Origin: Tritonibacter horizontis
Lineage (GTDB): Bacteria > Pseudomonadota > Alphaproteobacteria > Rhodobacterales > Rhodobacteraceae
Assembly: GCF_001518015.1 (NCBI RefSeq)
Contig: NZ_LPUY01000060.1
Coordinates: 1-64,000, forward strand
Length of the DNA stretch: 64,000 bases
Reading direction: 5' to 3'
Part shown: positions 1-64,000 of the stretch, piece after piece
How the letters are laid out: every line of letters starts with the position of its first letter
How positions within the stretch are numbered: the first letter of the stretch is position 1
Program-made: the position numbers and the translations under genes
Notes under the pieces: model-generated
The model's database searches: none
The model's input: the letters and a program-made list of their open reading frames with translations, nothing else
What the model was told of the DNA's origin: nothing

Positions 1-136
1 CAAACCCCGGTCGGGAGAACAAAAACAGCTTGATTGTCCGGATAACATCGAACCATGTATGCACCGCGATGAAATCATCGACCGTGCCGCCCCATTTCCT
101 CACCGAGGAGAGCGCGTGGTGATAGGGATGTGCCAT
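1..136 (-). CDS. DUF6915-like protein, N-terminal part only
   Basis: The gene reads leftward off the window edge, so only about 45 N-terminal residues are visible. It starts MAHPYHHALSSVRKWGG, followed by a DDFIAVHTWFD stretch. This histidine-rich start matches my memory of the small DUF6915 proteins found on alphaproteobacterial plasmids. The ATG lies about 10 bases after the stop of the upstream gene and is preceded by a GGGGGCGG purine-rich stretch, so the two are probably cotranscribed. Function is unknown. The assignment rests on resemblance only, and the C-terminal half cannot be judged. Confidence 0.6.
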   Translation of the reverse strand, partial: MAHPYHHALSSVRKWGGTVDDFIAVHTWFDVIRTIKLFLFSRPGF

Positions 137-146
137 CGCCGCCCCC

Positions 147-638
147 TCAGAAATCATGGGTGAAGAGTTCAGACGAGGTGAAGCGCTCGTTGAGCTCGAG
201 ATGGATGCAGCGGGCGGAAGCGTCGAAGCAGAACTCGCCGTAGGCGCCGTCGTTGTTTTCCCAACCGCCATGTGTGTCAGACAGGAAGTCGTAGGCGAGC
301 TGCTCGACAACATCCTCCAGCGAGAGCTGCCGCATCTCGACCTCGGGGTCATCCCAGGTCAGCGCGGCATAGGGGATTTCGGTTGCGGGAAAATCGACAG
401 CCGTCTCGCCCGCCCAGGCGCCGATGCTTTCGATCTGGCCGCTGTCACCGGCGCCGTCGAAGGTTACGGTGACATGGGTGATGCCGGCGGCAATGAGACC
501 ATCGAACAGGCGGTCCTTGTTGCCCGGGCGAAGGGCGAGGATCCGGGCGGTGCGTTCGGCATGCGCGGCAAGGATCGCCCCGAAATCGACGGTGGAAGGC
601 CGCAGCGGGGCGGCCAGAGTGGGTTCAGTCTGGGTCAT
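147..638 (-). CDS. DUF6878-like plasmid protein
   Basis: A 163-residue soluble protein with no signal peptide or membrane segment. The C-terminal third, DTHGGWENNDGAYGEF followed by LNERFTSSELFTHDF, is acidic and aromatic and recalls the DUF6878 family of alphaproteobacterial plasmids. That name is from memory and unchecked. No catalytic motif is evident. It is the upstream member of a pair with the DUF6915-like gene and sits at the left end of the plasmid maintenance block (RadC, DUF932, SSB, ParB). Its role is unknown. Confidence 0.6.
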   Translation of the reverse strand: MTQTEPTLAAPLRPSTVDFGAILAAHAERTARILALRPGNKDRLFDGLIAAGITHVTVTFDGAGDSGQIESIGAWAGETAVDFPATEIPYAALTWDDPEVEMRQLSLEDVVEQLAYDFLSDTHGGWENNDGAYGEFCFDASARCIHLELNERFTSSELFTHDF

Positions 639-740
639 GGATAACTCCGTTCGGTGAGGACAGGTCAGACCCCCGGGTGGCGCACTCCTCTGCCCCCCGA
701 AGGCTCAAACCCATCCCATCCCTCCTCTGTCTCTCGGGCG

Positions 741-1259
741 TCACGCCGCGATCTGCAGCGCCCGGGCGGCAAAGGCGCGCCAGAGCGGGTCGACCAGACG
801 CGCATCCAGCAGATCGGCACGGTGATGCAGTCGCTGCGCCAGTTCAGGCTCGTGCCAGTCAATGGCACGTCCAGCCTGGGCGCGAAGTTGAACAGCCTCG
901 GTCACGACGGCCCGCGCCTCAAGAGCATTGGCGACAGGGTGGCACCAAGCCACAGCGCCATGACTGGCGGCCCCGGCAAGAACCAGGCGCTGGTCGCAAT
1001 CAAGGATGGCCAGAAGCTGCGGCGCTGCATCGGAGCCGTTGTCCTCGGCAAGCTCAAACGCCCCCTGCATGGCATCGGCCAAGATCGCAAAACGCTCAAC
1101 GACCACGGGGGCAGCGGTGCCCGACATCAGGGCTGCAGGCGTCCGGTGCATCCGCGTCAACGCGAAAGGCAGGCTGGGATCAGGAGCGACAGCTGGGCCA
1201 TTTGGGACGGGGCCCATCGGGCGCGGGCTCGGCTGAATCGGCAGGGGAAGATCAAACAT
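741..1259 (-). CDS. conserved-looking hypothetical plasmid protein
   Basis: A 172-residue protein beginning MFDLPLPIQPSPRP. I do not recognise a family. The N-terminus is proline-rich and the rest is alanine-rich and probably helical, with no membrane segment. The start was placed at 1259 rather than at the upstream in-frame start (1310) because GGAGACATTGCT precedes this ATG. The repeated 21-bp leader element found before the DUF932 and ParB genes also lies just upstream, at the same distance as in those genes. This suggests shared expression with the plasmid backbone. No function is proposed. Confidence 0.6.
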   Translation of the reverse strand: MFDLPLPIQPSPRPMGPVPNGPAVAPDPSLPFALTRMHRTPAALMSGTAAPVVVERFAILADAMQGAFELAEDNGSDAAPQLLAILDCDQRLVLAGAASHGAVAWCHPVANALEARAVVTEAVQLRAQAGRAIDWHEPELAQRLHHRADLLDARLVDPLWRAFAARALQIAA

Positions 1260-1274
1260 AGCAATGTCTCCAAC

Positions 1275-1295
1275 GGCGCGGGAAGCCACTCTCCC
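1275..1295 (-). promoter_or_regulatory. repeated 5' leader element, copy 1
   Basis: On the minus strand this reads GAGAGTGGCTTCC followed by CGCGCC, 15 bases before the ATG at 1259. It is identical at 20 of 21 positions to the copies at 3153-3173 and 13895-13915. It is probably part of a shared promoter or 5' untranslated region. Confidence 0.6.
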
Positions 1296-1368
1296 CGCCT
1301 CATCCGTCAAAGACCAAACCGCCGCCCTCTTGCTCGAAGGGGCGACGGTAGCAAGTCTGGTGCCACGA

Positions 1369-1809
1369 TCAGAGCTTGCCGAGGGCCCGCAGGCTCAGCT
1401 CCGTTCCGGCACCGACGATGATGTGGTCATGCAGCGTCAGGCCGAGATACTTGCAGCCCTTCTGGATCTCCTTGGTCATGCTGAGATCGGCCTCGGACGG
1501 CGTCGGATCGCCCGACGGGTGATTGTGGATCAGGATCAGGGCGCTGGCGTTCAGCATCAGCGCCCGCTTGATCACCTCGCGCGGATAGACAGGGACATGA
1601 TCGACTGTGCCGGTCGACAAAAGCTCATCGGCGATGATGCGGTTCTTGCGGTCGAGATAGAGGACATGGAATCGCTCGATGGGACCTCGGACGGTCAGAG
1701 CGCAATAGTCCATCAGCGCCTGCCAGCTCCCGATGACCGGGTTCTGGCTAAGGTAACGGCCGAGGATATCGCGGGCCTCGAGGACGATGGTTTCTTCCTG
1801 GGGGGTCAT
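1369..1809 (-). CDS. RadC-like JAB (JAMM) domain protein
   Basis: A 146-residue protein consisting essentially of the JAB/MPN domain of the RadC family. The metal-binding signature H95-x-H97-x10-D108 is intact in the sequence HNHPSGDPTPSEAD. The helix-hairpin-helix N-terminus of chromosomal RadC (about 220 residues) is absent, as is common for plasmid copies. The start at 1809 (MTPQEETIV) was chosen over the longer frame because homology begins there; no strong ribosome site is visible. It lies between a hypothetical gene and the DUF932 gene in the plasmid backbone. The biochemical role of these short RadC-like proteins is not settled. Confidence 0.85.
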   Translation of the reverse strand: MTPQEETIVLEARDILGRYLSQNPVIGSWQALMDYCALTVRGPIERFHVLYLDRKNRIIADELLSTGTVDHVPVYPREVIKRALMLNASALILIHNHPSGDPTPSEADLSMTKEIQKGCKYLGLTLHDHIIVGAGTELSLRALGKL

Positions 1810-1934
1810 GGGGGTCTCGCTGAAATGCGCAGGCCGAAGCCCCCCTGCCCTCTCGGGCGGGGCCAGTGGCATGCATTTGGAAGGGGAAAGCGCGACCGCC
1901 GCCGATGCAGGCGGTCGCGTTGTCGAGCCCGGCG

Positions 1935-3134
1935 TCAGCCGACCCGGTCGAGGAGCTTCTTGGCGCGCCCCTCCATGTCGAGGCGGGCATCCTGCTGGGT
2001 CTTGTCGCGCGCAAGCCGCGTGATGCCCTGCACGAAGTCGAAAATACTCTCGGGCGGGCGGCCCTCTTCCATCAGCACTTTCTCGATGATCTTCCCGGAC
2101 TCCGCCTTCGAGAAGCCCCGCTTGCGCAGGAAATCCGCGCGATCCTCGTCGCTGCGCGCTACGATCTGCTGCCGCGCTGCCTTGATGCCGTTCACGAAGC
2201 CCTGCGGCGAGGAATTGGCGAAGCGCGTCAGCGCCGGTGCCGCCTCATGGGCAAAGCGGGAAGCGGCGTATTTCGAATGGCGGATGCGGATCTCCTGGAA
2301 ATCCTCGACGCCCCACAGATTCCTGTTTTGACACACCGCCCGCAGGTAAAAGCTCGCCATGCCGAGGGTCTTGGCACCAACTTCGGAGTTCCAGCAGTAG
2401 AAGCCGCGGAAGTAGAGATCGGGGGAGCCGTCCGGTAGCTTGCCCGCTTCGATCGGGTTGCGATCGTCGACCAGGAACAGGAAGACGTCGCGGTCCGAGG
2501 CATAGAGCGTGGTCGTGTCGCGGCTGATCTCGACATCGGGGTTGTAGACCCCGGTCGACCAATCGAGCACGCCCGGCACCTTCCAGCGCGTGTCGCCGGT
2601 GCCATTGCCCGCGATGCGCTGCACCGCCTCGACCAGCTCGAAATCGTGGATGCGGCCGTAATCGGGGCCGGTCACGGCGCGCAGTTCTTTGCGGCCATCT
2701 TCGGTCTCAAAAGTCTTCACCTGTTCGGCGCGGTGGTTGGTCAGACCATATTGCAGGTTGATCCCCGCCAACGGCGCGGGCAATTGCCGCAGATAGGAGG
2801 CCGGGGCGCCGACGATGCTGGCAAGCTGGCCGAACGCCCAATGCGTGGGCGCGACCGGTTCTTGCGCCTTCGGCAGCATCAGGTGCAACCGCTCGGGGTT
2901 GTCGCGCGCGGCCTCGACGCGGATATCCGCCGTCTGCACCACGCGGCTACGGCTGCGCTCCGACCGGCCTTTCACATTGGCCCAGAGATCATCGAGTGAC
3001 AGATACCGCTCGTCATCCGGCCGGTTGAACCATTCGGACGACACCCGCCCGTTCCGCTCACCCCGGCTCACATCCACTTTCCAGCCACCCGCCCGCGCCG
3101 GTGCGACCGGATCCAGAACTTCCACAACACCCAT
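1935..3134 (-). CDS. DUF932 family plasmid protein
   Basis: A 399-residue DUF932 (phage/plasmid-like TIGR03299-type) protein. Typical sequence includes the SEWFNRPDDERYLSLDDL start and a core with LRAVTGPDYGRIHDFELVEAV and ASDRDVFLFLVDD. The C-terminus is helical and basic, ending in a region rich in Arg, Lys and Glu. The start at 3134 is set by a clear GGAGGAA seven bases upstream. The repeated leader element precedes it. DUF932 proteins are widespread on plasmids and phages, often beside RadC-like and ParB-like genes as here. Their molecular role is unknown. Confidence 0.85.
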   Translation of the reverse strand: MGVVEVLDPVAPARAGGWKVDVSRGERNGRVSSEWFNRPDDERYLSLDDLWANVKGRSERSRSRVVQTADIRVEAARDNPERLHLMLPKAQEPVAPTHWAFGQLASIVGAPASYLRQLPAPLAGINLQYGLTNHRAEQVKTFETEDGRKELRAVTGPDYGRIHDFELVEAVQRIAGNGTGDTRWKVPGVLDWSTGVYNPDVEISRDTTTLYASDRDVFLFLVDDRNPIEAGKLPDGSPDLYFRGFYCWNSEVGAKTLGMASFYLRAVCQNRNLWGVEDFQEIRIRHSKYAASRFAHEAAPALTRFANSSPQGFVNGIKAARQQIVARSDEDRADFLRKRGFSKAESGKIIEKVLMEEGRPPESIFDFVQGITRLARDKTQQDARLDMEGRAKKLLDRVG

Positions 3135-3152
3135 CGGTATTCCTCCGTGACA

Positions 3153-3173
3153 GGCGCCGGAAGCCACTCTCCC
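3153..3173 (-). promoter_or_regulatory. repeated 5' leader element, copy 2
   Basis: The minus strand carries GAGAGTGGCTTCCGGCGCC, with 18 bases between its end and the DUF932 start codon at 3134. It is identical to the copy upstream of the ParB-like gene (13895-13915), and the spacing to the start codon is the same. Confidence 0.65.
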
Positions 3174-3307
3174 AGCCTTTAACCTGTCGCGAAAGCAACC
3201 AGCCTTTCTCTCACTCTAAATCGGTTTGGGAAGAGGGTGGGCGTCTGATGAACATGCGAAGGCCAGCTTGCGCTTGGCGCGAGCCGCTATTCGTGGCTTT
3301 AGGTCTC

Positions 3308-4447
3308 TCAGACCAAGAAGATTGCGGTATCCGGCTGGGGAACTCGCTTTCTCGGCGGAAGTTCGAAATTGATGACGCCCCGCTCCCGCATATCCAAAAG
3401 GACACTGTTCAGATGCTTGCGGCGAATTGGAACTTCCTCCATCGCCTGATTGAACATCGGGCCAGGAAATGCCCGCATTCGGCCTTTCAGGAAACTCACG
3501 ATTATCTCCTCAGCCCGTTTTCTATTCGCTTTGCACCCGACGCCTTTCTGTTCCTGCTGGATCGCTGCGATGTCGGCAGAAGAGAACAAGCTGACTTGCG
3601 GGCTGTCACCTTCGCGGAGGTTGTGACGCATCACTAGTTCCTGCTTCTCGACCTTCTCTTGAACGTCGCGGAATACTTCCAACCCGGACGGGCTCTGCGT
3701 ACCGAGTATTAGACGCATCTTCACTCGCTCGCGCCTCGGCACCATGATCGAGAAATCGGGTAGATATGATGCCACTTTGTTCGAGCGCATCGCGGCCTTC
3801 ATCAGGTACAGCATCTTCTGCTCGTTGCTCCAGCCGGCGGGTAGGTGCGCGAACTCATCAGCCCATGCCGCGTCCGCTAGGAACCGCCCGAAGGACGCCT
3901 CAACCTCGTGATATTCAGCATGTCGGTTGATGTGGTCCGACATGAAATTCAGCATGAACTCGCCATTCTGTTCACGCAGGAAGCGGAACACCTCTTCGTT
4001 ACGAATGTTCCATCCGGTCGGGTCAATGAAGGTGAACGTGAAACCGTCAGTCACTTTGGTGGCGATCGCATTGAGGTTGTCTTCGAATGCACCTTCGAAA
4101 ACGTGTATCTCGAACCGCCCTTTCGAAGCAGCGTACTCCCGAAGGCGCGCAACCGCTTCTGGACGCTGTTCGCAGAAACAGAAGCGAATTTTCAGTCCAC
4201 CGACGCCGCGCTTTTCTAGATCAGCGCGAACAGCTTCCAAAGTGTTGATTGCCTGATCGAACGACGCATCTGAATACTTAGCGTCATCAGATATGCGCCA
4301 AGGTCCGGCAAAGGCATCTACGAAATTGAATGTAGGAGAATGGCCTTGCAGCGTCTTGTATGCCGCTGCTTGGAGGTATTTCGTCAGGAACTGGTGCTTA
4401 ATGAATGATTGTTCGCGGTCGCGGTAAAGGTCTAAATCTGCTTCCAT
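3308..4447 (-). CDS. tcmP: three-Cys-motif partner protein TcmP
   Basis: A 379-residue protein of the TcmP family. It opens with a conserved KHQFLTKYLQAA helix and a NFVDAFAGPWR segment resembling a Rossmann-type first strand, then FTFIDPTGWN, which looks like the acidic second motif of a methyltransferase-like fold. The C-terminal 90 residues look like a winged helix (KRAEEIIVSFLKGRMRAF). It starts 12 bases after the stop of the three-Cys-motif gene, so the pair is translated from one message. The two families are named for this constant partnership. Their joint function is undetermined; I infer a nucleic-acid or defence-related role from occurrence on mobile DNA. Confidence 0.85.
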   Translation of the reverse strand: MEADLDLYRDREQSFIKHQFLTKYLQAAAYKTLQGHSPTFNFVDAFAGPWRISDDAKYSDASFDQAINTLEAVRADLEKRGVGGLKIRFCFCEQRPEAVARLREYAASKGRFEIHVFEGAFEDNLNAIATKVTDGFTFTFIDPTGWNIRNEEVFRFLREQNGEFMLNFMSDHINRHAEYHEVEASFGRFLADAAWADEFAHLPAGWSNEQKMLYLMKAAMRSNKVASYLPDFSIMVPRRERVKMRLILGTQSPSGLEVFRDVQEKVEKQELVMRHNLREGDSPQVSLFSSADIAAIQQEQKGVGCKANRKRAEEIIVSFLKGRMRAFPGPMFNQAMEEVPIRRKHLNSVLLDMRERGVINFELPPRKRVPQPDTAIFLV

Positions 4448-4459
4448 ACGTGTTTCTCG

Positions 4460-5215
4460 CTATTGCAATTCGGCCATGATCGCCTTCGGCACGATTTGCC
4501 ACGGGAACCCGTTCCATTCTTCGCCTTCGAGCAGACGACCGCCGGATTTCGGCCGCGCACCGCCCCACTGTTTGAAGAAGAAAGCAACTTCGTATCGCTC
4601 ACAGGCAACGCGCAATTCGGTCGCCCACGCCGCTTCCATCGGACGAGCGCCGGGCCCACTTTCGCCGCCGACAATCGCCCAAGCAACACTTGTCAGATCG
4701 ACCTCGCCAATCGGGCCTAGCAGCGGTTCGAATGAGATGAAGCGCGCATCCGAGTTGATCTGCCGAAGGTGTTCAATCCGCCCTTTGTGTGCGGCATCCT
4801 CGACGGACACGCCAAGCCAGATATGCGACGGCACTCGCCCACCGTTGTAGCGGCGGCGCACGTAGTTGCGCATCAGTGATGAGCGCTTGGTCAGGACTTG
4901 ATAGACATGCCAGTCGGCGGCCTCCATCGCATCGAACACGTGGTCGATGAACTCACGCGGAATATCCTTGTGGAACAGGTCGCTCATCGAGTTGACGAAG
5001 ATCATTCGCGGCTTCTTCCACTGTGCGAGCTGCCCAAGGCGTGACGGCCATAGGCGCAAGTCGAAACCTTGTTCGTATGGATGTCCTTGAATACCGCGCC
5101 AGCGTTCAGCGAACCTTTCTGCGTAGCAATGGTCGCAGCCGGGACCGACCTTCGTGCATCCCGTCACAGGATTCCATGTCGCATCCGTCCATTCGATTTC
5201 AGATTTCTGTGCCAT
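4460..5215 (-). CDS. three-Cys-motif protein (phage Gp37/Gp68, DUF5131 family)
   Basis: A 251-residue protein of the phage Gp37/Gp68 (DUF5131) family. The N-terminus has the conserved IEWTDATWNPVTGC start and the three cysteines C20, C27 and C30 (C-x6-C-x2-C), an arrangement suggestive of an iron-sulfur or zinc site; the family has been likened to radical-SAM proteins. Later conserved blocks include FVNSMSDLFH, HVYQVLTKR and GGESGPGARPM. It is the first gene of a two-gene operon with tcmP, downstream of an AT-richer promoter region (5216-5330). Substrate and reaction are unknown. Confidence 0.85.
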   Translation of the reverse strand: MAQKSEIEWTDATWNPVTGCTKVGPGCDHCYAERFAERWRGIQGHPYEQGFDLRLWPSRLGQLAQWKKPRMIFVNSMSDLFHKDIPREFIDHVFDAMEAADWHVYQVLTKRSSLMRNYVRRRYNGGRVPSHIWLGVSVEDAAHKGRIEHLRQINSDARFISFEPLLGPIGEVDLTSVAWAIVGGESGPGARPMEAAWATELRVACERYEVAFFFKQWGGARPKSGGRLLEGEEWNGFPWQIVPKAIMAELQ

Positions 5216-5412
5216 CCTGCTCCACCTCTTTTTGTGGATAACTCTAATGGCATATACACAGATGAGGAACTCCTAAGTTTGTTGAACATCGATCTACGGA
5301 AACCCGCGATGCAAACTTTCAATCTTGGAAATGTTGTAAGTTGCGTCAGCGGCAGGTCGCTAGAGGTCAATTTGTATAGGCGCCAGACCGGTTTGAGCCA
5401 AGATTGGCCAAT

Positions 5413-5434
5413 CCCGGCGGGTTTCCCCGCCGGG
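5413..5434 (-). terminator. strong hairpin after ssb
   Basis: The perfect stem CCCGGCGGG / CCCGCCGGG with a TTTC loop lies about 20 bases past the ssb stop. There is no T-run after it on the minus strand, so it may be a weak terminator or a 3'-end stabiliser. Confidence 0.5.
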
Positions 5435-5455
5435 CCTAAGGGGAAGGCCCCGTTC

Positions 5456-5860
5456 TCAGAACGGGATCTCGTCGTCGCGGTCAACCAGCTCGGGGTTTTC
5501 GTTCTCGGCCGACTTCGGGCGGCTCAGGAAGTCGACCTTCTCGGCGATGATCTCGCAGCCGTAGCGGTCGTTCCCCATGCTGTCGATCCACTTGCTGTAG
5601 TGGATGCGGCCATGGACGAGGACCTTCATGCCCTTTTCGCAATGCTCCGCGACCGTCTTGCCGAGACCGTTGAAGCAGGTGATGCGGTGCCATTCCGTGT
5701 CCATGACCCGGTAGCCGTTCTCGTCGCGCAGGACGCGACCTTCCGAGAGGCGGGGGCGGGAGGTGGCGAGGCTGAAGTTGGTGATGTTGGTGCCGCCTTG
5801 GGTGGTGCGGACTTCGGGGGTCTGACCGATGTTGCCGGCGAGGATGACGATGTTCTGCAT
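5456..5860 (-). CDS. ssb: single-stranded DNA-binding protein
   Basis: A 134-residue SSB. The OB-fold begins MQNIVILAGNIGQTPEVRTT, with the conserved TEWHRITCFNGLGKTVAEHCEKG core and GNDRYGCEIIAEKVDFL strand. It ends in the acidic tip DRDDEIPF, the usual docking site for partner proteins of SSB. The glycine-rich linker is very short, making the protein shorter than chromosomal SSB (about 165-180 residues), which is typical of plasmid copies. The start at 5860 is supported by CAGGAGC seven bases upstream. It presumably protects single-stranded DNA during plasmid replication or transfer. Confidence 0.93.
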   Translation of the reverse strand: MQNIVILAGNIGQTPEVRTTQGGTNITNFSLATSRPRLSEGRVLRDENGYRVMDTEWHRITCFNGLGKTVAEHCEKGMKVLVHGRIHYSKWIDSMGNDRYGCEIIAEKVDFLSRPKSAENENPELVDRDDEIPF

Positions 5861-6284
5861 GATAAGCTCCTGTGTGTCCTGTCTTCGGGACCGTCCCTTC
5901 GACAAGACCCGGAAAAAGCCCGTCGGGCGACGCGAGCACGGTGGACAGCATGGACGCCGGAAACCCCCAGAGGACCGGGGTGGAGCGGGCAGCCCCAAAG
6001 GGGCAACTCGGCCCGGACTGACGCGGGGTTGCGCGCGAGAGCCCGAACGGGATTAGGGGATTGTCAGTCGAAGGGATGGCCCGGGAGACAGAGATGCGCG
6101 GGGAGCCCATGCCAGAACCCGTCACCCGGCCAATCGAGACCGCCTGACCCCAAGTTCAGCACCTGCCTGGCGGCAAAACGACGGTCACCAGCCTTTGCCA
6201 CCCCTGCCCCAGCCTTCCGGGAGTTGCGGCGCCCTGCATCGACGGGCTATCGATACCGGGACATTCAGGACACGGACCGCACAA
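5861..6284. other. 424-bp intergenic region between divergent ssb and H-NS-like genes
   Basis: No convincing open reading frame is seen. The stretch must hold the divergent promoters for ssb (minus) and the H-NS-like gene (plus). It is GC-rich, with short repeats of GACCCGG and CCCGGGAG type, but I found no clear iteron array or origin. Confidence 0.4.
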
Positions 6285-6605
6285 ATGGCTGATTGCGATC
6301 TCGAGCCACTGTCGCTCGGCGAGCTGAAGAAAATGCAGAAGGACGTCGCCAAGGCGATTGCCACATTCGAGGATCGGCAGAAGGCGGAAGCCCGCGCCAA
6401 GGTAGAACCTGTCGCCCGGGATCTGGGCTATTCACTGGCCGAACTCGTCGGGACAGATAGCAAGACCAAGCGCGCTCCAGTCGCACCAAAATACCAGCAC
6501 CCTGAGAACCCGGCCGTCACCTCGTCTGGTCGCGGGCGGAAACCGCAGTGGTTCGTAGACGCGCTGGCTGCTGGCACAACGGCTGGTGATCTGGAAATTC
6601 GCTGA
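6285..6605 (+). CDS. H-NS family histone-like DNA-binding protein
   Basis: A 106-residue H-NS/HvrA-type nucleoid protein. Residues about 8-50 form the oligomerisation coiled coil (LSLGELKKMQKDVAKAIATFEDRQKAEARAKV). The C-terminus carries the DNA-binding signature YQHPENP followed by SSGRGRKPQWFVDAL, corresponding to the canonical Y-x-(N/D)P-x(5-6)-(W/S)-(S/T)GRGR-x-P core. Such proteins silence AT-rich genes, and plasmid copies often moderate the fitness cost of acquired DNA. The start at 6285 gives the family's usual length. It is transcribed opposite to nearly all other backbone genes. Confidence 0.88.
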   Translation: MADCDLEPLSLGELKKMQKDVAKAIATFEDRQKAEARAKVEPVARDLGYSLAELVGTDSKTKRAPVAPKYQHPENPAVTSSGRGRKPQWFVDALAAGTTAGDLEIR

Positions 6606-6820
6606 AAGATTACCAACCCTGTGGCTAAAGAGTCCGAGGCGGATCGGTGCCCGACCCAGTCATTCGGGCCTGGCGCCGCGTATGATCGGTGCGGCTTCAC
6701 TTTGGCCGCCAATGTCGTGCCGCGGCCCACATCGAAAAACTTTCAGAGTTGCCGATATTTGCTGCAAACCGTCTCAATGCCGGCTCATAAAAATATCCAA
6801 CACTTGCTTCGCTGAGTCAC

Positions 6821-9800
6821 CTAATTGGAACAATAGAACTTCAGCCGCGTGCTTGCTCTGGCACAGGCCGTCTGCATGGCATCCCAATGCATCAGGAACT
6901 GCCGCAGGCGGTTCGGCCAACGCTCTTGGTTCAGGCCCTCCACAAGCGCTTGCCTGCGCGCCATCTTCGCTCCGACAATCCAGATTTCACGATCAAAGGA
7001 CGGATTTCGACACGACGCGTGGAGCAGATCGTTGAGTTGAGCAGATGTGAGACCGTTAGGATTCCGAAAGATGCGGCTACGACCATGTAGCCTGACTTGA
7101 TTAGCCTGTACGTCGGTTTCCCATCGATCGGGCGTCCAGACCGTGGATGGCTGTCCGCGCGAGATAAACCCGAGGCTTGCGAGTGCTTGCCGACCGACAT
7201 CCTGTAGTCCGCCGACATGATATCCGGTGCCGCCCCGCCCCACATCGCCGACCTTTGCGTGAACAAACACGATCTTCCTGTTATCAGGATCAAAACCTAT
7301 GAAGTCCGCGGCTTCACGGCTATCGTCATCACACAACCAGACCGGTATGGCTTCAATTTCGGCGGTAAGTTTGTCATCCGCGATCCCGTTGGCAGCGCGC
7401 TGGCCTTCGCATGTTACCGAAAAAAGCCCGAAAATGGATTGCCTGTACCAATGTGCACGATTTGCGGCGTATTGATCGTCGCCCTTCTCGGTCAGGACAT
7501 CATCGAGCGTGGGCGATGCGTGGATATATTCGAGAACCGGTTTGACGCCACCGTCCTGAACCCACTGCATCTTCGGTTCGTAGAAATTGCCCTCCGAATA
7601 CACGACGCTGTCACGCTGTGTGAGAATTCGGAAGGCCTGCCCTTTGTTAAGCCGCTGTACGAGCGTCAAGGCCTGACGCCTATCCTCTCCTGCCTGCGCG
7701 GGAGCAAGCTCATCCAGCCTTGGGCTGGTAACCCTGTATTTGCGGGTTTCCGAAACGAACTCGACGCTACACGGCACATCCTCGTCGCCGATCTGGATCG
7801 TGAATCCGCCTGTTGCGCCATCCACCTCGGCACATAGATCAAAGTAATCGATGTCCTCAAGGAGAACCCAGGCCGCACCACCGGCCTCGTCGTCGCGCAT
7901 GTCGTCAAGCGATGGGTCAAGCAGGATCGAAACCGGCTGGGCTTCTTGGTCATCGATATCTTCGACCAAGGCAGCATATCGATTAAAGACATGGCTTCGT
8001 TCCCGATCGGCATCCGCCAGCTCGGCGGCGATTTCTGTGGTCCATGTAACATAGTCTGCAACCGAAACATGGCGCTCCGAAGCATCGCGCAGGCGCGAGC
8101 GATTAAAGCCAACATACCGGGCGGTCCCGTTTACAAAACCGGCGGCAGTTGCAGGAACGAGCGAAGGATCAAGCAAATCGGTAAAAGCATCTGCAAAAGA
8201 ACGAGTCCGCAGAGCCATTGCCCGGATCGCATGTTGGGACATGTCGAGAGAGGAGAAGGACATGCGGGAAAGTCGGGACGGATTGTCGTCACTCTCGGGG
8301 AAGGCCTTTTCCATGACCGACCTGCCCGCTCGTTTGAGGCTTAGGCCGTCCATATCCACCACAAGGCCTTCTGTATCGTGCATGAAAACGAGTTCACCCT
8401 GTTGGACAGCAAGGAAAACCCCAAGCTTCCATTCAGAAAAGAACCGGTCGATCAGGTACGGCGAGTTTCGCCACGCATAGTAGGAAAAACCGATCGAACC
8501 ATCCGGCATGCCTTCAATCGGCGTGATCTTAAACCGGTCCTTGTCCATGATTGCTTCTTCGATCACCGTGGCGAACACACGGATGTCGGGAAGCGGTGCG
8601 GCAGTTCTCAGAACAGCGGCGGTTCGGGGAAGCTGGATGTCGCCTGCGGCGAGTGGCTGTTCGAACTCGAAGCGCCCCCGAAATTCACCGCCAATATATT
8701 GATACTCGGCCATGTATTCGAGCAGGCGGTCCGGAAGCGTAACCTCGTTCGTGACGATATGCGCGGTGTTCCGCGCCGCATAATCCTCGTAGCCTTGGTA
8801 TCTCTCCCAAGTAGTCCGAATACGCTCGGCATTGGCAGGAGTGGAAAGAATCCAACCTGCCTGGGGTATACCATCCTCACCCCGCGAATATCTGGTCGCA
8901 CGTCCAATCTGCTGCACGAGTTGTCGTGCATTGCCCATGAGATCGAAGATGGCGACGGCAACGAATGACGGATCGTCAATCCCCTCCATGAGCTTGTTCT
9001 GGTGAATCCAGAACTTCGCGTCAGGGCGGGACCGAAGAGCGGACGCGACGCTGGTGAACATGTCCCGGTTCTGCTGCGTCTTCTTCGCGCGGTCATGGAT
9101 CACGACAGCTTGCGTTTCGAAGACGCGGTTAATCTCGGTCTGTAAGAGCGTGAGGGTCTCAAGGTCATCACCGCGCACCATGACTTTTGGCGTTACGCCG
9201 TTCAAAAACCAGCGTTCGGCCTCCCGCAGGCGCTCGAGCAATTCCTTGTGCAGAATGCCGACAAACTGTGGGATTGCAGCTTCCCGCACAACTGGTCCGA
9301 CGTCGCCTTCTGGCACGATGATATCGGCGGGACGGATAATACGCCCGTCAACTGCCTGCCTGTAAGGGAAGTTGAAGAGATAACGTCCGCGCACACGAAA
9401 CGACTTGTAGTCGTTCCTGTAAGGCGTTGCGCTCAATAGAAGAGTCGGCAGATTGAATTCTCGAACGCCGCGTGACCACGAGATAGCAGGCTCGTAATGA
9501 CCTTCATCGACGATCACGAGATCAAACTCGTCCCGGATATGCGCTAAAATAGCTGCTGCAACTGCCGAACCGCCATCATCAGGATCTTGTGCCGTCTTGC
9601 GGATGTCGCCGAGCGCCTGATGCGTGCCGACCAGAATGGCGCGATCAGTGGCCTGATCGCCCAGATGCTGCACCACCATGCCGACATTCTTGGGCAAGAA
9701 TTGTTCGACATACACGTTGTCAAGCGTGGTGCCGAACACGTCGGCCTCCGCGGTGAAGAGCGCCGAGCCGTTTGCCTCATACCCAAGGTGAGACCAGAAA

Positions 9801-10171
9801 CGGTAACGGATGTCCGCCAGGAGTTGCTCAGTCAGCGCAGTGCGTGGCGTCAATACGAGAACACGGCGGACCTCCGGCAGACACCGCGCAAGGATCGCAA
9901 TGATGCCAGACTTGCCTGTGCCGGTGGGTAGCTTTAGGAGCGCAGCTTCTGTGTGCTCGGGCCGCTCCGGTATCTGCTTGTCCCCGTGCAGATAGGCAAC
10001 GACCGTGGCGATAGCTGCTTGCTGGTGCCCCCAGAGGTGTGGCGCATCGTCGACACCCTCCCAGAAGTTGTAGCTTCGAAGGTGCCGGAGGGTCCGCGAA
10101 TAGGCTCTGTTATCGATTCCCTGTCCCGTAATCGACGTCCGCTCATCCGAAATTAGTTCTTTTAGATTCAC
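6821..10171 (-). CDS. large DEAD/DEAH SF2 helicase with a possible C-terminal nuclease motif
   Basis: A 1116-residue protein. Residues about 45-460 form a superfamily 2 helicase of the type III restriction/ResIII kind: Walker A LPTGTGKSG (81-89), DEGH box (222-225), SATP (247-250), and a QQIGRATRYSRG motif VI. The 650 residues after it match nothing I can name. Near the end, ADFIGFDPDNRKIVFVHAK (955-973) fits the D-x-n-(E/H)-x-K arrangement of PD-(D/E)xK nucleases with His in place of Glu. That reading is inference. The gene stands alone between backbone genes, with 396 bp of non-coding DNA upstream. I suspect a single-gene defence or DNA-processing role. Confidence 0.75.
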   Translation of the reverse strand: MNLKELISDERTSITGQGIDNRAYSRTLRHLRSYNFWEGVDDAPHLWGHQQAAIATVVAYLHGDKQIPERPEHTEAALLKLPTGTGKSGIIAILARCLPEVRRVLVLTPRTALTEQLLADIRYRFWSHLGYEANGSALFTAEADVFGTTLDNVYVEQFLPKNVGMVVQHLGDQATDRAILVGTHQALGDIRKTAQDPDDGGSAVAAAILAHIRDEFDLVIVDEGHYEPAISWSRGVREFNLPTLLLSATPYRNDYKSFRVRGRYLFNFPYRQAVDGRIIRPADIIVPEGDVGPVVREAAIPQFVGILHKELLERLREAERWFLNGVTPKVMVRGDDLETLTLLQTEINRVFETQAVVIHDRAKKTQQNRDMFTSVASALRSRPDAKFWIHQNKLMEGIDDPSFVAVAIFDLMGNARQLVQQIGRATRYSRGEDGIPQAGWILSTPANAERIRTTWERYQGYEDYAARNTAHIVTNEVTLPDRLLEYMAEYQYIGGEFRGRFEFEQPLAAGDIQLPRTAAVLRTAAPLPDIRVFATVIEEAIMDKDRFKITPIEGMPDGSIGFSYYAWRNSPYLIDRFFSEWKLGVFLAVQQGELVFMHDTEGLVVDMDGLSLKRAGRSVMEKAFPESDDNPSRLSRMSFSSLDMSQHAIRAMALRTRSFADAFTDLLDPSLVPATAAGFVNGTARYVGFNRSRLRDASERHVSVADYVTWTTEIAAELADADRERSHVFNRYAALVEDIDDQEAQPVSILLDPSLDDMRDDEAGGAAWVLLEDIDYFDLCAEVDGATGGFTIQIGDEDVPCSVEFVSETRKYRVTSPRLDELAPAQAGEDRRQALTLVQRLNKGQAFRILTQRDSVVYSEGNFYEPKMQWVQDGGVKPVLEYIHASPTLDDVLTEKGDDQYAANRAHWYRQSIFGLFSVTCEGQRAANGIADDKLTAEIEAIPVWLCDDDSREAADFIGFDPDNRKIVFVHAKVGDVGRGGTGYHVGGLQDVGRQALASLGFISRGQPSTVWTPDRWETDVQANQVRLHGRSRIFRNPNGLTSAQLNDLLHASCRNPSFDREIWIVGAKMARRQALVEGLNQERWPNRLRQFLMHWDAMQTACARASTRLKFYCSN

Positions 10172-10567
10172 TTTTTGTTTTCCTTGGCCGGATGGCAGTA
10201 CGTCGATCGGCTTGCATACTTCGCCTTATAGTTGAAGCGTAACCACTTATTTTTTTGGCGGAAAGAGCTCTTACGAATATTCTAAGTCATTCAACTATCA
10301 AAGCATATGACATTGCAAAGGCCGCTTCGAACGCTGCATGCAGCACCGAAAGATAGAATTAATGTTCGGTCCGGCCCGGACATGTCGATATTCTTGGCGT
10401 TGTGGCAGTCGCGTTGCAACTGGCACCTCTACAGCTTCAGGCCATCTGGCGCTGCGCCATCGGCGGTCCACTGTTCCGAATATTTCACCGGCACCGTGCG
10501 AGAGCGCAACGACGCAGCAGAAGACGCTTCTGCGCCTCCGCGTGAGCCTGCCGGGGTAACCGTGGGC
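10172..10567. other. 396-bp region upstream of the helicase gene
   Basis: No gene is supported. The part nearest the helicase start (10172-10310) is AT-richer, with TTATTTTTTTGG and AATATTC tracts, and probably contains its promoter. The rest shows no repeat or RNA gene that I can identify. Confidence 0.4.
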
Positions 10568-10579
10568 CTAAGCCCACGG
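10560..10579 (-). terminator. hairpin overlapping the end of the 54-residue gene
   Basis: CCGTGGGC-CTAA-GCCCACGG is a perfect 8-bp stem whose loop contains the TAG stop codon (minus strand) of the small gene. No T-run follows on either strand, so termination is possible but not proven. Confidence 0.4.
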
Positions 10580-10732
10580 GTCAATCTCAACCAGCACCTG
10601 AACCTCGTCGCCGTCGATTTCATCGGCGGGGACGGCGCCGAAGGATCCATCCCCTGCCTGGAAGACGACGATCGAGACCATGAGCGTGGCGGCGAGGGAG
10701 GCTGCGAAGGCGTGTGCATCTTTGCGGGACAT
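10568..10732 (-). CDS. small single-span membrane or secreted protein, 54 residues
   Basis: It begins MSRKDAHAFAASLAATLMVSI and has one hydrophobic stretch (residues about 9-25) behind two basic residues. An acidic tail follows (DEIDGDEVQVLVEIDPWA). The layout suggests a membrane-anchored or exported small protein with its acidic part outside. The start at 10732 is supported by CAGGAGC eight bases upstream, clearly better than the longer in-frame option at 10909. I recognise no family. It sits between the helicase cargo and the next backbone gene. Confidence 0.55.
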   Translation of the reverse strand: MSRKDAHAFAASLAATLMVSIVVFQAGDGSFGAVPADEIDGDEVQVLVEIDPWA

Positions 10733-11118
10733 CTGTTTGGCTCCTGTCTTGGAGGCGGGGGACCATCCCCCGCGCGACAGGACCTCGAAGGCCCGAATAC
10801 TGGCTGACATCACCGGGTGCGTTCGGCTCGTCCGAATCCACCCGGCGGCACGGGCTTGCCCGTAGTCCGACCCCTCGCGGGTTGATCTCGAAGACAGAAT
10901 TCGGGGCAAGGAAGGGAATGGCGAGCGGGGGATGGTCCCCCAACGTCAGGAGCGGATTGTCCCGCTGATGCTTCTAACGCCGCCAGCCTCCCGGCCACGC
11001 TCTTGGTTGAAGACTCCTTCTTTGGGGATGGATCCTTTGGTGCCCCGCGAACTCAAAGGACAAGGTTGTGATGGATGAGAGGCCCACGCTTGGGCGGGCC
11101 CCTCGATTTCAGTTGGGC
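10733..11118. other. 386-bp region between small plasmid genes, with an inverted pair of hairpins
   Basis: There is no supported gene. Two hairpins, GCGGGGGA-CCA-TCCCCCGC at 10755-10773 and GGGGGA-TGG-TCCCCC at 10927-10941, share a 17-bp sequence in opposite orientation about 150 bp apart. Confidence 0.5.
10755..10941. repeat. inverted repeat pair of GC-rich palindromes
   Basis: GGGGGACCATCCCCCGC at 10757-10773 is the exact reverse complement of the 17 bases at 10925-10941, and each copy is itself a hairpin. The pair could act as a bidirectional terminator, a protein-binding site or the ends of a tiny mobile element. No function is shown by the sequence alone. Confidence 0.55.
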
Positions 11119-11592
11119 TCAGGCGGCCAGGTCCGCGCACCCTGCCCTATCACCGTCCTCAGTGCCGACGATCTCGAGCCGCGCATTGCGGTATCCTTCC
11201 TTGGCGATCCAAAGCTCGGCCGCAGTGACGGACTCCGCCAGATACAGCAGCTCAGTGTTGCCGGCGAAATCGAGAAGCACGCGCACCTGCCCGGGCTTCG
11301 GATCCTCGGCCACCTCGAAGACGAGGGCGCTGTCAGCGGAATGGCTGCGCATGATGGTGACGAGGATCACCCCGTCCGAGGAGAAATTGCCCTCATGCAG
11401 CGTGAACGACGCGGGTGCCGTCCATGTCGGGTAAGGTCGGGGTGGCTCCTTTTTCACAAGACGGCCAACGCCGTTCGAGCGCTCCCAAGCCGCGAGCTTC
11501 TTGGTGAAGCGTGCAGGAGGCTTGGGGCTGCCGTCGGTGTAGCGAATGAGCGCCCCAAGGGGCGCGGTGTCGATGATGGTTGTTGCAGACAT
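11119..11592 (-). CDS. hypothetical plasmid protein, 157 residues
   Basis: A soluble 157-residue protein with no recognised domain. It begins MSATTIIDTAPLGALIRYTDGS, then has a basic middle (RFTKKLAAWERSNGVGRLVKKEPPRPYP) and a beta-rich C-terminal half (GVILVTIMRSH, SALVFEVAED, VRVLLDF). GAGGAATC precedes the ATG at 11592. It lies just downstream of the ParB-like gene on the same strand, separated by 100 bp, and is probably part of the same conserved plasmid block. No function can be assigned. Confidence 0.65.
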   Translation of the reverse strand: MSATTIIDTAPLGALIRYTDGSPKPPARFTKKLAAWERSNGVGRLVKKEPPRPYPTWTAPASFTLHEGNFSSDGVILVTIMRSHSADSALVFEVAEDPKPGQVRVLLDFAGNTELLYLAESVTAAELWIAKEGYRNARLEIVGTEDGDRAGCADLAA

Positions 11593-11692
11593 GATTCCTC
11601 ATTCCGAATGCGAGTAATCGCACTCATCTTATTGATATTGTTATGTTATAGGGTGATTGGGGGCGGAATGCCCGCCCCCCTGCTGGAACACG

Positions 11693-13876
11693 TTACTCTG
11701 CGGCCAGCATCGACGCGCCTTCAGCAGGCAGGTCATCCGTCAGGAATGCAGGAAGGTCAGCCTCACTGACGCTGTCGGCCACTTCGGCATCGACATCCGC
11801 CCCCTGCCCTTCGGCATGGCCCTCACCGTCCAGCGCCACGAGATCGTTCCGGCGCAGGACCTCGGGCAACCAGCCGCTGCCCTTCAGCAAGCGCTCGGCC
11901 TCACTGGCCATCTCGCCTTTCTTCAGGTGATCGAGGAGTTGGGCAGTCCCCTCCCCTTTCGCCTCGCGCACGGCCTCGAGGATGCGGGCCTTGGGCACGC
12001 GGTTGAGATAGGTGTCCACCGTCGGCTCCCATCCCGCCTCCACCATATCGAGACCTGTCGCGCGCGCCACGAGATCGGCATGCGCCATACGACGGGTCAG
12101 TCCGCCTGCGGAGATGCCTGCCCCGTATGGGTTCACCTTCTCATGCAGCGCATTGACGCCGAAGCTGAGGCAATGCGCCAGCAAGGCCAGCCGACTGCCC
12201 TGGTCGAGGACCGTCAGATAGTCCCAGAGTGCTGCATCATCGCCAAGCGGCAGATCGGCTTCCCATTCCGCGTGACGCTCGTCGACCAGCTTGGCCACCA
12301 CGCTGTCCTTGAGATCGGGCGCCTGCGCCGACATGTAGACGTGACGCACTGAGGCTTCGAGACAGCTGCCCGAAGCAGAGGAGGTGCGGAAGGTGTCCGT
12401 CACCAGCTTCAGCAGCAGCAGCGTCAATGCCACGTCGGGAGAGCGCCCGATCGCTTCACGCAGCGCCAGCGTCCGGTGGGCCGTCAACTCAATGACCAAC
12501 CGCTCGGGCAGTGGCTTCAACGCCCCGTCATCCTCATCCTCTGGCAGGTCGCCACCAATTGGCTGACCACCCGACATGATGATGGTTCCGACATGAGCGG
12601 CACTGTCATAGCTATCGATGGGATCACGATCATCCCCCTGCCCCGCCACCGCAGGATCAGTACCGTCCTGGACCGCGGTCTCGTCAACGGGCTCATCCTC
12701 TGGACGCACATACCCGCGATAGACTGCCAGAGCGCCGTAACGGTCGAGCGTGACGAACGCCCCGGCTCGCCCGATCTCCTCCGCATGGAAGATCAACGGC
12801 CGGGTCTCGATCTTTTCCATCTCCGTTTCCAACACGCCAAGTCGCGTGTCGACCTCGTCGGGGATTTCATCCTGACCCGCGTATTCCTCCTCGAGCGCCC
12901 GGTACTCGGCGAGCAGCTTGGCATGGGCCGCACCTTCGTCATCCGTCATAGGTGCCGGATCGCCGGACAGGGATCGCAGGCCATGGCTGTAGCCGTAGGG
13001 CAGGTCGAGTGCAACCTCGATCCACTTCCAGCCCTCAACCGCAACTGTCTCAGCCTCGGCCTGGAGTTTTTCCGTCACCAGCCGATCGAGCAGGGCTGGG
13101 TCCTCGAGCCACCCACCGTCATCGCCCTGGAAGAGATCATGCAGCATCGTGCCGCCCGCCGCTTCATAGGCATCAACACCCACGAAGACCGCACGCCGGT
13201 CTGACGCCCGGACCGAGGTCTCGGTCAGCATGCGTCGGATCTGGAATGGCTCCTTGTTCCAGGATGAATGGATCACATCCCAGACCTGAACCTGACGCGC
13301 GTGATCAGGGTTCACGGTGAAGGCCATGAGCTGCTCCAGCGTCATGCCATCCTCGGCATAGATCTCAAGCAGGGCAGGGGCGACGGAAGCGAGTTTGAGG
13401 CGCTGCTTCACGATCTGCGGCGTCACGAAGAAGGCTGCAGCAATCTCTGCATCGCTCTGCCCCTTGTCGCGCAGCGCCACAAATGTGCGGAACTGGTCGA
13501 GCGGGTGCAGGGCGACGCGCTGCATGTTCTCGGCCAAGGAATCGTCCTCGGCCAGGATGTCGGACGCAGCATCCCGCACGATGCAGGGAATGGGCGTGGT
13601 CTTTGCCAAACGCTTCTGCTTCACCAGCAGGGACAAGGCTTGGAAGCGACGACCCCCGGCCGGGATCTCGAAGTTGCCGGTCTCGGTCCCATCGTCAGCC
13701 AACACGGGCCGCACGCTCAGGCTTTGCAAGAGACCGCGGCGGGCGATGTCCTCGGCCAGTTCCTCGACGGACACGCCAGCCTTGATGCGCCGCACATTGG
13801 ACTGGCTCAGCACCAGCTTGTCGAAAGGGATATCCCGTGAAGGGGACAGGGTGATTTTCTGGACAGCTTTGGTCAT
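11693..13876 (-). CDS. large ParB/RepB/Spo0J-type protein
   Basis: A 727-residue protein. Residues about 12-110 are a ParB N-terminal (ParB/Srx) domain with IPAGGRRFQALSLLV, the counterpart of the GERR box, and LAEDDSLAENMQR. Residues about 120-200 hold a helix-turn-helix (SDAEIAAAFFVTPQIVKQRLKLA). The long C-terminal part is acidic and helical and has no name. It is much longer than a partition ParB (about 350), and RepB is present separately. The start at 13876 follows GGAGAAGATCTG and the repeated leader element. These large ParB-like proteins accompany DUF932 and RadC-like genes on alphaproteobacterial plasmids; their role is not established. Confidence 0.83.
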   Translation of the reverse strand: MTKAVQKITLSPSRDIPFDKLVLSQSNVRRIKAGVSVEELAEDIARRGLLQSLSVRPVLADDGTETGNFEIPAGGRRFQALSLLVKQKRLAKTTPIPCIVRDAASDILAEDDSLAENMQRVALHPLDQFRTFVALRDKGQSDAEIAAAFFVTPQIVKQRLKLASVAPALLEIYAEDGMTLEQLMAFTVNPDHARQVQVWDVIHSSWNKEPFQIRRMLTETSVRASDRRAVFVGVDAYEAAGGTMLHDLFQGDDGGWLEDPALLDRLVTEKLQAEAETVAVEGWKWIEVALDLPYGYSHGLRSLSGDPAPMTDDEGAAHAKLLAEYRALEEEYAGQDEIPDEVDTRLGVLETEMEKIETRPLIFHAEEIGRAGAFVTLDRYGALAVYRGYVRPEDEPVDETAVQDGTDPAVAGQGDDRDPIDSYDSAAHVGTIIMSGGQPIGGDLPEDEDDGALKPLPERLVIELTAHRTLALREAIGRSPDVALTLLLLKLVTDTFRTSSASGSCLEASVRHVYMSAQAPDLKDSVVAKLVDERHAEWEADLPLGDDAALWDYLTVLDQGSRLALLAHCLSFGVNALHEKVNPYGAGISAGGLTRRMAHADLVARATGLDMVEAGWEPTVDTYLNRVPKARILEAVREAKGEGTAQLLDHLKKGEMASEAERLLKGSGWLPEVLRRNDLVALDGEGHAEGQGADVDAEVADSVSEADLPAFLTDDLPAEGASMLAAE

Positions 13877-13894
13877 CAGATCTTCTCCACGACG

Positions 13895-13915
13895 GGCGCC
13901 GGAAGCCACTCTCCC
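13895..13915 (-). promoter_or_regulatory. repeated 5' leader element, copy 3
   Basis: The minus strand carries GAGAGTGGCTTCCGGCGCC, with 18 bases between its end and the ParB-like start codon at 13876. All 21 positions are identical to the DUF932 copy, although the sequence on both sides differs. Confidence 0.65.
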
Positions 13916-14054
13916 GATCTCACTTCCCGTCACCCTCAAACCAACACTCCTTTCCCTCTCGATGACCTTATGGTTGGAACTATCCGGGAAAATTTGCCGG
14001 AGGATCGAAGACTACGCTCAATTACAAACTGGTTGAGTGAGCGTGATAAGACCA

Positions 14055-15104
14055 TCACGTCCCTTGCCTCATCATAGCGTCGAGGTAGGCGTTGTTGTTT
14101 TTCACCTGTCCTGTGCTGGCTCTCAAAATTAATTCGTCGAGTGCAATAAGGAGCTGCCCTGGACCTCGTTCTCTAAGGTGTTTCATGATCCTGCCCTGTT
14201 CTATTCTTAGCAATCTTCCGACATCGGCCAATATTTCGAGAACTGATTGATGATCTCTTGGTTCATGCGGGAAGAAGTCCGATACGTTTTTCAGGTCCGT
14301 CCATGCCATAATTGTTGGATCTCGGCGTTCCTGAAAACCAGATGTGCAGTGTGCATCTGCTCTATCTTTTTTTATATTCAATCTTGTGGGTTCTACGTGC
14401 CGGACATTTTGTCCGTCGTCGCCGGACATTTGGTCGGGCATTGTTTCCTGAGCGTCATGGTTTCCGGCCGGAAACTCTCTGATGGTCGCTCCGACCAACT
14501 CTGCCAGCCTCTTGATAAGCTCTATGATTTCGTCGGCTTTGAGAGTTGCACGGCGTAGGATGTTTCGTACGTTCTGGAGAAATGAGACAGTCTCAACATC
14601 CTTTGCTTGGCGCAAAGCCTCGACACGAAGAGCCAGTGCCTCCGCCTTGAGTGACCGTAGCTTTTCCTGATCGCCCACAAGCTGTTCTGCGTGTTCGGTG
14701 AGCTCTCTTTCCCGATTATACATTGGCTGCAGATCGAAGCCAAAGGCATCTCTGATCAATCCACCGTAGCGAAGAGGGAACCGTTTGCGGGTTGCGCTAT
14801 CCCTGCGCTGGATCAGCCCGGCATCCACGAGGTGTCCGATACACCGTCGAATCGTTCTCTCGTTCAGGCCGTTCGTTCTCTCAGACAATGATGCGTTTGA
14901 GGGAAAGACGATAGTCATTGGAGCTGTTTGTCCGGCCTTCTTCGGCATGAAGCTGATCAAGGCCTGCAGTGTTACCAGGTCATTTGGTGTCAGACCGAGT
15001 TCTTTGCGAAGCGCTCGGATCGGCTCGATTACCCTGTACGGGTTCGTACCGGGTACAGACGATCGTTCCGCCAAGGCGGGTGTGTGAGAAAATACCTGTC
15101 TCAT
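14055..15104 (-). CDS. repC: plasmid replication initiator RepC
   Basis: About 349 residues, the third gene of a repABC operon. It contains NPYRVIEPIRALRKELGLTPNDLVTLQALISFMPKK and a winged-helix-like NASLSERTNGLNERTIRRCIGHLVDAGLIQRRDS segment typical of RepC. RepC initiates replication, usually at an origin inside its own coding sequence. The C-terminal half (about 200-330) is degenerate and helical. The start is uncertain: ATG at 15104 and GTG at 15137 are both possible and neither has a good ribosome site. The gene contains one copy of the operon's palindrome (14460-14475). Copy number is probably controlled by an antisense RNA between repB and repC. Confidence 0.85.
   Translation of the reverse strand: MRQVFSHTPALAERSSVPGTNPYRVIEPIRALRKELGLTPNDLVTLQALISFMPKKAGQTAPMTIVFPSNASLSERTNGLNERTIRRCIGHLVDAGLIQRRDSATRKRFPLRYGGLIRDAFGFDLQPMYNRERELTEHAEQLVGDQEKLRSLKAEALALRVEALRQAKDVETVSFLQNVRNILRRATLKADEIIELIKRLAELVGATIREFPAGNHDAQETMPDQMSGDDGQNVRHVEPTRLNIKKDRADAHCTSGFQERRDPTIMAWTDLKNVSDFFPHEPRDHQSVLEILADVGRLLRIEQGRIMKHLRERGPGQLLIALDELILRASTGQVKNNNAYLDAMMRQGT
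14460..14475. repeat. parS: parS-like palindrome in repC
   Basis: GTTTCCGGCCGGAAAC, a perfect 16-bp palindrome within repC. The 14-bp core TTTCCGGCCGGAAA recurs in repB and repA. It is a likely RepB binding site. Confidence 0.7.
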
Positions 15105-15148
15105 GATGATTTCGGCTGAAAAAGCTTCCCCGTTCACCGCGAACGGTG

Positions 15149-15177
15149 TTGAAAACGATTCGGCTTCGGGGTATCAA
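15149..15177 (+). promoter_or_regulatory. promoter of the repB-repC antisense RNA
   Basis: TTGAAA (15149-15154), a 17-base spacer and TATCAA (15172-15177) point rightward, antisense to repABC. The predicted start is near 15184, just ahead of a terminator hairpin. Confidence 0.65.
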
Positions 15178-15183
15178 TCAGGT

Positions 15184-15240
15184 GTCTAAGCTAATCGAGG
15201 CCCTTCGGAAGCACTGCTTTCGGGGGGTCTTTCCTTTTCT
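15184..15240 (+). ncRNA. predicted countertranscript RNA (incompatibility RNA) of the repABC replicon
   Basis: A RNA of about 57 bases is predicted from the promoter at 15149-15177 to a hairpin and T-rich tail. It lies antisense to the repB-repC spacer, exactly where repABC plasmids encode a small RNA that limits repC expression. Size, position, promoter and terminator all fit. No homology search was done. Confidence 0.65.
15201..15239 (+). terminator. terminator of the antisense RNA
   Basis: CCCTTCGGAAGCA and TGCTTTCGGGGGG pair with three G-U wobbles, followed by TCTTTCCTTTTC. This is the characteristic GGGG-T-rich terminator of repABC countertranscripts. Confidence 0.65.
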
Positions 15241-15259
15241 GGCCTGTCCTCCTTTCTGC

Positions 15260-16330
15260 TCAGTTTTTGTTATCGTCTATGTCAGGACCATCAAGATCCT
15301 GATCCCTGCCGGAGACTGGGTTACCTATGGGTTCCATTTTCTCTGGGGTAATGATCTGCCCTGGACCAGCGGCCTTCGCGTTCGCCAACGCTAGAAGAGC
15401 GGCCTCTGGATTCTCAGAGATCCACTTATGAAGCCCGTCATCTCCGTTCTTGACGGTGATGATCACGTTTCTTTTGGTGACCTTCACCATCCCGAGTTTT
15501 GTCTTGATCGCCGATGGGGCAGGGGGCTTGTGCTGTTTCAGGAGCCCTTCGAAGATCGCAAAGCGTTCGTCGGAGGTCTTGCCTGAACCTCTGGATTCCA
15601 TGAGAGCGTCATGGAATTCTCGGTTTCCGGCCGGAAACCCTTCATCTCCAGAGAAGCCAAGGCTCTCATAAGACTTTGCGGCAGCATACCAACGATCCCG
15701 TCCAACCCCGGGTGCCGCCCCGATCTTTTGGATGAGTTCAGTCGGAATACAGGAAGTGACTTGTTTCATGCGAGCAAGTCCCGTGAGCTTGTCACCGGCT
15801 TTCCTGGCTTTCTGATCGATGTTGAGGGCGTCACAGACCAGTCCCTCATCCTTGCCGGACTCTATGAGAGAACGTGCAAACAGGGCTTTCTCGATCCAGC
15901 TGAGGTCTTTTCGGAAGCTGTTCTCTTGGCCTTGTGCAAGAATCGCTTGATCCTCATCCAAGCCTCTGATGAGAGCCTTTGCGGGCTTGCCAATAAGTCG
16001 AAGGGCCGCTAATCGCCTGCGCCCATAGATGATCCTGTACCGGCCCCCTTCGGGACTCAGAAGTATCGGGATAAGCTGTCCCTGCTTGTCAATGCTTTCA
16101 GCCAGTTCCCTGATGTCATCTTCGTCATCCAGGGCCAGACGATCCTGGAACTCGGAATCATCAATAAGGTCGGTACTGATTTCTTGAATTGAAGATTGTG
16201 CCGCATCCTGAAGAGAACGGGCCATTCCCGAAAGGGCAGGGGCTCGTGACTGGGTTCGAGTCGGAGAAATCGACGAGCTCTGCTGCTTTTCTTCATCCTC
16301 GGGAATGTCGAATGTGACTTTGCGGGCCAT
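15260..16330 (-). CDS. repB: plasmid partition protein RepB (ParB family)
   Basis: A 356-residue ParB-type centromere-binding protein. After an acidic leader, the ParB domain shows DIRELAESIDKQGQLIPILL and YRIIYGRRRLAALRLIGKPAKALI (the GRRR box), then EDQAILAQGQENSFRKDLS. The central helix-turn-helix region and RepB-type C-terminus follow. It overlaps repA by one base (TAATG), so translation is coupled. RepB should bind the TTTCCGGCCGGAAA palindromes in the operon and recruit RepA. One such site (15622-15639) is inside its own gene. Confidence 0.9.
   Translation of the reverse strand: MARKVTFDIPEDEEKQQSSSISPTRTQSRAPALSGMARSLQDAAQSSIQEISTDLIDDSEFQDRLALDDEDDIRELAESIDKQGQLIPILLSPEGGRYRIIYGRRRLAALRLIGKPAKALIRGLDEDQAILAQGQENSFRKDLSWIEKALFARSLIESGKDEGLVCDALNIDQKARKAGDKLTGLARMKQVTSCIPTELIQKIGAAPGVGRDRWYAAAKSYESLGFSGDEGFPAGNREFHDALMESRGSGKTSDERFAIFEGLLKQHKPPAPSAIKTKLGMVKVTKRNVIITVKNGDDGLHKWISENPEAALLALANAKAAGPGQIITPEKMEPIGNPVSGRDQDLDGPDIDDNKN
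15622..15639. repeat. parS: parS-like palindrome in repB
   Basis: GGTTTCCGGCCGGAAACC, a perfect 18-bp palindrome and the longest of the three copies in the operon. Confidence 0.7.
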
Positions 16331-17517
16331 TACTTACGCCCCCATGCCGTTTTGATGAGCCCTTCGACCTCCGCCACAACCCCGTTGATGGACTCGATAG
16401 CCCGATCGTACGTCTGGCGATGAAAATCCGTTCTAGCGATCTCGAACAGTGTCTGTTGCGTGAGCCCAGCGTCAGAGACTGCAGAGGATTTCAGGAAAGG
16501 CTGAGTAAGAACGTCATCCGTGAACATGGTCCGCAGGAATGCCGCCATCTGGGTTTGAGGGCCGTCATTGGGCTCGAAACGAGTGATTAGAAATCTCATG
16601 AAGTCCCAGTCGGGCGATGCGCCCACATCAGCAATTGTTGCCATGAGGCTGGATGTGAGCTGCAGGAATTGGGCCATCGAGGCGACGTCAAGCATGCTTG
16701 GAATGACAGTGACGACTAGGGATGTCGACGCCACCAAAGCCGATAGTGTGGTAAACCCGAGTTGCGGTGGGCAGTCGATGACGACAATATCGTAGTCTGG
16801 CTCAACTTCATTAATGCAAAGGGCAAGCCGCTGATAGAACGGCGGCCTGATATTGTTTCGAAGGGCGTGTGCGGTTTCGGTCTCGAACTCAGAGAGCAAC
16901 AAGCCGGCCGCGGCTAGATCGAGGTTGTGGAAATACGTTTTGCGCACAACGTCTCTAAATGGGATAGGGTCCTCGTACCGAAGGGCATCGTACACCGTTC
17001 CGGCCTCAGGGAAGTCGATTTCCGGCCGGAAACCGAACATGGTGGTCATTGAGGCTTGTGGGTCGAGATCGATTGCCAGAACTCGATAACCATCAAGGGC
17101 AAGCTTTTGGGCCAGATGGATCGCCGTTGTCGTCTTCCCAGCGCCCCCTTTGAAGTTGGCGATCGAAATGATCTGGATATGCTCCCCATCCCGACGACGA
17201 GGAACGATATGCTGGAACTTGGTGCTTGACCGGGCTATTTCGTGGCGCGCTATATCGATTTGCTCTGCAGTGTAGAACCTGCGGCCGCGGGCGTCTGTCT
17301 CGATATCACCGAGATCGAGCTTGTCCTCGAAAAACATCTTCCGCAAAAAATCTTGGCTTACACCGAGGATCTGGGCAACTTCCGTGGATGAGAAGCGTCT
17401 GAGAGCCTTTCGTTCATCAGGTAGAAACGACTTGCGCATATTCACATCAAGCGATTTGCTTAGACGTGTCGCCATCGTCTGGATCTTTTGATCCATTCTG
17501 ATCCGCTGCTCGTTCAT
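16330..17517 (-). CDS. repA: plasmid partition ATPase RepA (ParA family)
   Basis: A 395-residue ParA-type ATPase. Residues about 40-105 are the N-terminal winged helix that represses the operon (FSSTEVAQILGVSQDFLRKMF, then GRRFYTAEQIDIAR). The deviant Walker A motif KGGAGKTT is at 123-130, followed by VLAIDLDPQAS and IVVIDCPPQLGF. It acts with RepB to segregate the plasmid. The first ATG (17517) was used, though ATG at residue 8 is possible. Upstream lies a 280-bp non-coding region that should contain the repABC promoter. A parS-like site is inside the gene at 17019-17032. Confidence 0.92.
   Translation of the reverse strand: MNEQRIRMDQKIQTMATRLSKSLDVNMRKSFLPDERKALRRFSSTEVAQILGVSQDFLRKMFFEDKLDLGDIETDARGRRFYTAEQIDIARHEIARSSTKFQHIVPRRRDGEHIQIISIANFKGGAGKTTTAIHLAQKLALDGYRVLAIDLDPQASMTTMFGFRPEIDFPEAGTVYDALRYEDPIPFRDVVRKTYFHNLDLAAAGLLLSEFETETAHALRNNIRPPFYQRLALCINEVEPDYDIVVIDCPPQLGFTTLSALVASTSLVVTVIPSMLDVASMAQFLQLTSSLMATIADVGASPDWDFMRFLITRFEPNDGPQTQMAAFLRTMFTDDVLTQPFLKSSAVSDAGLTQQTLFEIARTDFHRQTYDRAIESINGVVAEVEGLIKTAWGRK
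17019..17032. repeat. parS: parS-like palindrome in repA
   Basis: TTTCCGGCCGGAAA, a perfect 14-bp palindrome identical in its core to the copies in repB and repC. Its flanks are not palindromic here. Confidence 0.65.
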
Positions 17518-17799
17518 GCCCGTCCCGCCGCCCGTCTTCCGGGTCTATCTTGAGAAGGAACGCAAAACCGCCGGAAACTGATGGTTAGCGTTCTTCCGCA
17601 AAAATGTCAGGAAAGCGTTTGACAGGCAAGGATTTTTTCAGATGGTGGGCCGGTATCCGGTGAAATCATTTATTTACAATGACTTATCTTATTTCTCGGA
17701 TCCAGCGCGTCAAGTGCTTGTGTCGCTGCCATCACTTAAACGCAAGATGTACCCGATTCACATAGGCGGTTTTGCTTCCAAAGAACGAATCTGAGTCTC
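17518..17799. other. repABC upstream region
   Basis: This 282-bp non-coding stretch lies between repA and the recombinase gene. It is AT-richer than its surroundings (TTATTTACAATGACTTATC near 17670) and presumably contains the repABC promoter. I found no further copy of the 14-bp palindrome here. Confidence 0.45.
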
Positions 17800-18681
17800 T
17801 TAAATCATTCCCAGTCTCTCAGCCCGTTCCAGCAGCATCTTGACCGATGAGGGCTGCCATCTCGTTCGGCCACGTGGTGTGCGTTCGCGCATAGATTCCA
17901 GCCGTTCACAGATCGCTTGAAGCGTGATGTCGGGATCTGCGCCCTTGATGCCAGCAATAATTGCGGGCAGGCGGTCGTCGGTTTCGCGGCGCCCGGCGCG
18001 GGCCAGCACCTCGGCAGGCAGGAAGCCGTCGCGGACATAGGCCTTCACAGCGCGCAGCAGGCGGCTTTGGGTCCAGCGACGCGCCTCGGGCAAGGGGCCG
18101 TTGACGATGCGCACCACGTCTTCCCAAGCCAAGTCGGGGCGTAACCGGCGCACATGGGGCACCCAATCTTGTGCCGTCTCGTTCAGACGCTCCATGTAGC
18201 CGTCCTGTCGCGCCAGCCGCACCTTGCGAAGAGCGGTTGGGTCTTTGGCCCGCAGCCCAGGGTTCCCGCCCACGCGGCCCTTTGTGCGCGCGCTGGCGAG
18301 GCCGGCCTTGGTTCGTTCCCGGATAAGGGCGCGCTCAAACTCGGCCGCAGCCCCCAGCACTTGCAAAGTGAACTTGCCCTGCGGGGATCCGGTGTCGATG
18401 GGGTCTTGAATGGAACGAAAGAAAGCACCCTTGGCCTCCAGCCGCTCGATCACCTCCAGCAGATGTGACAGGGACCGCGCGAGGCGGTCGATCCGTACGA
18501 CAACCAGCGTGTCGCCCTTGCTAATGCGCTCCAGCAAGCGGGCAAGCACCGGCCGGGCACGATTGCCGCCTGAGGCGTGCTCTTCGAAGATCTCGACGCA
18601 TCCCGCAGTTTGCAGGGCCTCAGACTGGGGCAGGGGGGTCTGATCCTCTGTGGATACGCGCGCATAGCCTATCAGGGGCAT
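17800..18681 (-). CDS. serine recombinase of the resolvase/invertase family
   Basis: A 293-residue serine recombinase. The catalytic serine is S10 in MPLIGYARVSTEDQ. Other active-site residues sit in VVVRIDRLARSLSHLLEV, and the E-helix segment is AAAEFERALIRERTKAGL. The C-terminus is about 100 residues longer than in TnpR resolvases (about 190) and has an extra helical, basic domain ending in WQPSSVKMLLERAERLGMI. It could be a plasmid multimer resolvase or a transposon-derived invertase. It is monocistronic and lies between repA and the ParD/ParE pair. Confidence 0.88.
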   Translation of the reverse strand: MPLIGYARVSTEDQTPLPQSEALQTAGCVEIFEEHASGGNRARPVLARLLERISKGDTLVVVRIDRLARSLSHLLEVIERLEAKGAFFRSIQDPIDTGSPQGKFTLQVLGAAAEFERALIRERTKAGLASARTKGRVGGNPGLRAKDPTALRKVRLARQDGYMERLNETAQDWVPHVRRLRPDLAWEDVVRIVNGPLPEARRWTQSRLLRAVKAYVRDGFLPAEVLARAGRRETDDRLPAIIAGIKGADPDITLQAICERLESMRERTPRGRTRWQPSSVKMLLERAERLGMI

Positions 18682-18789
18682 GAAAATCGGCCGTTTGCAA
18701 TTTCATATACCGTTACTAAACGACCGATTGATAGCGACGAGAGGAGAAAGGTCGCATGATGGCTGATCATCGCCCACGATCAGCTTCCA

Positions 18790-18825
18790 TTGACCAAAGC
18801 TGAACATTGGCATATATTGCCAATG
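18790..18825 (+). promoter_or_regulatory. parDE promoter with overlapping palindromic operator
   Basis: TTGACC (18790-18795) and TATATT (18813-18818) are 17 bases apart. The inverted repeat CATTGGCA-N5-TGCCAATG (18805-18825) covers the -10 box, the normal design for autorepression by a ribbon-helix-helix antitoxin. Confidence 0.7.
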
Positions 18826-18840
18826 AAGGAGACCTGAACC

Positions 18841-19098
18841 ATGGTGACACGCAACGTAGTCCTCACCGAAACCCAAGACCGTCTGGTTCAAGCACTGGTG
18901 GCGTCCGGGCGCTACCAGAATGTGAGTGAAGCCATGCGCGCTGGCCTGAGGCTGCTCGAGCAGGAAGAAGCACAGCTGGCCGGGATCCGGAAGGGTCTCC
19001 TAGAAGGTCTGACGCAGGCCAAGGCGGGTGATCTTGCGGAGGGCAGCGGCAAAGATGCGATCCGGAGGGCCTTTGCGTCTGCGCGCACGCGTTCATGA
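18841..19098 (+). CDS. parD: ParD-type antitoxin
   Basis: An 85-residue type II antitoxin. Residues 1-45 (RNVVLTETQDRLVQALVASGRYQNVSEAMRAGLRLLEQEE) form the ribbon-helix-helix DNA-binding fold of the ParD/CopG family. The rest is the flexible toxin-neutralising tail. Its stop overlaps the parE start by four bases (ATGA), so the pair is coupled. A palindrome over the promoter is the likely autoregulatory site. It probably stabilises the plasmid by post-segregational killing. Confidence 0.9.
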   Translation: MVTRNVVLTETQDRLVQALVASGRYQNVSEAMRAGLRLLEQEEAQLAGIRKGLLEGLTQAKAGDLAEGSGKDAIRRAFASARTRS

Positions 19099-19430
19099 GT
19101 CGATCCTTCCGGCTGACCCGTCGTGCGGAAGCCAGCCTCACCGAAATCGCCAGGTGGACGATCGAAAATTTTGGGCTGCGCCAAGCAGAGCTCTACGAGG
19201 CGGAATTGCTCAACTGCTGTGAAAGTATTCTGAACGGCCAGGCCCATAGCCGGAGTTGCGCAGTTCTCGTTGATGATGTCGAAGACCTGCGGTTCATAAG
19301 GTCAGGGGAACATTTCCTGGTGTTCCTAGATCAGCCTGACGAGGTCATCATCGTGGATATCCTGCATTCCCGCAGTGATCTTCCGCGTCATGTCGCAGCG
19401 TTGGCAGCCCTCAGAAATGTCGACCTATAG
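19095..19430 (+). CDS. parE: ParE-type toxin
   Basis: A 111-residue RelE/ParE superfamily toxin. The N-terminus SRSFRLTRRAEASLTEIARWTIENFG is the family's first strand and helical hairpin, and VEDLRFIRSGEHFLVFLDQPDEVIIVDILHSRSDLPRHV is the beta-sheet end with the conserved R-SGEH and ILH-R-D motifs. Characterised ParE proteins poison DNA gyrase. It follows its antitoxin with a four-base overlap and converges on the tyrosine recombinase gene with a six-base overlap of ends. Confidence 0.9.
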   Translation: MSRSFRLTRRAEASLTEIARWTIENFGLRQAELYEAELLNCCESILNGQAHSRSCAVLVDDVEDLRFIRSGEHFLVFLDQPDEVIIVDILHSRSDLPRHVAALAALRNVDL

Positions 19431-20540
19431 CCCTGCGGCTTTGGTCAGGTTCACCCGGAACCGGTCGCGCCGTCGCTGATAGCGGCGGGTCATCTCGGCC
19501 GAGGCGTGGCCAAGCTGCTTCTGGACGTAGCGCTCGTCGACTTCGGCGGAGCTGGCGAGACCGGCGCGCAACGAATGGCCGGAGAACAGCGCCAGGCGGT
19601 CTTTATCAGGCAGGTCCGACCGGATGCCGGCGTTCAGAACCGTGCGCTTGATCAGGCGCGCGACATGCTTGTCGTTTAACCTGGTTTCAGATGCCCGCTT
19701 GCCATCGCGCGAGGTGCCGACAAAGACCGGACCAAAGTCGATCTTGGCAAAGTGCAACCATTGTTCCAAGGCATGCACAGGGCAGGTCTGCTGCTTCGAG
19801 CCGCGGCCAATTTCGACCTCGCGCCAGCCGGTCTTTGCGTTCAGGGTGAGAAGGGCGCCTTCCTTCAATATTTCGATCCAACCGCCAGAGTCCGGCGTAT
19901 CGTCCTTGTGAACGTCTAGGCTGATAATTTCGGAGCGGCGGAGGCCCCCTGCATAACCGAGCAACAGGATTGCCCGATCCCGCAGCCCGCGCAGGTCAAA
20001 GGGTAGGGTCGCCACCATCGCGAGAATGTCTTCGGCCAGGATCGCTTCTTTCTGCACCGGCGGGCGCGCGTGCTTGCGTTTGATCCCGGCCAGCACTGTG
20101 GCGATGTGGCGGTTTTTGCGATCGAGGGCAAAGCCGCGCTGCGCATAGTTCCAGGCGAGGCCGGAAAGTCGACGCTCAATTGTCGACACCGATAGAGCAG
20201 GGGAGGGGCCCGAACCGCTGGCCAGATCGGCAATGTAAAGCCCGATCATCTCCGGTGATGGAGGCAGCGGTTCCGCACCCTTCATACGACACCAGCGCGC
20301 AAAATGCGCCCAATCCTTAGCGTATGCTCTTAGCGTGTTCTCCGACGCCGCGGCACGGGCATAGTCGCGGGCGGTGTCGATTAGCCGGTCAAGCGCACCG
20401 GAGCCCGCCACAAAGGAAGGCAGGCTCAAGGCTTCGCCGTCAGGGCGATCTCTCTCGGTGTCTTCGTTGTACGAAGACCCGATTGGCGGCACTGACCTAG
20501 ATTTCTCGTTGTTTTCCGACATGACCCTGAGCGTATTCAT
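19425..20540 (-). CDS. tyrosine recombinase (phage integrase family)
   Basis: A 371-residue site-specific recombinase with all core residues visible: R202 (GLRRSE), H322-x-x-R325 (HSLRAG), H345 (LGHAS) and nucleophile Y354 (RRYQRRR). Residues about 50-160 form the core-binding SAM-like domain. It starts with a long acidic leader, and a shorter start at M7 is possible. Its position beside a toxin-antitoxin pair and a mobile-element pile suggests a plasmid dimer resolvase or the integrase of a decayed island. No attachment site repeat was recognised. Confidence 0.88.
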   Translation of the reverse strand: MNTLRVMSENNEKSRSVPPIGSSYNEDTERDRPDGEALSLPSFVAGSGALDRLIDTARDYARAAASENTLRAYAKDWAHFARWCRMKGAEPLPPSPEMIGLYIADLASGSGPSPALSVSTIERRLSGLAWNYAQRGFALDRKNRHIATVLAGIKRKHARPPVQKEAILAEDILAMVATLPFDLRGLRDRAILLLGYAGGLRRSEIISLDVHKDDTPDSGGWIEILKEGALLTLNAKTGWREVEIGRGSKQQTCPVHALEQWLHFAKIDFGPVFVGTSRDGKRASETRLNDKHVARLIKRTVLNAGIRSDLPDKDRLALFSGHSLRAGLASSAEVDERYVQKQLGHASAEMTRRYQRRRDRFRVNLTKAAGL

Positions 20541-20647
20541 TTATGCCCGATAATGCAAACTTATTGGACATATTGGAGACCGTCAAAGCGGGGCGGTTAG
20601 ATCGCTATTTTCTGGCGGAAAGCGCCGCGCGAGTGTAGGCTCTGGGC

Positions 20648-21008
20648 ATGACATTTGCACGGCCCGATCACAGAAGCGACCCAGAGACACTAGACCGGAT
20701 GCCGACCTGGGTCACTTCTGCGCAAGCCGAAATCCCGGAAGATGTTGCGTTTTTGTCGGGTGCTGCGCTGAACCACCTGCATCTTGTGTTGGGGTGTGAG
20801 AGGGTGCCCCAAGCCTTGTTGCGGGACCGGCTGGCGCTCCGCGCAGCCGAGGCCTGTGTCGCGTTTTCCGGGCGGACGGAGAGGGCAGGGGAGCTGCGCG
20901 ATGCCGTGCTCCTGCTGCGTTCCGGCGACCTACCCGGACCGGCGGGGGAAACCTGCCTGGCCTGGCGGCGCGCGGTGGAGCGGCCGGTGTCGGTCAAGGC
21001 TCTCGGCC
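20648..21008 (+). pseudogene. DUF1403 family protein, cut off by IS6
   Basis: About 120 N-terminal residues of a DUF1403 protein (TWVTSAQAEIPEDVAFLSGAAL, LLRDRLALRAAEACVAFSGR, GELRDAVLLLRSGD). The homologous sequence stops where an IS6 element begins at 21009, and the remaining frame to 21088 is IS DNA. Intact relatives are about 320 residues, carried on plasmids and transposons of alphaproteobacteria, with no known function. No continuation was found on the far side of the IS. Confidence 0.7.
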
Positions 21009-21827
21009 GGGTAGTGTCGCAAAGTTTCCGGTTCCGTGGTGGCCCCGAATATGTCAGCACTGTCAGTGAGTTGGTGAAAGGCAGTTGACGTGATCGAGTT
21101 TAAGGGCGTGCACTATCCGAAGTCTGTGATCCTGCATGCAGTATTCTTCTATCTCCGCTACGCCGTGTCCTACCGTGATCTTGAAGAAATTCTAGTCGAG
21201 CGCGGCGTCACAGTTGACCACGCCACCCTGAACCGCTGGGTGGTGAAGTTCGCGCCGCTCATCGCCGCCAGGGCGCAGTCCCGAAAGCGACCCACTGCGA
21301 ACTCCTGGCGGATGGACGAGACGTACATCAAGGTGAAGGGCCGCTGGACGTACCTTTACCGGGCCGTCGATCGCGACGGACAAACACTGGATTTCATGCT
21401 GTCCGAGCGCCGGGACTTGGCCGCCGCCCGGCGCTTCTTCAAGCGAGCGATTGGTTCGAACGGCGTGCCCGACCGGGTCGTCATCGACAAGAGTGGCGCC
21501 AACCTGGCCGGTTTGCAGGCGGTGAACGCAATCCTGAAATTTACCGGCGGTGGCCGCACAGTCGAGATCCGGCAGGTCAAATATCTGAACAATATCCTTG
21601 AGCAGGACCATCGTTTTATAAAGCGGATCACCGGCCGGATGATGGGCTTCAAGTCCTTCGAATCGGCCTCTGCTACCCTCGCCGGGATCGAGACTGCCCA
21701 CATGATCCGCAAGGGGCAGATCCCCGCCAATGGGACCACTGCCTTCCAGACCTTCGCAGCGCTAGTAGCATAATTCTGTCCGCAAATTAGGCTATGCCAA
21801 CACTCGACAAAGTTTGCGACGGAACCC
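21009..21827 (+). mobile_element. IS6 family insertion sequence
   Basis: The 819-bp element is bounded by related inverted ends (GGGTAGTGTCGCAAA at 21009 and its imperfect complement ending GGAACCC at 21827). Its length and single gene fit IS6. It interrupts a DUF1403 gene on the left and abuts an IS256 fragment on the right. Confidence 0.75.
21090..21773 (+). CDS. IS6 family transposase
   Basis: A complete 227-residue transposase with a GTG start. The N-terminal helix-turn-helix (YRDLEEILVERGVTVDHATLNRWV) and the DDE residues are intact: D in WRMDETYIKVKGRW, D in VVIDKSGAN, and E in NNILEQDHRFIKR. IS6 elements move by replicative cointegration and commonly join unrelated DNA segments, which suits their position here among truncated elements. 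It is likely active. Confidence 0.92.
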   Translation: MIEFKGVHYPKSVILHAVFFYLRYAVSYRDLEEILVERGVTVDHATLNRWVVKFAPLIAARAQSRKRPTANSWRMDETYIKVKGRWTYLYRAVDRDGQTLDFMLSERRDLAAARRFFKRAIGSNGVPDRVVIDKSGANLAGLQAVNAILKFTGGGRTVEIRQVKYLNNILEQDHRFIKRITGRMMGFKSFESASATLAGIETAHMIRKGQIPANGTTAFQTFAALVA

Positions 21828-22117
21828 GTGAAAGTGACCTTGTCTTCGCCAGCACCCCGATCCCGCACGCGTGGCACCTTCACGGGCACCGGACCAATGC
21901 CGGTCATCACCTCGCGTTCGGGCAGATGACCGTGTCGGACCAGGCGTGCCCGCCCGTCCTCGAGCTTGTCCCCGGAGAAGGCGTTCATGAGCGCGGCCAG
22001 CTCGGCGTGGATCGCCTGTTCGATCAGCTTGCGCGCTCCATCGCGCAGAATGTCGGTGAACGGGTCGGAGCCAAATCCTGATGGATCGGGCAGTTCAGTG
22101 ATGGTAGTCTCTGGCAT
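21828..22117 (-). pseudogene. IS256 family transposase, N-terminal fragment
   Basis: The N-terminal 95 or so residues of a mutator-type transposase (GSDPFTDILRDGARKLIEQAIHAELAALMNAF, then PVPVKVPRVRDRG and KVTFT). The homology ends at the right end of the IS6 element, and the frame beyond is antisense to the IS6 transposase. The DDE residues are lost, so it cannot work. A second, different IS256 copy lies at 22661-23511. Confidence 0.8.
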
Positions 22118-22204
22118 GTGGCATATCCCTTTCTCGGCTGAGAATTGACGGCGTCTGAACACCGCCATGATATGCCGCCCCTCAGGGCATCACCAACTTT
22201 CGCG

Positions 22205-22515
22205 CGTTTCTCCGCGCGGCAAGCTTTCGGGCAATGACCAGGCCTTGCGGCGCGCGCGCGGCTTGCGCATCGAAGGGTCTGGTTCGCTGGCCGCAATCCT
22301 GTCCTCGACGGCGGCGATTTGCGCCTGCGTCTCGGCGATGGCGGTTTCCAGATCTTCCAGCGCCAGCTCCAGCTGCGCAGGGTCCAGCTTCTCGGATTTC
22401 GGCCCGAACTTGGTGCGTCGATATTCCTGAACCTGGCCTTCCAGCTTCTCGATCAGAGCCTTCAACTCGGTGATGAAGGCCTCTTTTTCGGCCACCACCA
22501 CCGCGTGGTGTAGCC
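22205..22515 (-). pseudogene. IS66 TnpC, N-terminal fragment
   Basis: About 100 residues of IS66 transposase: the coiled-coil leader (FITELKALIEKLEGQVQEYRRTKFGPKSEKLDPAQLELALEDLETAIAE) and the start of the LPE-LPR linker. It is cut on one side by the IS256 end near 22200 and on the other by an IS3 remnant. It has no catalytic domain. Confidence 0.75.
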
Positions 22516-22530
22516 CAGGGCTTCGCAACG

Positions 22531-22655
22531 CAATGGCTATGGACTTACAACAACGACCGCCCGAACATGGGCATCGGCGGCATCACACCCGCCCAGAAAC
22601 TGAAAATGGCCGCGTGAATTCTACGGATGCACCCCGCTAAGAATGGGGGGATTAC
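22531..22655 (+). pseudogene. IS3 family OrfB tail and right end
   Basis: The last 28 residues of an IS3 OrfB (QWLWTYNNDRPNMGIGG, then PAQKLKMAA, stop at 22615-22617) followed by a terminal repeat ending GGGGGGATTACC. The matching left end, GGTAATCCCCCC, occurs on the minus strand at 43429-43440 beside an IS3 OrfA fragment, so both are the same IS type. Confidence 0.7.
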
Positions 22656-22660
22656 CCCGG

Positions 22661-23511
22661 GGCCATGGACTTCGGGAACTTGTTCAGAACATTCGAGATT
22701 TTATGGAGCCAGCAGCGCTGGTGACGGGTGCCTGGGAAGACTGCATCAACGGCCTTCCAGAACCCAAGAGCACCGTCCCCGACTGCCACCTCGGGCGCGA
22801 TAGCCAGTCCACGGGCCTTGATATCAATGAGCAATTCCCGCCAACTCTGCGCGCTCTCGCGGATACCCACATGGAAGCCGAGCAACTCTTTCCTGCCCTC
22901 AGGCGTCGCCCCGATGATCACTAGGATGCACTCGGCCTCGGGTTCCATCCGCGCCTGCAGGTAATCCCCATCCGCCCAGATGTAGACGTAGCGGCGGGCC
23001 CAGAGATCCCGGTGCTGCCAGCGATCATATTCTTCTTGCCAGCCCGCCGTGAGACGCGAAATCACGCCCGGCGTCAGGTTTGGCGCGTCTGCCCCAAGGA
23101 TGGCAGACAGCGCCTCTTGAAAGTCGCCGGTGGAGATGCCGCGCAGGTAAAGCGCCGGAAGCAGGGCATCGAGACTTTCGGACCGCCGCGCCCATTTGGG
23201 CAGGATGTTGGAGGTGAAACTGATCTTCGCCTCGACGGGGAGGCCCGTCGCCCGATCGCGCACCTTCTGCCGCCGGACCTCAACGGCCCGATCCCGGTCT
23301 GGATCACCCGTTCCGGCCCGGCACCGTGCCGAACGATGCGTTGGCGGCCATCGACAAGCCGGTCCTCGGAAAACTGCGCGACAAAACTGTCGGCTTCCGC
23401 TTTTAAAGCCGCCATCAGCATGCGGCGCGCCCCGTCGCGGGCGATCTCGGTCAGCGGATCAATGATTGAACCAGGCTGGCGGAAGGGGATGATCGTGGTA
23501 TCATCTGTCAT
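22661..23511 (-). pseudogene. IS256 family transposase, frameshifted and truncated
   Basis: The N-terminal part (23511 to about 23290: IIPFRQPGSIIDPLTEIARDGARRML) and the main part (from about 23285: RDRATGLPVEAKISFTSNILPKWARRS) are in different frames, so one frameshift lies near 23290. The catalytic D regions are present (VYIWADGDYLQARM, VAVGDGALGFWKAVDAV), but the protein stops at NVLNKFPKS, where the IS3 remnant joins at 22655-22661. It is not functional. Confidence 0.85.
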
Positions 23512-23638
23512 AGGCGTATCGCTCCTCTGGAGGTTCTGGCTGGCCTAGACACCTGCCACGATACGCCGCCTCCTCAAATCCCATCACCCAGATTCACGCA
23601 TAGCCCCGTCACCCCAGGGCTATCGCGTTTGGTAACCC

Positions 23639-24001
23639 ATGGGCAAAATACGAGAACATATCATGACCAAAAAGGCACGCCTCGTCGTGTTCGATGCCGG
23701 AATTCCATGTCAAAAGACTTCAACGCGACCACCCAGACCCAAGCGCGTCAGAGCTCGGTGCCAGGAAATCTATTCCTACCTTGCGAACAACTTCGACGCG
23801 CTCGTCGACTACGGCCATCGACACCGGAATGGCCTCGCAGTTTCGTCGTCCCGGGCAGAAGGCTGTGTTGATGACATCGGCAACACCCGCACGGGCAAGC
23901 GACGGCGCATGAGATGGTCACCGCGGGGCGCGCGTCGGGTTGCCGTCACTCGGGGCGCCGTGCTTGACGGAAGGCTAGGCGTCTCAAAGCGGGCCGCTTG
24001 A
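23639..24001 (+). pseudogene. ISKra4-like transposase, C-terminal fragment
   Basis: The frame ends with LANNFDALVDYGHRHRNGLAV, SSSRAEG, TGKRRRMRWSPRGARRV and RGAVLDGRL, which match the C-terminus of ISKra4-type transposases as I remember them. The first 40 residues look like junction sequence rather than protein. It is the last mobile-element piece before the catabolic operon begins. Confidence 0.55.
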
Positions 24002-24075
24002 CCTCCAGCTTTTGCCCACTCCCAAAGACAGCAATTATTGACCCTTTCCCGAGCCATTTGAATCGCACTCACGGC

Positions 24076-24129
24076 TTGAACTTGGTCCGCATCTTCGCTA
24101 ATATTCTAACAAATGTTAGATTATTAGCG
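24076..24129 (+). promoter_or_regulatory. promoter and operator of the catabolic operon (site 1)
   Basis: TTGAAC (24076-24081), 17 bases, then TAATAT (24099-24104). The -10 box lies in a 34-bp inverted repeat (24096-24129) with 15-base arms matching at 14 positions around AAAT. Its core TCTAAC-AAAT-GTTAGA (24105-24120) recurs three more times in the window. A repressor here would block transcription; the site suits a TetR-type regulator. Confidence 0.85.
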
Positions 24130-24139
24130 AAGGGATCAT

Positions 24140-25348
24140 ATGACCTCCCCACTTCATCAGCTGAAAATCATCGAGCTCGGTCATGTTATTGCTGGACCAC
24201 TCTCGACCTCGCTGCTTTCTGATTTTGGGGCAGACGTCATCAAGATCGAGGCGCCCAACCGAACGGACATGATGCGCGACCTCGGGCCCAAGGCCGGGGA
24301 CGGGGTCGGCGTCTGGTGGAAGACGCTGGGCCGCAACAAGAAGATTCTGAGCCTCGACTGGAAGTCGGGCGAAGGACGGGACATCCTGCGCAGACTGGTT
24401 GAAAGCGCCGACGTACTTGTTGAAAATTTCCGGCCAGGCGTGCTTGAACGTGCGGGTATCGGGCCCGAAACTCTGCATGAGTGGAACCCGGATCTGGTTA
24501 TTCTGCGCGTTTCGGGTTACGGTCAGGGCGGCCCGATGCGGGACGTGCCCGCTTTCGGGCGCGCGGCAGAGGCGATGAGTGGTCTCGCCCATCTGACTGG
24601 TTTTGCGGACGGGCCACCGATGCACCCCGGATTTCCAGCGGCCGACAGCACGACAGGGTTGATGGGTGCTTTGGGGATCATGATCGCGCTGTTTGCCCGG
24701 GAAAAAGGGATTGCGCGTGGTCAGGTCGTCGATCTTGCGGTGTTCGAGGCGCTGCTTCGACTGATGGACTATCCCGTGCCCGCATTGACGGGCGCGAACC
24801 TCTCGCCGCGGCGCAACGGGCTGCGCCAGCCGATGGATTTTGCGCCGGGGGGCATGTTCCGAACCTCTGATGGGGTGTGGGTGACCGTTTCGGCTGGCAG
24901 TGCAGAAACAGCGCAACGCCTGTTGCGGGCGGTCGGCGGAGACGCGCTGGCCGATGATCCGCGGTTCGCTACTCTCGGCGAGATGTCGCAGCATATGGCC
25001 GTGGTCTTCGACGCCATAAACGATTTCGTCACGCAACACACGCTTGCGGAAGTCGAGGCGGAGTTTGCCCGCCATGATGCGGTTGCCTCTCGTGTGCTGA
25101 GCGTCGAGGAGATCGTGACGAATGAGCAGATACGTCATCGCGGCGACATCGTATCGGTTGAGGGCGAGCAAACGCAGGTGATCGGACCTATTCCGCATCT
25201 CAGCGCCACCCCCGGTGAGTTGCGCTGGCTAGGGCGGCCGCCGGGCGCGGACAGCCGAAGCATTCTGCGCAATCTTGGATATGACGACGACCGGATCTCT
25301 GCCCTGTGTGAGGCAGGGTTTGTAGGTGTGGATGGGAGCGAGACATAA
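24140..25348 (+). CDS. CaiB/BaiF (family III) CoA-transferase 1
   Basis: A 402-residue family III CoA-transferase. The N-terminal Rossmann-like part has LKIIELGHVIAGPLSTSLLSDFGADVIKIEAPN, and the probable catalytic aspartate lies in HPGFPAADSTTGLMGALGI (about residue 170), as in formyl-CoA transferase. These enzymes move CoA between carboxylic acids and activate substrates without ATP. It is the first gene after the strong operator-controlled promoter (24076-24129), with GAAGGGATC before its ATG. It overlaps the next gene by one base (TAATG). Substrate is unknown. Confidence 0.9.
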   Translation: MTSPLHQLKIIELGHVIAGPLSTSLLSDFGADVIKIEAPNRTDMMRDLGPKAGDGVGVWWKTLGRNKKILSLDWKSGEGRDILRRLVESADVLVENFRPGVLERAGIGPETLHEWNPDLVILRVSGYGQGGPMRDVPAFGRAAEAMSGLAHLTGFADGPPMHPGFPAADSTTGLMGALGIMIALFAREKGIARGQVVDLAVFEALLRLMDYPVPALTGANLSPRRNGLRQPMDFAPGGMFRTSDGVWVTVSAGSAETAQRLLRAVGGDALADDPRFATLGEMSQHMAVVFDAINDFVTQHTLAEVEAEFARHDAVASRVLSVEEIVTNEQIRHRGDIVSVEGEQTQVIGPIPHLSATPGELRWLGRPPGADSRSILRNLGYDDDRISALCEAGFVGVDGSET

Positions 25349-26514
25349 TGACATTTCGGATGACGGGTGATCAAAAGGAAATTCGAGATCAGATCCTGCG
25401 TATATGTGCGCAGTTCGATGACGACTTCTGGCTGGACCGGGATCGGAACGGTGGTTTCCCGCATGAATTGCACAGGGCGATGGCAGATGGTGGCTGGCTT
25501 GGTATTGCCATGCCGGAAGACGTCGGCGGTTCTGGTCTAGGGATCACCGAAGCGACCATCATGATGCAGGCGATTGCCGAATCGGGGGCTGGCGCCAGCG
25601 GGGCCTCGGCCATCCACATGAACATTTTCGGGCTCAACCCGGTGGTCAAGTTCGGAACCGATGAACAGCGCGCGCGCATGCTGCCCCCCCTGATCGCCGG
25701 CGATCAAAAAGCTTGTTTCGCTGTAACCGAGCCGACGACCGGGCTGGATACGACCAAGCTGAAAACCATGGCGGTGCGACAGGGAGATAGGTATGTCGTG
25801 CACGGGCAGAAGGTCTGGATCTCGACCGCGCAGGTGGCGGACAAAATGTTACTTTTGGCCAGAACAACGCGGCTTGAGGATGTGATCAACCCGACCGAAG
25901 GGCTGAGCCTGTTCTATACCGATCTCAACCGCGATTTCGTTGATGTGCGAGAGATCGAAAAGATGGGGCGCAAGGCGGTCGATTCGAACGAGGTTTTCAT
26001 AGACGGGCTGCCTATACCGGCTGAAGACTTGATCGGAGAAGAGGGCAAGGGTTTCCGGCAAATCCTGCATGGGCTGAACCCGGAACGCATCCTGGTGGCA
26101 GGCGAATGTATCGGCATCGCCCGCAATGCTCTGGCACGCGCAGCGCAATATGCCAAAGAACGGGTGGTTTTCGACCGGCCAATCGGTCAGAATCAGGGCG
26201 TTCAGCATCCGCTGGCTCAGGCTTGGGCGCGGGTGGAATCGGCCAATCTCATGGTGATGCACGCCGCTGCCCTTTACGATGCGGGAGAGCCTTGCGGCAT
26301 CGAAGCGAACGCAGCCAAGCTTTTGGCCGCCGACGCCGCGGTCGAGGCAACCGAGGCCGCACAGATCACCTTTGGCGGGTTCGGATACGCCAAGGAATAT
26401 CACGTGGAGCGGCTGGTCCGGGAAGCACTGTTGTTCCGTATCGTACCGGTGACGCCACAGATGCTTTTGTCGTTCATAGCGGAAAAAGCGCTTGGACTTC
26501 CAAAGTCTTACTGA
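25348..26514 (+). CDS. acyl-CoA dehydrogenase
   Basis: A 388-residue FAD-dependent acyl-CoA dehydrogenase. It shows CFAVTEPTTGLDTTKLKTMAV with the flavin-binding WIS motif (KVWISTAQ), RVVFDRPIGQNQGVQHPLA, and the C-terminal AQITFGGFGYAKEYHVERLVREA. It resembles the enzyme at 62318-63481 along most of its length, so the two are probably paralogues. It is translationally coupled to the CoA-transferase upstream and should oxidise the acyl-CoA made by it, giving electrons to EtfBA encoded downstream. Confidence 0.9.
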   Translation: MTFRMTGDQKEIRDQILRICAQFDDDFWLDRDRNGGFPHELHRAMADGGWLGIAMPEDVGGSGLGITEATIMMQAIAESGAGASGASAIHMNIFGLNPVVKFGTDEQRARMLPPLIAGDQKACFAVTEPTTGLDTTKLKTMAVRQGDRYVVHGQKVWISTAQVADKMLLLARTTRLEDVINPTEGLSLFYTDLNRDFVDVREIEKMGRKAVDSNEVFIDGLPIPAEDLIGEEGKGFRQILHGLNPERILVAGECIGIARNALARAAQYAKERVVFDRPIGQNQGVQHPLAQAWARVESANLMVMHAAALYDAGEPCGIEANAAKLLAADAAVEATEAAQITFGGFGYAKEYHVERLVREALLFRIVPVTPQMLLSFIAEKALGLPKSY

Positions 26515-26560
26515 CCGCGAGTCACGTTCTGGGACAGTGTACATTCTCTGCTTGTTTTTT

Positions 26561-26578
26561 TTCTAACGAACGTTAGAA
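26561..26578 (+). promoter_or_regulatory. operator site 2
   Basis: TTCTAACGAACGTTAGAA, a perfect inverted repeat with a 4-base centre, lies 43 bases before the SDR start. A possible TTGTTT (26552-26557) and TAGAAT (26574-26579) flank or overlap it, suggesting a second promoter inside the operon under the same regulator. Confidence 0.75.
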
Positions 26579-26620
26579 TATTGAAAAATGCCCCAACCGG
26601 GGAACAAGGGAGGAGGCGTC

Positions 26621-27475
26621 ATGAGTGAGACGCAGTTCGGGTCTTCGCGAGAGGACCTGTCAAAACGTACAACCGTTTACGCACAAGATTTGTTCGCGGG
26701 AAAAAACGTCGTTGTAACCGGCGCAGGTGGCGGATTGGGGCTGGCAATTGCGGTTCTGTTCGCCAAGCTGGGCGCCAATCTGGCGATCAATGGACGCAAC
26801 GAGGAAAAGCTGGCCTCGGCCAAAGAGTACCTCGAGAGCTTTGGCGGCAGGGTTTTCGCCAAGCCCATGACCATCCGTGACCCTGAACAGGTCGAGGATT
26901 TTGTCGCCAAGACAAATCAGGAATTCGGTTCCATAGACGTTTTGGTGAACAATGCAGGGGGCCAGTTTCCGCAGGCCGCGCTGGATTTTTCCTCGAAAGG
27001 TTGGAACGCCGTTATAGACACCAACCTCAACGGAACCTGGTGGATGATGCAGTCCACCGCGCGCCACTGGGTTGCGAGCAAGAAACCGGGTTCCATCGTG
27101 AACATCGTGGCCGATATCTGGCGCGGCATGCCCGGCATCGCGCATACCTGTGCCGCGCGGGCAGGGGTGATATACTTGTCCAAATCGGTCGCGGTAGAGT
27201 GGGCGCCGCATGGGATTCGCGTGAACTGCGTGGCACCGGGTTGCTGTGAAAGCAACGGTTTCGGGAATTATCCTGCAGAGGGTGCCGCAACCTTTCAGGA
27301 CTCCAATCCGATGCGGCACGCCGGGGACGAATGGGATGTCGCTGAAGGCGTTGTCTATATGGCAGCCAATTCCGGTAAATTTGTAACCGGCGAAGTTCTG
27401 AACATCGACGGTGGGCAACAATTGTGGGGAGATCCATGGCCAACGGGGCGACCGGACTACTTCCGGATTTCCTGA
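26621..27475 (+). CDS. SDR of the 2,4-dienoyl-CoA / trans-2-enoyl-CoA reductase type
   Basis: A 284-residue short-chain dehydrogenase. The cofactor motif TGAGGGLG is at 33-40 and NNAGG is in LVNNAGGQFPQA. Instead of the usual Y-x-x-x-K, the catalytic segment reads HTCAARAGVIYLSKSVAVEWAPHG, the pattern of the DECR/PECR enoyl-CoA reductases, which lack that tyrosine. It therefore probably reduces an unsaturated acyl-CoA with NADPH. The start at 26621 is fixed by GGGAGGAGG; the upstream ATG at 26588 has none. It follows operator site 2. Confidence 0.85.
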   Translation: MSETQFGSSREDLSKRTTVYAQDLFAGKNVVVTGAGGGLGLAIAVLFAKLGANLAINGRNEEKLASAKEYLESFGGRVFAKPMTIRDPEQVEDFVAKTNQEFGSIDVLVNNAGGQFPQAALDFSSKGWNAVIDTNLNGTWWMMQSTARHWVASKKPGSIVNIVADIWRGMPGIAHTCAARAGVIYLSKSVAVEWAPHGIRVNCVAPGCCESNGFGNYPAEGAATFQDSNPMRHAGDEWDVAEGVVYMAANSGKFVTGEVLNIDGGQQLWGDPWPTGRPDYFRIS

Positions 27476-27513
27476 TGAAAGCCATGAACCTTAGTGGGGA
27501 CAATAGGATCTAC

Positions 27514-28320
27514 ATGACGACGAAAAACAAAATTTCAGCTGGCGCCGATGACGGGTCGATACTCGAGTGCAGCGGGATCGAACGCCGGTTTGGCGGCATC
27601 GTCGCTGTTACGGGGGTGGATCTCGTTATTCAACGGGGAGAAATCTTTGGGCTTGTCGGTCCGAATGGGAGTGGCAAGACAACACTGACGAACGCTATCA
27701 CCGGGTTTTACCCGCCAAATGTGGGGGCTGTACGGCTGGCCGGGCGCGACATCACGGGCATGGCTCCTCACAAGGTGGCCAAGCTCGGGGTTGCCAGAAC
27801 GTTCCAGAACCTTGCCCTGTTCAACGGGATGAGTGTTCTCGACAACATCTTGCTCGGGCGGCACATCCACCTGAAACCGGGCGTCCTGCGCACGGCGCTC
27901 TATTGGTGGGCCGCACGACATGAAGAAATCGAGAACCGCAAGATCGTCGAGGAGGTGATCGAGTTTCTGCAGCTTGAAGGCATTCGGCATGAATTGGTCG
28001 ACGGTCTTCCGATCGGGCTGAAAAAGCGGGTCGAGCTTGCACGGGCACTTGTGGCAGAGCCGCAGATGTTGATCCTTGATGAGCCGATGGCGGGCATGAA
28101 TCAGGAAGAGAAGGGGTATATGTCCCGCTTCATTCTGGATGCCCGTGCCGAACGTGGCGTCAGCGTTCTCCTGATCGAGCACCATATGGATGTCATAACT
28201 GGCATTTGTGATCGGATGCTGGCGTTGAATTATGGCGAAATGATCGCCAGCGGCATTCCGAAGGACGTTGTAAAAGACCCGCGGGTCGTCAAGGCATATA
28301 TCGGAGGGTCGCATGACTGA
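27514..28320 (+). CDS. livG: branched-chain-type ABC transporter ATPase (LivG-like)
   Basis: A 268-residue ABC ATPase: Walker A GPNGSGKT, then GVARTFQNLALFNGMSVLDNILLGRH typical of LivG, Walker B LILDEPMAGM, and the H-loop IEHHMD. A consensus LSGGQ signature is replaced by IGLKKRVELARALV, as in some LivG proteins. With LivF it powers the LivHM permease. ATG 27514 was preferred (AGGAT upstream) over ATG 27475, which overlaps the SDR stop as TGATG. It overlaps the acyl-CoA synthetase start by eight bases. Confidence 0.9.
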   Translation: MTTKNKISAGADDGSILECSGIERRFGGIVAVTGVDLVIQRGEIFGLVGPNGSGKTTLTNAITGFYPPNVGAVRLAGRDITGMAPHKVAKLGVARTFQNLALFNGMSVLDNILLGRHIHLKPGVLRTALYWWAARHEEIENRKIVEEVIEFLQLEGIRHELVDGLPIGLKKRVELARALVAEPQMLILDEPMAGMNQEEKGYMSRFILDARAERGVSVLLIEHHMDVITGICDRMLALNYGEMIASGIPKDVVKDPRVVKAYIGGSHD

Positions 28321-30232
28321 TTTGACGGAGAAAATGTCTTCGGGCGGCGAAACGATTGGTGCACTTCTGGCGCGGAACGCGTCGCGCCACGGAAAGGATA
28401 TCGCGCTTCGCGAAAAGAAACGCGGGATCTGGGAAGAAACCACTTGGGCGGAATACGCCGAAGAGGTGCTTGCCTGCGCGGCCGGACTTGAAAAGATCGG
28501 CGTAGGGCCGGGCAAGGCTGTACTTATCCTGGGCGACAACCGTGCACGGCTATATGGCGGCATGCTGGCTGTTTCGTTGCTCGGTGCATATGCAATGCCG
28601 GCTTATCCCGGCGCGACACTCGAAGAACTTCGGCACTTTCTTGGCGAAGTCGAAATCGTCGCGGCCATCGCCGAAGATCAGGAGCAGGTCGACAAGATCC
28701 TGGAACTGAAGGGCGCGGGCGCTGAGGGTATCAGCCACATCATTTATGATGAAGCGCGAGGCCTCGGATTCTATGAGGTTGACGGGCTGATGTCCTGGGA
28801 TCACCTGATCGAAGTCGGGCAGCACGTTCTTAATGAAACCCCGGGCTTGCGCGAAGATCTCTTTGGTCGGGCAAAGCCCGGCGATCCGGCCATTTTCATG
28901 CATTCGTCAGGGACCACTGGAAAGCCGAAAGGTATCGTTCTGAGTCAAAAGAACGTTCTTGCTGCGGCCAGGAACGGGCATGCAGCGGGTGTATTCGAGG
29001 AAAACGAAGAAATCCTCGCCTATCTGCCGATGGCCTGGGTGGGCGACTTTGCCATCACCGTCGCGGCGGCGCTGCTCTGTCGGTTCACCGTGAACGTGCC
29101 TGAACGTCAGGAAACCGTTGTTCGCGACATGCGCGAAATCGCTCCGACATTCTATCTGGCGGCACCGAGAAGCTGGGATCAAATGCTGACGACTATCCAG
29201 GTGGGCATGGAGAACTCGACCCCGGTCAAGAAATGGCTTTACCATTTCTTCATGGACCGGGCGATCGCCGCCGAGACACGCAAGCTGAATGGCAAAAGCG
29301 GCGGTCTACTAGAGCCTTTTGGCCGACTTTTGGGTGAAGTGATGGTTTTTGGTCCGATCAAGGATCAATTTGGCATGAGCCGCCTGAGAAGTGCGTTTAC
29401 CGGTGGTGAGGCGATTGGCGAAGATACCTTCGTGTTCTACCGCGCCCTCGGGATCAAGCTGCGCCAGTTTTACGGCCAGACCGAGAACAGCGCGATCACC
29501 GCGATGCAGGCCCCCAACGAAGTGCGCCTGCATACCGTCGGCAAGCCCGCGCCGGGTGTCGAGGCGAAGATTGACGAGAGCGGTGAAATCCTCTTGCGCG
29601 CGGAAAGCGTGTTTGAAGGGTACTTCAATAAACCCGAAGCGACCGCCGAAGCCCTGACGGACGGGTGGCTGCATACTGGCGATGCCGGTTACTTGGAGAA
29701 AGACGGCCAACTGGTTGTTCTGGGACGTGTCTCCGAGGTCATGCATACGGCCGGAGGCGAGCGCTATGTGCCAAACTACATCGAGAACCGGTTGAAGTTC
29801 AGCCCGTATATCAAGGATGCGGCTGTTATCGGCGCTGGTCTGGACGAATTGACGGCCATGGTCTGCATGGATTTCGAGGCAGTGGGACACTGGGCCGAAG
29901 TGAACGGAGTTCCTTATGTGTCCTATTCCGATCTGTCTCAACGCGACGAGGTCGCCGCGCTGCTGCGCCCTGCTTTCGAAAGGGTAAACAAGGTCGTCAC
30001 CGAGCCGCTTCGCCTGAAGCGCTTTGTCTGCCTTCCAAAGGAATTCGACCCGGACGATGGTGAGATAACGCGGACCCGAAAACTGCGACGCAAGGTCGTG
30101 CAGGAGCGCTATGCCGACGTAATCGCGGCGCTCTACGATGGTACAAAAGAGGTCCATGTAAGCGCGCAGGTGACTTACGAGACCGGGGAAGTAGGGAAGG
30201 TCGAAAGAAGCCTTCCCGTTAGGGAGGTATAA
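28313..30232 (+). CDS. long-chain-type acyl-CoA synthetase (AMP-forming)
   Basis: A 639-residue adenylate-forming ligase. The phosphate-binding loop HSSGTTGKPKG is at about 197-207, the adenine motif in FYGQTENSAIT, and the hinge region GDAGYLEKDGQLVVLGRVSEVMHT. The length and AMP/long-chain layout fit FadD15-like enzymes. It sits between livG and livH and should convert the imported acid to its CoA thioester at the inner face of the membrane. The stop is directly followed by the livH ATG. Confidence 0.9.
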   Translation: MTDLTEKMSSGGETIGALLARNASRHGKDIALREKKRGIWEETTWAEYAEEVLACAAGLEKIGVGPGKAVLILGDNRARLYGGMLAVSLLGAYAMPAYPGATLEELRHFLGEVEIVAAIAEDQEQVDKILELKGAGAEGISHIIYDEARGLGFYEVDGLMSWDHLIEVGQHVLNETPGLREDLFGRAKPGDPAIFMHSSGTTGKPKGIVLSQKNVLAAARNGHAAGVFEENEEILAYLPMAWVGDFAITVAAALLCRFTVNVPERQETVVRDMREIAPTFYLAAPRSWDQMLTTIQVGMENSTPVKKWLYHFFMDRAIAAETRKLNGKSGGLLEPFGRLLGEVMVFGPIKDQFGMSRLRSAFTGGEAIGEDTFVFYRALGIKLRQFYGQTENSAITAMQAPNEVRLHTVGKPAPGVEAKIDESGEILLRAESVFEGYFNKPEATAEALTDGWLHTGDAGYLEKDGQLVVLGRVSEVMHTAGGERYVPNYIENRLKFSPYIKDAAVIGAGLDELTAMVCMDFEAVGHWAEVNGVPYVSYSDLSQRDEVAALLRPAFERVNKVVTEPLRLKRFVCLPKEFDPDDGEITRTRKLRRKVVQERYADVIAALYDGTKEVHVSAQVTYETGEVGKVERSLPVREV

Positions 30233-31120
30233 ATGGATTGGGTCTTTCTATCCGAACTTGCGATCAACGGAGCCCTGACGGGTCTGTTGTATTCGCTGTT
30301 CGCCATCGGCCTCGTGCTGATCTACAAGGCGTCCTCTGTGCCCAATCTGGCGCAGGGCGGGCTGACGATGGTGGGAGCCTATGTGGTTCTTGCCTTGTCG
30401 CACGATGCGGGTTTGCCATTGTGGCTGGCCATTCCGCTTGCCGCAGTTATCATGTTCGGCTTGGGTTTTGGCATCGAGCGGGTGGCGCTTCGGCGTCTCG
30501 CCGGCCGACCGGTCATCATGATCCTGATGTTGACACTTGGCCTCGACATCTTTCTGCGGGGCACAACGCTTGCGATCTGGGGTGGGACATCGCGTTCGAT
30601 TGAACTGGGTGTCAGCTATGAACCGTTGTTCCTGGGTGACCTCTTCATCAGCCGCATCCATCTGGTCGGAGCCGGCGTTGCGGTTGCCCTCTTTGTCGCT
30701 TTCATGTTGTTCTTTCGAACCCGGACCGGGATCAAATTGCGGGCGATCGCGGATGATTACATGGCATCATGGTCGGTCGGAATCTCGGTCGAACACGGTG
30801 TCGGGCTGTCCTGGGCCCTTGCGTCTGTGGTGGCCGTGGCGACAGGTGTCATCTGGGGCGAGATTCAGGGTGTCGATCAGGCACTGTCGCTTCTGCTTCT
30901 CAAAGGTCTGACTGTCGCAGTTCTGGGCGGTCTCGACAGCATTCTGGGCGCGATCGTTGCTGGCATCATTCTGGGCGTGATCGAAAATGTCGGCGCGGAA
31001 TTTCTTGATCCGCTTGTCGGAGGCGGCAGCCGCGAACTCATCGTCGCCGCCGTGCTCATTCTGACGGTCATGATCCGTCCGCATGGACTGTTTGGCCGTC
31101 ACGACATCGAAAGGGTGTAA
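30233..31120 (+). CDS. livH: branched-chain-type ABC permease (LivH-like)
   Basis: A 295-residue inner-membrane permease with about eight hydrophobic segments. It has the LivH pattern: INGALTGLLYSLFAIGLVLIYKAS near the start, PNLAQGGLTMVGAYV, and VAVLGGLDSILGAIVAGIILGVIENV near the end. Its ATG abuts the preceding stop codon. It pairs with the LivM-like protein encoded next. The substrate is more likely the carboxylic acid handled by the surrounding enzymes than an amino acid, by analogy with other catabolic Liv-type transporters. Confidence 0.9.
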   Translation: MDWVFLSELAINGALTGLLYSLFAIGLVLIYKASSVPNLAQGGLTMVGAYVVLALSHDAGLPLWLAIPLAAVIMFGLGFGIERVALRRLAGRPVIMILMLTLGLDIFLRGTTLAIWGGTSRSIELGVSYEPLFLGDLFISRIHLVGAGVAVALFVAFMLFFRTRTGIKLRAIADDYMASWSVGISVEHGVGLSWALASVVAVATGVIWGEIQGVDQALSLLLLKGLTVAVLGGLDSILGAIVAGIILGVIENVGAEFLDPLVGGGSRELIVAAVLILTVMIRPHGLFGRHDIERV

Positions 31121-31123
31121 GGG

Positions 31124-32197
31124 ATGTTTTATAGACTTTCCGGGGTTCATCATGCGAACTATGTTTCGGATAGCCGTATCTTCAAGGTACCTGCTGACCG
31201 TAACCTGACCGCATTTATTTTTCTGTTGGGTCTTGCTGCGCCGTTCATCATACCGTCGCTCTACCTGAACAGTTACATGTTGCCTTGGCTGATCTGGACG
31301 GCCGCCGCGCTTGGGCTGAACCTGGTGACAGGTTGGGCTGGCCAGCTTCACCTGGGCTATGCTGCCGTAATGGCGGTCGGAGCGTATTCGGCGATTCACG
31401 CGGCGCGCTTCGGGGTGCCATGGGAATTCGCCCTGATAATAGGCGGGTTGACGTCATCTGTGATCGGCAGCCTGTTCGCCTTTGCCGCATTGCGGGTCAA
31501 GGGTCTCTATCTCGCACTCACGACTCTTGCGATGCAATTCGTGATGGACTGGGTTCTGACCCACTCGCCGATGATTTCAGGTGGCTCGCACGCATCGCTT
31601 CAAGCGCCCACGCTGGCGCTGCTCGGGCAGGAGATTACTTCTGATACCGGGTATTACTATGTTGTCTTCGGATGGTGTGTGCTGGTGACGATTTTCATGC
31701 TCAACCTCAAACGCACCGCGCTTGGCCGTGCCTTGGTCGCCGTGCGGGAAAAAGACTTTGCCGCAGCGATCTTGGGTGTGAACAGTTTCTATTACAAGAT
31801 CCTGGCCTTCGCGACCTCGTCTTTCATTGCGGGTGTCAGTGGTGCCTTGCTTGTCGCCACCTTCTACTTTCTTGCAGCGCCAGAGCAGTTCTCAGTCTCC
31901 GTTTCAATCCAGGTTCTTGCTATGGTGATCGTTGGCGGTCTTGGCAGTATTATCGGATCCTATTTCGGTGTTGCCATGATCCTTCTTGTTCCCGGTCTGG
32001 TGAACGGTCTCGTCGTCGCGATGAGCAACGGGCTTGGCACGCAGGTCAACGTGGAAACTCTCGCTCACATTCCAAATGCGGTCTATGGCGCGCTGATCGT
32101 CATTATCCTTCTGATCGAACCGCTTGGATTGGGAAAACTCTACGGCAACATCAGAGACTACCTGATGGTCTGGCCCTTCGATCAGTTTAAGAAATAA
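31124..32197 (+). CDS. livM: branched-chain-type ABC permease (LivM-like)
   Basis: A 357-residue permease with an N-terminal cytoplasmic extension of about 25 residues followed by multiple hydrophobic segments. Diagnostic LivM stretches include NLVTGWAGQLHLGYAAVMAVGAY, FAALRVKGLYLALTTLAMQFV and ALGRALVAVREKDFAAAILGVN. It starts three bases after livH, with AAGGGATG overlapping the start. It forms the second half of the membrane channel. Confidence 0.9.
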   Translation: MFYRLSGVHHANYVSDSRIFKVPADRNLTAFIFLLGLAAPFIIPSLYLNSYMLPWLIWTAAALGLNLVTGWAGQLHLGYAAVMAVGAYSAIHAARFGVPWEFALIIGGLTSSVIGSLFAFAALRVKGLYLALTTLAMQFVMDWVLTHSPMISGGSHASLQAPTLALLGQEITSDTGYYYVVFGWCVLVTIFMLNLKRTALGRALVAVREKDFAAAILGVNSFYYKILAFATSSFIAGVSGALLVATFYFLAAPEQFSVSVSIQVLAMVIVGGLGSIIGSYFGVAMILLVPGLVNGLVVAMSNGLGTQVNVETLAHIPNAVYGALIVIILLIEPLGLGKLYGNIRDYLMVWPFDQFKK

Positions 32198-32202
32198 GGG
32201 AA

Positions 32203-33021
32203 ATGCCGATGCAAGAAAAAGCTGAAGCCGCGCCCATTCTGTCAATGAACAGTGTCGAGGTGCTTTACGACAATATAATGCTGGCGATCAAAGGTGTTTC
32301 GATCCAGGTGCCGACGGGCGAGATGATCGCGCTCCTGGGCTCGAACGGAGCGGGAAAAAGCACAACGCTAAAAGCGATCAGCGGTCTTTTGAAGGCAGAG
32401 CGCGGACGCATCAGCCGAGGTGAAATAGCGTTCCAGGGAACAGACATAACCGAAGTGCTTGCGCAAAACCGCGTCGGGATGGGTATCTGTCACGTCATCG
32501 AAGGACGGCGCGTTTTCGAACACTTGACCCCCGACGAAAACCTGACCGCCGCTGCGCCGCGCGGAATGTCCCGATCGGCGCTGAATGCAGAAAAAGAAAA
32601 GATCTACAACTATTTCCCGCGGCTTGCAGAACGCCGTAATTCGCAGGCGGGGTATCTGTCGGGCGGCGAACAGCAAATGCTTGCCATTGGCCGAGCTCTT
32701 GTGACCCAGCCGAGTCTGCTGATGCTCGACGAGCCGAGTCTTGGGCTTGCCCCGTTCCTCGTCGAGGAGATCTTCGGCATCCTGCAAAAGATCAATCGGG
32801 AAGAGGGCATGTCGGTCCTGCTGGTGGAGCAGAACGCACTGGCCGCTCTGGAGATTGTTTCGCAAGGGTACCTTATCGAGAACGGCCGCGTTGTCATGCA
32901 CGGGACTGCCGAGGCGCTCAAATCCAACTCCGACATTCAGGAATTCTATCTGGGCGGCGGTGAAGGTACCAACTTTCACAATGTCAAGCATTACAGCCGC
33001 CGCAAGCGCTGGCTGAGTTAA
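32203..33021 (+). CDS. livF: branched-chain-type ABC transporter ATPase (LivF-like)
   Basis: A 272-residue ATPase: Walker A GSNGAGKST, GICHVIEGRRVFEHLTPDENL, signature LSGGEQQMLAIGRAL, Walker B LLMLDEPSLGLAPFLV. These are hallmarks of LivF. There are two candidate starts, ATG 32203 and ATG 32209, both served by AAGGGAA. An unusual C-terminal extension (GGGEGTNFHNVKHYSRRKRWLS) of about 20 residues follows the normal LivF end. Confidence 0.9.
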   Translation: MPMQEKAEAAPILSMNSVEVLYDNIMLAIKGVSIQVPTGEMIALLGSNGAGKSTTLKAISGLLKAERGRISRGEIAFQGTDITEVLAQNRVGMGICHVIEGRRVFEHLTPDENLTAAAPRGMSRSALNAEKEKIYNYFPRLAERRNSQAGYLSGGEQQMLAIGRALVTQPSLLMLDEPSLGLAPFLVEEIFGILQKINREEGMSVLLVEQNALAALEIVSQGYLIENGRVVMHGTAEALKSNSDIQEFYLGGGEGTNFHNVKHYSRRKRWLS

Positions 33022-33054
33022 GTCTCTAGACGCAGATTGTTCAGGGAGGACGAG

Positions 33055-34293
33055 ATGAAGAAAACTACCAAGGCACTGGCCGTATTTTCCATGTTGGGGA
33101 GTTGGATGGCCGGAACCCAGGCTCTGGCGGAGCCATTCAAGGTCGGGGTTTGCTATGATCTCAGCAAGGCCTATACCTTCGCCACGCCGCAGGTGTCGCA
33201 GGCGGCGTTGGATTTGGCGAAGCTGATCAACATGCAGGGCGGGATCGGTGGCGAGCCGGTCGAAGTTATCGTTCGCGACCACGGAAACGAGCCGCAGCGC
33301 GGCATTGAGTGTTATTCAAAGCTGAGCCGCGAAGGCGTCTTCGTCTTTGACACGCTTTCCACGCCTGTGTCTCTGGCAGTCCTGCCAAGGGCCATGGAAG
33401 ATGAGAACATTCTGATGCAGTCACTTGTCGGTCGCGGCGATGCCGTAGACGGCACGGTCTTTGACTGGGTCTATCCGATCGGGCCGACTTATTGGGGACA
33501 GGCAGCCAACGACGTCGCCTATATCAAGCAATTGCATGACGGCGACATGTCGGATGTGAAGGTGGGCTTTGTCTATTTCGATTACCCGTTCGGGCAGGAG
33601 CCGATCGAGATTCTGAAAACCTTGGCCGAGAAAGAGGGTTTCGAGCTCCAACTCTACCCTGTGCCGCTGCCGGGCAGCGATCAGGCTAGTGTGTGGTCCA
33701 AGGTACGCCGTGAAAACCCCGACCATGTGATCGTCTGGATGCTCGGAGGCGCGCATGTCGTCGCCTCGAAAGAGATGAAGCGAAATGGCATCCCGATGGA
33801 GAAGTACATTTCGGTCAACTGGCTGAACGAAGTGGATATTGCCAATATCGGCAACGAAGCAGCTATCGGTATCAAGCGCGGCACCAATGTCGTGGGTGGA
33901 CAAGATGTTGCCTTGCGCCAAGAAATCATGACCGAGCTCTACGACAAGGGGCAAGGTTCCGGCCCGCTAGAGAAGACCCAGGACGTTTTCTATAACACCG
34001 GACTGGCCATGTACTCCATCGTGTTTGAGGCCGCGCGCAAAGCGGTTGAAAACGAAGGTCTTCCGATCACCGCAAAGTCCTACAAGGCGGGACTGGAGTC
34101 GCTTGAAGGCTACGACGCGAACGGATTGATGGCACCTGTTACCGTGACTGCCAAGGATCATGGCGGCGGTGGCAAGACACGCATCGAGATGTGGGACGGT
34201 AAGGCCTGGGTGCCGCAAACAGACTGGATATCAGAATATACTGATGTCGTATGGGAAGTGGTGAAGAAAAGCTCTTCGACATACCAACAGTAA
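33055..34293 (+). CDS. periplasmic substrate-binding protein 1 of the ABC transporter
   Basis: A 412-residue type I periplasmic binding protein. The signal peptide MKKTTKALAVFSMLGSWMAG ends with TQALA before EPFKVGVCYDLSKAYTF. The start at 33055 follows GGGAGGACGAG; the ORF's first ATG (33037) lacks this. The mature protein has GGIGGEPVEVIVRDHGNEPQRGIECYSKL and NRGDA-type sequences of the LivJ/urea-type family. It is closely related to the next gene's product. It should bind the transported acid in the periplasm. Confidence 0.88.
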   Translation: MKKTTKALAVFSMLGSWMAGTQALAEPFKVGVCYDLSKAYTFATPQVSQAALDLAKLINMQGGIGGEPVEVIVRDHGNEPQRGIECYSKLSREGVFVFDTLSTPVSLAVLPRAMEDENILMQSLVGRGDAVDGTVFDWVYPIGPTYWGQAANDVAYIKQLHDGDMSDVKVGFVYFDYPFGQEPIEILKTLAEKEGFELQLYPVPLPGSDQASVWSKVRRENPDHVIVWMLGGAHVVASKEMKRNGIPMEKYISVNWLNEVDIANIGNEAAIGIKRGTNVVGGQDVALRQEIMTELYDKGQGSGPLEKTQDVFYNTGLAMYSIVFEAARKAVENEGLPITAKSYKAGLESLEGYDANGLMAPVTVTAKDHGGGGKTRIEMWDGKAWVPQTDWISEYTDVVWEVVKKSSSTYQQ

Positions 34294-34391
34294 GAAACGA
34301 CCAAGAGTTGGGGAAAAAAACCGTTTACGGCTGCGGCTCACCCGAAAGACTGATCAAGCTGTTCGACTATCAACCATGGGAGGAATACACC

Positions 34392-35642
34392 GTGAAACTT
34401 ACGAAACAACTCAAGACTGTGGCGCTCTCCGCAGCTTTGGCGGCAGGCGGGACAGTCGCGTCCGCGCAAGACAAAGATCCGATCCGGTTCGGACTCTGTT
34501 TCGACCTCAGCAAATCTTACACTTTCATCTCTCCTCAAGTGGCCCAGGCCGCGCAGGACCTTGCGATGTATACCAACGACAACGGTGGCATCGAGGGGCA
34601 TCCGGTCGAGATCATCGTTCGTGATCATGGCAACGAACCGCAACGTGGCGTGGAATGCTATGAGCAGCTCAAGCGTGACGGTGTTTTCCTTTTCAACTTC
34701 CTGTCCACGCCCGTCACGAACGCGGTCCTGCCGCGGGCCATGAAGGACGGAAACGTTCTGATGCAGTCCTTCGTTGGCCGCGGCGACGCGGTTGACGGTG
34801 AAGTGTTCGACTGGGTGTTCCCGGTTGGTCCGACTTATTGGCAGCAGGCCGCCAACGATGTCGCCTTCATCAAAGGCCAGATGGGTGGCGATCTGTCCAA
34901 GGCAAAGATCGGCTTTGCCTATCTTGATTATCCGTTTGGCCAGGAACCGATCGAGATTCTGAAAACCCTGGCCGAGAAGGAAGGTTTCGAGCTCCAACTC
35001 TACCCTGTGCCGCTGCCGGGCAGCGATCAGGCTAGTGTGTGGAGTAAGGTTCGCCGCGACAAGCCGGACTATGTGATCAGCTGGCTGCTGGCCGGTGGGC
35101 ATGTTGTCGCGGCCAAGGAAATGCGCCGCAACGGGTTCCCGATTGACCGTTACCTGTCGGTGAACTGGATGAACGAGGTCGATATCAAGAACATCGGCGC
35201 GGAAGTCGCGAAGGGCATCCTTCGCGGGACAAACGTCGCCGGCGGCCAGGAAGTGCCGATCGTCAAGACGATGCTGGAAACCTACTATGCCAATGGCAAA
35301 GGTAGCGGTCCCGAGAGCTTGGTTCGCGACGTGTATTACAACACTGGGATGGCAATTTACTCGGTCGGTTTCGAGGCAGCGCGTATCGCGATTGCCGAGA
35401 AAGGTTGGCCCATTACGCCGGAAAGCATGAAGGCGGCTTATGAATCGATTGAGAACTTCGATGGCAATGGCGTCATGGCACCCGTCACTGTCACTGCGAA
35501 CGACCACGGCGGCGGCGGCAAGACGCGCGTCGAACAATGGGACGGGTCAAACTGGGTTCCGTTGACCGACTGGAGCGCCGACTATCTTGACGTTGTCTGG
35601 GAGGTCATCAAGCACAGCTCCGCGACGTTCACCGTCGAATAA
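34392..35642 (+). CDS. periplasmic substrate-binding protein 2 of the ABC transporter
   Basis: A 416-residue paralogue of the preceding protein. The start is GTG at 34392 with GGGAGGAA six bases upstream, and the signal peptide MKLTKQLKTVALSAALAAGG ends VASAQ before DKDPIRFGLCFDLSKSYTF. The long ORF begins 141 bases earlier, but that part is not signal-like and overlaps the first gene. It shares a 60-bp stretch with gene 1 that is identical in DNA (34983-35042 against 33637-33696). Two receptors on one permease may widen substrate range. Confidence 0.87.
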   Translation: MKLTKQLKTVALSAALAAGGTVASAQDKDPIRFGLCFDLSKSYTFISPQVAQAAQDLAMYTNDNGGIEGHPVEIIVRDHGNEPQRGVECYEQLKRDGVFLFNFLSTPVTNAVLPRAMKDGNVLMQSFVGRGDAVDGEVFDWVFPVGPTYWQQAANDVAFIKGQMGGDLSKAKIGFAYLDYPFGQEPIEILKTLAEKEGFELQLYPVPLPGSDQASVWSKVRRDKPDYVISWLLAGGHVVAAKEMRRNGFPIDRYLSVNWMNEVDIKNIGAEVAKGILRGTNVAGGQEVPIVKTMLETYYANGKGSGPESLVRDVYYNTGMAIYSVGFEAARIAIAEKGWPITPESMKAAYESIENFDGNGVMAPVTVTANDHGGGGKTRVEQWDGSNWVPLTDWSADYLDVVWEVIKHSSATFTVE

Positions 35643-35732
35643 GTCGGTCTAACAAGCATGAACTTCCCCGCGGCAAACCTGTCGTGGGGAAGCTTCGCCC
35701 CAGAACTATCCAATGAGAACGAAGCAGGTATC

Positions 35733-36509
35733 ATGAGCCCCATTGATGTGAAAATCGAAGACGGCATTGCGACCGTCTCAATCAACCGGCCCGAGCGAAA
35801 GAATGCGCTTTCCGTGGCCGCGACAAACGGGCTGACCGATGCCTGGGAACAGATCGAGACGGATGAAAGCGTTCGTGTGACAATTCTGACTTCGGCCGAT
35901 TGCGGTGTCTTCTGTGCCGGGCTGGATTTGAAGGAAGCCACGCAGATTGCGCGCGATGAAGGGGTCGATATCCTGACCAAGATGCGCGATCCGTTTCACG
36001 AAACCATGCGCGCCTGCAAGAAGCCGATCATCGCGGCGATGACGGGGTCGCTGATGGCGGGCGGCATGATGCTGACGCTGAATTGCGATTTGCGGGTCGG
36101 ACTCAAGGGAACCAAGGTTGGCATTACCGAGGTGAAGATCGGTCGCGGATCGCCTTGGGCTTCGCCGGCACTGACCATGCTGCCGCAGCCCATCCTTATG
36201 GAAATCCTGCTGACCGGAGACCTGATGCCGATCGAGCGGCTCCACGAATACGGGTTCACCAACTATATCGAGGACACCCCCGATGCCGTTCGCGCACGGG
36301 CATTCGACCTTGCCAAACGCATAGCCAGCGGGGCCCCGCTTTCGGTGATCGCCGCCAAGGGCGGCGTTCGCGCGACCATGGACCTGGGCTGTGCGGGTGG
36401 CCTCGAAGAAGGCAAGCGCCTGCACCAGGTTGTATATGCCAGCAACGACGCGATTGAGGGCCCCAGGGCATTCGCCGAAAAACGAGCGCCGGTCTGGACG
36501 GGTACATGA
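35733..36509 (+). CDS. enoyl-CoA hydratase/isomerase family protein 1
   Basis: A 258-residue crotonase-fold protein. Visible motifs are ISINRPERKNAL near the N-terminus, the oxyanion-hole segment GVFCAGLDLKEAT, and GSLMAGGMMLTLNCDLRVGLKGTKVGITEVKIGRGSPWASPAL. The ORF opens at 35658, but ATG 35733 starts the homology and follows AGCAGGT. It overlaps the next ORF by about four bases if that gene's first ATG is used. Its exact reaction is not deducible; hydration or isomerisation of an unsaturated acyl-CoA is likely. Confidence 0.85.
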   Translation: MSPIDVKIEDGIATVSINRPERKNALSVAATNGLTDAWEQIETDESVRVTILTSADCGVFCAGLDLKEATQIARDEGVDILTKMRDPFHETMRACKKPIIAAMTGSLMAGGMMLTLNCDLRVGLKGTKVGITEVKIGRGSPWASPALTMLPQPILMEILLTGDLMPIERLHEYGFTNYIEDTPDAVRARAFDLAKRIASGAPLSVIAAKGGVRATMDLGCAGGLEEGKRLHQVVYASNDAIEGPRAFAEKRAPVWTGT

Positions 36510-36520
36510 TGGAGATTGGA

Positions 36521-37303
36521 ATGACTGACCTTATTCATCTTGACCGGGAAGGGCCTGTCGGCATCCTGCGTTTTCTCCAGCCAACAAAGCGCAACCCCTA
36601 CAGCTTGGCATTCGTCGAGCAACTGGTGACGCTCTTGCGCGAGGCCGACCAGGATGATGCAATCCGCGTCGTCGTCATGACCGGCGGCGATCATTTCAGC
36701 AGCGGCGGCGATCTCGTCGGGTTTCAGGCTGAGATCGCCAAAGGAGCCAGGGCGACATCCGAAATGATCGACCGCGTCCATGATGGCGGGCGCGCGGCCT
36801 ATCTTTTTCGCAAGCCTCTGATTTCTGCTGTATGCGGAGTAGCATTTGGTGCCGGCCTCAGCCTGGCGCTGTCGGCGGATATCGTCGTAGCGGCCGAAGA
36901 TGCCCGGCTGTGCGAGGTTTTTGCCCGCATCGGCGGCTGCCCCGACACCGGGTCGAGCTGGCTTCTTCAGCAACGTGCCGGCGCCGGCGTGGCGCGGATG
37001 CTTGTTCTCACAGGTCGTGAAATAGACGGGCGCACCGCCAAGGAACTGCGCGTCGTCGAGGAATGTGTGCCAGCCAGACAGGTCGAGGCACGCGCGCTTG
37101 AGATCGCGCGCGAGATTGCACAGCATCCGATGTTCGGCCTTCAAACCGCCAAGCGTGTGATGCGCGCCACGGCGGAATGCAGTTATATTGAGGCTCTGGA
37201 TATCGAGCGTGATTGCCAAAGTGTTCTGCTTTGCGCGCATGACTTTCCCGAGGCCATGAAGGCGTTTTCGGAGAAACGCAAACCCCAATTCACGGACCGA
37301 TAA
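36521..37303 (+). CDS. enoyl-CoA hydratase/isomerase family protein 2
   Basis: A 260-residue crotonase-fold protein. The oxyanion-hole segments are GGDHFSSGGDLVGF and CGVAFGAGLSLALSADIVVA. At the position of the second catalytic glutamate it has CEVFARIGGCPDTGSSWLL, with aspartate following CP, as in several isomerase-type members. The start at 36521 is supported by GGAGATTGG; ATG 36506 is an alternative. It is distinct from protein 1 and probably acts on another intermediate of the same pathway. Confidence 0.83.
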   Translation: MTDLIHLDREGPVGILRFLQPTKRNPYSLAFVEQLVTLLREADQDDAIRVVVMTGGDHFSSGGDLVGFQAEIAKGARATSEMIDRVHDGGRAAYLFRKPLISAVCGVAFGAGLSLALSADIVVAAEDARLCEVFARIGGCPDTGSSWLLQQRAGAGVARMLVLTGREIDGRTAKELRVVEECVPARQVEARALEIAREIAQHPMFGLQTAKRVMRATAECSYIEALDIERDCQSVLLCAHDFPEAMKAFSEKRKPQFTDR

Positions 37304-37343
37304 GCCGGTCGAAATCATATCGAAGAACCCAAGGAGACCGTAG

Positions 37344-38102
37344 ATGAAGGTGCTTGTGCCTGTCAAACGCGTGATCGACTACAACGTGAAGGTCCGCGTC
37401 AAGGCGGATGGAAGCGGTGTCGATCTCGCCAATGTCAAAATGTCGATGAACCCTTTCGACGAAATCGCGGTCGAAGAGGCGATCCGCCTCAAAGAGGCCG
37501 GCAAGGTCGAAGAAGTCGTCGTCGTGTCGATCGGCGTCAAGCAGGCGCAGGAAACCCTGCGCACCGCCTTGGCCATGGGCGCCGACCGTGCCATTCTGGT
37601 TAACGCCGCTGATGACGTCCACACCGACATCGAACCGCTGGCCGTCGCCAAGATTCTCAAGGCCGTCATCGCCGAGGAGAACCCCGGTCTGGTGATCGCG
37701 GGCAAACAGGCCATCGACAACGACATGAACGCCACCGGCCAGATGCTTTCCGCGCTGCTGGGTTGGTCTCAGGCGGCTTTTGCCTCCAAGCTGGAGATCG
37801 AAGGCGATCATGCGCTCGTCACCCGCGAGGTGGACGGCGGTCTGCAGACGATCAAGGTGAAACTTCCCACCATCGTCACCGCCGACCTGCGCCTGAACGA
37901 GCCGCGCTATGCGTCCTTGCCCAACATCATGAAGGCAAAGAAAAAGCCGCTCGAGGAAAAGACTGCCGCCGATTACGGCGTCGATGTCACCCCGCGTCTG
38001 ACTGTGGTCAAGACCACTGAACCCGCAGCGCGCGCAACAGGCATCAAGGTGGCCTCGGTGGACGAGCTTGTAGCAAAACTCAAAGAAGCGGGGGCTGTGT
38101 AA
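37344..38102 (+). CDS. etfB: electron transfer flavoprotein beta subunit
   Basis: A 252-residue EtfB. It begins [23 protein letters not shown] and contains [51 protein letters not shown] and [24 protein letters not shown], all standard. It overlaps etfA by one base (TAATG). EtfAB carries electrons from the acyl-CoA dehydrogenases of the cluster to the membrane quinone oxidoreductase, which is not in this window. AAGGAGACCGTAG precedes the start. Confidence 0.95.
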
Positions 38103-39028
38103 TGGCTGTTCTTCTGATTGCTGAAGTGACCGATGGCGCGCTGGCGCTGGACGCCACCGCCAAGGCAGTGACCGCGGCCAAACAACTGGGCGATGTGATC
38201 GTGCTCTGCACCGGCGCTTCGGCCAAAGCGGCGGCGGATGAGGCCGCCAAGATCGGGGGCGTGTCGAAGGTGCTGGTCGCCGAGGATGCGCTTTACGGCC
38301 ACCGCCTTGCCGAACCCGTGGCCGCCCTGATCGTCAGCCTCGCCTCGGGCTATTCACATATCGTGGCACCGTCCACGACCGATGCGAAAAACATCATGCC
38401 GCGCGTAGCGGCCTTGCTGGATGTGATGATTCTATCCGACGTGGTTGGCGTGATCGATGCCGACACGTTCGAACGTCCGATCTATGCGGGCAACGCGATC
38501 CAAACGGTGAAATCCACCGACAGCGTCAAGGTCATGACCATCCGGACCTCGACCTTTGACCTTGCGCCCACGGGTGGTTCGGCCCCGGTCGAAGTTATCG
38601 CCACCGGCGACGACCCCGGCCTGTCCGAATGGGTCGAAGATAAGGTGGCCGCCTCTGACCGCCCCGAACTGACCAGCGCAGGCGTGGTCGTGTCGGGCGG
38701 GCGCGGCGTTGGTTCGGAAACCGACTTCGCCCTGATCGAGAAACTGGCCGACAAGCTGGGCGCCGCCGTCGGCGCATCCCGCGCGGCTGTGGACTCGGGC
38801 TTTGCGCCGAACGATTGGCAGGTGGGCCAGACTGGCAAGGTCGTCGCCCCGGATCTGTACATCGCCATTGGCATCTCGGGTGCCATCCAACACCTAGCTG
38901 GCATGAAGGACAGCAAGATCATCGTCGCGATCAACAAGGACGAAGAAGCACCGATCTTCCAAGTTGCTGACTTCGGCCTGGTCGCCGACCTGTTCGTGGC
39001 CGTCCCGGCCCTGATTGACGCGCTGTAA
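38102..39028 (+). CDS. etfA: electron transfer flavoprotein alpha subunit
   Basis: A 308-residue EtfA. The N-terminal domain starts [14 protein letters not shown]; the C-terminal FAD domain has [36 protein letters not shown] and [48 protein letters not shown], including the FAD contacts of the family. It is coupled to etfB and is the last gene of the plus-strand operon, followed by a clear terminator at 39050-39078. This pair is normally chromosomal, so a plasmid copy may serve the pathway specifically. Confidence 0.95.
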
Positions 39029-39049
39029 ATCGCGGCACATCGAATGCGA

Positions 39050-39078
39050 GAAAGCCCGTCATCCGGCGGGCTTTCTTT
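39050..39078 (+). terminator. rho-independent terminator after etfA
   Basis: GAAAGCCCG and CGGGCTTTC form a 9-bp stem with an 8-base loop, followed by TTTGT. It lies 22 bases past the etfA stop and ends the catabolic operon. Confidence 0.8.
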
Positions 39079-39202
39079 GTATGTACATCTTGTTCCTAAG
39101 TAGGCCTGCGGTGAGGTGTAAGCGCTGTCTGCGCCCCACATTGCCGACGATAGGCATCGTTGCGAGTTCATACGCATCCGAAGAAAAGGAGTGCGTTTCG
39201 CA

Positions 39203-39614
39203 ATGTTCGCAAAGAATTCGTTTCTCACAGCGCTTGGTGTTGAATTCTTCGACTCCGGTCAGAGGCGCTGGCCGGAACACGTGAAGGCGCAGGCGGTAGC
39301 CGAGACGCTGGAGCCTGGGGCGATCGGTTTCGGGTGTCGCTGCGCGCTATGAGATCATGCCGAGCCAGTTGACGGCGTGGCGACGGCTCGCAAAGGAAGG
39401 CAAGCTCGTGTTGCCTGCGGTCGAGATCGACGAGCCGGTTTTCGCGCCTCTTGTCCTCCGCGATGAGATCGCGGCTGCCTCTGAGCCCGAACTGCCCTGC
39501 GCCGAGGCACCGATCAGGATTGTATGGGGTTCGGTCGTCATCGAGCTCGCGCAGGATGCGCCTGTGTCCCGGATCGCCGAGATCGTCCACGCGCTCGAGG
39601 CCCATCCATGTTGA
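39203..39614 (+). pseudogene. IS66 TnpA with a +1 frameshift
   Basis: The N-terminal part reads [39 protein letters not shown], then the frame is lost; the continuation VAARYEIMPSQLTAWRRLAKEGKL is in another frame. One extra base near 39322 explains it. The intact part from 39357 has the helix-turn-helix. Its stop overlaps the tnpB start (ATGTTGA). The accessory protein is probably not made full length, which could disable the IS. Confidence 0.8.
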
Positions 39615-39961
39615 TGCCCTCGCAGGGCGTTCGGATCCTGGTGGCGACGAAGCCGGTGGACTTCCGGAAAGGCCATGACGGTCTCGCAGCCCTGGTCCAG
39701 TCGACATTGGCCGAGGATCCATTCACCGGAACGGTCTTCGTGTTCCGCTCGAAGCGCGCCGACAGGTTGAAGATTTTGTTCTGGGACGGCAGCGGTTTGG
39801 TCATGGCTTACAAGCGGTTGGAGGAAAGCAGCTTCACCTGGCCGGCGGTCCGCGACGGGGCGATGACGTTGAATAGGGCACAGTTCGAGGCCCTGTTCGC
39901 CGGCCTGGACTGGCGCCGGGTGCGGTCATTGGAGGTCCGCCGGCCGGCTGTGGCAGAGTGA
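39608..39961 (+). CDS. tnpB: IS66 TnpB (Orf2-like) accessory protein
   Basis: A 117-residue protein starting MLMPSQGVRILVATKPVDFRKGHDGLAALVQ and containing RSKRADRLKILFWDGSGLVMAYKRLE and RRPAVAE. This is the highly conserved second IS66 protein (IS66 Orf2, COG3436), needed for transposition but of unknown mechanism. The start at 39608 overlaps the tnpA stop. Confidence 0.93.
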   Translation: MLMPSQGVRILVATKPVDFRKGHDGLAALVQSTLAEDPFTGTVFVFRSKRADRLKILFWDGSGLVMAYKRLEESSFTWPAVRDGAMTLNRAQFEALFAGLDWRRVRSLEVRRPAVAE

Positions 39962-40015
39962 CTCACCGCGCTGAATAGCCGGACATCGGCACCCCGGGCG
40001 CGGTATAATCCGCCC

Positions 40016-41566
40016 ATGTCCAGCGCCCCGCCTATCGACCTGTCCGCGATCCCCGAGAGCCAGCGCGCCTCTGTGCTGGCTCTGTTGCAGGAGAACGACG
40101 CGCTGAAGGACGCCAACCGGCGGCTCGAGCATCTCGTGGCCGAGCTGAACCATGTCGTGCATGGCAAGCGGTCCGAGAAGCTGAGCGACGATGATCGGCA
40201 GCTGGCCTTCGAAGACCTGGAAACGGCCATCGCCGAGGTCGAGACCCGCAAGGAGCAGGCCGCGCCATCCACCACGACGCAGCGCCGGACGCGTCAGCGC
40301 AACCTCGGCCATTTGCCCGCGGATCTGCCGCGCGTCGAACGCGTCGTTGAACCTGCGAGCCTCGACTGCCCGTGTGGCTGTGGCCGCATGCACCGGATTG
40401 GTGAGGACCGCACCGAGCGCCTCGACATCGTTCCGGCGCAACTCCGGGTGCTGGTCGACATCCGGCCGAAGTATGCCTGCCGTGTCTGCTCGGACGGGGT
40501 CACCCAGGCGCCCGCCGCACCCTGGCTGATCGAGGGCGGTCTGCCGACCGAGGGTGCCATCGCGCACGTGTTGGTGTCCAAGTTCGCGGACCACCTGCCT
40601 TTTTATCGGCAGAGCCAGATCCTGGCGCGCTCCGGCATCCAGGTCGATCGCAGCACCCTGGCGGACTGGGCGGGCACTGCGGCCTTCCACCTCGGCCCCG
40701 TGGTCGATCGACTGACCGAGCACCTGAAGGGATCGACCAATCTCTTCATGGATGAAACGACCGCCCCGGTCCTCGACCCAGGCCGAGGGCGAACCAAGAC
40801 GGGATACTTCTGGGCGCTTGCCCGAGATGACCGCGGATGGGGCGGAGAAGACCCGCCCGGGGTCGTCTTCACCTACCAGCCCAGTCGCGCAGGCGCCCAT
40901 GCCGAGCAGATCCTGCTGGGCTTCGACGGCATCCTCCAGCTCGACGGCTACACTGGTTACGATCGCCTGACGCGCCCATCCCGCAAGGGTGGCGCACCGA
41001 TCACGGTTGCCAACTGCTGGGCACACGCTCGCCGCAAGCTGAAAGAAATCTTCGACCACGACGGCTCGGAAATCGCCGCTGATGGCCTGCGCCGCATCGC
41101 CGAACTCTATCGTATCGAGGCTGAGATCCGCGGCATGGGCCCCGGCCAACGTCTGTCCGCCCGTCAGACCCGCAGCGCGCCCCTCGTCGTAGAGTTCGGC
41201 GACTGGCTGCAGGCACAGCGCCTGCGCGTCTCAGCCAAGTCGCGCCTCGGAGAGAAGCTGACCTACATCCACCGCCAGTGGGGCGGGCTGCAGACCTTCC
41301 TCCACGACGGCCGCGTCGAGATGGACTCCAATTCCATCGAGAACTTGATCCGTCCGATTGCACTGACGCGAAAGAATGCGCTCTTCGCTGGCCACGACGA
41401 GGGCGGCCGCACCTCGGCCCGCATCGCCTCCCTGATCGCCACCGCGAAGATCAACGGCGTGGAGCCATTCGCTTATCTGAAAGCGACCCTCGAGGCGATC
41501 GCAGCTGGCCACCCGAACACCAGGATCGATGAGCTCCTTCCCTGGAACTTCAGCAAGTCAACCTGA
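40016..41566 (+). CDS. tnpC: IS66 TnpC transposase
   Basis: A 516-residue, full-length IS66 DDE transposase. The N-terminal coiled coil (QENDALKDANRRLEHLVAELNHVVHGKRSEKL) is followed by a zinc-ribbon-like CPCGCGRMHRIG...CRVCSDG region, D in LFMDETTAPVL, D in LQLDGYTGYDRL, and E in EMDSNSIENLIRPIALTRKNALFAGHDEGG. It is intact and ends 28 bases before the right inverted repeat. Confidence 0.95.
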   Translation: MSSAPPIDLSAIPESQRASVLALLQENDALKDANRRLEHLVAELNHVVHGKRSEKLSDDDRQLAFEDLETAIAEVETRKEQAAPSTTTQRRTRQRNLGHLPADLPRVERVVEPASLDCPCGCGRMHRIGEDRTERLDIVPAQLRVLVDIRPKYACRVCSDGVTQAPAAPWLIEGGLPTEGAIAHVLVSKFADHLPFYRQSQILARSGIQVDRSTLADWAGTAAFHLGPVVDRLTEHLKGSTNLFMDETTAPVLDPGRGRTKTGYFWALARDDRGWGGEDPPGVVFTYQPSRAGAHAEQILLGFDGILQLDGYTGYDRLTRPSRKGGAPITVANCWAHARRKLKEIFDHDGSEIAADGLRRIAELYRIEAEIRGMGPGQRLSARQTRSAPLVVEFGDWLQAQRLRVSAKSRLGEKLTYIHRQWGGLQTFLHDGRVEMDSNSIENLIRPIALTRKNALFAGHDEGGRTSARIASLIATAKINGVEPFAYLKATLEAIAAGHPNTRIDELLPWNFSKST

Positions 41567-41654
41567 TCTCCCATGGGGCGGAGACAGCGCTTACGGTGAG
41601 GTAAGCGTCCGGTCTGACCGCACTGCCGCGGGTTGAGAGTGTGGGATAGTGTCC

Positions 41655-41942
41655 ATGATCGATAGTGGGCACTTTGGTGATGGCGTGGCGCGGCGGACGA
41701 AGCGGCTTTGGACGGATGAAGAGAAGCGTTCGATCTGTTTCCAGACGACGGCACCGGGTGTTTCGGTTGCTCAGGTTGCGCAGCGCTATGCGGTGAATGC
41801 CAATCTGATCTTCACTTGGTTGCGTGACGGGCGCTATGCGCCGGACCCAGCGTTGTTTGCGTCCTCGTCGGCGGAGGCACGGTTTCTGCCAGTGGAGATC
41901 GTAGCAGAGGCGCGGCCCCCACTGGCGGCGCCAGTTGTCGAC
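41655..41942 (+). pseudogene. second IS66-type TnpA fragment
   Basis: It begins MIDSGHFGDGVARRTKRLWTDEEKRSICFQTTAPGVSVAQVAQRYAVNANLIFTWLRDGRY, an IS66 TnpA helix-turn-helix, and continues to VEIVAEARPPLAAPV. It differs from the TnpA of the neighbouring IS66. A GTAAGCG end lies just before it (from about 41601), so the first IS66 inserted at the edge of this older one. The rest of the element is gone. Confidence 0.7.
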
Positions 41943-41944
41943 AA

Positions 41945-42012
41945 CCTGACCAGCCATGAATGTGAAAGGCCCGCCGGACCCGCGCGATCGTATCCACCCG
42001 CTTCAATTCCAA
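41945..42012 (-). pseudogene. possible IS21 IstA N-terminal scrap
   Basis: On the minus strand, MELKRVDTIARVRRAFHIHGWS resembles the very start of an IS21 IstA transposase. Only about 22 residues survive before the IS66 TnpA fragment. The assignment rests on a short stretch. Confidence 0.3.
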
Positions 42013-42109
42013 CTCCGTCCGCTGCCTCGCAACGAACTGTCTGCCAGATAAACAGGGGTGTCAAAGTTGCACGCCGAAACACATTTCAACCGCTTAAAGC
42101 AATTCGACA

Positions 42110-42712
42110 TTAACCTGAGACATATCCAGCAGCCCTGAAGTAGTTCCAGCACTCTGCTGGGTCGTATAGGTCGCAGATTGATCCGATGGCTTCGAAGACG
42201 TCGGTGAATGTTCTGGCACCGATCCGTCGCAGGTGGGCTTTCAGCTTTGAGAAGGCTTGTTCGATGGGGTTCAGATCGGGCGAGTACGGCGGCAAGAAGA
42301 GGAACCAGCATCCGTGGTCTCGCAAGGCCTGCGCGGCCTCCGCGTTCCGATGCGTGGCAAGGTTATCGAGGATGACGACGGTGCCGGGGGCGATTTCGGG
42401 GACCAGCACTTCGCGGATGTAGGCGGCAAAAGCGGAGCCATCCATTGCGCCCTTGATGACCCACGGCGCGATCAGCGCGTCCTGGGTCAGACCTGCGATC
42501 AGCGTCTGGGTGCCCCAACTGCCAAAGGGTGCGTCCATTGTCAGGCGTTCACCCTGCGGCGCCCTGCCGCGCAGGCGGGTCAGATTGGTCTTCACGGCCG
42601 TTTCGTCAATAAAGACAACGCGCTCGGGCAAGGCCGCAATGGCAGGCAGCCGATGCCTGAACCAATCCGCGCGCTGCTGTCTTACCTTGGCGCGGCGGCG
42701 CTCGGTCGCCAC
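42110..42712 (-). CDS. IS630 family transposase, catalytic part (OrfB)
   Basis: A 200-residue DDE domain: D in [24 protein letters not shown] in [14 protein letters not shown], and E in [26 protein letters not shown]. The apparent start [10 protein letters not shown] lies within the run of A residues shared with OrfA, so the protein is probably made as an OrfA-OrfB fusion by a -1 frameshift at seven A's (minus strand, 42720-42726). The catalytic residues are intact. Confidence 0.9.
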
Positions 42713-43068
42713 CAGCGACTTTTTTTGTACGTGAAGCCGAGCCGGGATAGCAGGTTGGCGATGGAGGAGTGATGCACCATCACGCCCTCGGCATCGGCCA
42801 GCGCATCGCGCAGCTCGAAGAGCGTGATGTCGGGGTCTTGGGCGATCAATTCTTCAAGGAAAGCCTGATGCGGGACCAGCTTTCCCCTGCCGCGCGGAGG
42901 TCCCTTAGGGGCAGGTTCTGCATGGCCTCTGACCCTCACTTGCCGCGCCCACCTTGCACCCGTGGCAGGTGACACTTTCAAACGCAACGCTGCCGCCCGT
43001 CCGCTCAACCCTTCTTCAATATATCTCTGAAATCGCGTCCGAAGTGCCAATGGCAAAGGTGCTGACAT
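42682..43068 (-). CDS. IS630 family transposase, DNA-binding part (OrfA)
   Basis: The frame begins [43 protein letters not shown], a helix-turn-helix typical of IS630, then [26 protein letters not shown] and [19 protein letters not shown], after which it leaves the OrfB frame. TAC-AAA-AAA-AGT contains the slippery heptamer A-AAA-AAA. The start at 43068 was chosen on homology; ATG 43083 is possible. It interrupts an IS3 OrfA fragment. Confidence 0.85.
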
Positions 43069-43093
43069 GATCCATCCTCCCAAACAGGATGAA

Positions 43094-43440
43094 TCACATC
43101 TGATGCCTCAAGGGAATCCCTCGCGATTCAAGTTCAAGCCGAAACGCTTTAAGATCTGCATACATCCGCTTCAGCCTCCAGTTCTCTTCCTCCATGGCCT
43201 TCATCTGGCTGACCATGGACGCATCCGTGCCGCCATACTTCGCCCGCCACTTATAGAACGACGCATTGCTCAACTCATGTTCACGGCAAAGCTCGGCCAT
43301 AGGTACGCCGCCTTCGGCTTGGCGCAGGATCGCAAGGATCTGGGGTTCGCTATATCCCGTCATCTTCATTCAAATTCTCCTCGTTCATCTTGCCGAGAAA
43401 ATTCTACTTCCGCAGCCCCTTACTTTCGGGGGGGATTACC
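43094..43440 (-). pseudogene. IS3 family OrfA and left end, fragment
   Basis: OrfA (43369-43094) reads MKMTGYSEPQILAILRQAEGGVPMAELCREHELSNASFYKWRAKYGG and continues to the leucine-zipper region MKAMEEENWRLKRMYADLK before the IS630 cuts it. The left end GGTAATCCCCCC is at 43440-43429. OrfB is missing here; a tail of the same IS type is at 22531-22655. Confidence 0.8.
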
Positions 43441-43551
43441 AGACGACGCATACTTTGAGGAAACACAGATGAACCAAGCGGCATGAAACCTAACCATGAT
43501 CCATCTTAGCTGAGCCGCAAACCTGTTCAGAAAAGCAGGACCACTTCAGGA

Positions 43552-44389
43552 TGCAAACTTCCGCAAGAGTTGGCTTGGGTGCCATTGCGCCCGCCACCAT
43601 TGTGGCCGCGCTGCGCAGGATATCTGGCCAGTTGGAGCTGATGACAGGTTCCCTGACCTTGCCGCCGATCAAGCCCTTCAGTTCTTTTGGGCAGGCTGCC
43701 GGATCGAAGAGGTAGAGGCGCTTGGAAGGCAGATCCCGGATGCGGGGGATGAACTGAAAGCCCAGAAGGGCGGTGACGGAGCTGTCTGCGGTTTCCGTCA
43801 GCAGGGCATCAAGTCGGCTGCGTGTCTTATCATCCAGCCGGTCAGCAATTCGCGCATCGATCCGTCGCTCGGCAGCAACAAGTGCGTCCGCGCAGAGTCG
43901 TTCGATAACCGTGATCCCAGGTAGGATGGTCTGGGTCGCCCGGCATTGCTCTACGAACCGCCGCGCCAAATCCTCGTTCGACCGGGCGGTTTCGGCTTCG
44001 TTCTCAGTCCAGACCTTCAGGTCGCGCGACCCTCGGCCAGTGAACATCTTGTAGTCATAAAGATCCCGCAGGGCAGCCAGGTGTTCGTGGCGCGTTTCTT
44101 CCCGGCTTGCATATCCCGCCAGATCGTCCGCTTTCAGCCCAAGTTGCGCCGCCAGAAAACGCGTGACTTCCAGTGGAATGACCTCACCCGGAGTTAGCAA
44201 GCGACCGGGGTAGCGCAACGCACAAAGCTGGAGAGCAAAGCCGAAACGATTGTGTGGGCGGCGACGGGCGCGGATGATTTCCAAGTCGTCGTCCGCCAAA
44301 GTGTAATGGCGCAGCATCACGGTTCGATCAGTCGGAAGGTCAAAAAGTGCTGAGCGCTGCCGCTCGGTCAGGACGGTACGATGCGCCAT
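43552..44389 (-). pseudogene. tnpA: Tn3 family transposase TnpA, deleted and truncated
   Basis: The N-terminus is normal (MAHRTVLTERQRSALFDLP, ADDDLEIIRARRRPHNRFGFALQLCALRYPG, DUF4158-type). At about residue 205 the sequence jumps from SRLDALLTETADS to LLGFQFIPRIRDLPSKRLY, skipping the central several hundred residues. It then runs to APKPTL, shifts frame (LRKFAS) and ends at IS3-like DNA near 43552. The C-terminal 57 residues of a TnpA lie at 60686-60859. No DDE triad remains. Confidence 0.85.
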
Positions 44390-44489
44390 GTATCTTTTGC
44401 TTTCTTATAATGGTTTGTTTATTGATGATTAAGATACTGAATAAGGAATTATTTTGATGGCTGAAAGCATGCTGTTTTCCAGAACACCT

Positions 44490-44503
44490 CAAACGAACGT
44501 TTG
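44490..44503 (+). promoter_or_regulatory. res: res-type palindrome between tnpA and tnpR
   Basis: CAAACG-AA-CGTTTG lies seven bases before the tnpR start in the 120-bp AT-rich gap between the divergent tnpA and tnpR genes. This is where Tn3 resolvase binds to resolve cointegrates and repress both genes. Confidence 0.6.
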
Positions 44504-44509
44504 TGAAAC

Positions 44510-45121
44510 ATGCTGATCGGGTATGCCCGCGTCTCAAAAGCCGACGGAAGCCAGTCCCTAGACCTGCAGCGGGATGCCTTGATCACAGCGAGCGTGGAAG
44601 AAGAACAGATTTACTCAGATCTGGCGTCGGGCAAGAAGGATGACCGATCCGGTCTGGAGGCCTGCCTCAAGGCATTGCGTGAGGGGGATGTGCTGGTCGT
44701 GTGGAAGCTCGACCGCTTGGGGCGCAGCCTCCACCACCTTGTCAAAACCGTCAGCATGCTGTCCGAGCGTGGCGTCGGCCTCAAGGTTCTAACCGGGCAA
44801 GGGGCGCAGATTGACACAACAACTGCGGCAGGACGGCTTTCATTCGGCATCTTTGCCGCTCTCGCCGAATTTGAAAGCGAGTTGATACGCGAACGCACAA
44901 TGGCGGGGTTACAAGCCGCCCGCGCCCGCGGCCGGAAAGGTGGAAGGAAATTTGCTCTGACAAAAGCGCAGGTGCGAATGGCGCAGGCCGCTATGGCCAG
45001 CCGCGATACATCGGTTTCAGAACTTTGTAAGGAATTGGGGGTCAAACCGGTCACACTCTACCGATATGTCGACCCGAACGGCAATCTGCGCGATTATGGG
45101 AAACGGGTTCTCACCGCTTAG
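44510..45121 (+). CDS. tnpR: Tn3 family resolvase TnpR
   Basis: A complete 203-residue serine resolvase. S9 lies in MLIGYARVSKADGSQSLDLQ; the active-site arginine region is VVWKLDRLGRSLHHLVKTV; the E helix is AALAEFESELIRERTMAGL; the C-terminal helix-turn-helix is TSVSELCKELGVKPVTLYRYV. It is divergent from the broken tnpA, with res between. Its TAG stop (45119-45121) lies inside the 38-bp terminal repeat of the transposon. Confidence 0.93.
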   Translation: MLIGYARVSKADGSQSLDLQRDALITASVEEEQIYSDLASGKKDDRSGLEACLKALREGDVLVVWKLDRLGRSLHHLVKTVSMLSERGVGLKVLTGQGAQIDTTTAAGRLSFGIFAALAEFESELIRERTMAGLQAARARGRKGGRKFALTKAQVRMAQAAMASRDTSVSELCKELGVKPVTLYRYVDPNGNLRDYGKRVLTA

Positions 45122-45159
45122 CGTAGGATTCTGCACTCTCCGGCATCAGACCCCTTGTC
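45117..45159 (+). repeat. Tn3 terminal inverted repeat (resolvase end) and TTGTC target duplication
   Basis: A 38-bp sequence (45117-45154) whose complement starts GGGGTCTGATGCC and ends ACGCTAAG, the standard Tn3-family pattern. The outer end is at 45154. It is followed by TTGTC (45155-45159). The same 38 bp recur at 60869-60906 followed by GACAA. Confidence 0.9.
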
Positions 45160-45180
45160 GCAGACGATCGGAAAGCGATT

Positions 45181-46377
45181 TCAGCCGTCCTTTTGGTTGA
45201 TGATCAGTTCTGAATTCTCAGGCAGTTCCGAAACAATGCTCACGTCGTCGGCGCGGATTCGTGCATGCAGTTTGAAGGTCTCTGCTGCGGCTGTTTCCGC
45301 TGCAGAAGCATCGGCACCGTCTTCCAGAACAAGCGAGAGGCGGATCATGTCGCGATCGTTCTCGCGCGTTACCACGGCCTGCGCGGCCTTTGCGCCCGGC
45401 GTACCGATGACAACTTCTTCGATCACGCGCGGATAAACGAAAATCTCACGCACTTTGACCGCTGCGCCGACTCGGCCCTGCAGTGCGGAAATCCGGCTGA
45501 CGGTGCCATCCGCGTTGCTCTCCAGCGCAAAGGCGCTGTCTCCGGTGCCAAACCGAATCATCGGCCAGGTGGCATCGCGCGCGGTCACAACAACCTCACC
45601 CGGTTCCCCGTGAGCGACCTGTTCACCACTGACCGGATCGCAGATTTGCACCACGCGGTCGGGATGAACCACATAGCCGTCGCCGCCATCCTCATAGCCG
45701 ACAAGGCCCAGATCCGCAGTGGCATAGGCAGCCCAGGTCGACACGCCATAGTCCGCCTCGATCCGGCGGCGCTTGGCCATCCAGTCGCCCATCTCACCGC
45801 CGAGGAAGGCCGTTTTCACCTTCCAGGCGTCGCGGCCATAGGTTTCGATCACCTTGTCCGCCAGCGTCAGGAAAAACGCGGTGGATGCGCAGATCGAAGT
45901 GACGCCGGTTTCGACGATGATCTGCGCCTGAAGCTCGGTATTGCCGACGCCGCCGGGAATTACGGTGGCCCCGGCGGCCTGTGCCGCTTCGTCGAACAAA
46001 AGCCCCGCCGGCACGAGGTGATACATCCAGGTGTTCAGGATGATGTCGCCCGCGCCCACGTCGGCCGATCTGAACAGCAGGTCCAAGCCGTGTCCACCGC
46101 CGCCCGAAAGCGACGGCTCGAAGATCGGGCCGGGCGACACGTAGATCCGGCCGACATCCCTTAGATCGGCAGCGAGAAACCCGCCGAAGGGTGGGTTGGC
46201 GCGCTGGAGCTTGAGAAGTTCTTCCTTCTTCATCACCGGCAGCCGTGACAGATCTGCCAGAGACCTGACGGCCGCCGGATCGAATCCGGCAGCCGCAAAT
46301 CGTGATTTCAGCCCAGGGGCCCTTTCGGCTGCGGCGGCATAGGCCTGAGCTATGTCCTTGTAGATGTCTTCAGACAT
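45181..46377 (-). CDS. phenylacetate-CoA-ligase-like AMP-binding protein
   Basis: A 398-residue PaaK-like protein. The hinge and C-terminal parts look normal (PMIRFGTGDSAF, LQGRVGAAVKVREIFVYPRVIEEVV). The nucleotide loop does not: where PaaK has a Ser-Ser-Gly-Thr-Thr-Gly loop, this has VSPGPIFEPSLSGGGGHG. The adenine motif is also altered (WAAYATADLG). It may use a variant loop or have lost ligase activity. It is the last gene of the leftward operon starting at operator site 3 (50685-50700). Confidence 0.8.
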   Translation of the reverse strand: MSEDIYKDIAQAYAAAAERAPGLKSRFAAAGFDPAAVRSLADLSRLPVMKKEELLKLQRANPPFGGFLAADLRDVGRIYVSPGPIFEPSLSGGGGHGLDLLFRSADVGAGDIILNTWMYHLVPAGLLFDEAAQAAGATVIPGGVGNTELQAQIIVETGVTSICASTAFFLTLADKVIETYGRDAWKVKTAFLGGEMGDWMAKRRRIEADYGVSTWAAYATADLGLVGYEDGGDGYVVHPDRVVQICDPVSGEQVAHGEPGEVVVTARDATWPMIRFGTGDSAFALESNADGTVSRISALQGRVGAAVKVREIFVYPRVIEEVVIGTPGAKAAQAVVTRENDRDMIRLSLVLEDGADASAAETAAAETFKLHARIRADDVSIVSELPENSELIINQKDG

Positions 46378-46404
46378 GACGATGCCTCCCTGTGCAGTCG
46401 TGGT

Positions 46405-47214
46405 TTAAAGCGGGCAGTCCTTGCGGAAGTTCGGCGCGCGCTTCTCGCGATGCGACAGCACCCCTTCCTTGACGTCTTCGCCCATGAACCCGAGCATTTC
46501 AAGCGCAGTCGAGGCATCGAAGATCGGGCCAGCCTGGCGCAGCCAGTTGTTCAGCGAATATTTGGTCCAGCGGATCGCGCTTTGCGAGCCGTTGGCCAGT
46601 TCGACGGCCGTGTCCAAAGCGGTCTGCTGCAACACGTCATCTTCGACGCACATGGACACCAGCCCGATGCGCTCGGCCTCTTCGCCGGACACCGGCTTGC
46701 AGGTCATCAGATAGTACTTCGCCTTGGCCATCGAGGTCAGCAATGGCCAGATGATTGCCGCGACATCGCCAGCGGCAACGCCCAGACGCGGGTGACCGTC
46801 AACGATCTTGGCCTTCTTCCCGGCGATCGAGATGTCGGCCAGGAGGGCCACCACAAGTCCGGCACCGGCGGCAGGACCGTTGATGGCGGAAATGATCGGC
46901 TTGTTGCAGTTGATGATGTTGTAAACGAGGTCTTTGGCCTCTTTCCAAGTCTTCATGATCTCGTACGAATTGCCGATCATGCTTTCGATCAGGCTGAAAT
47001 CGCCGCCAGCAGAAAACGCCTTGCCCGCGCCGGTCACGATGACCACACTGATGTCGGGGTCGCGGTCGATGTCGAGCCACATGTCGGTCATCTGGGTGTG
47101 GGTTTCCGCATCTACGGAATTGAAGGACTCAGGGCGGTCGAACGTGATGCGCAGGACGCGATCAGCCGGGTAGTCGAATTTCATCTTGTGATATTTTGCG
47201 TAACGGTCAGACAT
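46405..47214 (-). CDS. enoyl-CoA hydratase/isomerase family protein 3
   Basis: A 269-residue crotonase-fold protein: [17 protein letters not shown], the oxyanion segment [18 protein letters not shown], and [48 protein letters not shown]. The second glutamate of classical hydratases is not at its usual place ([10 protein letters not shown]), so isomerase, hydrolase or lyase activity is possible. A purine-rich GAGGAAAAGAACC stretch precedes its ATG. It follows the acyl-CoA dehydrogenase with a 27-base gap. Confidence 0.85.
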
Positions 47215-47241
47215 GGTTCTTTTCCTCCTCAGGGTATGGGT

Positions 47242-48393
47242 TCAGTCAGGCAATCCGAGGACGGCCTTGGACAGGATGTTTCGTTGGATTTCGTTCGATC
47301 CGCCGTAAATCGTCGTCGGTCTGGCCTTGTAGAAGCTCGCAAGGACATCGACACTTACATTGCCGACCTGAAGCGGGCCGACGGTGCCGCCATCGGGGCC
47401 GGCGGCCTCGATCATCAGTTCGGTGATGCGCTGAAAGCACTCGGTCACCCAGATCTTGAGCATCGAGACATCGGCGCCCAGCGTCTCGCCACGCTTCAGT
47501 TGGTCCGCAAAACGGGCATAAAGCGCCGCGTGATCTTCGACATCGAGCGCGGCCTGGGCAAAACGGTCGCGAAAAACCGGATCGTCGTACGCGCCACGGC
47601 CTCGGGCGAAACTTTCAAGCTGCCCCAACGCGTTCTGGGCCAGGCTTGGCGAGCCGATGAAGATGCGCTCGAAGCTCAGGAGCGCCTTGGCCATGCTCCA
47701 ACCCTTGTTCAACTCGCCCACGAGGTTCTCGCGGGGGGTACGGGCATTGTCGAAGAAGACTTCGCAAAACTCCGTCTCACCCGACAGGGTTGTGATCGTG
47801 CGCACGTCGACACCGGGCTGATCCATCGGAGCGAGCAGGAAGCTGATGCCCTGCTGCTTCTTCGGCGCGTTCGGATCGGTCCGAACCAGCATGAAGATGT
47901 GCGAGGCATCATGCGCCATCGTGGTCCAGATCTTCTGGCCATTGATGACGAAATCGTCGCCGTCAATCTCGGCACGCGTGCGCAGGTTGGCCAGATCGGA
48001 CCCGGCGCCGGGCTCGGAGTAGCCCTGGCACCAGATGTCTTCGCAGCTCAAAATACGTGGCAGCCAATAGTCTTTTTGTTTCTGAGTGCCAAACTTGATG
48101 ATCAGGGGGCCGACCATCTGCACACCCATGTCTCGGCCACGGTTGACACCCCCGCGCTGCTGCTCTTCGTAGAAGATCAGCAGCTTGGCGGCGTTCAGCC
48201 CCATGCCGCCGTATTCCGCGGGCCAGGCCGGCGCAACCCATCCCTTGGTGTGCAGCTTGCGATGCCAATGTTCGATCTCGGCGAATTTCGGGCGGTGTGG
48301 CAGATGGCGCAGTTCTTCGGGGTATTCCGTCTCGAAGAACTGGTGCACCTCTTTTCGGAACTCTGCATCGCTCATAGCGTTCCAGTCGGTCAT
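47242..48393 (-). CDS. acyl-CoA dehydrogenase, catalytic-type subunit of a probable heteromer
   Basis: A 383-residue acyl-CoA dehydrogenase with the normal flavin-site sequence QGYSEPGAGSDLANLRTRAEIDGDDFVINGQKIWTT and C-terminal PTTIYGGSNEIQRNILSKAVLGLPD. Its ATG at 48393 overlaps the stop of the following acyl-CoA dehydrogenase gene (ATGA). Two adjacent genes of unlike sequence, one lacking the GGSNEI end, is the pattern of the alpha2-beta2 enzymes (FadE28-FadE29, ChsE1-ChsE2) that oxidise steroid side chains. The heteromer is inferred from this. Confidence 0.88.
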   Translation of the reverse strand: MTDWNAMSDAEFRKEVHQFFETEYPEELRHLPHRPKFAEIEHWHRKLHTKGWVAPAWPAEYGGMGLNAAKLLIFYEEQQRGGVNRGRDMGVQMVGPLIIKFGTQKQKDYWLPRILSCEDIWCQGYSEPGAGSDLANLRTRAEIDGDDFVINGQKIWTTMAHDASHIFMLVRTDPNAPKKQQGISFLLAPMDQPGVDVRTITTLSGETEFCEVFFDNARTPRENLVGELNKGWSMAKALLSFERIFIGSPSLAQNALGQLESFARGRGAYDDPVFRDRFAQAALDVEDHAALYARFADQLKRGETLGADVSMLKIWVTECFQRITELMIEAAGPDGGTVGPLQVGNVSVDVLASFYKARPTTIYGGSNEIQRNILSKAVLGLPD

Positions 48394-49514
48394 TGTGCGA
48401 CTCCCTCTTCTTCGCGCGCGTCGAGCCAAATCCGCCTGTGATATACGTCGTCGCCCAACCAGGCCGACAGCACCAGCGCCCGGTTCAGATAAAGCCCGAT
48501 GTCAAACTCGTCAGTATAGCCGACCGCCCCGTGCAGCTGAATCGCGTCGCGCGTGATCTTCTTTGCGGCCGTGACAGCGCGCGCCTTGGCACGGCTTGCC
48601 AGCCGCGCGCGGATCTTCGGAACCGTTTCGCAATCCATCTGGGCCAGAACTTCGCGAACGCACGCTTGTGCAACCTCAAGCATGACATTCAGATCCACGG
48701 CGCGGTGCTGAATGACCTGGAACGACCCGATGGGCTTGTCGAATTGCTCGCGGGTTTTGATGTAGTCCAGAGTAATCTCAAATGCGCGATCACTCAGGCC
48801 GACAAGCTCGGCCGCGGCCAGGGCCGTTACATCGCTGATCGCCTCGGCGAGCGCATCCTGGACCGCGGAACCCTCAGCCAGTTGCTCTGCCGGAGTTCCG
48901 GAAAACGAAAGCTCGCCCAGCGAACTGCCGTCGGCCTGCACGCGCTTGTCGACGGAAAGTCCGTCTGCGGTGGCCTCGGTCAGGACGAGAACCGGACCAT
49001 TTTGCCCCCCGGCTACAACAAGGAATCCATGCGACCCGGCCGCGCCTACAACCCAAGCCTTGCTGCCGGTCAGTTTTCCGTCTGCGTAGCGGCATGTCGC
49101 ATCAGCGGGCGCTCCGCCCGGGCCGCGTTCCTGCCAGGCCACCGCCAAGGTGGTTTCGCCGTTGATGAGCTGCTCCATCTTCGGATGATCCGGGCGAAGG
49201 CGACGCAGAAGGCCGAGGCTCAGCCCGATCGTCAACACCACCGGTTCTGGGGCAATCACGCGGCCGACTTCCTCGGCGATGACGCCACCGGCGGCCAGGC
49301 CCATTCCAAGCCCGCCATTTGCTTCGGGCACCGTCACGCCGAAAACGCCGGCCCCAGCCAGTTCACCGATCATGTCCGAATCCCAGCCGCCACTGGCGTC
49401 ACGCAGTTTTCTGGCCCTTCCACTTCCGCCAGCCCGTTCAAACAGGGTGCGTGCGCTCTCGCGCAGCAGGCGAAGGTCTTCCTGGTCGCTGGAAAGCATA
49501 TCAGTCTGTGTCAT
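48390..49514 (-). CDS. acyl-CoA dehydrogenase, second subunit of a probable heteromer
   Basis: A 374-residue protein with an acyl-CoA dehydrogenase fold but diverged flavin region (CRYADGKLTGSKAWVVGAAGSHGFLVVAGG). The C-terminus is AIQLHGAVGYTDEFDIGLYLNRALVLSAWLGD, without the usual GG(T/S)NEI motif. It resembles the FadE29-like partner of a heteromeric dehydrogenase. It overlaps the MaoC gene by 14 bases at its start and the other subunit by four bases at its end, so all three are coupled. Confidence 0.85.
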   Translation of the reverse strand: MTQTDMLSSDQEDLRLLRESARTLFERAGGSGRARKLRDASGGWDSDMIGELAGAGVFGVTVPEANGGLGMGLAAGGVIAEEVGRVIAPEPVVLTIGLSLGLLRRLRPDHPKMEQLINGETTLAVAWQERGPGGAPADATCRYADGKLTGSKAWVVGAAGSHGFLVVAGGQNGPVLVLTEATADGLSVDKRVQADGSSLGELSFSGTPAEQLAEGSAVQDALAEAISDVTALAAAELVGLSDRAFEITLDYIKTREQFDKPIGSFQVIQHRAVDLNVMLEVAQACVREVLAQMDCETVPKIRARLASRAKARAVTAAKKITRDAIQLHGAVGYTDEFDIGLYLNRALVLSAWLGDDVYHRRIWLDAREEEGVAQ

Positions 49515-49950
49515 TTCGTTTTCGCTTCATCATCAATGGGACGTCAGCCGAAAGAACGACCTCGCCCTTGGGGTTCCTGGCGCTGAGCGTATAGTGCAAA
49601 ACACCTCGGTCGGGCTTGCTTTTGGACGGCGTGACCGAGTTGATCGTCATTTCGATATCGAGGGGTTCATCCGGGCGGACAGGCAGCAGCCAGCGCAGAT
49701 TGTCAAAGCCCATACCGCCTATGTTCGCCATGCCGGTCATCAAATCCGTCACGACAGGTTTGAACACCTCAAGCACGGTCTGAAATCCCGAGGCGATCAG
49801 GCTGCCATGTATCGCGGTCGCATAGTCTTCGTCGGTGTGCAGCCGTTGCGGGTCCCACTCCTGGGCAAACGCCTTTATGGACTGTGCGCTCATCGGGGCG
49901 CTGCGAAAGTGAAACACCTGGCCAGGTGCGAAATCTTCCAAATACTTCAC
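49501..49950 (-). CDS. MaoC-like enoyl-CoA hydratase, single hot-dog
   Basis: A 149-residue hot-dog protein with the R-specific hydratase motif EWDPQRLHTDEDYATAIHGSLIASG (catalytic Asp and His). The start is GTG at 49950, overlapping the preceding stop as GTGA. It should hydrate the double bond made by the coupled dehydrogenase. Single-domain MaoC proteins act as dimers, or as one half of a MaoC/DUF35 complex such as ChsH1-ChsH2. Confidence 0.85.
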   Translation of the reverse strand: MKYLEDFAPGQVFHFRSAPMSAQSIKAFAQEWDPQRLHTDEDYATAIHGSLIASGFQTVLEVFKPVVTDLMTGMANIGGMGFDNLRWLLPVRPDEPLDIEMTINSVTPSKSKPDRGVLHYTLSARNPKGEVVLSADVPLMMKRKRNDTD

Positions 49951-50666
49951 GTCGCCGGCTCCGCTGCAAAAGCGGAATCATACCCGCTCGAATCTCTGGA
50001 AATCCGAACGCGGTTGAACTCCTCCAGTTTCGGATAAGTTTCCGTGAAGGCCTTCAGGAACTCACCTATCGGCGCATCGACATAAAGACCCCGGTCGTTC
50101 ACATACTCCATGTGGCGCTGGTCCTGTTCGTCGAACTCGTGGAAAAGAGCGTCATGATAGCCGTCAAAGACCAGAGGCTTGACCCCGAATCTTTCACACA
50201 TCTCTGTGTTGAAAGCGGGTGTTACCTTGTAAGGTTCACCACCCAGCCACAGTTGAACGTAGCCGTGATAGATAAAGAGATCGGTCCCCATCAGCTCCTG
50301 CAGCTTGGGTGTATTCAGGTGGTTGCGCACATCTGCGAACCCCAAAGCGGCGGGGATACCGACGGCGCGCAGACAGGCCGCAAGCAGGATTGCCTTGGGG
50401 ACGCAGTACGCTGCCTTCACCCCGGCGATCCGGCTGGCACGATAGGAATCTTCATCCAGCGCAAAACAATACGGGTCGTAACGGATGTCGTCGCGAACCG
50501 CCTCGAACAAGCGGATCGCCTTGTCTCGTTTGGTCGCGCCCACAGGAAGATTGCGCAAAGCCGATGTGACGAAGCCCTGCACTTCGAGGCTGTCGCTTTC
50601 AACAAAGTGCGACGGCATGACATAGCGCTCGGCCTCCGCCGGCAGGTCGTCGTGGGGTTGGGCCAA
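49947..50666 (-). CDS. transglutaminase-like protein in the catabolic operon
   Basis: A 239-residue transglutaminase/protease-like protein: C88 in GVKAAYCVPKAILLAACLRAVGIPAAL, H134 in FIYHGYVQLWLGGEPYKVTPAFN. The third acid of the Cys-His-Asp triad is not at its usual place. The start is TTG at 50666, chosen because GGAGAGG precedes it by four bases and no in-frame ATG lies near; the ORF's own first codon (50726) sits in the promoter. First gene of the operon under operator site 3. Its link to acyl-CoA metabolism is unexplained. Confidence 0.8.
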   Translation of the reverse strand: MAQPHDDLPAEAERYVMPSHFVESDSLEVQGFVTSALRNLPVGATKRDKAIRLFEAVRDDIRYDPYCFALDEDSYRASRIAGVKAAYCVPKAILLAACLRAVGIPAALGFADVRNHLNTPKLQELMGTDLFIYHGYVQLWLGGEPYKVTPAFNTEMCERFGVKPLVFDGYHDALFHEFDEQDQRHMEYVNDRGLYVDAPIGEFLKAFTETYPKLEEFNRVRISRDSSGYDSAFAAEPAT

Positions 50667-50684
50667 TGGACCTCTCCATCTTTT

Positions 50685-50726
50685 TCTAACAAGTGTTAGA
50701 TTACAATCCGGAAACCTGCGGGTCAA
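50685..50726 (-). promoter_or_regulatory. promoter and operator site 3, leftward operon
   Basis: On the minus strand TTGACC (50726-50721), 17 bases, TAATCT (50703-50698). The operator TCTAAC-AAGT-GTTAGA as read on the plus strand (50685-50700) overlaps the -10 box. The layout is the same as at site 1. It controls the seven-step gene run from 50666 down to 45181. Confidence 0.85.
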
Positions 50727-50732
50727 TGAGAT

Positions 50733-51869
50733 TTATTCTGTCTTTCGCAAGTTCTGGGCAAAGCGGGTATTATCTTCCCCCAAGGCCGCAGCACGTCCGG
50801 CCGAACCTGCCGCAGATCGGAATTCCGGAGCAATTGGCAGCGGCAGCGCCGGTACCTCCCGACCGGAAATGTTCAGCTTTCGCTCGAATACGCCGCGTGC
50901 GATGAAATGCGGATCGGCCGCAGCTTCGGCGGGCGTTTTCACGACGGAACAACAACAGTCCGCCGCGGCCAGCAAAGACTCCCAATGGGTCGAGGGCTGG
51001 TCGCCCAGACGGCGCGTCACTTCCGCAACACTGGCATTGGGGTCGGACCAGTCATCACGAAGCTCCTGCGGCAGGCCGATGACATCGCAGAACGACTGCC
51101 AGAACTTTTCTTCCAACGCGCCAACGGCAATCTGACGTCCATCCGCAGCCGTATACAGCCGATACCGGGCCAGACCGCCTGTCAGGCGGCTGTGGCCGCT
51201 CTCGATGTTCTGCCCGGCGATCACAGCTTCGGCATGGGCCCAGTAGGCAAAGGCAAACGCCCCCTCGGACATGGCGATATCCAGATGCGTCCCCTGACCA
51301 CTTGCCTGCCGCGCAATCAGGGCCAGCAGGATATTCACCACCGCCGGATAGGTTCCGCCCCCGATATCAGCGACCAGCCCGAAGGGTATGGTTGGCTGGG
51401 CATCCGGACCACGGCTCAGTGACAGAATCCCCGAATCGCCCACATAATTGAGATCATGCCCGGCAGTCGAAGCCTTCGGGCCGGTCTGTCCATAGCCGGT
51501 GATCGAACAATAGATGAGACCGGGATTGATCTCGCGCACGGCCTCGTATCCCAGACCGAGCCGGTCCATCACTCCGGGGCGAAATTGCTCTACCAGAACA
51601 TCGGCCTTTTCAAGCAAAGGGCGCAGAACATTCATTGCGCCCTTTGACTTGAGGTCGATTGCCACCGACCGCTTGCCGTGATTCAAAACAGCGAAGCCAA
51701 TGCTCTCCCCGTCTATTTTCGGCGCGGTCAGGCGTGCGTCCTCACCCGTGCCCGGACGCTCGAACTTGATAACCTCGGCCCCGGCTTCGGATAACATGAG
51801 CGTGGCCATCGGGCCGGGAAGAAGGGTACTGAAATCCAGCACCAGGATGTCCTTGAGCGGCTGTGTCAT
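50733..51869 (-). CDS. CaiB/BaiF (family III) CoA-transferase 2
   Basis: A 378-residue CoA-transferase: ILVLDFSTLLPGPMATLMLSEAGAEVIKFERPG at the N-terminus, and a catalytic aspartate in FGLVADIGGGTYPAVVNILLALIA. The sequence is like alpha-methylacyl-CoA racemase relatives (NHGKRSVAIDLKSKGA), so either CoA transfer or racemisation of a 2-methyl acyl-CoA is possible. It is the last gene of the leftward run from 54317, 10 bases after the MaoC gene, and ends seven bases before the promoter of operator site 3. Confidence 0.85.
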   Translation of the reverse strand: MTQPLKDILVLDFSTLLPGPMATLMLSEAGAEVIKFERPGTGEDARLTAPKIDGESIGFAVLNHGKRSVAIDLKSKGAMNVLRPLLEKADVLVEQFRPGVMDRLGLGYEAVREINPGLIYCSITGYGQTGPKASTAGHDLNYVGDSGILSLSRGPDAQPTIPFGLVADIGGGTYPAVVNILLALIARQASGQGTHLDIAMSEGAFAFAYWAHAEAVIAGQNIESGHSRLTGGLARYRLYTAADGRQIAVGALEEKFWQSFCDVIGLPQELRDDWSDPNASVAEVTRRLGDQPSTHWESLLAAADCCCSVVKTPAEAAADPHFIARGVFERKLNISGREVPALPLPIAPEFRSAAGSAGRAAALGEDNTRFAQNLRKTE

Positions 51870-51879
51870 CGTCCCTCCC

Positions 51880-52737
51880 TCACGCGAAACGCGCAGCCCC
51901 GTTGTTTAGAACCACCACGTCGCGGGCCGGGATCGAAGCGCGGAACCGGGCCTCGCCACCCTCTTCCCAGATCTCAAACCGCACGGTCTCGCCGGGATAG
52001 ACCGGGGCGGAAAACCGCACGTCCAGCCCGACAAGCCGGGCGGCGTCATAATCGAGCAGCGATTTGAGGATCGCCCGCGCCGCCAGACCATAGGTCGCAA
52101 GGCCGTGCAGGATCGGGCGGTCGAACCCGACCGAACGCGCCACATCCGGGTCGGCATGAAGCGGGTTCATGTCACCGCTCAGGCGGTAAACCAGCGCCTG
52201 GCGCGGCAGTGTTTCGATATCGCAGACATGATCGGGCGCGCGGTCGGGCAAAGCCGTCGGGGCCGGGCCGGGCCTGTTTTCGCCACCGAACCCGCCATCG
52301 CCGCGGCAGAAGGCCGACATCGCCACGCGAGCCAGCTTGTCGCCGGTTTCCGCGTCAATGATTTCGCGACTCTGGTAGATGACGGCACCCTTGCCCTCGC
52401 CCTTGTCGGAAATAAAGTCGATCCGGCTGCGGCCGATGATGTTGCCCTTCACCGGCAGCGGCTTGTAGATGTCTAGCCATTGTTCACCATGCAGCACCTT
52501 CTGCCAGTTCACGCCGGTCTTGGGGTTGCGCAGCCAGAAGCCCGGATACCCCATCGTGACCGCCATCGAAGGAACGGCCCTCAGCCCATCTTCATAGACG
52601 AAGGCCAACTCTTTCCTGTCGGTCGGATCCTCGCCGAACCCGAGGCCGAGCGCATAAAGGATCGTATCCCGCTCGGTCAGCGTCTGCTCGATCTCTTCGA
52701 AGTCCCAGTTTGATAGCGCGTCCAAATCCAATGGCAT
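51880..52737 (-). CDS. MaoC-like 2-enoyl-CoA hydratase, double hot-dog
   Basis: A 285-residue R-specific hydratase related to the hydratase 2 part of peroxisomal MFE-2. The signature YRLSGDMNPLHADPDVARSVGFDRPILHGLATYG carries the catalytic Asp and His. The N-terminal hot-dog repeat lacks the motif, as usual. It follows the thiolase-like gene with a 23-base gap. It hydrates an enoyl-CoA to (3R)-hydroxyacyl-CoA, ready for oxidation or retro-aldol cleavage. Confidence 0.9.
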   Translation of the reverse strand: MPLDLDALSNWDFEEIEQTLTERDTILYALGLGFGEDPTDRKELAFVYEDGLRAVPSMAVTMGYPGFWLRNPKTGVNWQKVLHGEQWLDIYKPLPVKGNIIGRSRIDFISDKGEGKGAVIYQSREIIDAETGDKLARVAMSAFCRGDGGFGGENRPGPAPTALPDRAPDHVCDIETLPRQALVYRLSGDMNPLHADPDVARSVGFDRPILHGLATYGLAARAILKSLLDYDAARLVGLDVRFSAPVYPGETVRFEIWEEGGEARFRASIPARDVVVLNNGAARFA

Positions 52738-52760
52738 GATCTTTCCTCCGTCGATCGCTG

Positions 52761-53912
52761 TCAGAGCGTGTTTTGCGAACCCAAGATTGCCGTGACCTGA
52801 CTGGACAGCACACCGCCGTTCCCATGCGCCAGCGCCAGGTCGACATCCTTCAACTGAATGCCGGGAGCATCACCACGGATCTGCCGCGCCGCCTCGATCA
52901 CGGTGAAAATGCCATACATGCCGGGATGCACACAGGACAAACCCCCGCCATTGGTATTCACCGGCAAGACCCCGCCCGGCGCGATGCGCCCGCCCTCGAC
53001 AAAGGCACCGCCCTCGCCCTTGGCACAAAAGCCGAGATCTTCCAGAAATAGGATCGTATTGATAGTGAACGCATCGTAAAGCTCGACCGCCTGAATGTCC
53101 GAAGGCGACACGCCCGCCGCGGCAAAGGCGCGTGCGCCCGACTCGCGGGCGGCGGTCACGGTGAAATCCTTCATCTGCGATATTTGCCGGTGCGAGCTTT
53201 CCGCCGCGCTGCCCAAAACGTAAACCGGGGCCTTAGGGAAGTCCCTGGCACGGTCGGCGCGAACCATCACGATCGCCCCGCCGCCATCGGTGACAAGACA
53301 ACAATCGCGCACAGTCAACGGATCGCCCACCATACGCGCGCCCAAAACATCCGCGCGGCTGAGCGGGCCGCGCTCGAATGCCTCGGGGTTGTGCTGCGCC
53401 CAGGCCCGCGCGGCCACGGCCACATCGGCCAGCTGTTCGCGGGTGGTGCCAAATTCATGCATGTGCCGTGCCGCCGCCATCGCATAGGCGGAAATCGGAT
53501 ATCGCGGATTATAGGGCGCCTCATAGGCGGGCGGGCGCGAGGCCGTCACCAGCCTGCCCGACGCGGTGCGCTGGTTGGAGCCATAAACAATCAGCGCCAC
53601 ATCACACAGGCCAGCCTCCAGCGCCATTGTGGCGGAGGTCAGGTAATTCACGAAGGACGACCCGCCCGTCATGGTGCCGTCGATGAACCTGGGCTGAATG
53701 CCCAGATATTCGGCCGCCATAAGGGCAGGCATGCTGTCTTCCATCATGGTGCAGAGCAGACCGTCCACATCGGACAGCTTCAGCCCCGCATCGCCAAGTG
53801 CCGCAAGCGCGGATTGCGCCATGACATCATAGGCCGTCAGCCCATGCGCCTCGCCGAAACCCGCGTGCCCGGTTCCCACAATGGCGGATTTTCCCCGAAG
53901 TTTGGTGGTCAT
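52761..53912 (-). CDS. thiolase-fold lipid-transfer-type protein (possible retro-aldolase)
   Basis: A 383-residue thiolase-superfamily protein. At the position of the nucleophilic cysteine it reads IDGTMTGGSSFVNYLTSATMAL, with no Cys. The second region is NTNGGGLSCVHPGMYGIF and the end is DLALAHGNGGVLSSQVTAILG. This fits SCP-x/Ltp-type proteins. Its start lies three bases after the stop of a DUF35 gene; Ltp2 and a DUF35 domain form the aldolase that removes the last side-chain unit of steroids. A non-thiolase aldolase is therefore the preferred inference, not a proof. Confidence 0.85.
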   Translation of the reverse strand: MTTKLRGKSAIVGTGHAGFGEAHGLTAYDVMAQSALAALGDAGLKLSDVDGLLCTMMEDSMPALMAAEYLGIQPRFIDGTMTGGSSFVNYLTSATMALEAGLCDVALIVYGSNQRTASGRLVTASRPPAYEAPYNPRYPISAYAMAAARHMHEFGTTREQLADVAVAARAWAQHNPEAFERGPLSRADVLGARMVGDPLTVRDCCLVTDGGGAIVMVRADRARDFPKAPVYVLGSAAESSHRQISQMKDFTVTAARESGARAFAAAGVSPSDIQAVELYDAFTINTILFLEDLGFCAKGEGGAFVEGGRIAPGGVLPVNTNGGGLSCVHPGMYGIFTVIEAARQIRGDAPGIQLKDVDLALAHGNGGVLSSQVTAILGSQNTL

Positions 53913-53915
53913 GGC

Positions 53916-54317
53916 CTATACCTCCGCCGGTTTGAACAACACGGCCGGTTGGCCCTCGGCCCCGCCCACGAAGGCGGTCACGGCCATGTCGATGACAATG
54001 TCACCGGGGGCAATGCCCTCGACCCGGCTCATCATACGAACGCCTTCCTCCAGTTCCACCACGCACACGTTATAGTCGCCGCCGCGCTCGGGCTTCTGAC
54101 GCACGACAGTGGTGGTGTGGACCCGGCCCTTGCCGCTGGCGGGATGCCAAGAGATCGCGGTCCCATGGCAGTGCGGACACAGGACCCTTGGAAAGAAATG
54201 ATAGGCTCCGCAATCATCGCACCTGGGCAGCATGATCTCCCCGTTTGTCAGCGCGCGTTGGAATATCTGGTCTGGTCCTGTGGCGTCCGGCACCGGCATT
54301 CTCCTCAAATGGTCCAT
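53916..54317 (-). CDS. DUF35 (zinc-ribbon / OB-fold) acyl-CoA-binding partner
   Basis: A 133-residue DUF35 protein: zinc ribbon LPRCDDCGAYHFFPRVLCPHCHG with four cysteines, then an OB-fold (GKGRVHTTTVVRQKPERGGDYNVCVVELEEGVRMMSRV). These partners stabilise thiolase-like or MaoC-like enzymes. It is the first gene of the leftward unit from the divergent promoter at operator site 4, and is followed at once by the thiolase-like gene. The start could also be the ATG at residue 7 (54299). Confidence 0.9.
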   Translation of the reverse strand: MDHLRRMPVPDATGPDQIFQRALTNGEIMLPRCDDCGAYHFFPRVLCPHCHGTAISWHPASGKGRVHTTTVVRQKPERGGDYNVCVVELEEGVRMMSRVEGIAPGDIVIDMAVTAFVGGAEGQPAVLFKPAEV

Positions 54318-54343
54318 TCCTGGTTAATCGTATTGATAATATT

Positions 54344-54359
54344 TCTAACAGCTGTTAGA
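54344..54359. promoter_or_regulatory. operator site 4 in the divergent promoter region
   Basis: TCTAAC-AGCT-GTTAGA lies between the divergent DUF35 and CoA-transferase genes. TTGATA (54333-54338) with TAGATT (54356-54361) could serve the plus gene. A TTGACA on the minus strand (54368-54363) could serve the other. One bound repressor would then control both. Confidence 0.8.
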
Positions 54360-54395
54360 TTTTGTCAATCCCATAGGTTCACTTGAGAGAACGCC

Positions 54396-55562
54396 ATGTC
54401 AGATTCAAGTTCAGCCCCCCTTTCCGGCAAGCTCGTCATCGCGCTCGAACAGGCGGTGGCGGCGCCCTTTTGCTCTTCGCGGCTTGCCGATGCCGGTGCG
54501 CGGGTGATCAAGGTCGAACGCAAGGGCGTGGGCGATTTCGCGCGCGCCTATGATACTGCCGCCAACGGCGAAGGCGCCTATTTTACATGGCTAAACCGGG
54601 GCAAGGAATCGGTCGCACTGGATATCAAAGCAGCAGAAGATCGCGATATCCTGCTGAAAATGCTGGAAAACGCGGATGTGTTCATTCAAAATCTTTTGCC
54701 GGGCGCCCTGGCAAAGCTGGGTCTGGATTCCGCGAGTCTGCGAGAGAGGTTCCCGCGTCTCGTGACTTGCGACATCACCGGATACGGCGAAGACGGCCCG
54801 ATGCGCAACGCCAAGGCCTATGACCTTCTGGTGCAATGCGAAAGCGGCCTGGCATCGGTGACCGGCACGCCGGACGGGCCGGGGCGGGTTGGCGTGTCGG
54901 TCTGCGACATCGCCACGGGCATGACAGCCCATGCCGGGATCTGCGAAGCGCTGATCGGGCGTGAGCGCACCGGCAAAGGTAGCGGCGTTTCGGTGGCCAT
55001 GTTCGACGTGATGGCCGACTGGATGTCGGTTCCGCTGCTCTATCACGACTATCTTGGCAAACCGACGCCCCGCGTCGGTCTGAACCACACGGTGATCTGC
55101 CCCTACGGCGCCTATGAGTGCAAGGACGGTCAGCTTGTCGTCATTACCGTGCAGCACAGCGGCGAATGGCAACGGTTCTGTGAACACATACTGGGCGATG
55201 CAACTCTGGCAGCCGACCCCCGGTTTCATGACAACACGGCGCGAATTGACAACAAGCCCGCGCTCGAAGCGCTCATCAAGACCGTGTTCGCCTCGCATGA
55301 CCGCGTCGAGATGCTGAAGAGGCTCGATGCTGCGGGCATTGCATTCGCGGCAGTCAACGACGTGGCCTCCCTGTCCGACCACCCCCAGCTCGACCGGTCC
55401 GTCATCAGCACGCCCTCTGGCGAAATCAACGTCCCTGCGCCCCCGATCCGGCGCAGCGCCGGAGAGACGACACTTGGCCCTTGCCCTGCTTTTGACGCGG
55501 ACGGCAAAGCCATCCGCGCCGAGTTCGACCCTCGTCATAGAACAGGATACACGCATAAATGA
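54396..55562 (+). CDS. CaiB/BaiF (family III) CoA-transferase 3
   Basis: A 388-residue CoA-transferase: LVIALEQAVAAPFCSSRLADAGARVIKVERKG, and a catalytic aspartate in VGVSVCDIATGMTAHAGICEALIG. It starts 37 bases after operator site 4 and overlaps CoA-transferase 4 by four bases (ATGA). Four CoA-transferases in one window suggest that several acids in the pathway are activated by CoA exchange. Confidence 0.9.
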   Translation: MSDSSSAPLSGKLVIALEQAVAAPFCSSRLADAGARVIKVERKGVGDFARAYDTAANGEGAYFTWLNRGKESVALDIKAAEDRDILLKMLENADVFIQNLLPGALAKLGLDSASLRERFPRLVTCDITGYGEDGPMRNAKAYDLLVQCESGLASVTGTPDGPGRVGVSVCDIATGMTAHAGICEALIGRERTGKGSGVSVAMFDVMADWMSVPLLYHDYLGKPTPRVGLNHTVICPYGAYECKDGQLVVITVQHSGEWQRFCEHILGDATLAADPRFHDNTARIDNKPALEALIKTVFASHDRVEMLKRLDAAGIAFAAVNDVASLSDHPQLDRSVISTPSGEINVPAPPIRRSAGETTLGPCPAFDADGKAIRAEFDPRHRTGYTHK

Positions 55563-56725
55563 CCGCTGCGCAGAAACCCGCGATCCTTGATGGCGTGAAG
55601 ATTGTCGATCTTACTTCTGTGGTTTTCGGTCCTTTGGCCACGCAAATGCTGGGCGATCTGGGGGCCGATGTGATCAAGGTGGAAGGCCCCGAGGGAGATC
55701 TTTTGCGCCAGGTCCAGCCGTCCCGCAACAAGCTGATGGGGGCCGCCTTTCTGGCGACCAACCGCAACAAGCGCAGCGTTGTGCTCGACCTGAAAACGCA
55801 ATCCGGCCGCGACCGGCTGCGCAAACTGCTCTCCGATGCCGATGTAATGATTTCAAGCATCCGGCCCGCGGCGCTTGCGCGCCTGTCGCTTGATCCCCAA
55901 ACCCTGCGCCACGAAAACCCAAACCTGATCACGGTATCTGTCACTGGGTTCGGGCAGGACGGGCCCTATGCCGCCAAGCCCGCGTTTGACGATTCCGTCC
56001 AGTCGGTTTCGGGCCTGGCCAGCTTGGCAACATTGCGCGACCCCAAGGCTCCGCCTGCTTATGCTCCGACGATCCTCGCCGACAAGCTTGGTGGCGTGAC
56101 AGCCGCTTATGCCGTCATGGCGGCCCTGTTCCACCGCGAGCACACGGGTGAAGCCCAGCATGTCGAAGTCCCGATGTTCGAGACCCTGGCATCGTTTCTA
56201 ATGGTCGAACATTTGGATGGCGCCACCTTCGAAGAAAGCCCGAAGGATTTCGGCTATGCAAGGATGCTGGTTCCGCACAGGCGCCCGGTTCGGACGGCGG
56301 ACGGCTATATCACAATTCTGCCCTACACCAACGTGCAGTGGGCGCGCTTCTTCAAGGCGGTCGGACGCGATGAGATGATCGACCACGTTTGGGTCACTGA
56401 CATGGATGCGCGCAGCCGCAACATCGGCGCGGTCTACGACATGGTGGCGCAGATTGCGTTGACCCGGACAACGGATGACTGGCTTGCCCTGATGGAGGAC
56501 GCCGACATCCCCGCCATGCCGGTGAATAACCTGTCGGATTTGCCGAACGACCCCCACCTTGTCGCGACCGGGTTTTTTCAGCAGATGGATCACCCGAGCG
56601 AAGGTGCCATCTGGACGACACGCCCGCCGATCCGGTTCTCGGCGACACCGGCGCGACATGACCACCGCCCTGCCCCCCGGCTGGGGGAGCACGACGAAGA
56701 GATATTCGGGCCGGGTGAAAAATAA
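55559..56725 (+). CDS. CaiB/BaiF (family III) CoA-transferase 4
   Basis: A 388-residue CoA-transferase: GVKIVDLTSVVFGPLATQMLGDLGADVIKVEGPEGDLLRQ, and an aspartate in YAPTILADKLGGVTAAYAVMAAL. It is only distantly similar to number 3 beside it, so it is not a recent duplicate. It converges on an acyl-CoA dehydrogenase with an 18-base gap. The two overlapping CoA-transferases may form a heteromer, as some family III enzymes do. Confidence 0.9.
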   Translation: MTAAQKPAILDGVKIVDLTSVVFGPLATQMLGDLGADVIKVEGPEGDLLRQVQPSRNKLMGAAFLATNRNKRSVVLDLKTQSGRDRLRKLLSDADVMISSIRPAALARLSLDPQTLRHENPNLITVSVTGFGQDGPYAAKPAFDDSVQSVSGLASLATLRDPKAPPAYAPTILADKLGGVTAAYAVMAALFHREHTGEAQHVEVPMFETLASFLMVEHLDGATFEESPKDFGYARMLVPHRRPVRTADGYITILPYTNVQWARFFKAVGRDEMIDHVWVTDMDARSRNIGAVYDMVAQIALTRTTDDWLALMEDADIPAMPVNNLSDLPNDPHLVATGFFQQMDHPSEGAIWTTRPPIRFSATPARHDHRPAPRLGEHDEEIFGPGEK

Positions 56726-56743
56726 CCCCCTGCACCGGACGGA

Positions 56744-57913
56744 TCAAACATCCAGCGAACGTGCGATCAGTTCCTTCATTATTTCGTTGGTGCCGCCATA
56801 GATCATCTGGACCCGGCTGTCGGCATAAAGGCGCGCGATCGGGTATTCCATCATGAAGCCATAACCGCCGTGCAGTTGAAGGCATTCATGCATGACCTCG
56901 TTTTGCATTTGGCTGCCCCACCATTTCGCCATCGAGGCCGTGGCCGCATCAAGTTCGCCGGTTTCGAGACGCGCGAGCCCGTCATTGACGAAGGAGCGCA
57001 GCAATTCGGCCTTGGTCTTGCATTCCGCCAATTTGAAGCGTGTGTTCTGGAAATCCATGATCCGCTTGCCGAATGCTTTGCGGTCCTGAACATATTTCAC
57101 AGTTTCAGCGATGGCAAAGTCAATGAACCCAAGCGCGGTAACGCCGATCATCAGCCGCTCCCATGGCAGCTGCTTCATCAACTGGTAGAAACCCTGCCCC
57201 TCTTCTGGGCCAAGCAGGTTCGCCGTCGGCACGCGCACATCCTCGAAGAACAGCTCGGCCGTATCCGATCCCTTCATGCCCAACTTCTTCAGGTTCCGTC
57301 CCCTACGAAACCCTACGGCGTCCTCGGTTTCCAGAACGATCAGCGAAACGCCCTTTGCGCCAGCGCTGCGGTCGGTCTTTGCCACGACGACTACCAGATC
57401 GGCTGTATGTCCGTTGGTGATAAAGATCTTCGAGCCGTTGATCTTGTAATGGTTGCCATCCTTTTCCGCATGGGTCTGGACGTTCTGGAGGTCAGAGCCC
57501 GTTCCCGGCTCGGTCATCGCGATGGCCGCGACACTGTCGCCGCTGACTAGCTTCGGCAACCACTTTTTCTTTTGTTCTTCGCTGCCATAGGCGTAGATAT
57601 AGTGGATTACGATGGACTGGATGCCATAGCCCCAACCCGTATCACCGGTGCGTCCCTGCTCATAAACGGTAATCGCATCGAACCCGATGCCGCCACCGAA
57701 CCCGCCATATTCTTCGGAAATCGAGCCGCCCATGACACCCTGTTGACCGACTGTTTTCCAGAAGTCTCGGTCGACAATGCCCTGCTCCGCCCATTTTTCA
57801 ATGTTTGGAGCCATTTCGGCATCAAAAAGCTTGCGTGTGCTATTCGCGAACATCTTGTGTTCTTCCGAAGCCCAGGCCGAACTATTCGTGATCAGAGACA
57901 AATTGGAGTCCAT
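56744..57913 (-). CDS. acyl-CoA dehydrogenase with promoter region displaced by IS3
   Basis: A 389-residue acyl-CoA dehydrogenase: MTEPGTGSDLQNVQTHAEKDGNHYKINGSKIFITNGH, WERLMIGVTALGFIDFAIAETVKYV, and QLHGGYGFMMEYPIARLYADSRVQMIYGGTNEIMKELIA with the GGTNEI end, so a self-sufficient enzyme. The start at 57913 matches family length; the frame continues into an IS3 whose end is only about 19 bases upstream. The native promoter and ribosome site are therefore cut off, and expression must come from IS DNA or not at all. Confidence 0.88.
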   Translation of the reverse strand: MDSNLSLITNSSAWASEEHKMFANSTRKLFDAEMAPNIEKWAEQGIVDRDFWKTVGQQGVMGGSISEEYGGFGGGIGFDAITVYEQGRTGDTGWGYGIQSIVIHYIYAYGSEEQKKKWLPKLVSGDSVAAIAMTEPGTGSDLQNVQTHAEKDGNHYKINGSKIFITNGHTADLVVVVAKTDRSAGAKGVSLIVLETEDAVGFRRGRNLKKLGMKGSDTAELFFEDVRVPTANLLGPEEGQGFYQLMKQLPWERLMIGVTALGFIDFAIAETVKYVQDRKAFGKRIMDFQNTRFKLAECKTKAELLRSFVNDGLARLETGELDAATASMAKWWGSQMQNEVMHECLQLHGGYGFMMEYPIARLYADSRVQMIYGGTNEIMKELIARSLDV

Positions 57914-58013
57914 TCTTAAGGTTGGTAGAGATGGTTCGGGAAATCTGAACGGGTGAGTTAGGTGGATTTTCCGCTCCCGATCCGGCAGCGATGCCGGGAA
58001 GAAGGAGCGAAAG

Positions 58014-58270
58014 ATGGCAAGACGTCCGAGAAGAAACCACAGCGCCGCGTTCAAGGCGAAGGTCGCATTGGCGGCACTGAAAGGCGACAAGACGATGAGC
58101 GAGCTGGCGACGCAGTTCGACCTGCATCCGAACCAGATCAAGCAGTGGAAGGACCAGTTGCTAGAAGGCGTTGCCGATGTGTTCGATGACAAGCCGAAGA
58201 GCAAGGAGCCAGAGATCGACATCACCTCCCTGCACGCGAAGATCGGCCAACTGACATTGGAGAACGATTT
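58014..58270 (+). pseudogene. IS3 OrfA, interrupted
   Basis: It begins MARRPRRNHSAAFKAKVALAALKGDKTMSELATQFDLHPNQIKQWKDQLLEG (helix-turn-helix) and runs to the leucine zipper at IGQLTLEND. IS110 DNA then begins. The missing end (LEGALAKAGLLPSAKK) is found at about 59751-59803, just before OrfB, confirming an insertion rather than a deletion. Confidence 0.85.
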
Positions 58271-58566
58271 ATATGAGGAAAGTTTTGTCAACAGGCGCGC
58301 AGATGCCGGTCGCTGCGCTTTTGCTCAGCGTTTCCATGTCTCGGTTCCGGGCGGATCGATTGCTGCGTGAAGATCATGCGGGGTCGCCCGCATCCCCTTA
58401 TATCCGGTAGCTCCATGACGGCTGACCACAATCTTGCATTCACACGAACGGATCGGGGACGGGTTCACACTTTTTGCCGGCGCTCGAAGGATACGCCAAT
58501 CGTTGACACGACGCCCGTCATCCCGCCCTCAGGTCTCTGGCCGGAGACCTGAAGCTCTGAAGTTGA

Positions 58567-59679
58567 TCAGGTTGCCTTGGCCGACAGTCTTGCGCCCTCA
58601 GGCAAGGCGCCGGTTTCCACATACCGCCACAAGGCGATTGCCAATTTACGCGCCAAAGCGATCAGCATGATCCTGCGGATGCGCGCTCCCTGGCCCTGCG
58701 TCCGCTGAATGTACCAGCGCGCCAAGGTCGTATGCGGCTGATACTTCAGCCACAGCCATGCGATCTCGATCAAGATGCGTCGCGCCCAGGAGTTACCCGC
58801 CTTGGAGATGCCTTGGCACTTGATCACGGTGCCACTGTCATAAGCGCTTGGCGTCAGCCCCAGATACGATGCGAGGTGCCGTCGCGACGAGAATGATCGG
58901 GCAAAAATCTCGCGAGCAAGTATAGCAGAAGCCGCTCCGCCAATGCCCTGCAGCCGACAAAGATCGAGCCGTTTCTGCTCGATGGCAGGCGACTGCGCAT
59001 CAGCCGTGTCCCGCTCTTTCTCCACCAGGCGTAACTGGTCCTCGACCATGACCAATCGCGCATATTCTCTTTCCAGTTCCGCCCGTAGCCGCGGTGGTAT
59101 CGGGAGCCCTTCCGCCGTTCTGAGTTCATTGAAATCTATGCGCGTCCGGCGCAAGCGGGGCTCCACATTCCGAATGCCTTGGGCGAACAGGAGACCCTTG
59201 ATACGGTTCACGTGTGCCGTTCGCTCGTGAATGAGCCTATCGCGCTCGCGATGCGATCGCCGGGCGTCCTCTTCTTCAACGGTCAAAACGCGAACCTGCG
59301 CACAGACGTGTCTTTCACCCCGATAGAAAGCGGCCAACGCGCGAAGCATCGCCAAGGCGTCAATGCGATCCGTCTTGACCCGCCTGGCCCGGCGATTGAC
59401 CTGCAGACTTGCCGGATCAAGGACGCGGACATCATAGCCTTCTGCCTGTAGGAACCGCGCCAGCCAGAACCCGTCATGACCAGCCTCGAAACAGAGAACC
59501 ATATCCTTGGCATCTGAAGTTCTTCGTAGTCGGGCGAGCAAACCCGACGTATCGCCACCGGTCAGCCGATAGATGGAAGGCTTGTCTCGATCAGGCCTGG
59601 CGACACCGATAACCCAGCTGCGCTTGCTCAGTTCAATCGCGACAAATGTCTTCGGTTCGATAGTATGGTCATGGTCCAT
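58567..59679 (-). CDS. IS110 family transposase
   Basis: A 370-residue IS110 transposase. The N-terminal DEDD RuvC-like domain has FVAIELSKRSWVIG, FEAGHDGFWLARFLQAEGYDVRVLDPASLQVNRRARRVKTDRIDAL, and the C-terminal serine-containing domain has IGGAASAILAREI, FSSRRHLASYLGLTP and KCQGISKAGNSWARRILIEIAW. It lies inside the IS3 OrfA, between about 58270 and 59750. IS110 elements insert at specific sequences, often using a structured RNA from their ends. The gene looks intact. Confidence 0.93.
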   Translation of the reverse strand: MDHDHTIEPKTFVAIELSKRSWVIGVARPDRDKPSIYRLTGGDTSGLLARLRRTSDAKDMVLCFEAGHDGFWLARFLQAEGYDVRVLDPASLQVNRRARRVKTDRIDALAMLRALAAFYRGERHVCAQVRVLTVEEEDARRSHRERDRLIHERTAHVNRIKGLLFAQGIRNVEPRLRRTRIDFNELRTAEGLPIPPRLRAELEREYARLVMVEDQLRLVEKERDTADAQSPAIEQKRLDLCRLQGIGGAASAILAREIFARSFSSRRHLASYLGLTPSAYDSGTVIKCQGISKAGNSWARRILIEIAWLWLKYQPHTTLARWYIQRTQGQGARIRRIMLIALARKLAIALWRYVETGALPEGARLSAKAT

Positions 59680-59799
59680 GAATTGGTCTCCCGCAAAAAA
59701 GTAGATGCGGACAGGCTAACCAAACAGCGCGTTCCGCCCTCATAGGATCTTTTTAGAGGGAGCGCTCGCCAAGGCCGGTCTGTTGCCGAGCGCAAAGAA

Positions 59800-60629
59800 A
59801 TGACGGATCGAAACCACAAGCTGAGCTTGACCCGGCAGGCCGAGCTTCTCGGGATCAGCCGGGGCAGCCTCTACTACGAGCCTCGCCCGGTTAGCGAGGA
59901 CGATCTGCGGCTGATGCGCCGGATCGACAAGTTGCACATGGAGTTTCCCTTCGCGGGCAGCCGAATGATGAAAGGCCTGCTTCGGCAGGAAGGATTCAGC
60001 GCCGGTCGGCTCCATGTCGCCACACTGATGAAGCAGATGGGCATCGAAGCCTTGTATCGGAAGCCGAACACTTCGAAACCGGCACCCGGTCACAAGATCT
60101 ATCCATACCTTCTCCGAAAGCTCGCGGTGACCCGGCCCAACCAGGTCTGGGCGATGGACATCACCTATATCCCCATGGCTCGAGGCTTCGTCTATCTGAC
60201 GGCGGTCCTGGACTGGTTTAGCCGCAAGGTGCTGGCGTGGCGGCTCTCGGTCACGCTCGAGACAGAGCCATGCCTCGATGCTCTGAAAGAGGCGATGGCC
60301 AGATACGGCAAGCCGGAGATCATGAATACGGACAGGGCAGCCAGTTCACGTCCATCGACTTCATCAAAGCGCTGAAGGCTGCCGAGATACAGATCAGCAT
60401 GGATGGAAAAGGCGCTTGGCGCGACAATGTCTTCGTCGAGCGGCTATGGCGGACGATCAAATACGAAGAGGTGTGCCTGCACGCCTATGACAGCGTCTCG
60501 GCCGCCCGCTTGGGCATCGCTCGATACATCGCCTTCTACAACACCCGTAGACCGCATTCATCTCTGGACGGGCAAACACCCGATCAGGCATATCTCAACC
60601 CGCCCAGGCCAATCCCGGTCGCGGCATAA
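59800..60629 (+). pseudogene. IS3 OrfB transposase with a one-base deletion
   Basis: The first frame (59800-60375) has LTRQAELLGISRGSLYYEPRP, VWAMDITYIPMARGFVYLTAVLDWFSRKVLAW, and stops after PEIMNTDRAASSRPSTSS. The second frame continues QFTSIDFIKALKAAEIQISMDGKGAWRDNVFVERLWRTIKYEEV. One C is missing near 60333 (GACAGGG for GACCAGGG). The DDE residues are all there but in two frames. Confidence 0.88.
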
Positions 60630-60685
60630 CTGAGCGGAAGATCCACTTAGAAAACGGCTCCAAACTGTTCAGACAAACCGAGCCA

Positions 60686-60859
60686 CCTCTCCTCCTCGCC
60701 GCCATCATCATTTACTGGAACACCAAACATCTCGGTCACGCTGTCGATAGTCGCCACAGTGATGGTTTGGACTGCTCAGCAAACCTTCTGGCGCATATCT
60801 CACCCCTCGGGTGGGCGCACATCCTTCTCACCGGCGAATACAGGTGGCCCAAAAGATGA
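60686..60859 (+). pseudogene. tnpA: Tn3 TnpA C-terminal fragment
   Basis: These 57 codons begin directly at the IS3 right end and read LLLAAIIIYWNTKHLGHAV, then ANLLAHISPLGWAHILLTGEYRWPKR and stop. This is the well-conserved end of Tn3-family TnpA. It is too short for the usual gene callers. Together with the piece at 43552-44389 it makes up the two ends of one transposase. Confidence 0.88.
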
Positions 60860-60868
60860 CCAAACGGC

Positions 60869-60911
60869 CTTAGCGTAGGATTCTGCACTCTCCGGCATCA
60901 GACCCCGACAA
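60869..60911 (+). repeat. Tn3 terminal inverted repeat (transposase end) and GACAA target duplication
   Basis: The 38 bp at 60869-60906 are identical to 45117-45154 and lie in the same orientation, outer end to the right. GACAA (60907-60911) follows, the reverse complement of the TTGTC flanking the other end. Confidence 0.9.
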
Positions 60912-60923
60912 CCGCAGAAACGG

Positions 60924-61367
60924 AGTAAGCATCCGGCGAGAGCCGCGGCTACGCGGCCTTGATAGCTTCAACTTCAGCCTTCCAGTGCCACAGGAGCAGC
61001 TCATGCACGCGCGAGACTGTGATGTTTGGAAGGCGGGCAAGCACATCCGCCATCCATGCTTGGGGGTGCTGAAGTAGTCGATGGCTTTGGCGACGCCGTT
61101 GTGTTTCGACCGCTTGCCGCGCTCAGCGATCAATCAGCTGCGCAGACCTTTGACCGATGGGCGTGATCATTCATGTCGCGCGGCCAAACGTGTGCCTGCG
61201 TCCTTGCCATTGATTTCACGCTCAATATCGAAGATCGCGTCGATCCGATTCTCCGCTGTTTGCAACCTCGAATCAGAAGTCAACGGATTATAGCGTATTG
61301 CATCCAATCGGAATCGAGCATTCATAGGTCGGGGTGAGGCAGCGTTTGCGGAGCACAACGCGTTCAC
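60924..61367 (-). pseudogene. IS66 TnpC remnants
   Basis: The minus strand carries pieces of TnpC in order but with gaps and frame changes: IDAIFDIEREINGKDAGTRLAARHE (about 61245-61170), NGVAKAIDYF (about 61100-61070), and AWMADVLARLPNITVSRVHELLLWHWKAE (about 61055-60970). An IS66-type end GTAAGC lies at 60924 (plus strand). It is an old, decayed element beside the Tn3 target site. Confidence 0.65.
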
Positions 61368-61465
61368 CCCGGCCGATGAATACTATTTGATGCAACACGC
61401 TCTAGGGAATCCTGAACGTCAACAGCCCGTAGTCAGCAATTGAATCCTTTACAAGAGACGACCTA

Positions 61466-62305
61466 TCAGTCGGCCGCGTATTCTGCGGTAAAACTTCGAA
61501 GACCGTTTTGATCCTGACACCAGACTGTCCCGGAGGTTTCGGCCCCTTCTCTATGCAACTGCAATTCGCAGGGCAGGGTCAGCGGTGCAAGTCCCCGGAA
61601 AGAAAAACGGTGGGGCGACGGCTTCAAGGCTTCCGCCGCCAGATTCAGAAGCAGCGTCGCCTGCAATGGGCCATGTACAACTAGCCCAGAGTAGGCTTCG
61701 GTTTCGGTGGCGTAGACGTGGTCATAGTGGATGCGATGGGCATTAAACGTCAGCGCCGAATAGCGAAACAGCAGCACCGGATCCGGTGCAAGGCTCGATC
61801 TGAGCGTGGTGGGGTCACTCGCGTCAGGCGCGTTCTTGACCGGGCGGGGCGCGGAAATCTCGCGATAGACAATCGATTGCTTCTCCCGAATACAAAGCCG
61901 GCCGCCGCTCGAATACTCGTGTTCTACGGTCACAAAGACCAACGTTCCGCTGCGGCCCTGCTTGGCCGTTATATCCCCGATCACCGAGCGGCGGGTGACG
62001 GCTTCGCCGATCTTCAGCGGCGTGAGATGTGTAACATCGCCGCCGGCCCACATACGGGCTGGCAGCGGGACAGGGGGCAGAAACCCACCCCTTGCAGCAT
62101 GGCCATCGTCTGACAGAGCGGCAGCTGGCACGGTATCAAGGGCAATACACCAATGAATCCCCAGCGGGACATCACCTGCTCCGCCGCAAAGATGCGGACC
62201 GAACGTGGCACGGAATTTGTCGATCAGACCGTGCGTCAGGACGTCTTCTTTGGTTTCAGTGCGTCCTAGCCAGGGTGCCAGCGCGTCAAGGTCGATCTCA
62301 CTCAA
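61466..62305 (-). CDS. mesaconyl/itaconyl-CoA hydratase-like MaoC protein
   Basis: A 279-residue double hot-dog protein of the FAS1-dehydratase/mesaconyl-C4-CoA hydratase type. The N-terminal part has GGFLPPVPLPARMWAGGDV; the C-terminal catalytic part is LLFRYSALTFNAHRIHYDHVYATETEAYSGLVVHGPLQATLLL, which carries the family's His. It precedes an acyl-CoA dehydrogenase and a citrate-synthase-fold lyase on the other strand order (it is the last gene of their run). This trio suggests handling of branched dicarboxylic acyl-CoAs. The exact substrate is not given by the sequence. Confidence 0.85.
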   Translation of the reverse strand: MSEIDLDALAPWLGRTETKEDVLTHGLIDKFRATFGPHLCGGAGDVPLGIHWCIALDTVPAAALSDDGHAARGGFLPPVPLPARMWAGGDVTHLTPLKIGEAVTRRSVIGDITAKQGRSGTLVFVTVEHEYSSGGRLCIREKQSIVYREISAPRPVKNAPDASDPTTLRSSLAPDPVLLFRYSALTFNAHRIHYDHVYATETEAYSGLVVHGPLQATLLLNLAAEALKPSPHRFSFRGLAPLTLPCELQLHREGAETSGTVWCQDQNGLRSFTAEYAAD

Positions 62306-62317
62306 TGGTCCCTGGCC

Positions 62318-63481
62318 TCAGAACGACCGCGGCATACCCAGGATATGCTCGCCGACATAGGACAGGATGAGGTTGGTCGAGATCGGGGCCACCTGATACA
62401 GTCGGGCCTCGCGGAACTTGCGCTCGACATCGTATTCGCGCGCAAAGCCGAAGCCGCCATGGGTCTGGATGCAGGCATTGGCCGCTTCCCAGCTGGCATC
62501 GGCGGCCATTAGTTTTGCCATGTTCGCCTGTGCCCCGCAATCCTGCCCGGCGTCAAAGCGTCTTGCGGCCTCGAAGCGCATCAGGTTGGCGGCCTCGACG
62601 TTCACATAGGCCTTGGCGATAGGAAACTGCACGCCCTGATTCTGACCGATCGGGCGATCGAAGACAATACGCTCGCCGGCATAGGCGCGGGCCTTATCCA
62701 CAAACCAGTATCCGTCGCCGATACATTCCCCGGCAATCAGCGTGCGTTCGGCGTTGAGCCCGTCAAGAATGTGGTAAAATCCGCGGCCTTCGGTTCCGAT
62801 CAGGTTCTCGGCGGGAATCTCCAGGTTGTCGAAGAACACTTCATTGGTTTCGTGGCCGGGCATGTTGGCGATGGGGCGCACCTCCATGCCATTGCCGATG
62901 GCCTCTTTCAGATCAACCATGAAGATCGACAGGCCCTGGGACTTCTTCTTGACATCTTTCAACGGTGTGGTGCGGGCCAGCAGGATCATCAGGTCCGAAT
63001 GTTGAATGCGGCTGATCCAGACCTTCTGGCCGTTGATCACATAGCGGTCGCCCTTCCTGACCGCTGTGGTCTTGAGCTTGGTGGTGTCGGTGCCGGTGGT
63101 CGGCTCTGTCACGGCCATGGACTGCAGACGCAGCGCGCCGCTGGCGATGGCGGGCAGGTATTTCTGCTTCTGCTCGTCCGACCCGTGCCGCAGAAGCGTG
63201 CCCATGTTATACATCTGCCCATGGCAGTGGCCCGCGTTGCCGCCGCAGCGGTTCACCTCTTCCATGATGATAGAGGCTTCGGTCAGACCCAGGCCCGATC
63301 CGCCGTATTCCTCGGGGATCATCGCGGCGAGCCAGCCCTCGCGGGTCAGCGCATCGACAAATTCCACGGGGTAGGTTTCGTTCTCGCCGAATTTTCGATG
63401 ATATTCTGGCGGGAACTGTGCACAAAGCGCGCGCAGGGCATCGCGCAGGTCGCCATGGGTTTCGGGGGCTGATGTCTGCAT
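62318..63481 (-). CDS. acyl-CoA dehydrogenase, paralogue of 25348-26514
   Basis: A 387-residue acyl-CoA dehydrogenase: MAVTEPTTGTDTTKLKTTAVRKGDRYVINGQKVWISRIQ, RIVFDRPIGQNQGVQFPIAKA, and ACIQTHGGFGFAREYDVERKFREARLYQVAPI. It shares long identical stretches with the enzyme of the 24-kb operon. It follows the citrate-synthase-fold gene by a few bases and precedes the MaoC gene by 12 bases, so all three are one operon. Confidence 0.92.
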   Translation of the reverse strand: MQTSAPETHGDLRDALRALCAQFPPEYHRKFGENETYPVEFVDALTREGWLAAMIPEEYGGSGLGLTEASIIMEEVNRCGGNAGHCHGQMYNMGTLLRHGSDEQKQKYLPAIASGALRLQSMAVTEPTTGTDTTKLKTTAVRKGDRYVINGQKVWISRIQHSDLMILLARTTPLKDVKKKSQGLSIFMVDLKEAIGNGMEVRPIANMPGHETNEVFFDNLEIPAENLIGTEGRGFYHILDGLNAERTLIAGECIGDGYWFVDKARAYAGERIVFDRPIGQNQGVQFPIAKAYVNVEAANLMRFEAARRFDAGQDCGAQANMAKLMAADASWEAANACIQTHGGFGFAREYDVERKFREARLYQVAPISTNLILSYVGEHILGMPRSF

Positions 63482-63484
63482 CGT

Positions 63485-64000
63485 TTATTTCGCTCCCGGT
63501 CCCGAGGTTTCAAGGATTTCCTGCTCGGCACGCTGCCACAGCTCATAGGAAATCGGGTTTTCGCTTTCCTCAAGGATATGGCCGACCAGCCCGATCGCCC
63601 GCGCCATCACACCGAAGCCGCGCACGATCTTCCAGGGGAACCCGAATTCGCAGCAGATCGCGCCGATGGCACCGGTGGCGTTGATCGGCAGCATCTTTCC
63701 CGATTTCGCCTCTGCCACGCCCTGAATTTTCTGAATCAGAGCGACATATTCGCCGGATTTGCCATTCTCGGCGGCGATCTGGAACAGGCGCGGTGTGCGT
63801 GGATCAACCGGCTTGTGTACCGGATGGCCAAGCCCCGGCACGATGGCCTTGCGGGCGCGGAACTTTTCGACCGTCTCGACGGCAAGCGCATCCAGATCGA
63901 CACCGGTTCCCAGCTTGTCCTGCGGCAGCGCCTCGTAAAGCATCTTCGACGCGCCCTCCATCGAGCCGACAAAGACCGTGCCCAGCCCGCACAGACCGGC
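63485..64000 (-). CDS. citrate-synthase-fold lyase (citryl-CoA lyase-like), C-terminal part
   Basis: The last 171 residues of a citrate synthase superfamily protein; the N-terminus lies beyond the window. Readable from the edge is AGLCGLGTVFVGSMEGASK, then VPGLGHPVHKPVDPRTPRLFQIAAENG (the conserved GHP-hk-DPR motif) and GAIGAICCEFGFPWKIVRGFGVMARAIGLVGHILEE. The short, late region suits citryl-CoA lyases rather than the TCA-cycle enzyme. It would cleave or form a methyl-branched citryl-type CoA ester, consistent with the mesaconyl/itaconyl-type hydratase next to it. Confidence 0.85.
   Translation of the reverse strand, partial: AGLCGLGTVFVGSMEGASKMLYEALPQDKLGTGVDLDALAVETVEKFRARKAIVPGLGHPVHKPVDPRTPRLFQIAAENGKSGEYVALIQKIQGVAEAKSGKMLPINATGAIGAICCEFGFPWKIVRGFGVMARAIGLVGHILEESENPISYELWQRAEQEILETSGPGAK

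Follow-up and report, generated by a model that had tools for sequence, protein, structure and literature searches.

A single-chain double TetR protein as candidate autoregulator of six palindromic operators on a catabolic island of Tritonibacter horizontis

Introduction

TetR-type proteins govern several catabolic regulons that handle acyl-CoA intermediates, and four of them provide the closest described comparisons for the locus studied here. In the portions of the sources cited, Mce3R of Mycobacterium tuberculosis (Rv1963c) is a double TetR protein and an autoregulated repressor of lipid-related genes, whose non-identical helix-turn-helix units act on 25-bp non-palindromic sites (PMC11667970). 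PsrA is described there as binding as an ordinary homodimer, with the footprint TTCAAAC-N4-GTTTGAA in P. putida (PMC13104628), KstR as binding its own promoter with the core TnnAAC-N2-GTTnnA (PMC1995591), and AtuR as binding two 13-bp inverted repeats (PMC3511530). Among the matches listed in our search of open-licence papers, Mce3R was the only natural double or tandem TetR; in the same scope, the palindrome TCTAAC-N4-GTTAGA was not named in titles or the beginnings of abstracts, and the catabolic island that carries it was not named.

Results

Six exact palindromes lie at promoters on one replicon

The window analysed is the whole 64,000-nt stretch at the start of contig NZ_LPUY01000060.1 (C60), for which an earlier note had reported four identical copies of TCTAAC-N4-GTTAGA. 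A rescan recovered all four (operators 1 to 4 below), and a pattern search of the whole window gave no fifth exact copy; the search returned 12 matches in all, the other eight of which carry three mismatches and are at chance level. The sites and the gene runs beside them are as follows.

24105-24120, operator 1 (predicted), TCTAACAAATGTTAGA, 20 bp before caiB1-acdA
24140-26514, plus strand, caiB1 (CoA-transferase III) and the acyl-CoA dehydrogenase gene acdA (Pfam)
26562-26577, operator 2 (predicted), TCTAACGAACGTTAGA, before the 12-gene run that follows
26621-39028, plus strand, SDR, LivG/H/M/F-type ABC transporter with two binding proteins, AMP-binding acyl-CoA ligase and two enoyl-CoA hydratases (Pfam), and two genes taken by eye only as ETF beta/alpha
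45181-50666, minus strand, transglutaminase-like protein (tgl), MaoC, two acyl-CoA dehydrogenases, enoyl-CoA hydratase and PaaK-like ligase (Pfam, NCBIfam)
50685-50700, operator 3 (predicted), TCTAACAAGTGTTAGA, before the minus-strand run 50666-45181
50733-54317, minus strand, ob35-thiolase-maoC2-caiB2: ChsH2-type OB protein, thiolase-like protein and MaoC (Pfam, NCBIfam) and a CoA-transferase (by eye)
54344-54359, operator 4 (predicted), TCTAACAGCTGTTAGA, between the divergent ob35-thiolase-maoC2-caiB2 (54299-50733, minus strand) and caiB3-caiB4 runs
54396-56725, plus strand, caiB3 and caiB4, two CoA-transferase III genes (by eye; relatives of caiB3 adjoin the site in other genomes)
61466-64000, minus strand, MaoC-like protein, acyl-CoA dehydrogenase and citryl-CoA lyase-like protein, the in-window end of the run behind operator 5
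C60:74377, operator 5 (predicted), outside the window, ahead of the gene run whose end reaches 61466-64000
C60:82310, operator 6 (predicted), 10 bp before the double-TetR gene

Scanning of the 4.86 Mb genome revealed six exact copies, every one of them on C60, with the fifth and sixth past the end of the window. The earlier note had asked whether the motif is frequent elsewhere; the exact form occurs at no further place in the genome, and the reversed control pattern has no exact match in the same 4.86 Mb. Base composition predicts 0.095 exact copies per genome and 0.002 in C60, none arose in 200 first-order Markov simulations of C60, and no other perfect palindrome with 6-bp arms and a spacer of 0-12 is as frequent in the contig. 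These results, together with the loci of relatives described below, rule out a chance origin of the exact sites. The specificity belongs to the exact form: once up to two mismatches are allowed it is gone, the genome then giving 32 matches per strand for the motif and 225 for the reversed control, and with one mismatch the genome-wide count exceeds that of the reversed control in only one of ten whole genomes.

All six sites are intergenic, although intergenic sequence makes up 11.3% of C60 by our own gene calls, and a called gene start lies 1-45 bp from each of them. The exact sites are specific and located at promoters. The site at 54344 does lie between divergent genes, as had been proposed. 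The note had two sites overlapping a -10 box: on the minus strand at 50685, TTGACC-17-TAATCT shares three bases with the site, and at 24105 TTGAAC-17-TAATAT abuts it. Sites that overlap, abut or sit within -35/-10 candidates in this way fit a mechanism of promoter occlusion.

A double TetR protein is encoded beside the sixth site

The note had found no regulator gene in the window, and for TetR proteins this is correct: a TetR_N search of C60 detected none there, the only matches on the contig being at 82443, 83097 and 98326. The TetR gene that it had predicted, with its own copy of the site, is present 18 kb past the window end at C60:82335-83690, with the site 10 bp upstream. The expectation of a TetR-type repressor of acyl-CoA catabolism is therefore supported as to family, but the protein is not an ordinary TetR, since a single chain, of 451 residues from the predicted start, holds two complete TetR units. 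Both units lie in one open frame with no internal stops, and both TetR_N (119.6 bits, cut-off 24) and TetR_C_24 (93.9 bits, cut-off 26.4) match in two stretches. The N- and C-terminal halves are about 40% identical. In a comparison of 33 sequences, both halves have almost the same recognition helix, AGS[IVL]YYHF in most rows, which fits a palindromic operator; N halves and C halves form separate clades, indicating that the fusion is older than the sequences compared.

The AlphaFold model of the protein has a pTM of 0.83. In a Foldseek search with this predicted model, the best PDB match was Mce3R (9b7y), aligned along the whole chain (TMt 0.74, TMq 0.64, rmsd 6.3, 422 columns), followed by single TetRs at half length, including the acyl-CoA-linked FadR, AibR and KstR2. 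Activation is known for some TetR proteins, and the double TetR might be an activator, or else a repressor whose chain dimer forms separate M1M1 and M2M2 units that bridge two operators, for which six sites on one replicon would leave room. The separate arrangement was considered for Mce3R, but the part of the source cited reports that Mce3R itself uses an M1-M2 fold (PMC11667970). The whole-chain match of our predicted model to Mce3R and the occlusion-like placement of the sites also make both variants unlikely, and we favour a repressor that acts through an Mce3R-like fold.

Sites and regulator occur together across genomes

We surveyed 198 genomes of the same family, counting the double TetR at E<=1e-60. 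It is present in seven, which are exactly the seven with 4-6 exact sites, and the remaining 191 have none or one; presence of at least four sites and of the regulator agree in 198 of 198 genomes, and for at least two sites Fisher's test gives p ~5e-13, the 198 genomes not being independent. The sites are coupled to the double TetR, and part of this coupling may be due to co-transfer of a single island. Ten more genomes have the double TetR, with 1 to 6 exact sites in each of the nine for which matches were listed. Around the gene itself, 78 of 80 relatives have a site with no more than one mismatch, and in 58 of them it is exact; one locus (L089) has no site near it; the 80 loci (1.5 Mb) contain 181 sites as against 2 for the reversed pattern. 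Carriers of the double TetR are Alphaproteobacteria and one Marinobacter.

The partners of the individual sites are also conserved, which is indirect evidence for the common regulation that the earlier note had made its second criterion. An exact counterpart of operator 1 precedes caiB1 in G189, the only such case among the compared genomes; the counterpart of operator 2 before sdr1 is exact in G189, G161, G153 and G138 and has one mismatch in G061; the remaining six double-TetR genomes of the 198 each have an exact operator-3 counterpart between tgl and caiB2; and operator 4 has an exact counterpart between ob35 and caiB3 in G189, G161, G153, G138, G044 and G131, whose place in G061 is between maoC2 and caiB3. 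In G061, the regulator is 53% identical and the gene order is rearranged, yet most site-gene partners are kept; one of its four exact sites (on C230) adjoins genes whose similarity to island genes is only 32%.

Lone sites elsewhere were considered as counter-evidence and set aside. Among the seven single-site genomes, G131 holds fragments of the island, with an exact site and no detectable regulator, and in the other six no island gene adjoins the site (E<=1e-20); in one single-site genome (G077, locus L127) no TetR was found among the ORFs listed. In two of these six, G001 and G167, the same palindrome adjoins unrelated single TetR genes, so the palindrome sequence alone cannot name its regulator. 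This observation would suit an origin of the palindromes as convergent sites of several regulators, or their spread with duplicated promoter regions. The six sites, however, have identical arms while their flanks and central tetramers differ, and the agreement of sites with regulator throughout the survey renders such an origin very improbable.

A second TetR protein, a single-unit one encoded at C60:98260-98889 in a liu/atu-like part of the island, might bind the sites instead of the double TetR or jointly with it. It is 36% identical to the C half of the double TetR, with which it shares the recognition segment AGSIYYHF. The related site CCTAAC-N4-GTTAGT (98218, two mismatches) lies 27 bp upstream of the single-TetR gene, and CCTAAC-N4-GTTAGA (one mismatch) precedes its relative in G031. 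These motif-like sites make cross-binding between the sites of the two TetRs possible. Both TetRs are linked on the island and are separated only in G061 and G031. G061 has the double TetR and four exact sites with no orthologue of the single TetR at E<=1e-45 (a gene 38% similar lies beside caiB4), while G031 has the single TetR, lacks the double TetR and has no exact site, which makes the single TetR an unlikely main regulator. The single-TetR gene of G044 is interrupted by an in-frame TAG, yet four sites are kept, and it is at the double TetR's own gene that the site recurs in nearly all of the relatives. Either form of involvement of the single TetR is decidedly unlikely, and the double TetR is the regulator that we prefer.

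The genes point to oxidation of cyclic or branched acids

Island genes include AliB-like (522.5 bits, cut-off 575.35) and BadH-like (353 bits, cut-off 431.2) family-model matches, which point to cyclohexanecarboxyl-CoA-type steps; as both equivalogs fall below their cut-offs, we leave the specific substrate unnamed. Further island genes encode an AtuA-family protein, HMG-CoA-lyase/citryl-CoA-lyase-like enzymes and three carboxylase sets, with one carboxyltransferase assigned by eye. From gene content, the pathway probably oxidises cyclic and/or methyl-branched (terpenoid-like) carboxylic acids.

A mixed-arm site has a uniform orientation

The acdH/ech6 promoter pair carries, at 88739, TCAAAC-N4-GTTAGA, which joins one PsrA-type arm to one arm of the new type; another variant of the motif lies at 95969. 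Across the 80 loci, 62 mixed-arm sites occupy the acdH/ech6 position, every one of them pointing the same way and having AYAT at its centre, and the double TetR is present in six of the eight genomes that have TCAAACANNTGTTAGA. A tentative reading, which we consider fairly unlikely, is that the non-equivalent halves of the single-chain TetR read some operators directionally: the protein could dock in one polarity at acdH/ech6, for example so that the two divergent operons are repressed unequally, whereas perfect palindromes would be bound in either direction. The plain alternative is that the uniform orientation reflects shared ancestry of one promoter.

Discussion

It is very probable, in our judgement, that the six sites are operators of one single-chain double TetR, which would repress a catabolic regulon and its own gene and be released by an acyl-CoA of the pathway. 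The protein would fold as an internal pseudo-dimer like Mce3R, a reading with which its predicted model is consistent, making both helix-turn-helix units of one chain available for the two arms of the 16-bp palindrome. It would occupy the six operators on the plasmid-like C60, its own promoter included, and we infer that binding represses rather than activates, blocking the promoters of about 44 putative target genes in operons of predicted extent, for a transporter, acyl-CoA ligases, CoA-transferases, dehydrogenases, hydratases, a carboxylase and lyases. By analogy with its structural neighbours FadR, AibR and KstR2, and from gene context, a CoA thioester from the catabolism of the probable substrate would release the regulator from DNA.

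For a widespread catabolic island on a plasmid-like replicon, this names a candidate regulator and defines an operator, so that both regulation and substrate become testable. The protein has at least 80 relatives, and most of the genomes scanned whole hold several operators, which makes the family a good case for studying how the halves of a fused repressor evolve in DNA recognition.

Compared with known systems, the locus resembles that of AtuR (acyclic terpene utilization in P. aeruginosa) in combining a TetR repressor, here predicted, with an AtuA-type pathway, but the island AtuA gene lies behind a variant site and not an exact one. With KstR and KstR2 of mycobacterial steroid catabolism, TetR repressors of catabolic regulons, it shares the AAC...GTT core; the spacer is 4 here as against 2 in the cited description of KstR (PMC1995591). 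KstR is a single TetR unit, and the double TetR scores 48.5 bits with the KstR model NF033703 (cut-off 280). The earlier note had held the motif to differ from those of PsrA, FadR and KstR; it is indeed not the PsrA sequence but neither is it remote, for in the footprint as cited (PMC13104628) arm length and spacing are the same and TCTAAC/GTTAGA differs by one base per arm. PsrA is likewise a TetR regulator of acyl catabolism, though its known targets concern fatty acids, and the double TetR scores 69.7 bits with the NCBIfam PsrA model NF053516 (Vibrio; cut-off 300). Mce3R is the closest known protein: it too joins two TetR units in a single chain, and it is the top full-length fold match in the PDB, but identity in the fold alignment is 15%, and Mce3R is found in Actinomycetes whereas the present protein is found in Alphaproteobacteria and the one Marinobacter. 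Unlike Mce3R as described in the cited text, it has recognition helices that are alike and a predicted operator that is a 16-bp palindrome; in place of asymmetric operators of Mce3R type, six exact palindromes occupy candidate target promoters. The protein would add to the natural double TetRs a second kind, one that comes from outside Actinomycetes and has a simple, predicted palindromic site.

Exact motif sites cluster on one contig

The palindrome TCTAAC-N4-GTTAGA, predicted by the earlier note to be an operator at four positions in the window, is exact at all four, and the window holds no further exact match. Scanning the whole genome (4,862,077 b, 139 contigs) gave six exact matches, all on contig C60 (NZ_LPUY01000060.1) and the first four inside the window:

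Exact motif sites on C60, with the number of genes in the same-strand runs behind each
C60:24105, 2 genes
C60:26562, 12 genes
C60:50685, 6 genes
C60:54344, 4+2 genes
C60:74377, 11+2 genes
C60:82310, 4+1 genes

Base composition predicts 0.095 exact matches per genome; the reversed motif, used as a control, had 0 exact matches in this genome, and the motif itself was absent from 200 Markov simulations of C60. All six sites are intergenic, and the genome-wide scan gives no other exact copies; intergenic DNA makes up 11.3% of C60, and intergenic DNA within 100 bp of a start 3.9%, based on gene calls from our own simple script, in which individual starts may be wrong. Allowing one mismatch added three sites (C60:88739, C60:95969 and C20:4920). 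When as many as two were allowed there were 32 matches per strand versus 225 for the reversed control, so looser matching loses specificity. At four of the six sites a candidate −10 element (TAGAWT), made up of the right arm and two more bases, stands 16–17 bp from a candidate TTG −35 element; the remaining two sites are each bordered or overlapped by a −10 candidate. This placement would fit promoter occlusion, with the consensus match picked after the fact.

A double TetR protein is the likely regulator

The earlier note saw no regulator gene in the window, and no TetR gene lies there (0 TetR_N matches within 1–64000). The genome has 31 TetR_N matches, of which C60 carries two in a single gene, that of the double TetR (82335–83690, + strand), and one in a single TetR gene (98260–98889). 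The double TetR gene, past the window, is preceded by its own copy of the motif, as had been anticipated for the regulator: the sixth site lies between it and a divergent SDR gene, whose start as called (82309) directly adjoins the site; a close plasmid has this start annotated 66 bp further in. The four-site observation is real and well-founded, and is traced to a likely regulator.

The 451 aa product contains two TetR_N and two TetR_C_24 stretches, its halves being 39.6% identical over 207 positions. In a tree of halves from 33 sequences (our protein and 32 relatives picked from 80), N halves and C halves separate into two clades (FastTree support 0.97 for the N clade, 0.93 for the C clade), which places the fusion before the divergence of the relatives compared. 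The translation start is uncertain, because residues 1–22 are modelled below pLDDT 50 and four homologous loci (L037, L043, L060 and L070) are interrupted by an in-frame stop no more than 12 codons from the homologous start.

An AlphaFold model built from the 33 sequences (mean pLDDT 84.3, pTM 0.83) found Mce3R as its best PDB match (9b7y_A; 422 columns, TMq 0.64, TMt 0.74, rmsd 6.3, 15% identity); the next matches, of half length, were single TetRs, among them PfmR, B. subtilis FadR, KstR2 and AibR with isovaleryl-CoA. Averaged over the 33 rows, the helix-turn-helix (HTH) motifs of the two halves are 58.7% alike over 45 positions and 63.5% in the recognition region, versus 34.1% for the 28 residues that follow, and most rows have the recognition segment AGS-x-YYH/Y-F in both halves. 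This is consistent with one chain reading a palindromic operator. We propose that the double TetR represses its target genes and its own gene, and that a CoA thioester of the pathway releases it from its operators.

Sites and regulator occur together across genomes

Among 198 Rhodobacteraceae genomes, exact sites occur in 14, seven with one and seven with 4–6 (G000, the genome studied here, G044, G061, G138, G153, G161 and G189); the double TetR (E≤1e-60) is present in exactly the latter seven. The single TetR (E≤1e-45) also occurs in seven genomes; it is absent from G061 and present in G031, which has 0 exact sites. In G131, a fragmented assembly, the island fragments L123 and L124 carry an exact site as well as a TCAAAC variant, and no double TetR is detectable; decay, loss or a missing contig are alternative explanations. 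The G044 orthologue of the single TetR (C88:5978-6586) has one in-frame TAG, in a genome that keeps the double TetR together with its four TCTAAC sites.

Of the best 80 of 138 double TetR relatives from named genomes, 78 have a site with no more than one mismatch at the regulator gene, counted from 130 bp before to 80 bp after the position where the match starts; in 58 it is exact. Such a site is missing in L077, where the contig starts within the gene, and in L089. These 80 loci (1.5 Mb) hold 88 exact and 93 one-mismatch sites; for the reversed pattern the counts are 0 and 2. Whole-genome scans of ten of the genomes (regulator 52–78% identical) all gave matches with at most one mismatch. Nine have 1 to 6 exact sites each among the matches listed, and the tenth, that of L077, carries one at the L077 locus. 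When one mismatch is permitted, the reversed control equals or exceeds the real count in 9/10, so only exact sites are informative genome-wide.

Comparing the fetched stretches, which cover part of each island, G189, G161, G153, G138 and G044 share exact sites at the gene pairs dTetR|sdr3 (dTetR, double TetR), oye|aliB, tgl|caiB2 and ob35|caiB3; an exact site also precedes sdr1 in four of the five and caiB1 in G189. In G061, whose regulator is 53% identical and whose gene order differs, one-mismatch sites stand before dTetR and sdr1 and exact sites before tgl, ltp and caiB3; its fourth exact site (C230) is flanked by genes only 32% similar to island genes.

The predicted regulon covers most of a catabolic island

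Same-strand runs behind exact sites, with predicted operon extents, take in 44 of the 64 named island genes, and most of the others follow variant sites:

Variant sites on C60
C60:88739, TCAAAC variant, between acdH and ech6
C60:95969, TCAAAC variant, before ltp
C60:98218-98233, CCTAACAGGTGTTAGT, two mismatches, 27 bp upstream of the single TetR gene (98260–98889) and liu-like genes

The G031 relative of the single TetR has the site CCTAACGTTTGTTAGA (L132:4255). The single TetR may be a local regulator of the liu/atu-like part with overlapping specificity.

The island encodes CoA-transferase III proteins, acyl-CoA dehydrogenases, a Liv-type ABC transporter, ligases, MaoC proteins, a thiolase with a ChsH2-type OB protein and an old yellow enzyme. 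Members of the citryl-CoA lyase and HMG-CoA lyase subfamilies score above their cut-offs, AtuA scores 475.8 bits, and the AliB-like dehydrogenase (522.5 versus 575.35 bits) and BadH-like SDR (353 versus 431.2 bits) fall below theirs. Our best guess is that the substrates belong to the alicyclic and/or methyl-branched, terpenoid-like carboxylic acids. Two adjoining periplasmic binding protein genes (Peripla_BP_6; window 33055–35642) lie in one transporter operon, possibly serving two substrates for one ABC transporter.

C60 looks like a repABC plasmid. RepC (RP-C), ParB-type and ParA-type genes occur in repABC order at 14055–17517, and a perfect palindrome with 7-bp arms TTTCCGG, present at 14461, 15624 and 17019, could represent parS sites. 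Transposase/resolvase-like genes split the island at 39357–45121 and 58014–60375 (an IS66 transposase at 40016–41566, others identified by eye). A double TetR relative (E≤1e-50) is found in 39 of 72,556 PLSDB plasmid records, and two of these plasmids, when compared, share much gene order with the island. In plasmid pDSM107133_c an HTH gene lies between thioesterase and NmrA-like genes (L101:15538-16263); it is missing from C60, where that place (78489–78581) spans only about 90 bp.

Comparison with known systems

The earlier note called the motif different from those of PsrA, FadR and KstR. One base per arm does differ from the P. putida PsrA footprint, TTCAAAC-N4-GTTTGAA (PMC13104628), but the geometry is that of PsrA; the N4 spacer differs from the N2 of the KstR core, TnnAAC-N2-GTTnnA (PMC1995591). 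The palindrome is not private to the double TetR: in G001 and G167 it adjoins a divergent single TetR gene. In these two other genera (L125:2086 and L126:2489) the exact copy, with centre ATAT, lies between an HlyD-type efflux adaptor gene (by eye) and the divergent single TetR (TetR_C_33) gene, apparently an operator reused by an unrelated TetR.

Mce3R is likewise a double TetR, and its paper cites a prediction of 204 such proteins in Actinomycetes (PMC11667970). It has an asymmetric M1-M2 fold with non-identical HTHs and 25-bp non-palindromic sites, whereas the double TetR here has alike HTHs and a predicted palindromic operator. Among the matches listed from open-licence literature, none describes a double TetR with a repeated palindrome on such an island. 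TetR repressors and double TetRs are already known kinds; what is new is that a double TetR is paired with a palindromic operator recurring across a large mobile catabolic island.
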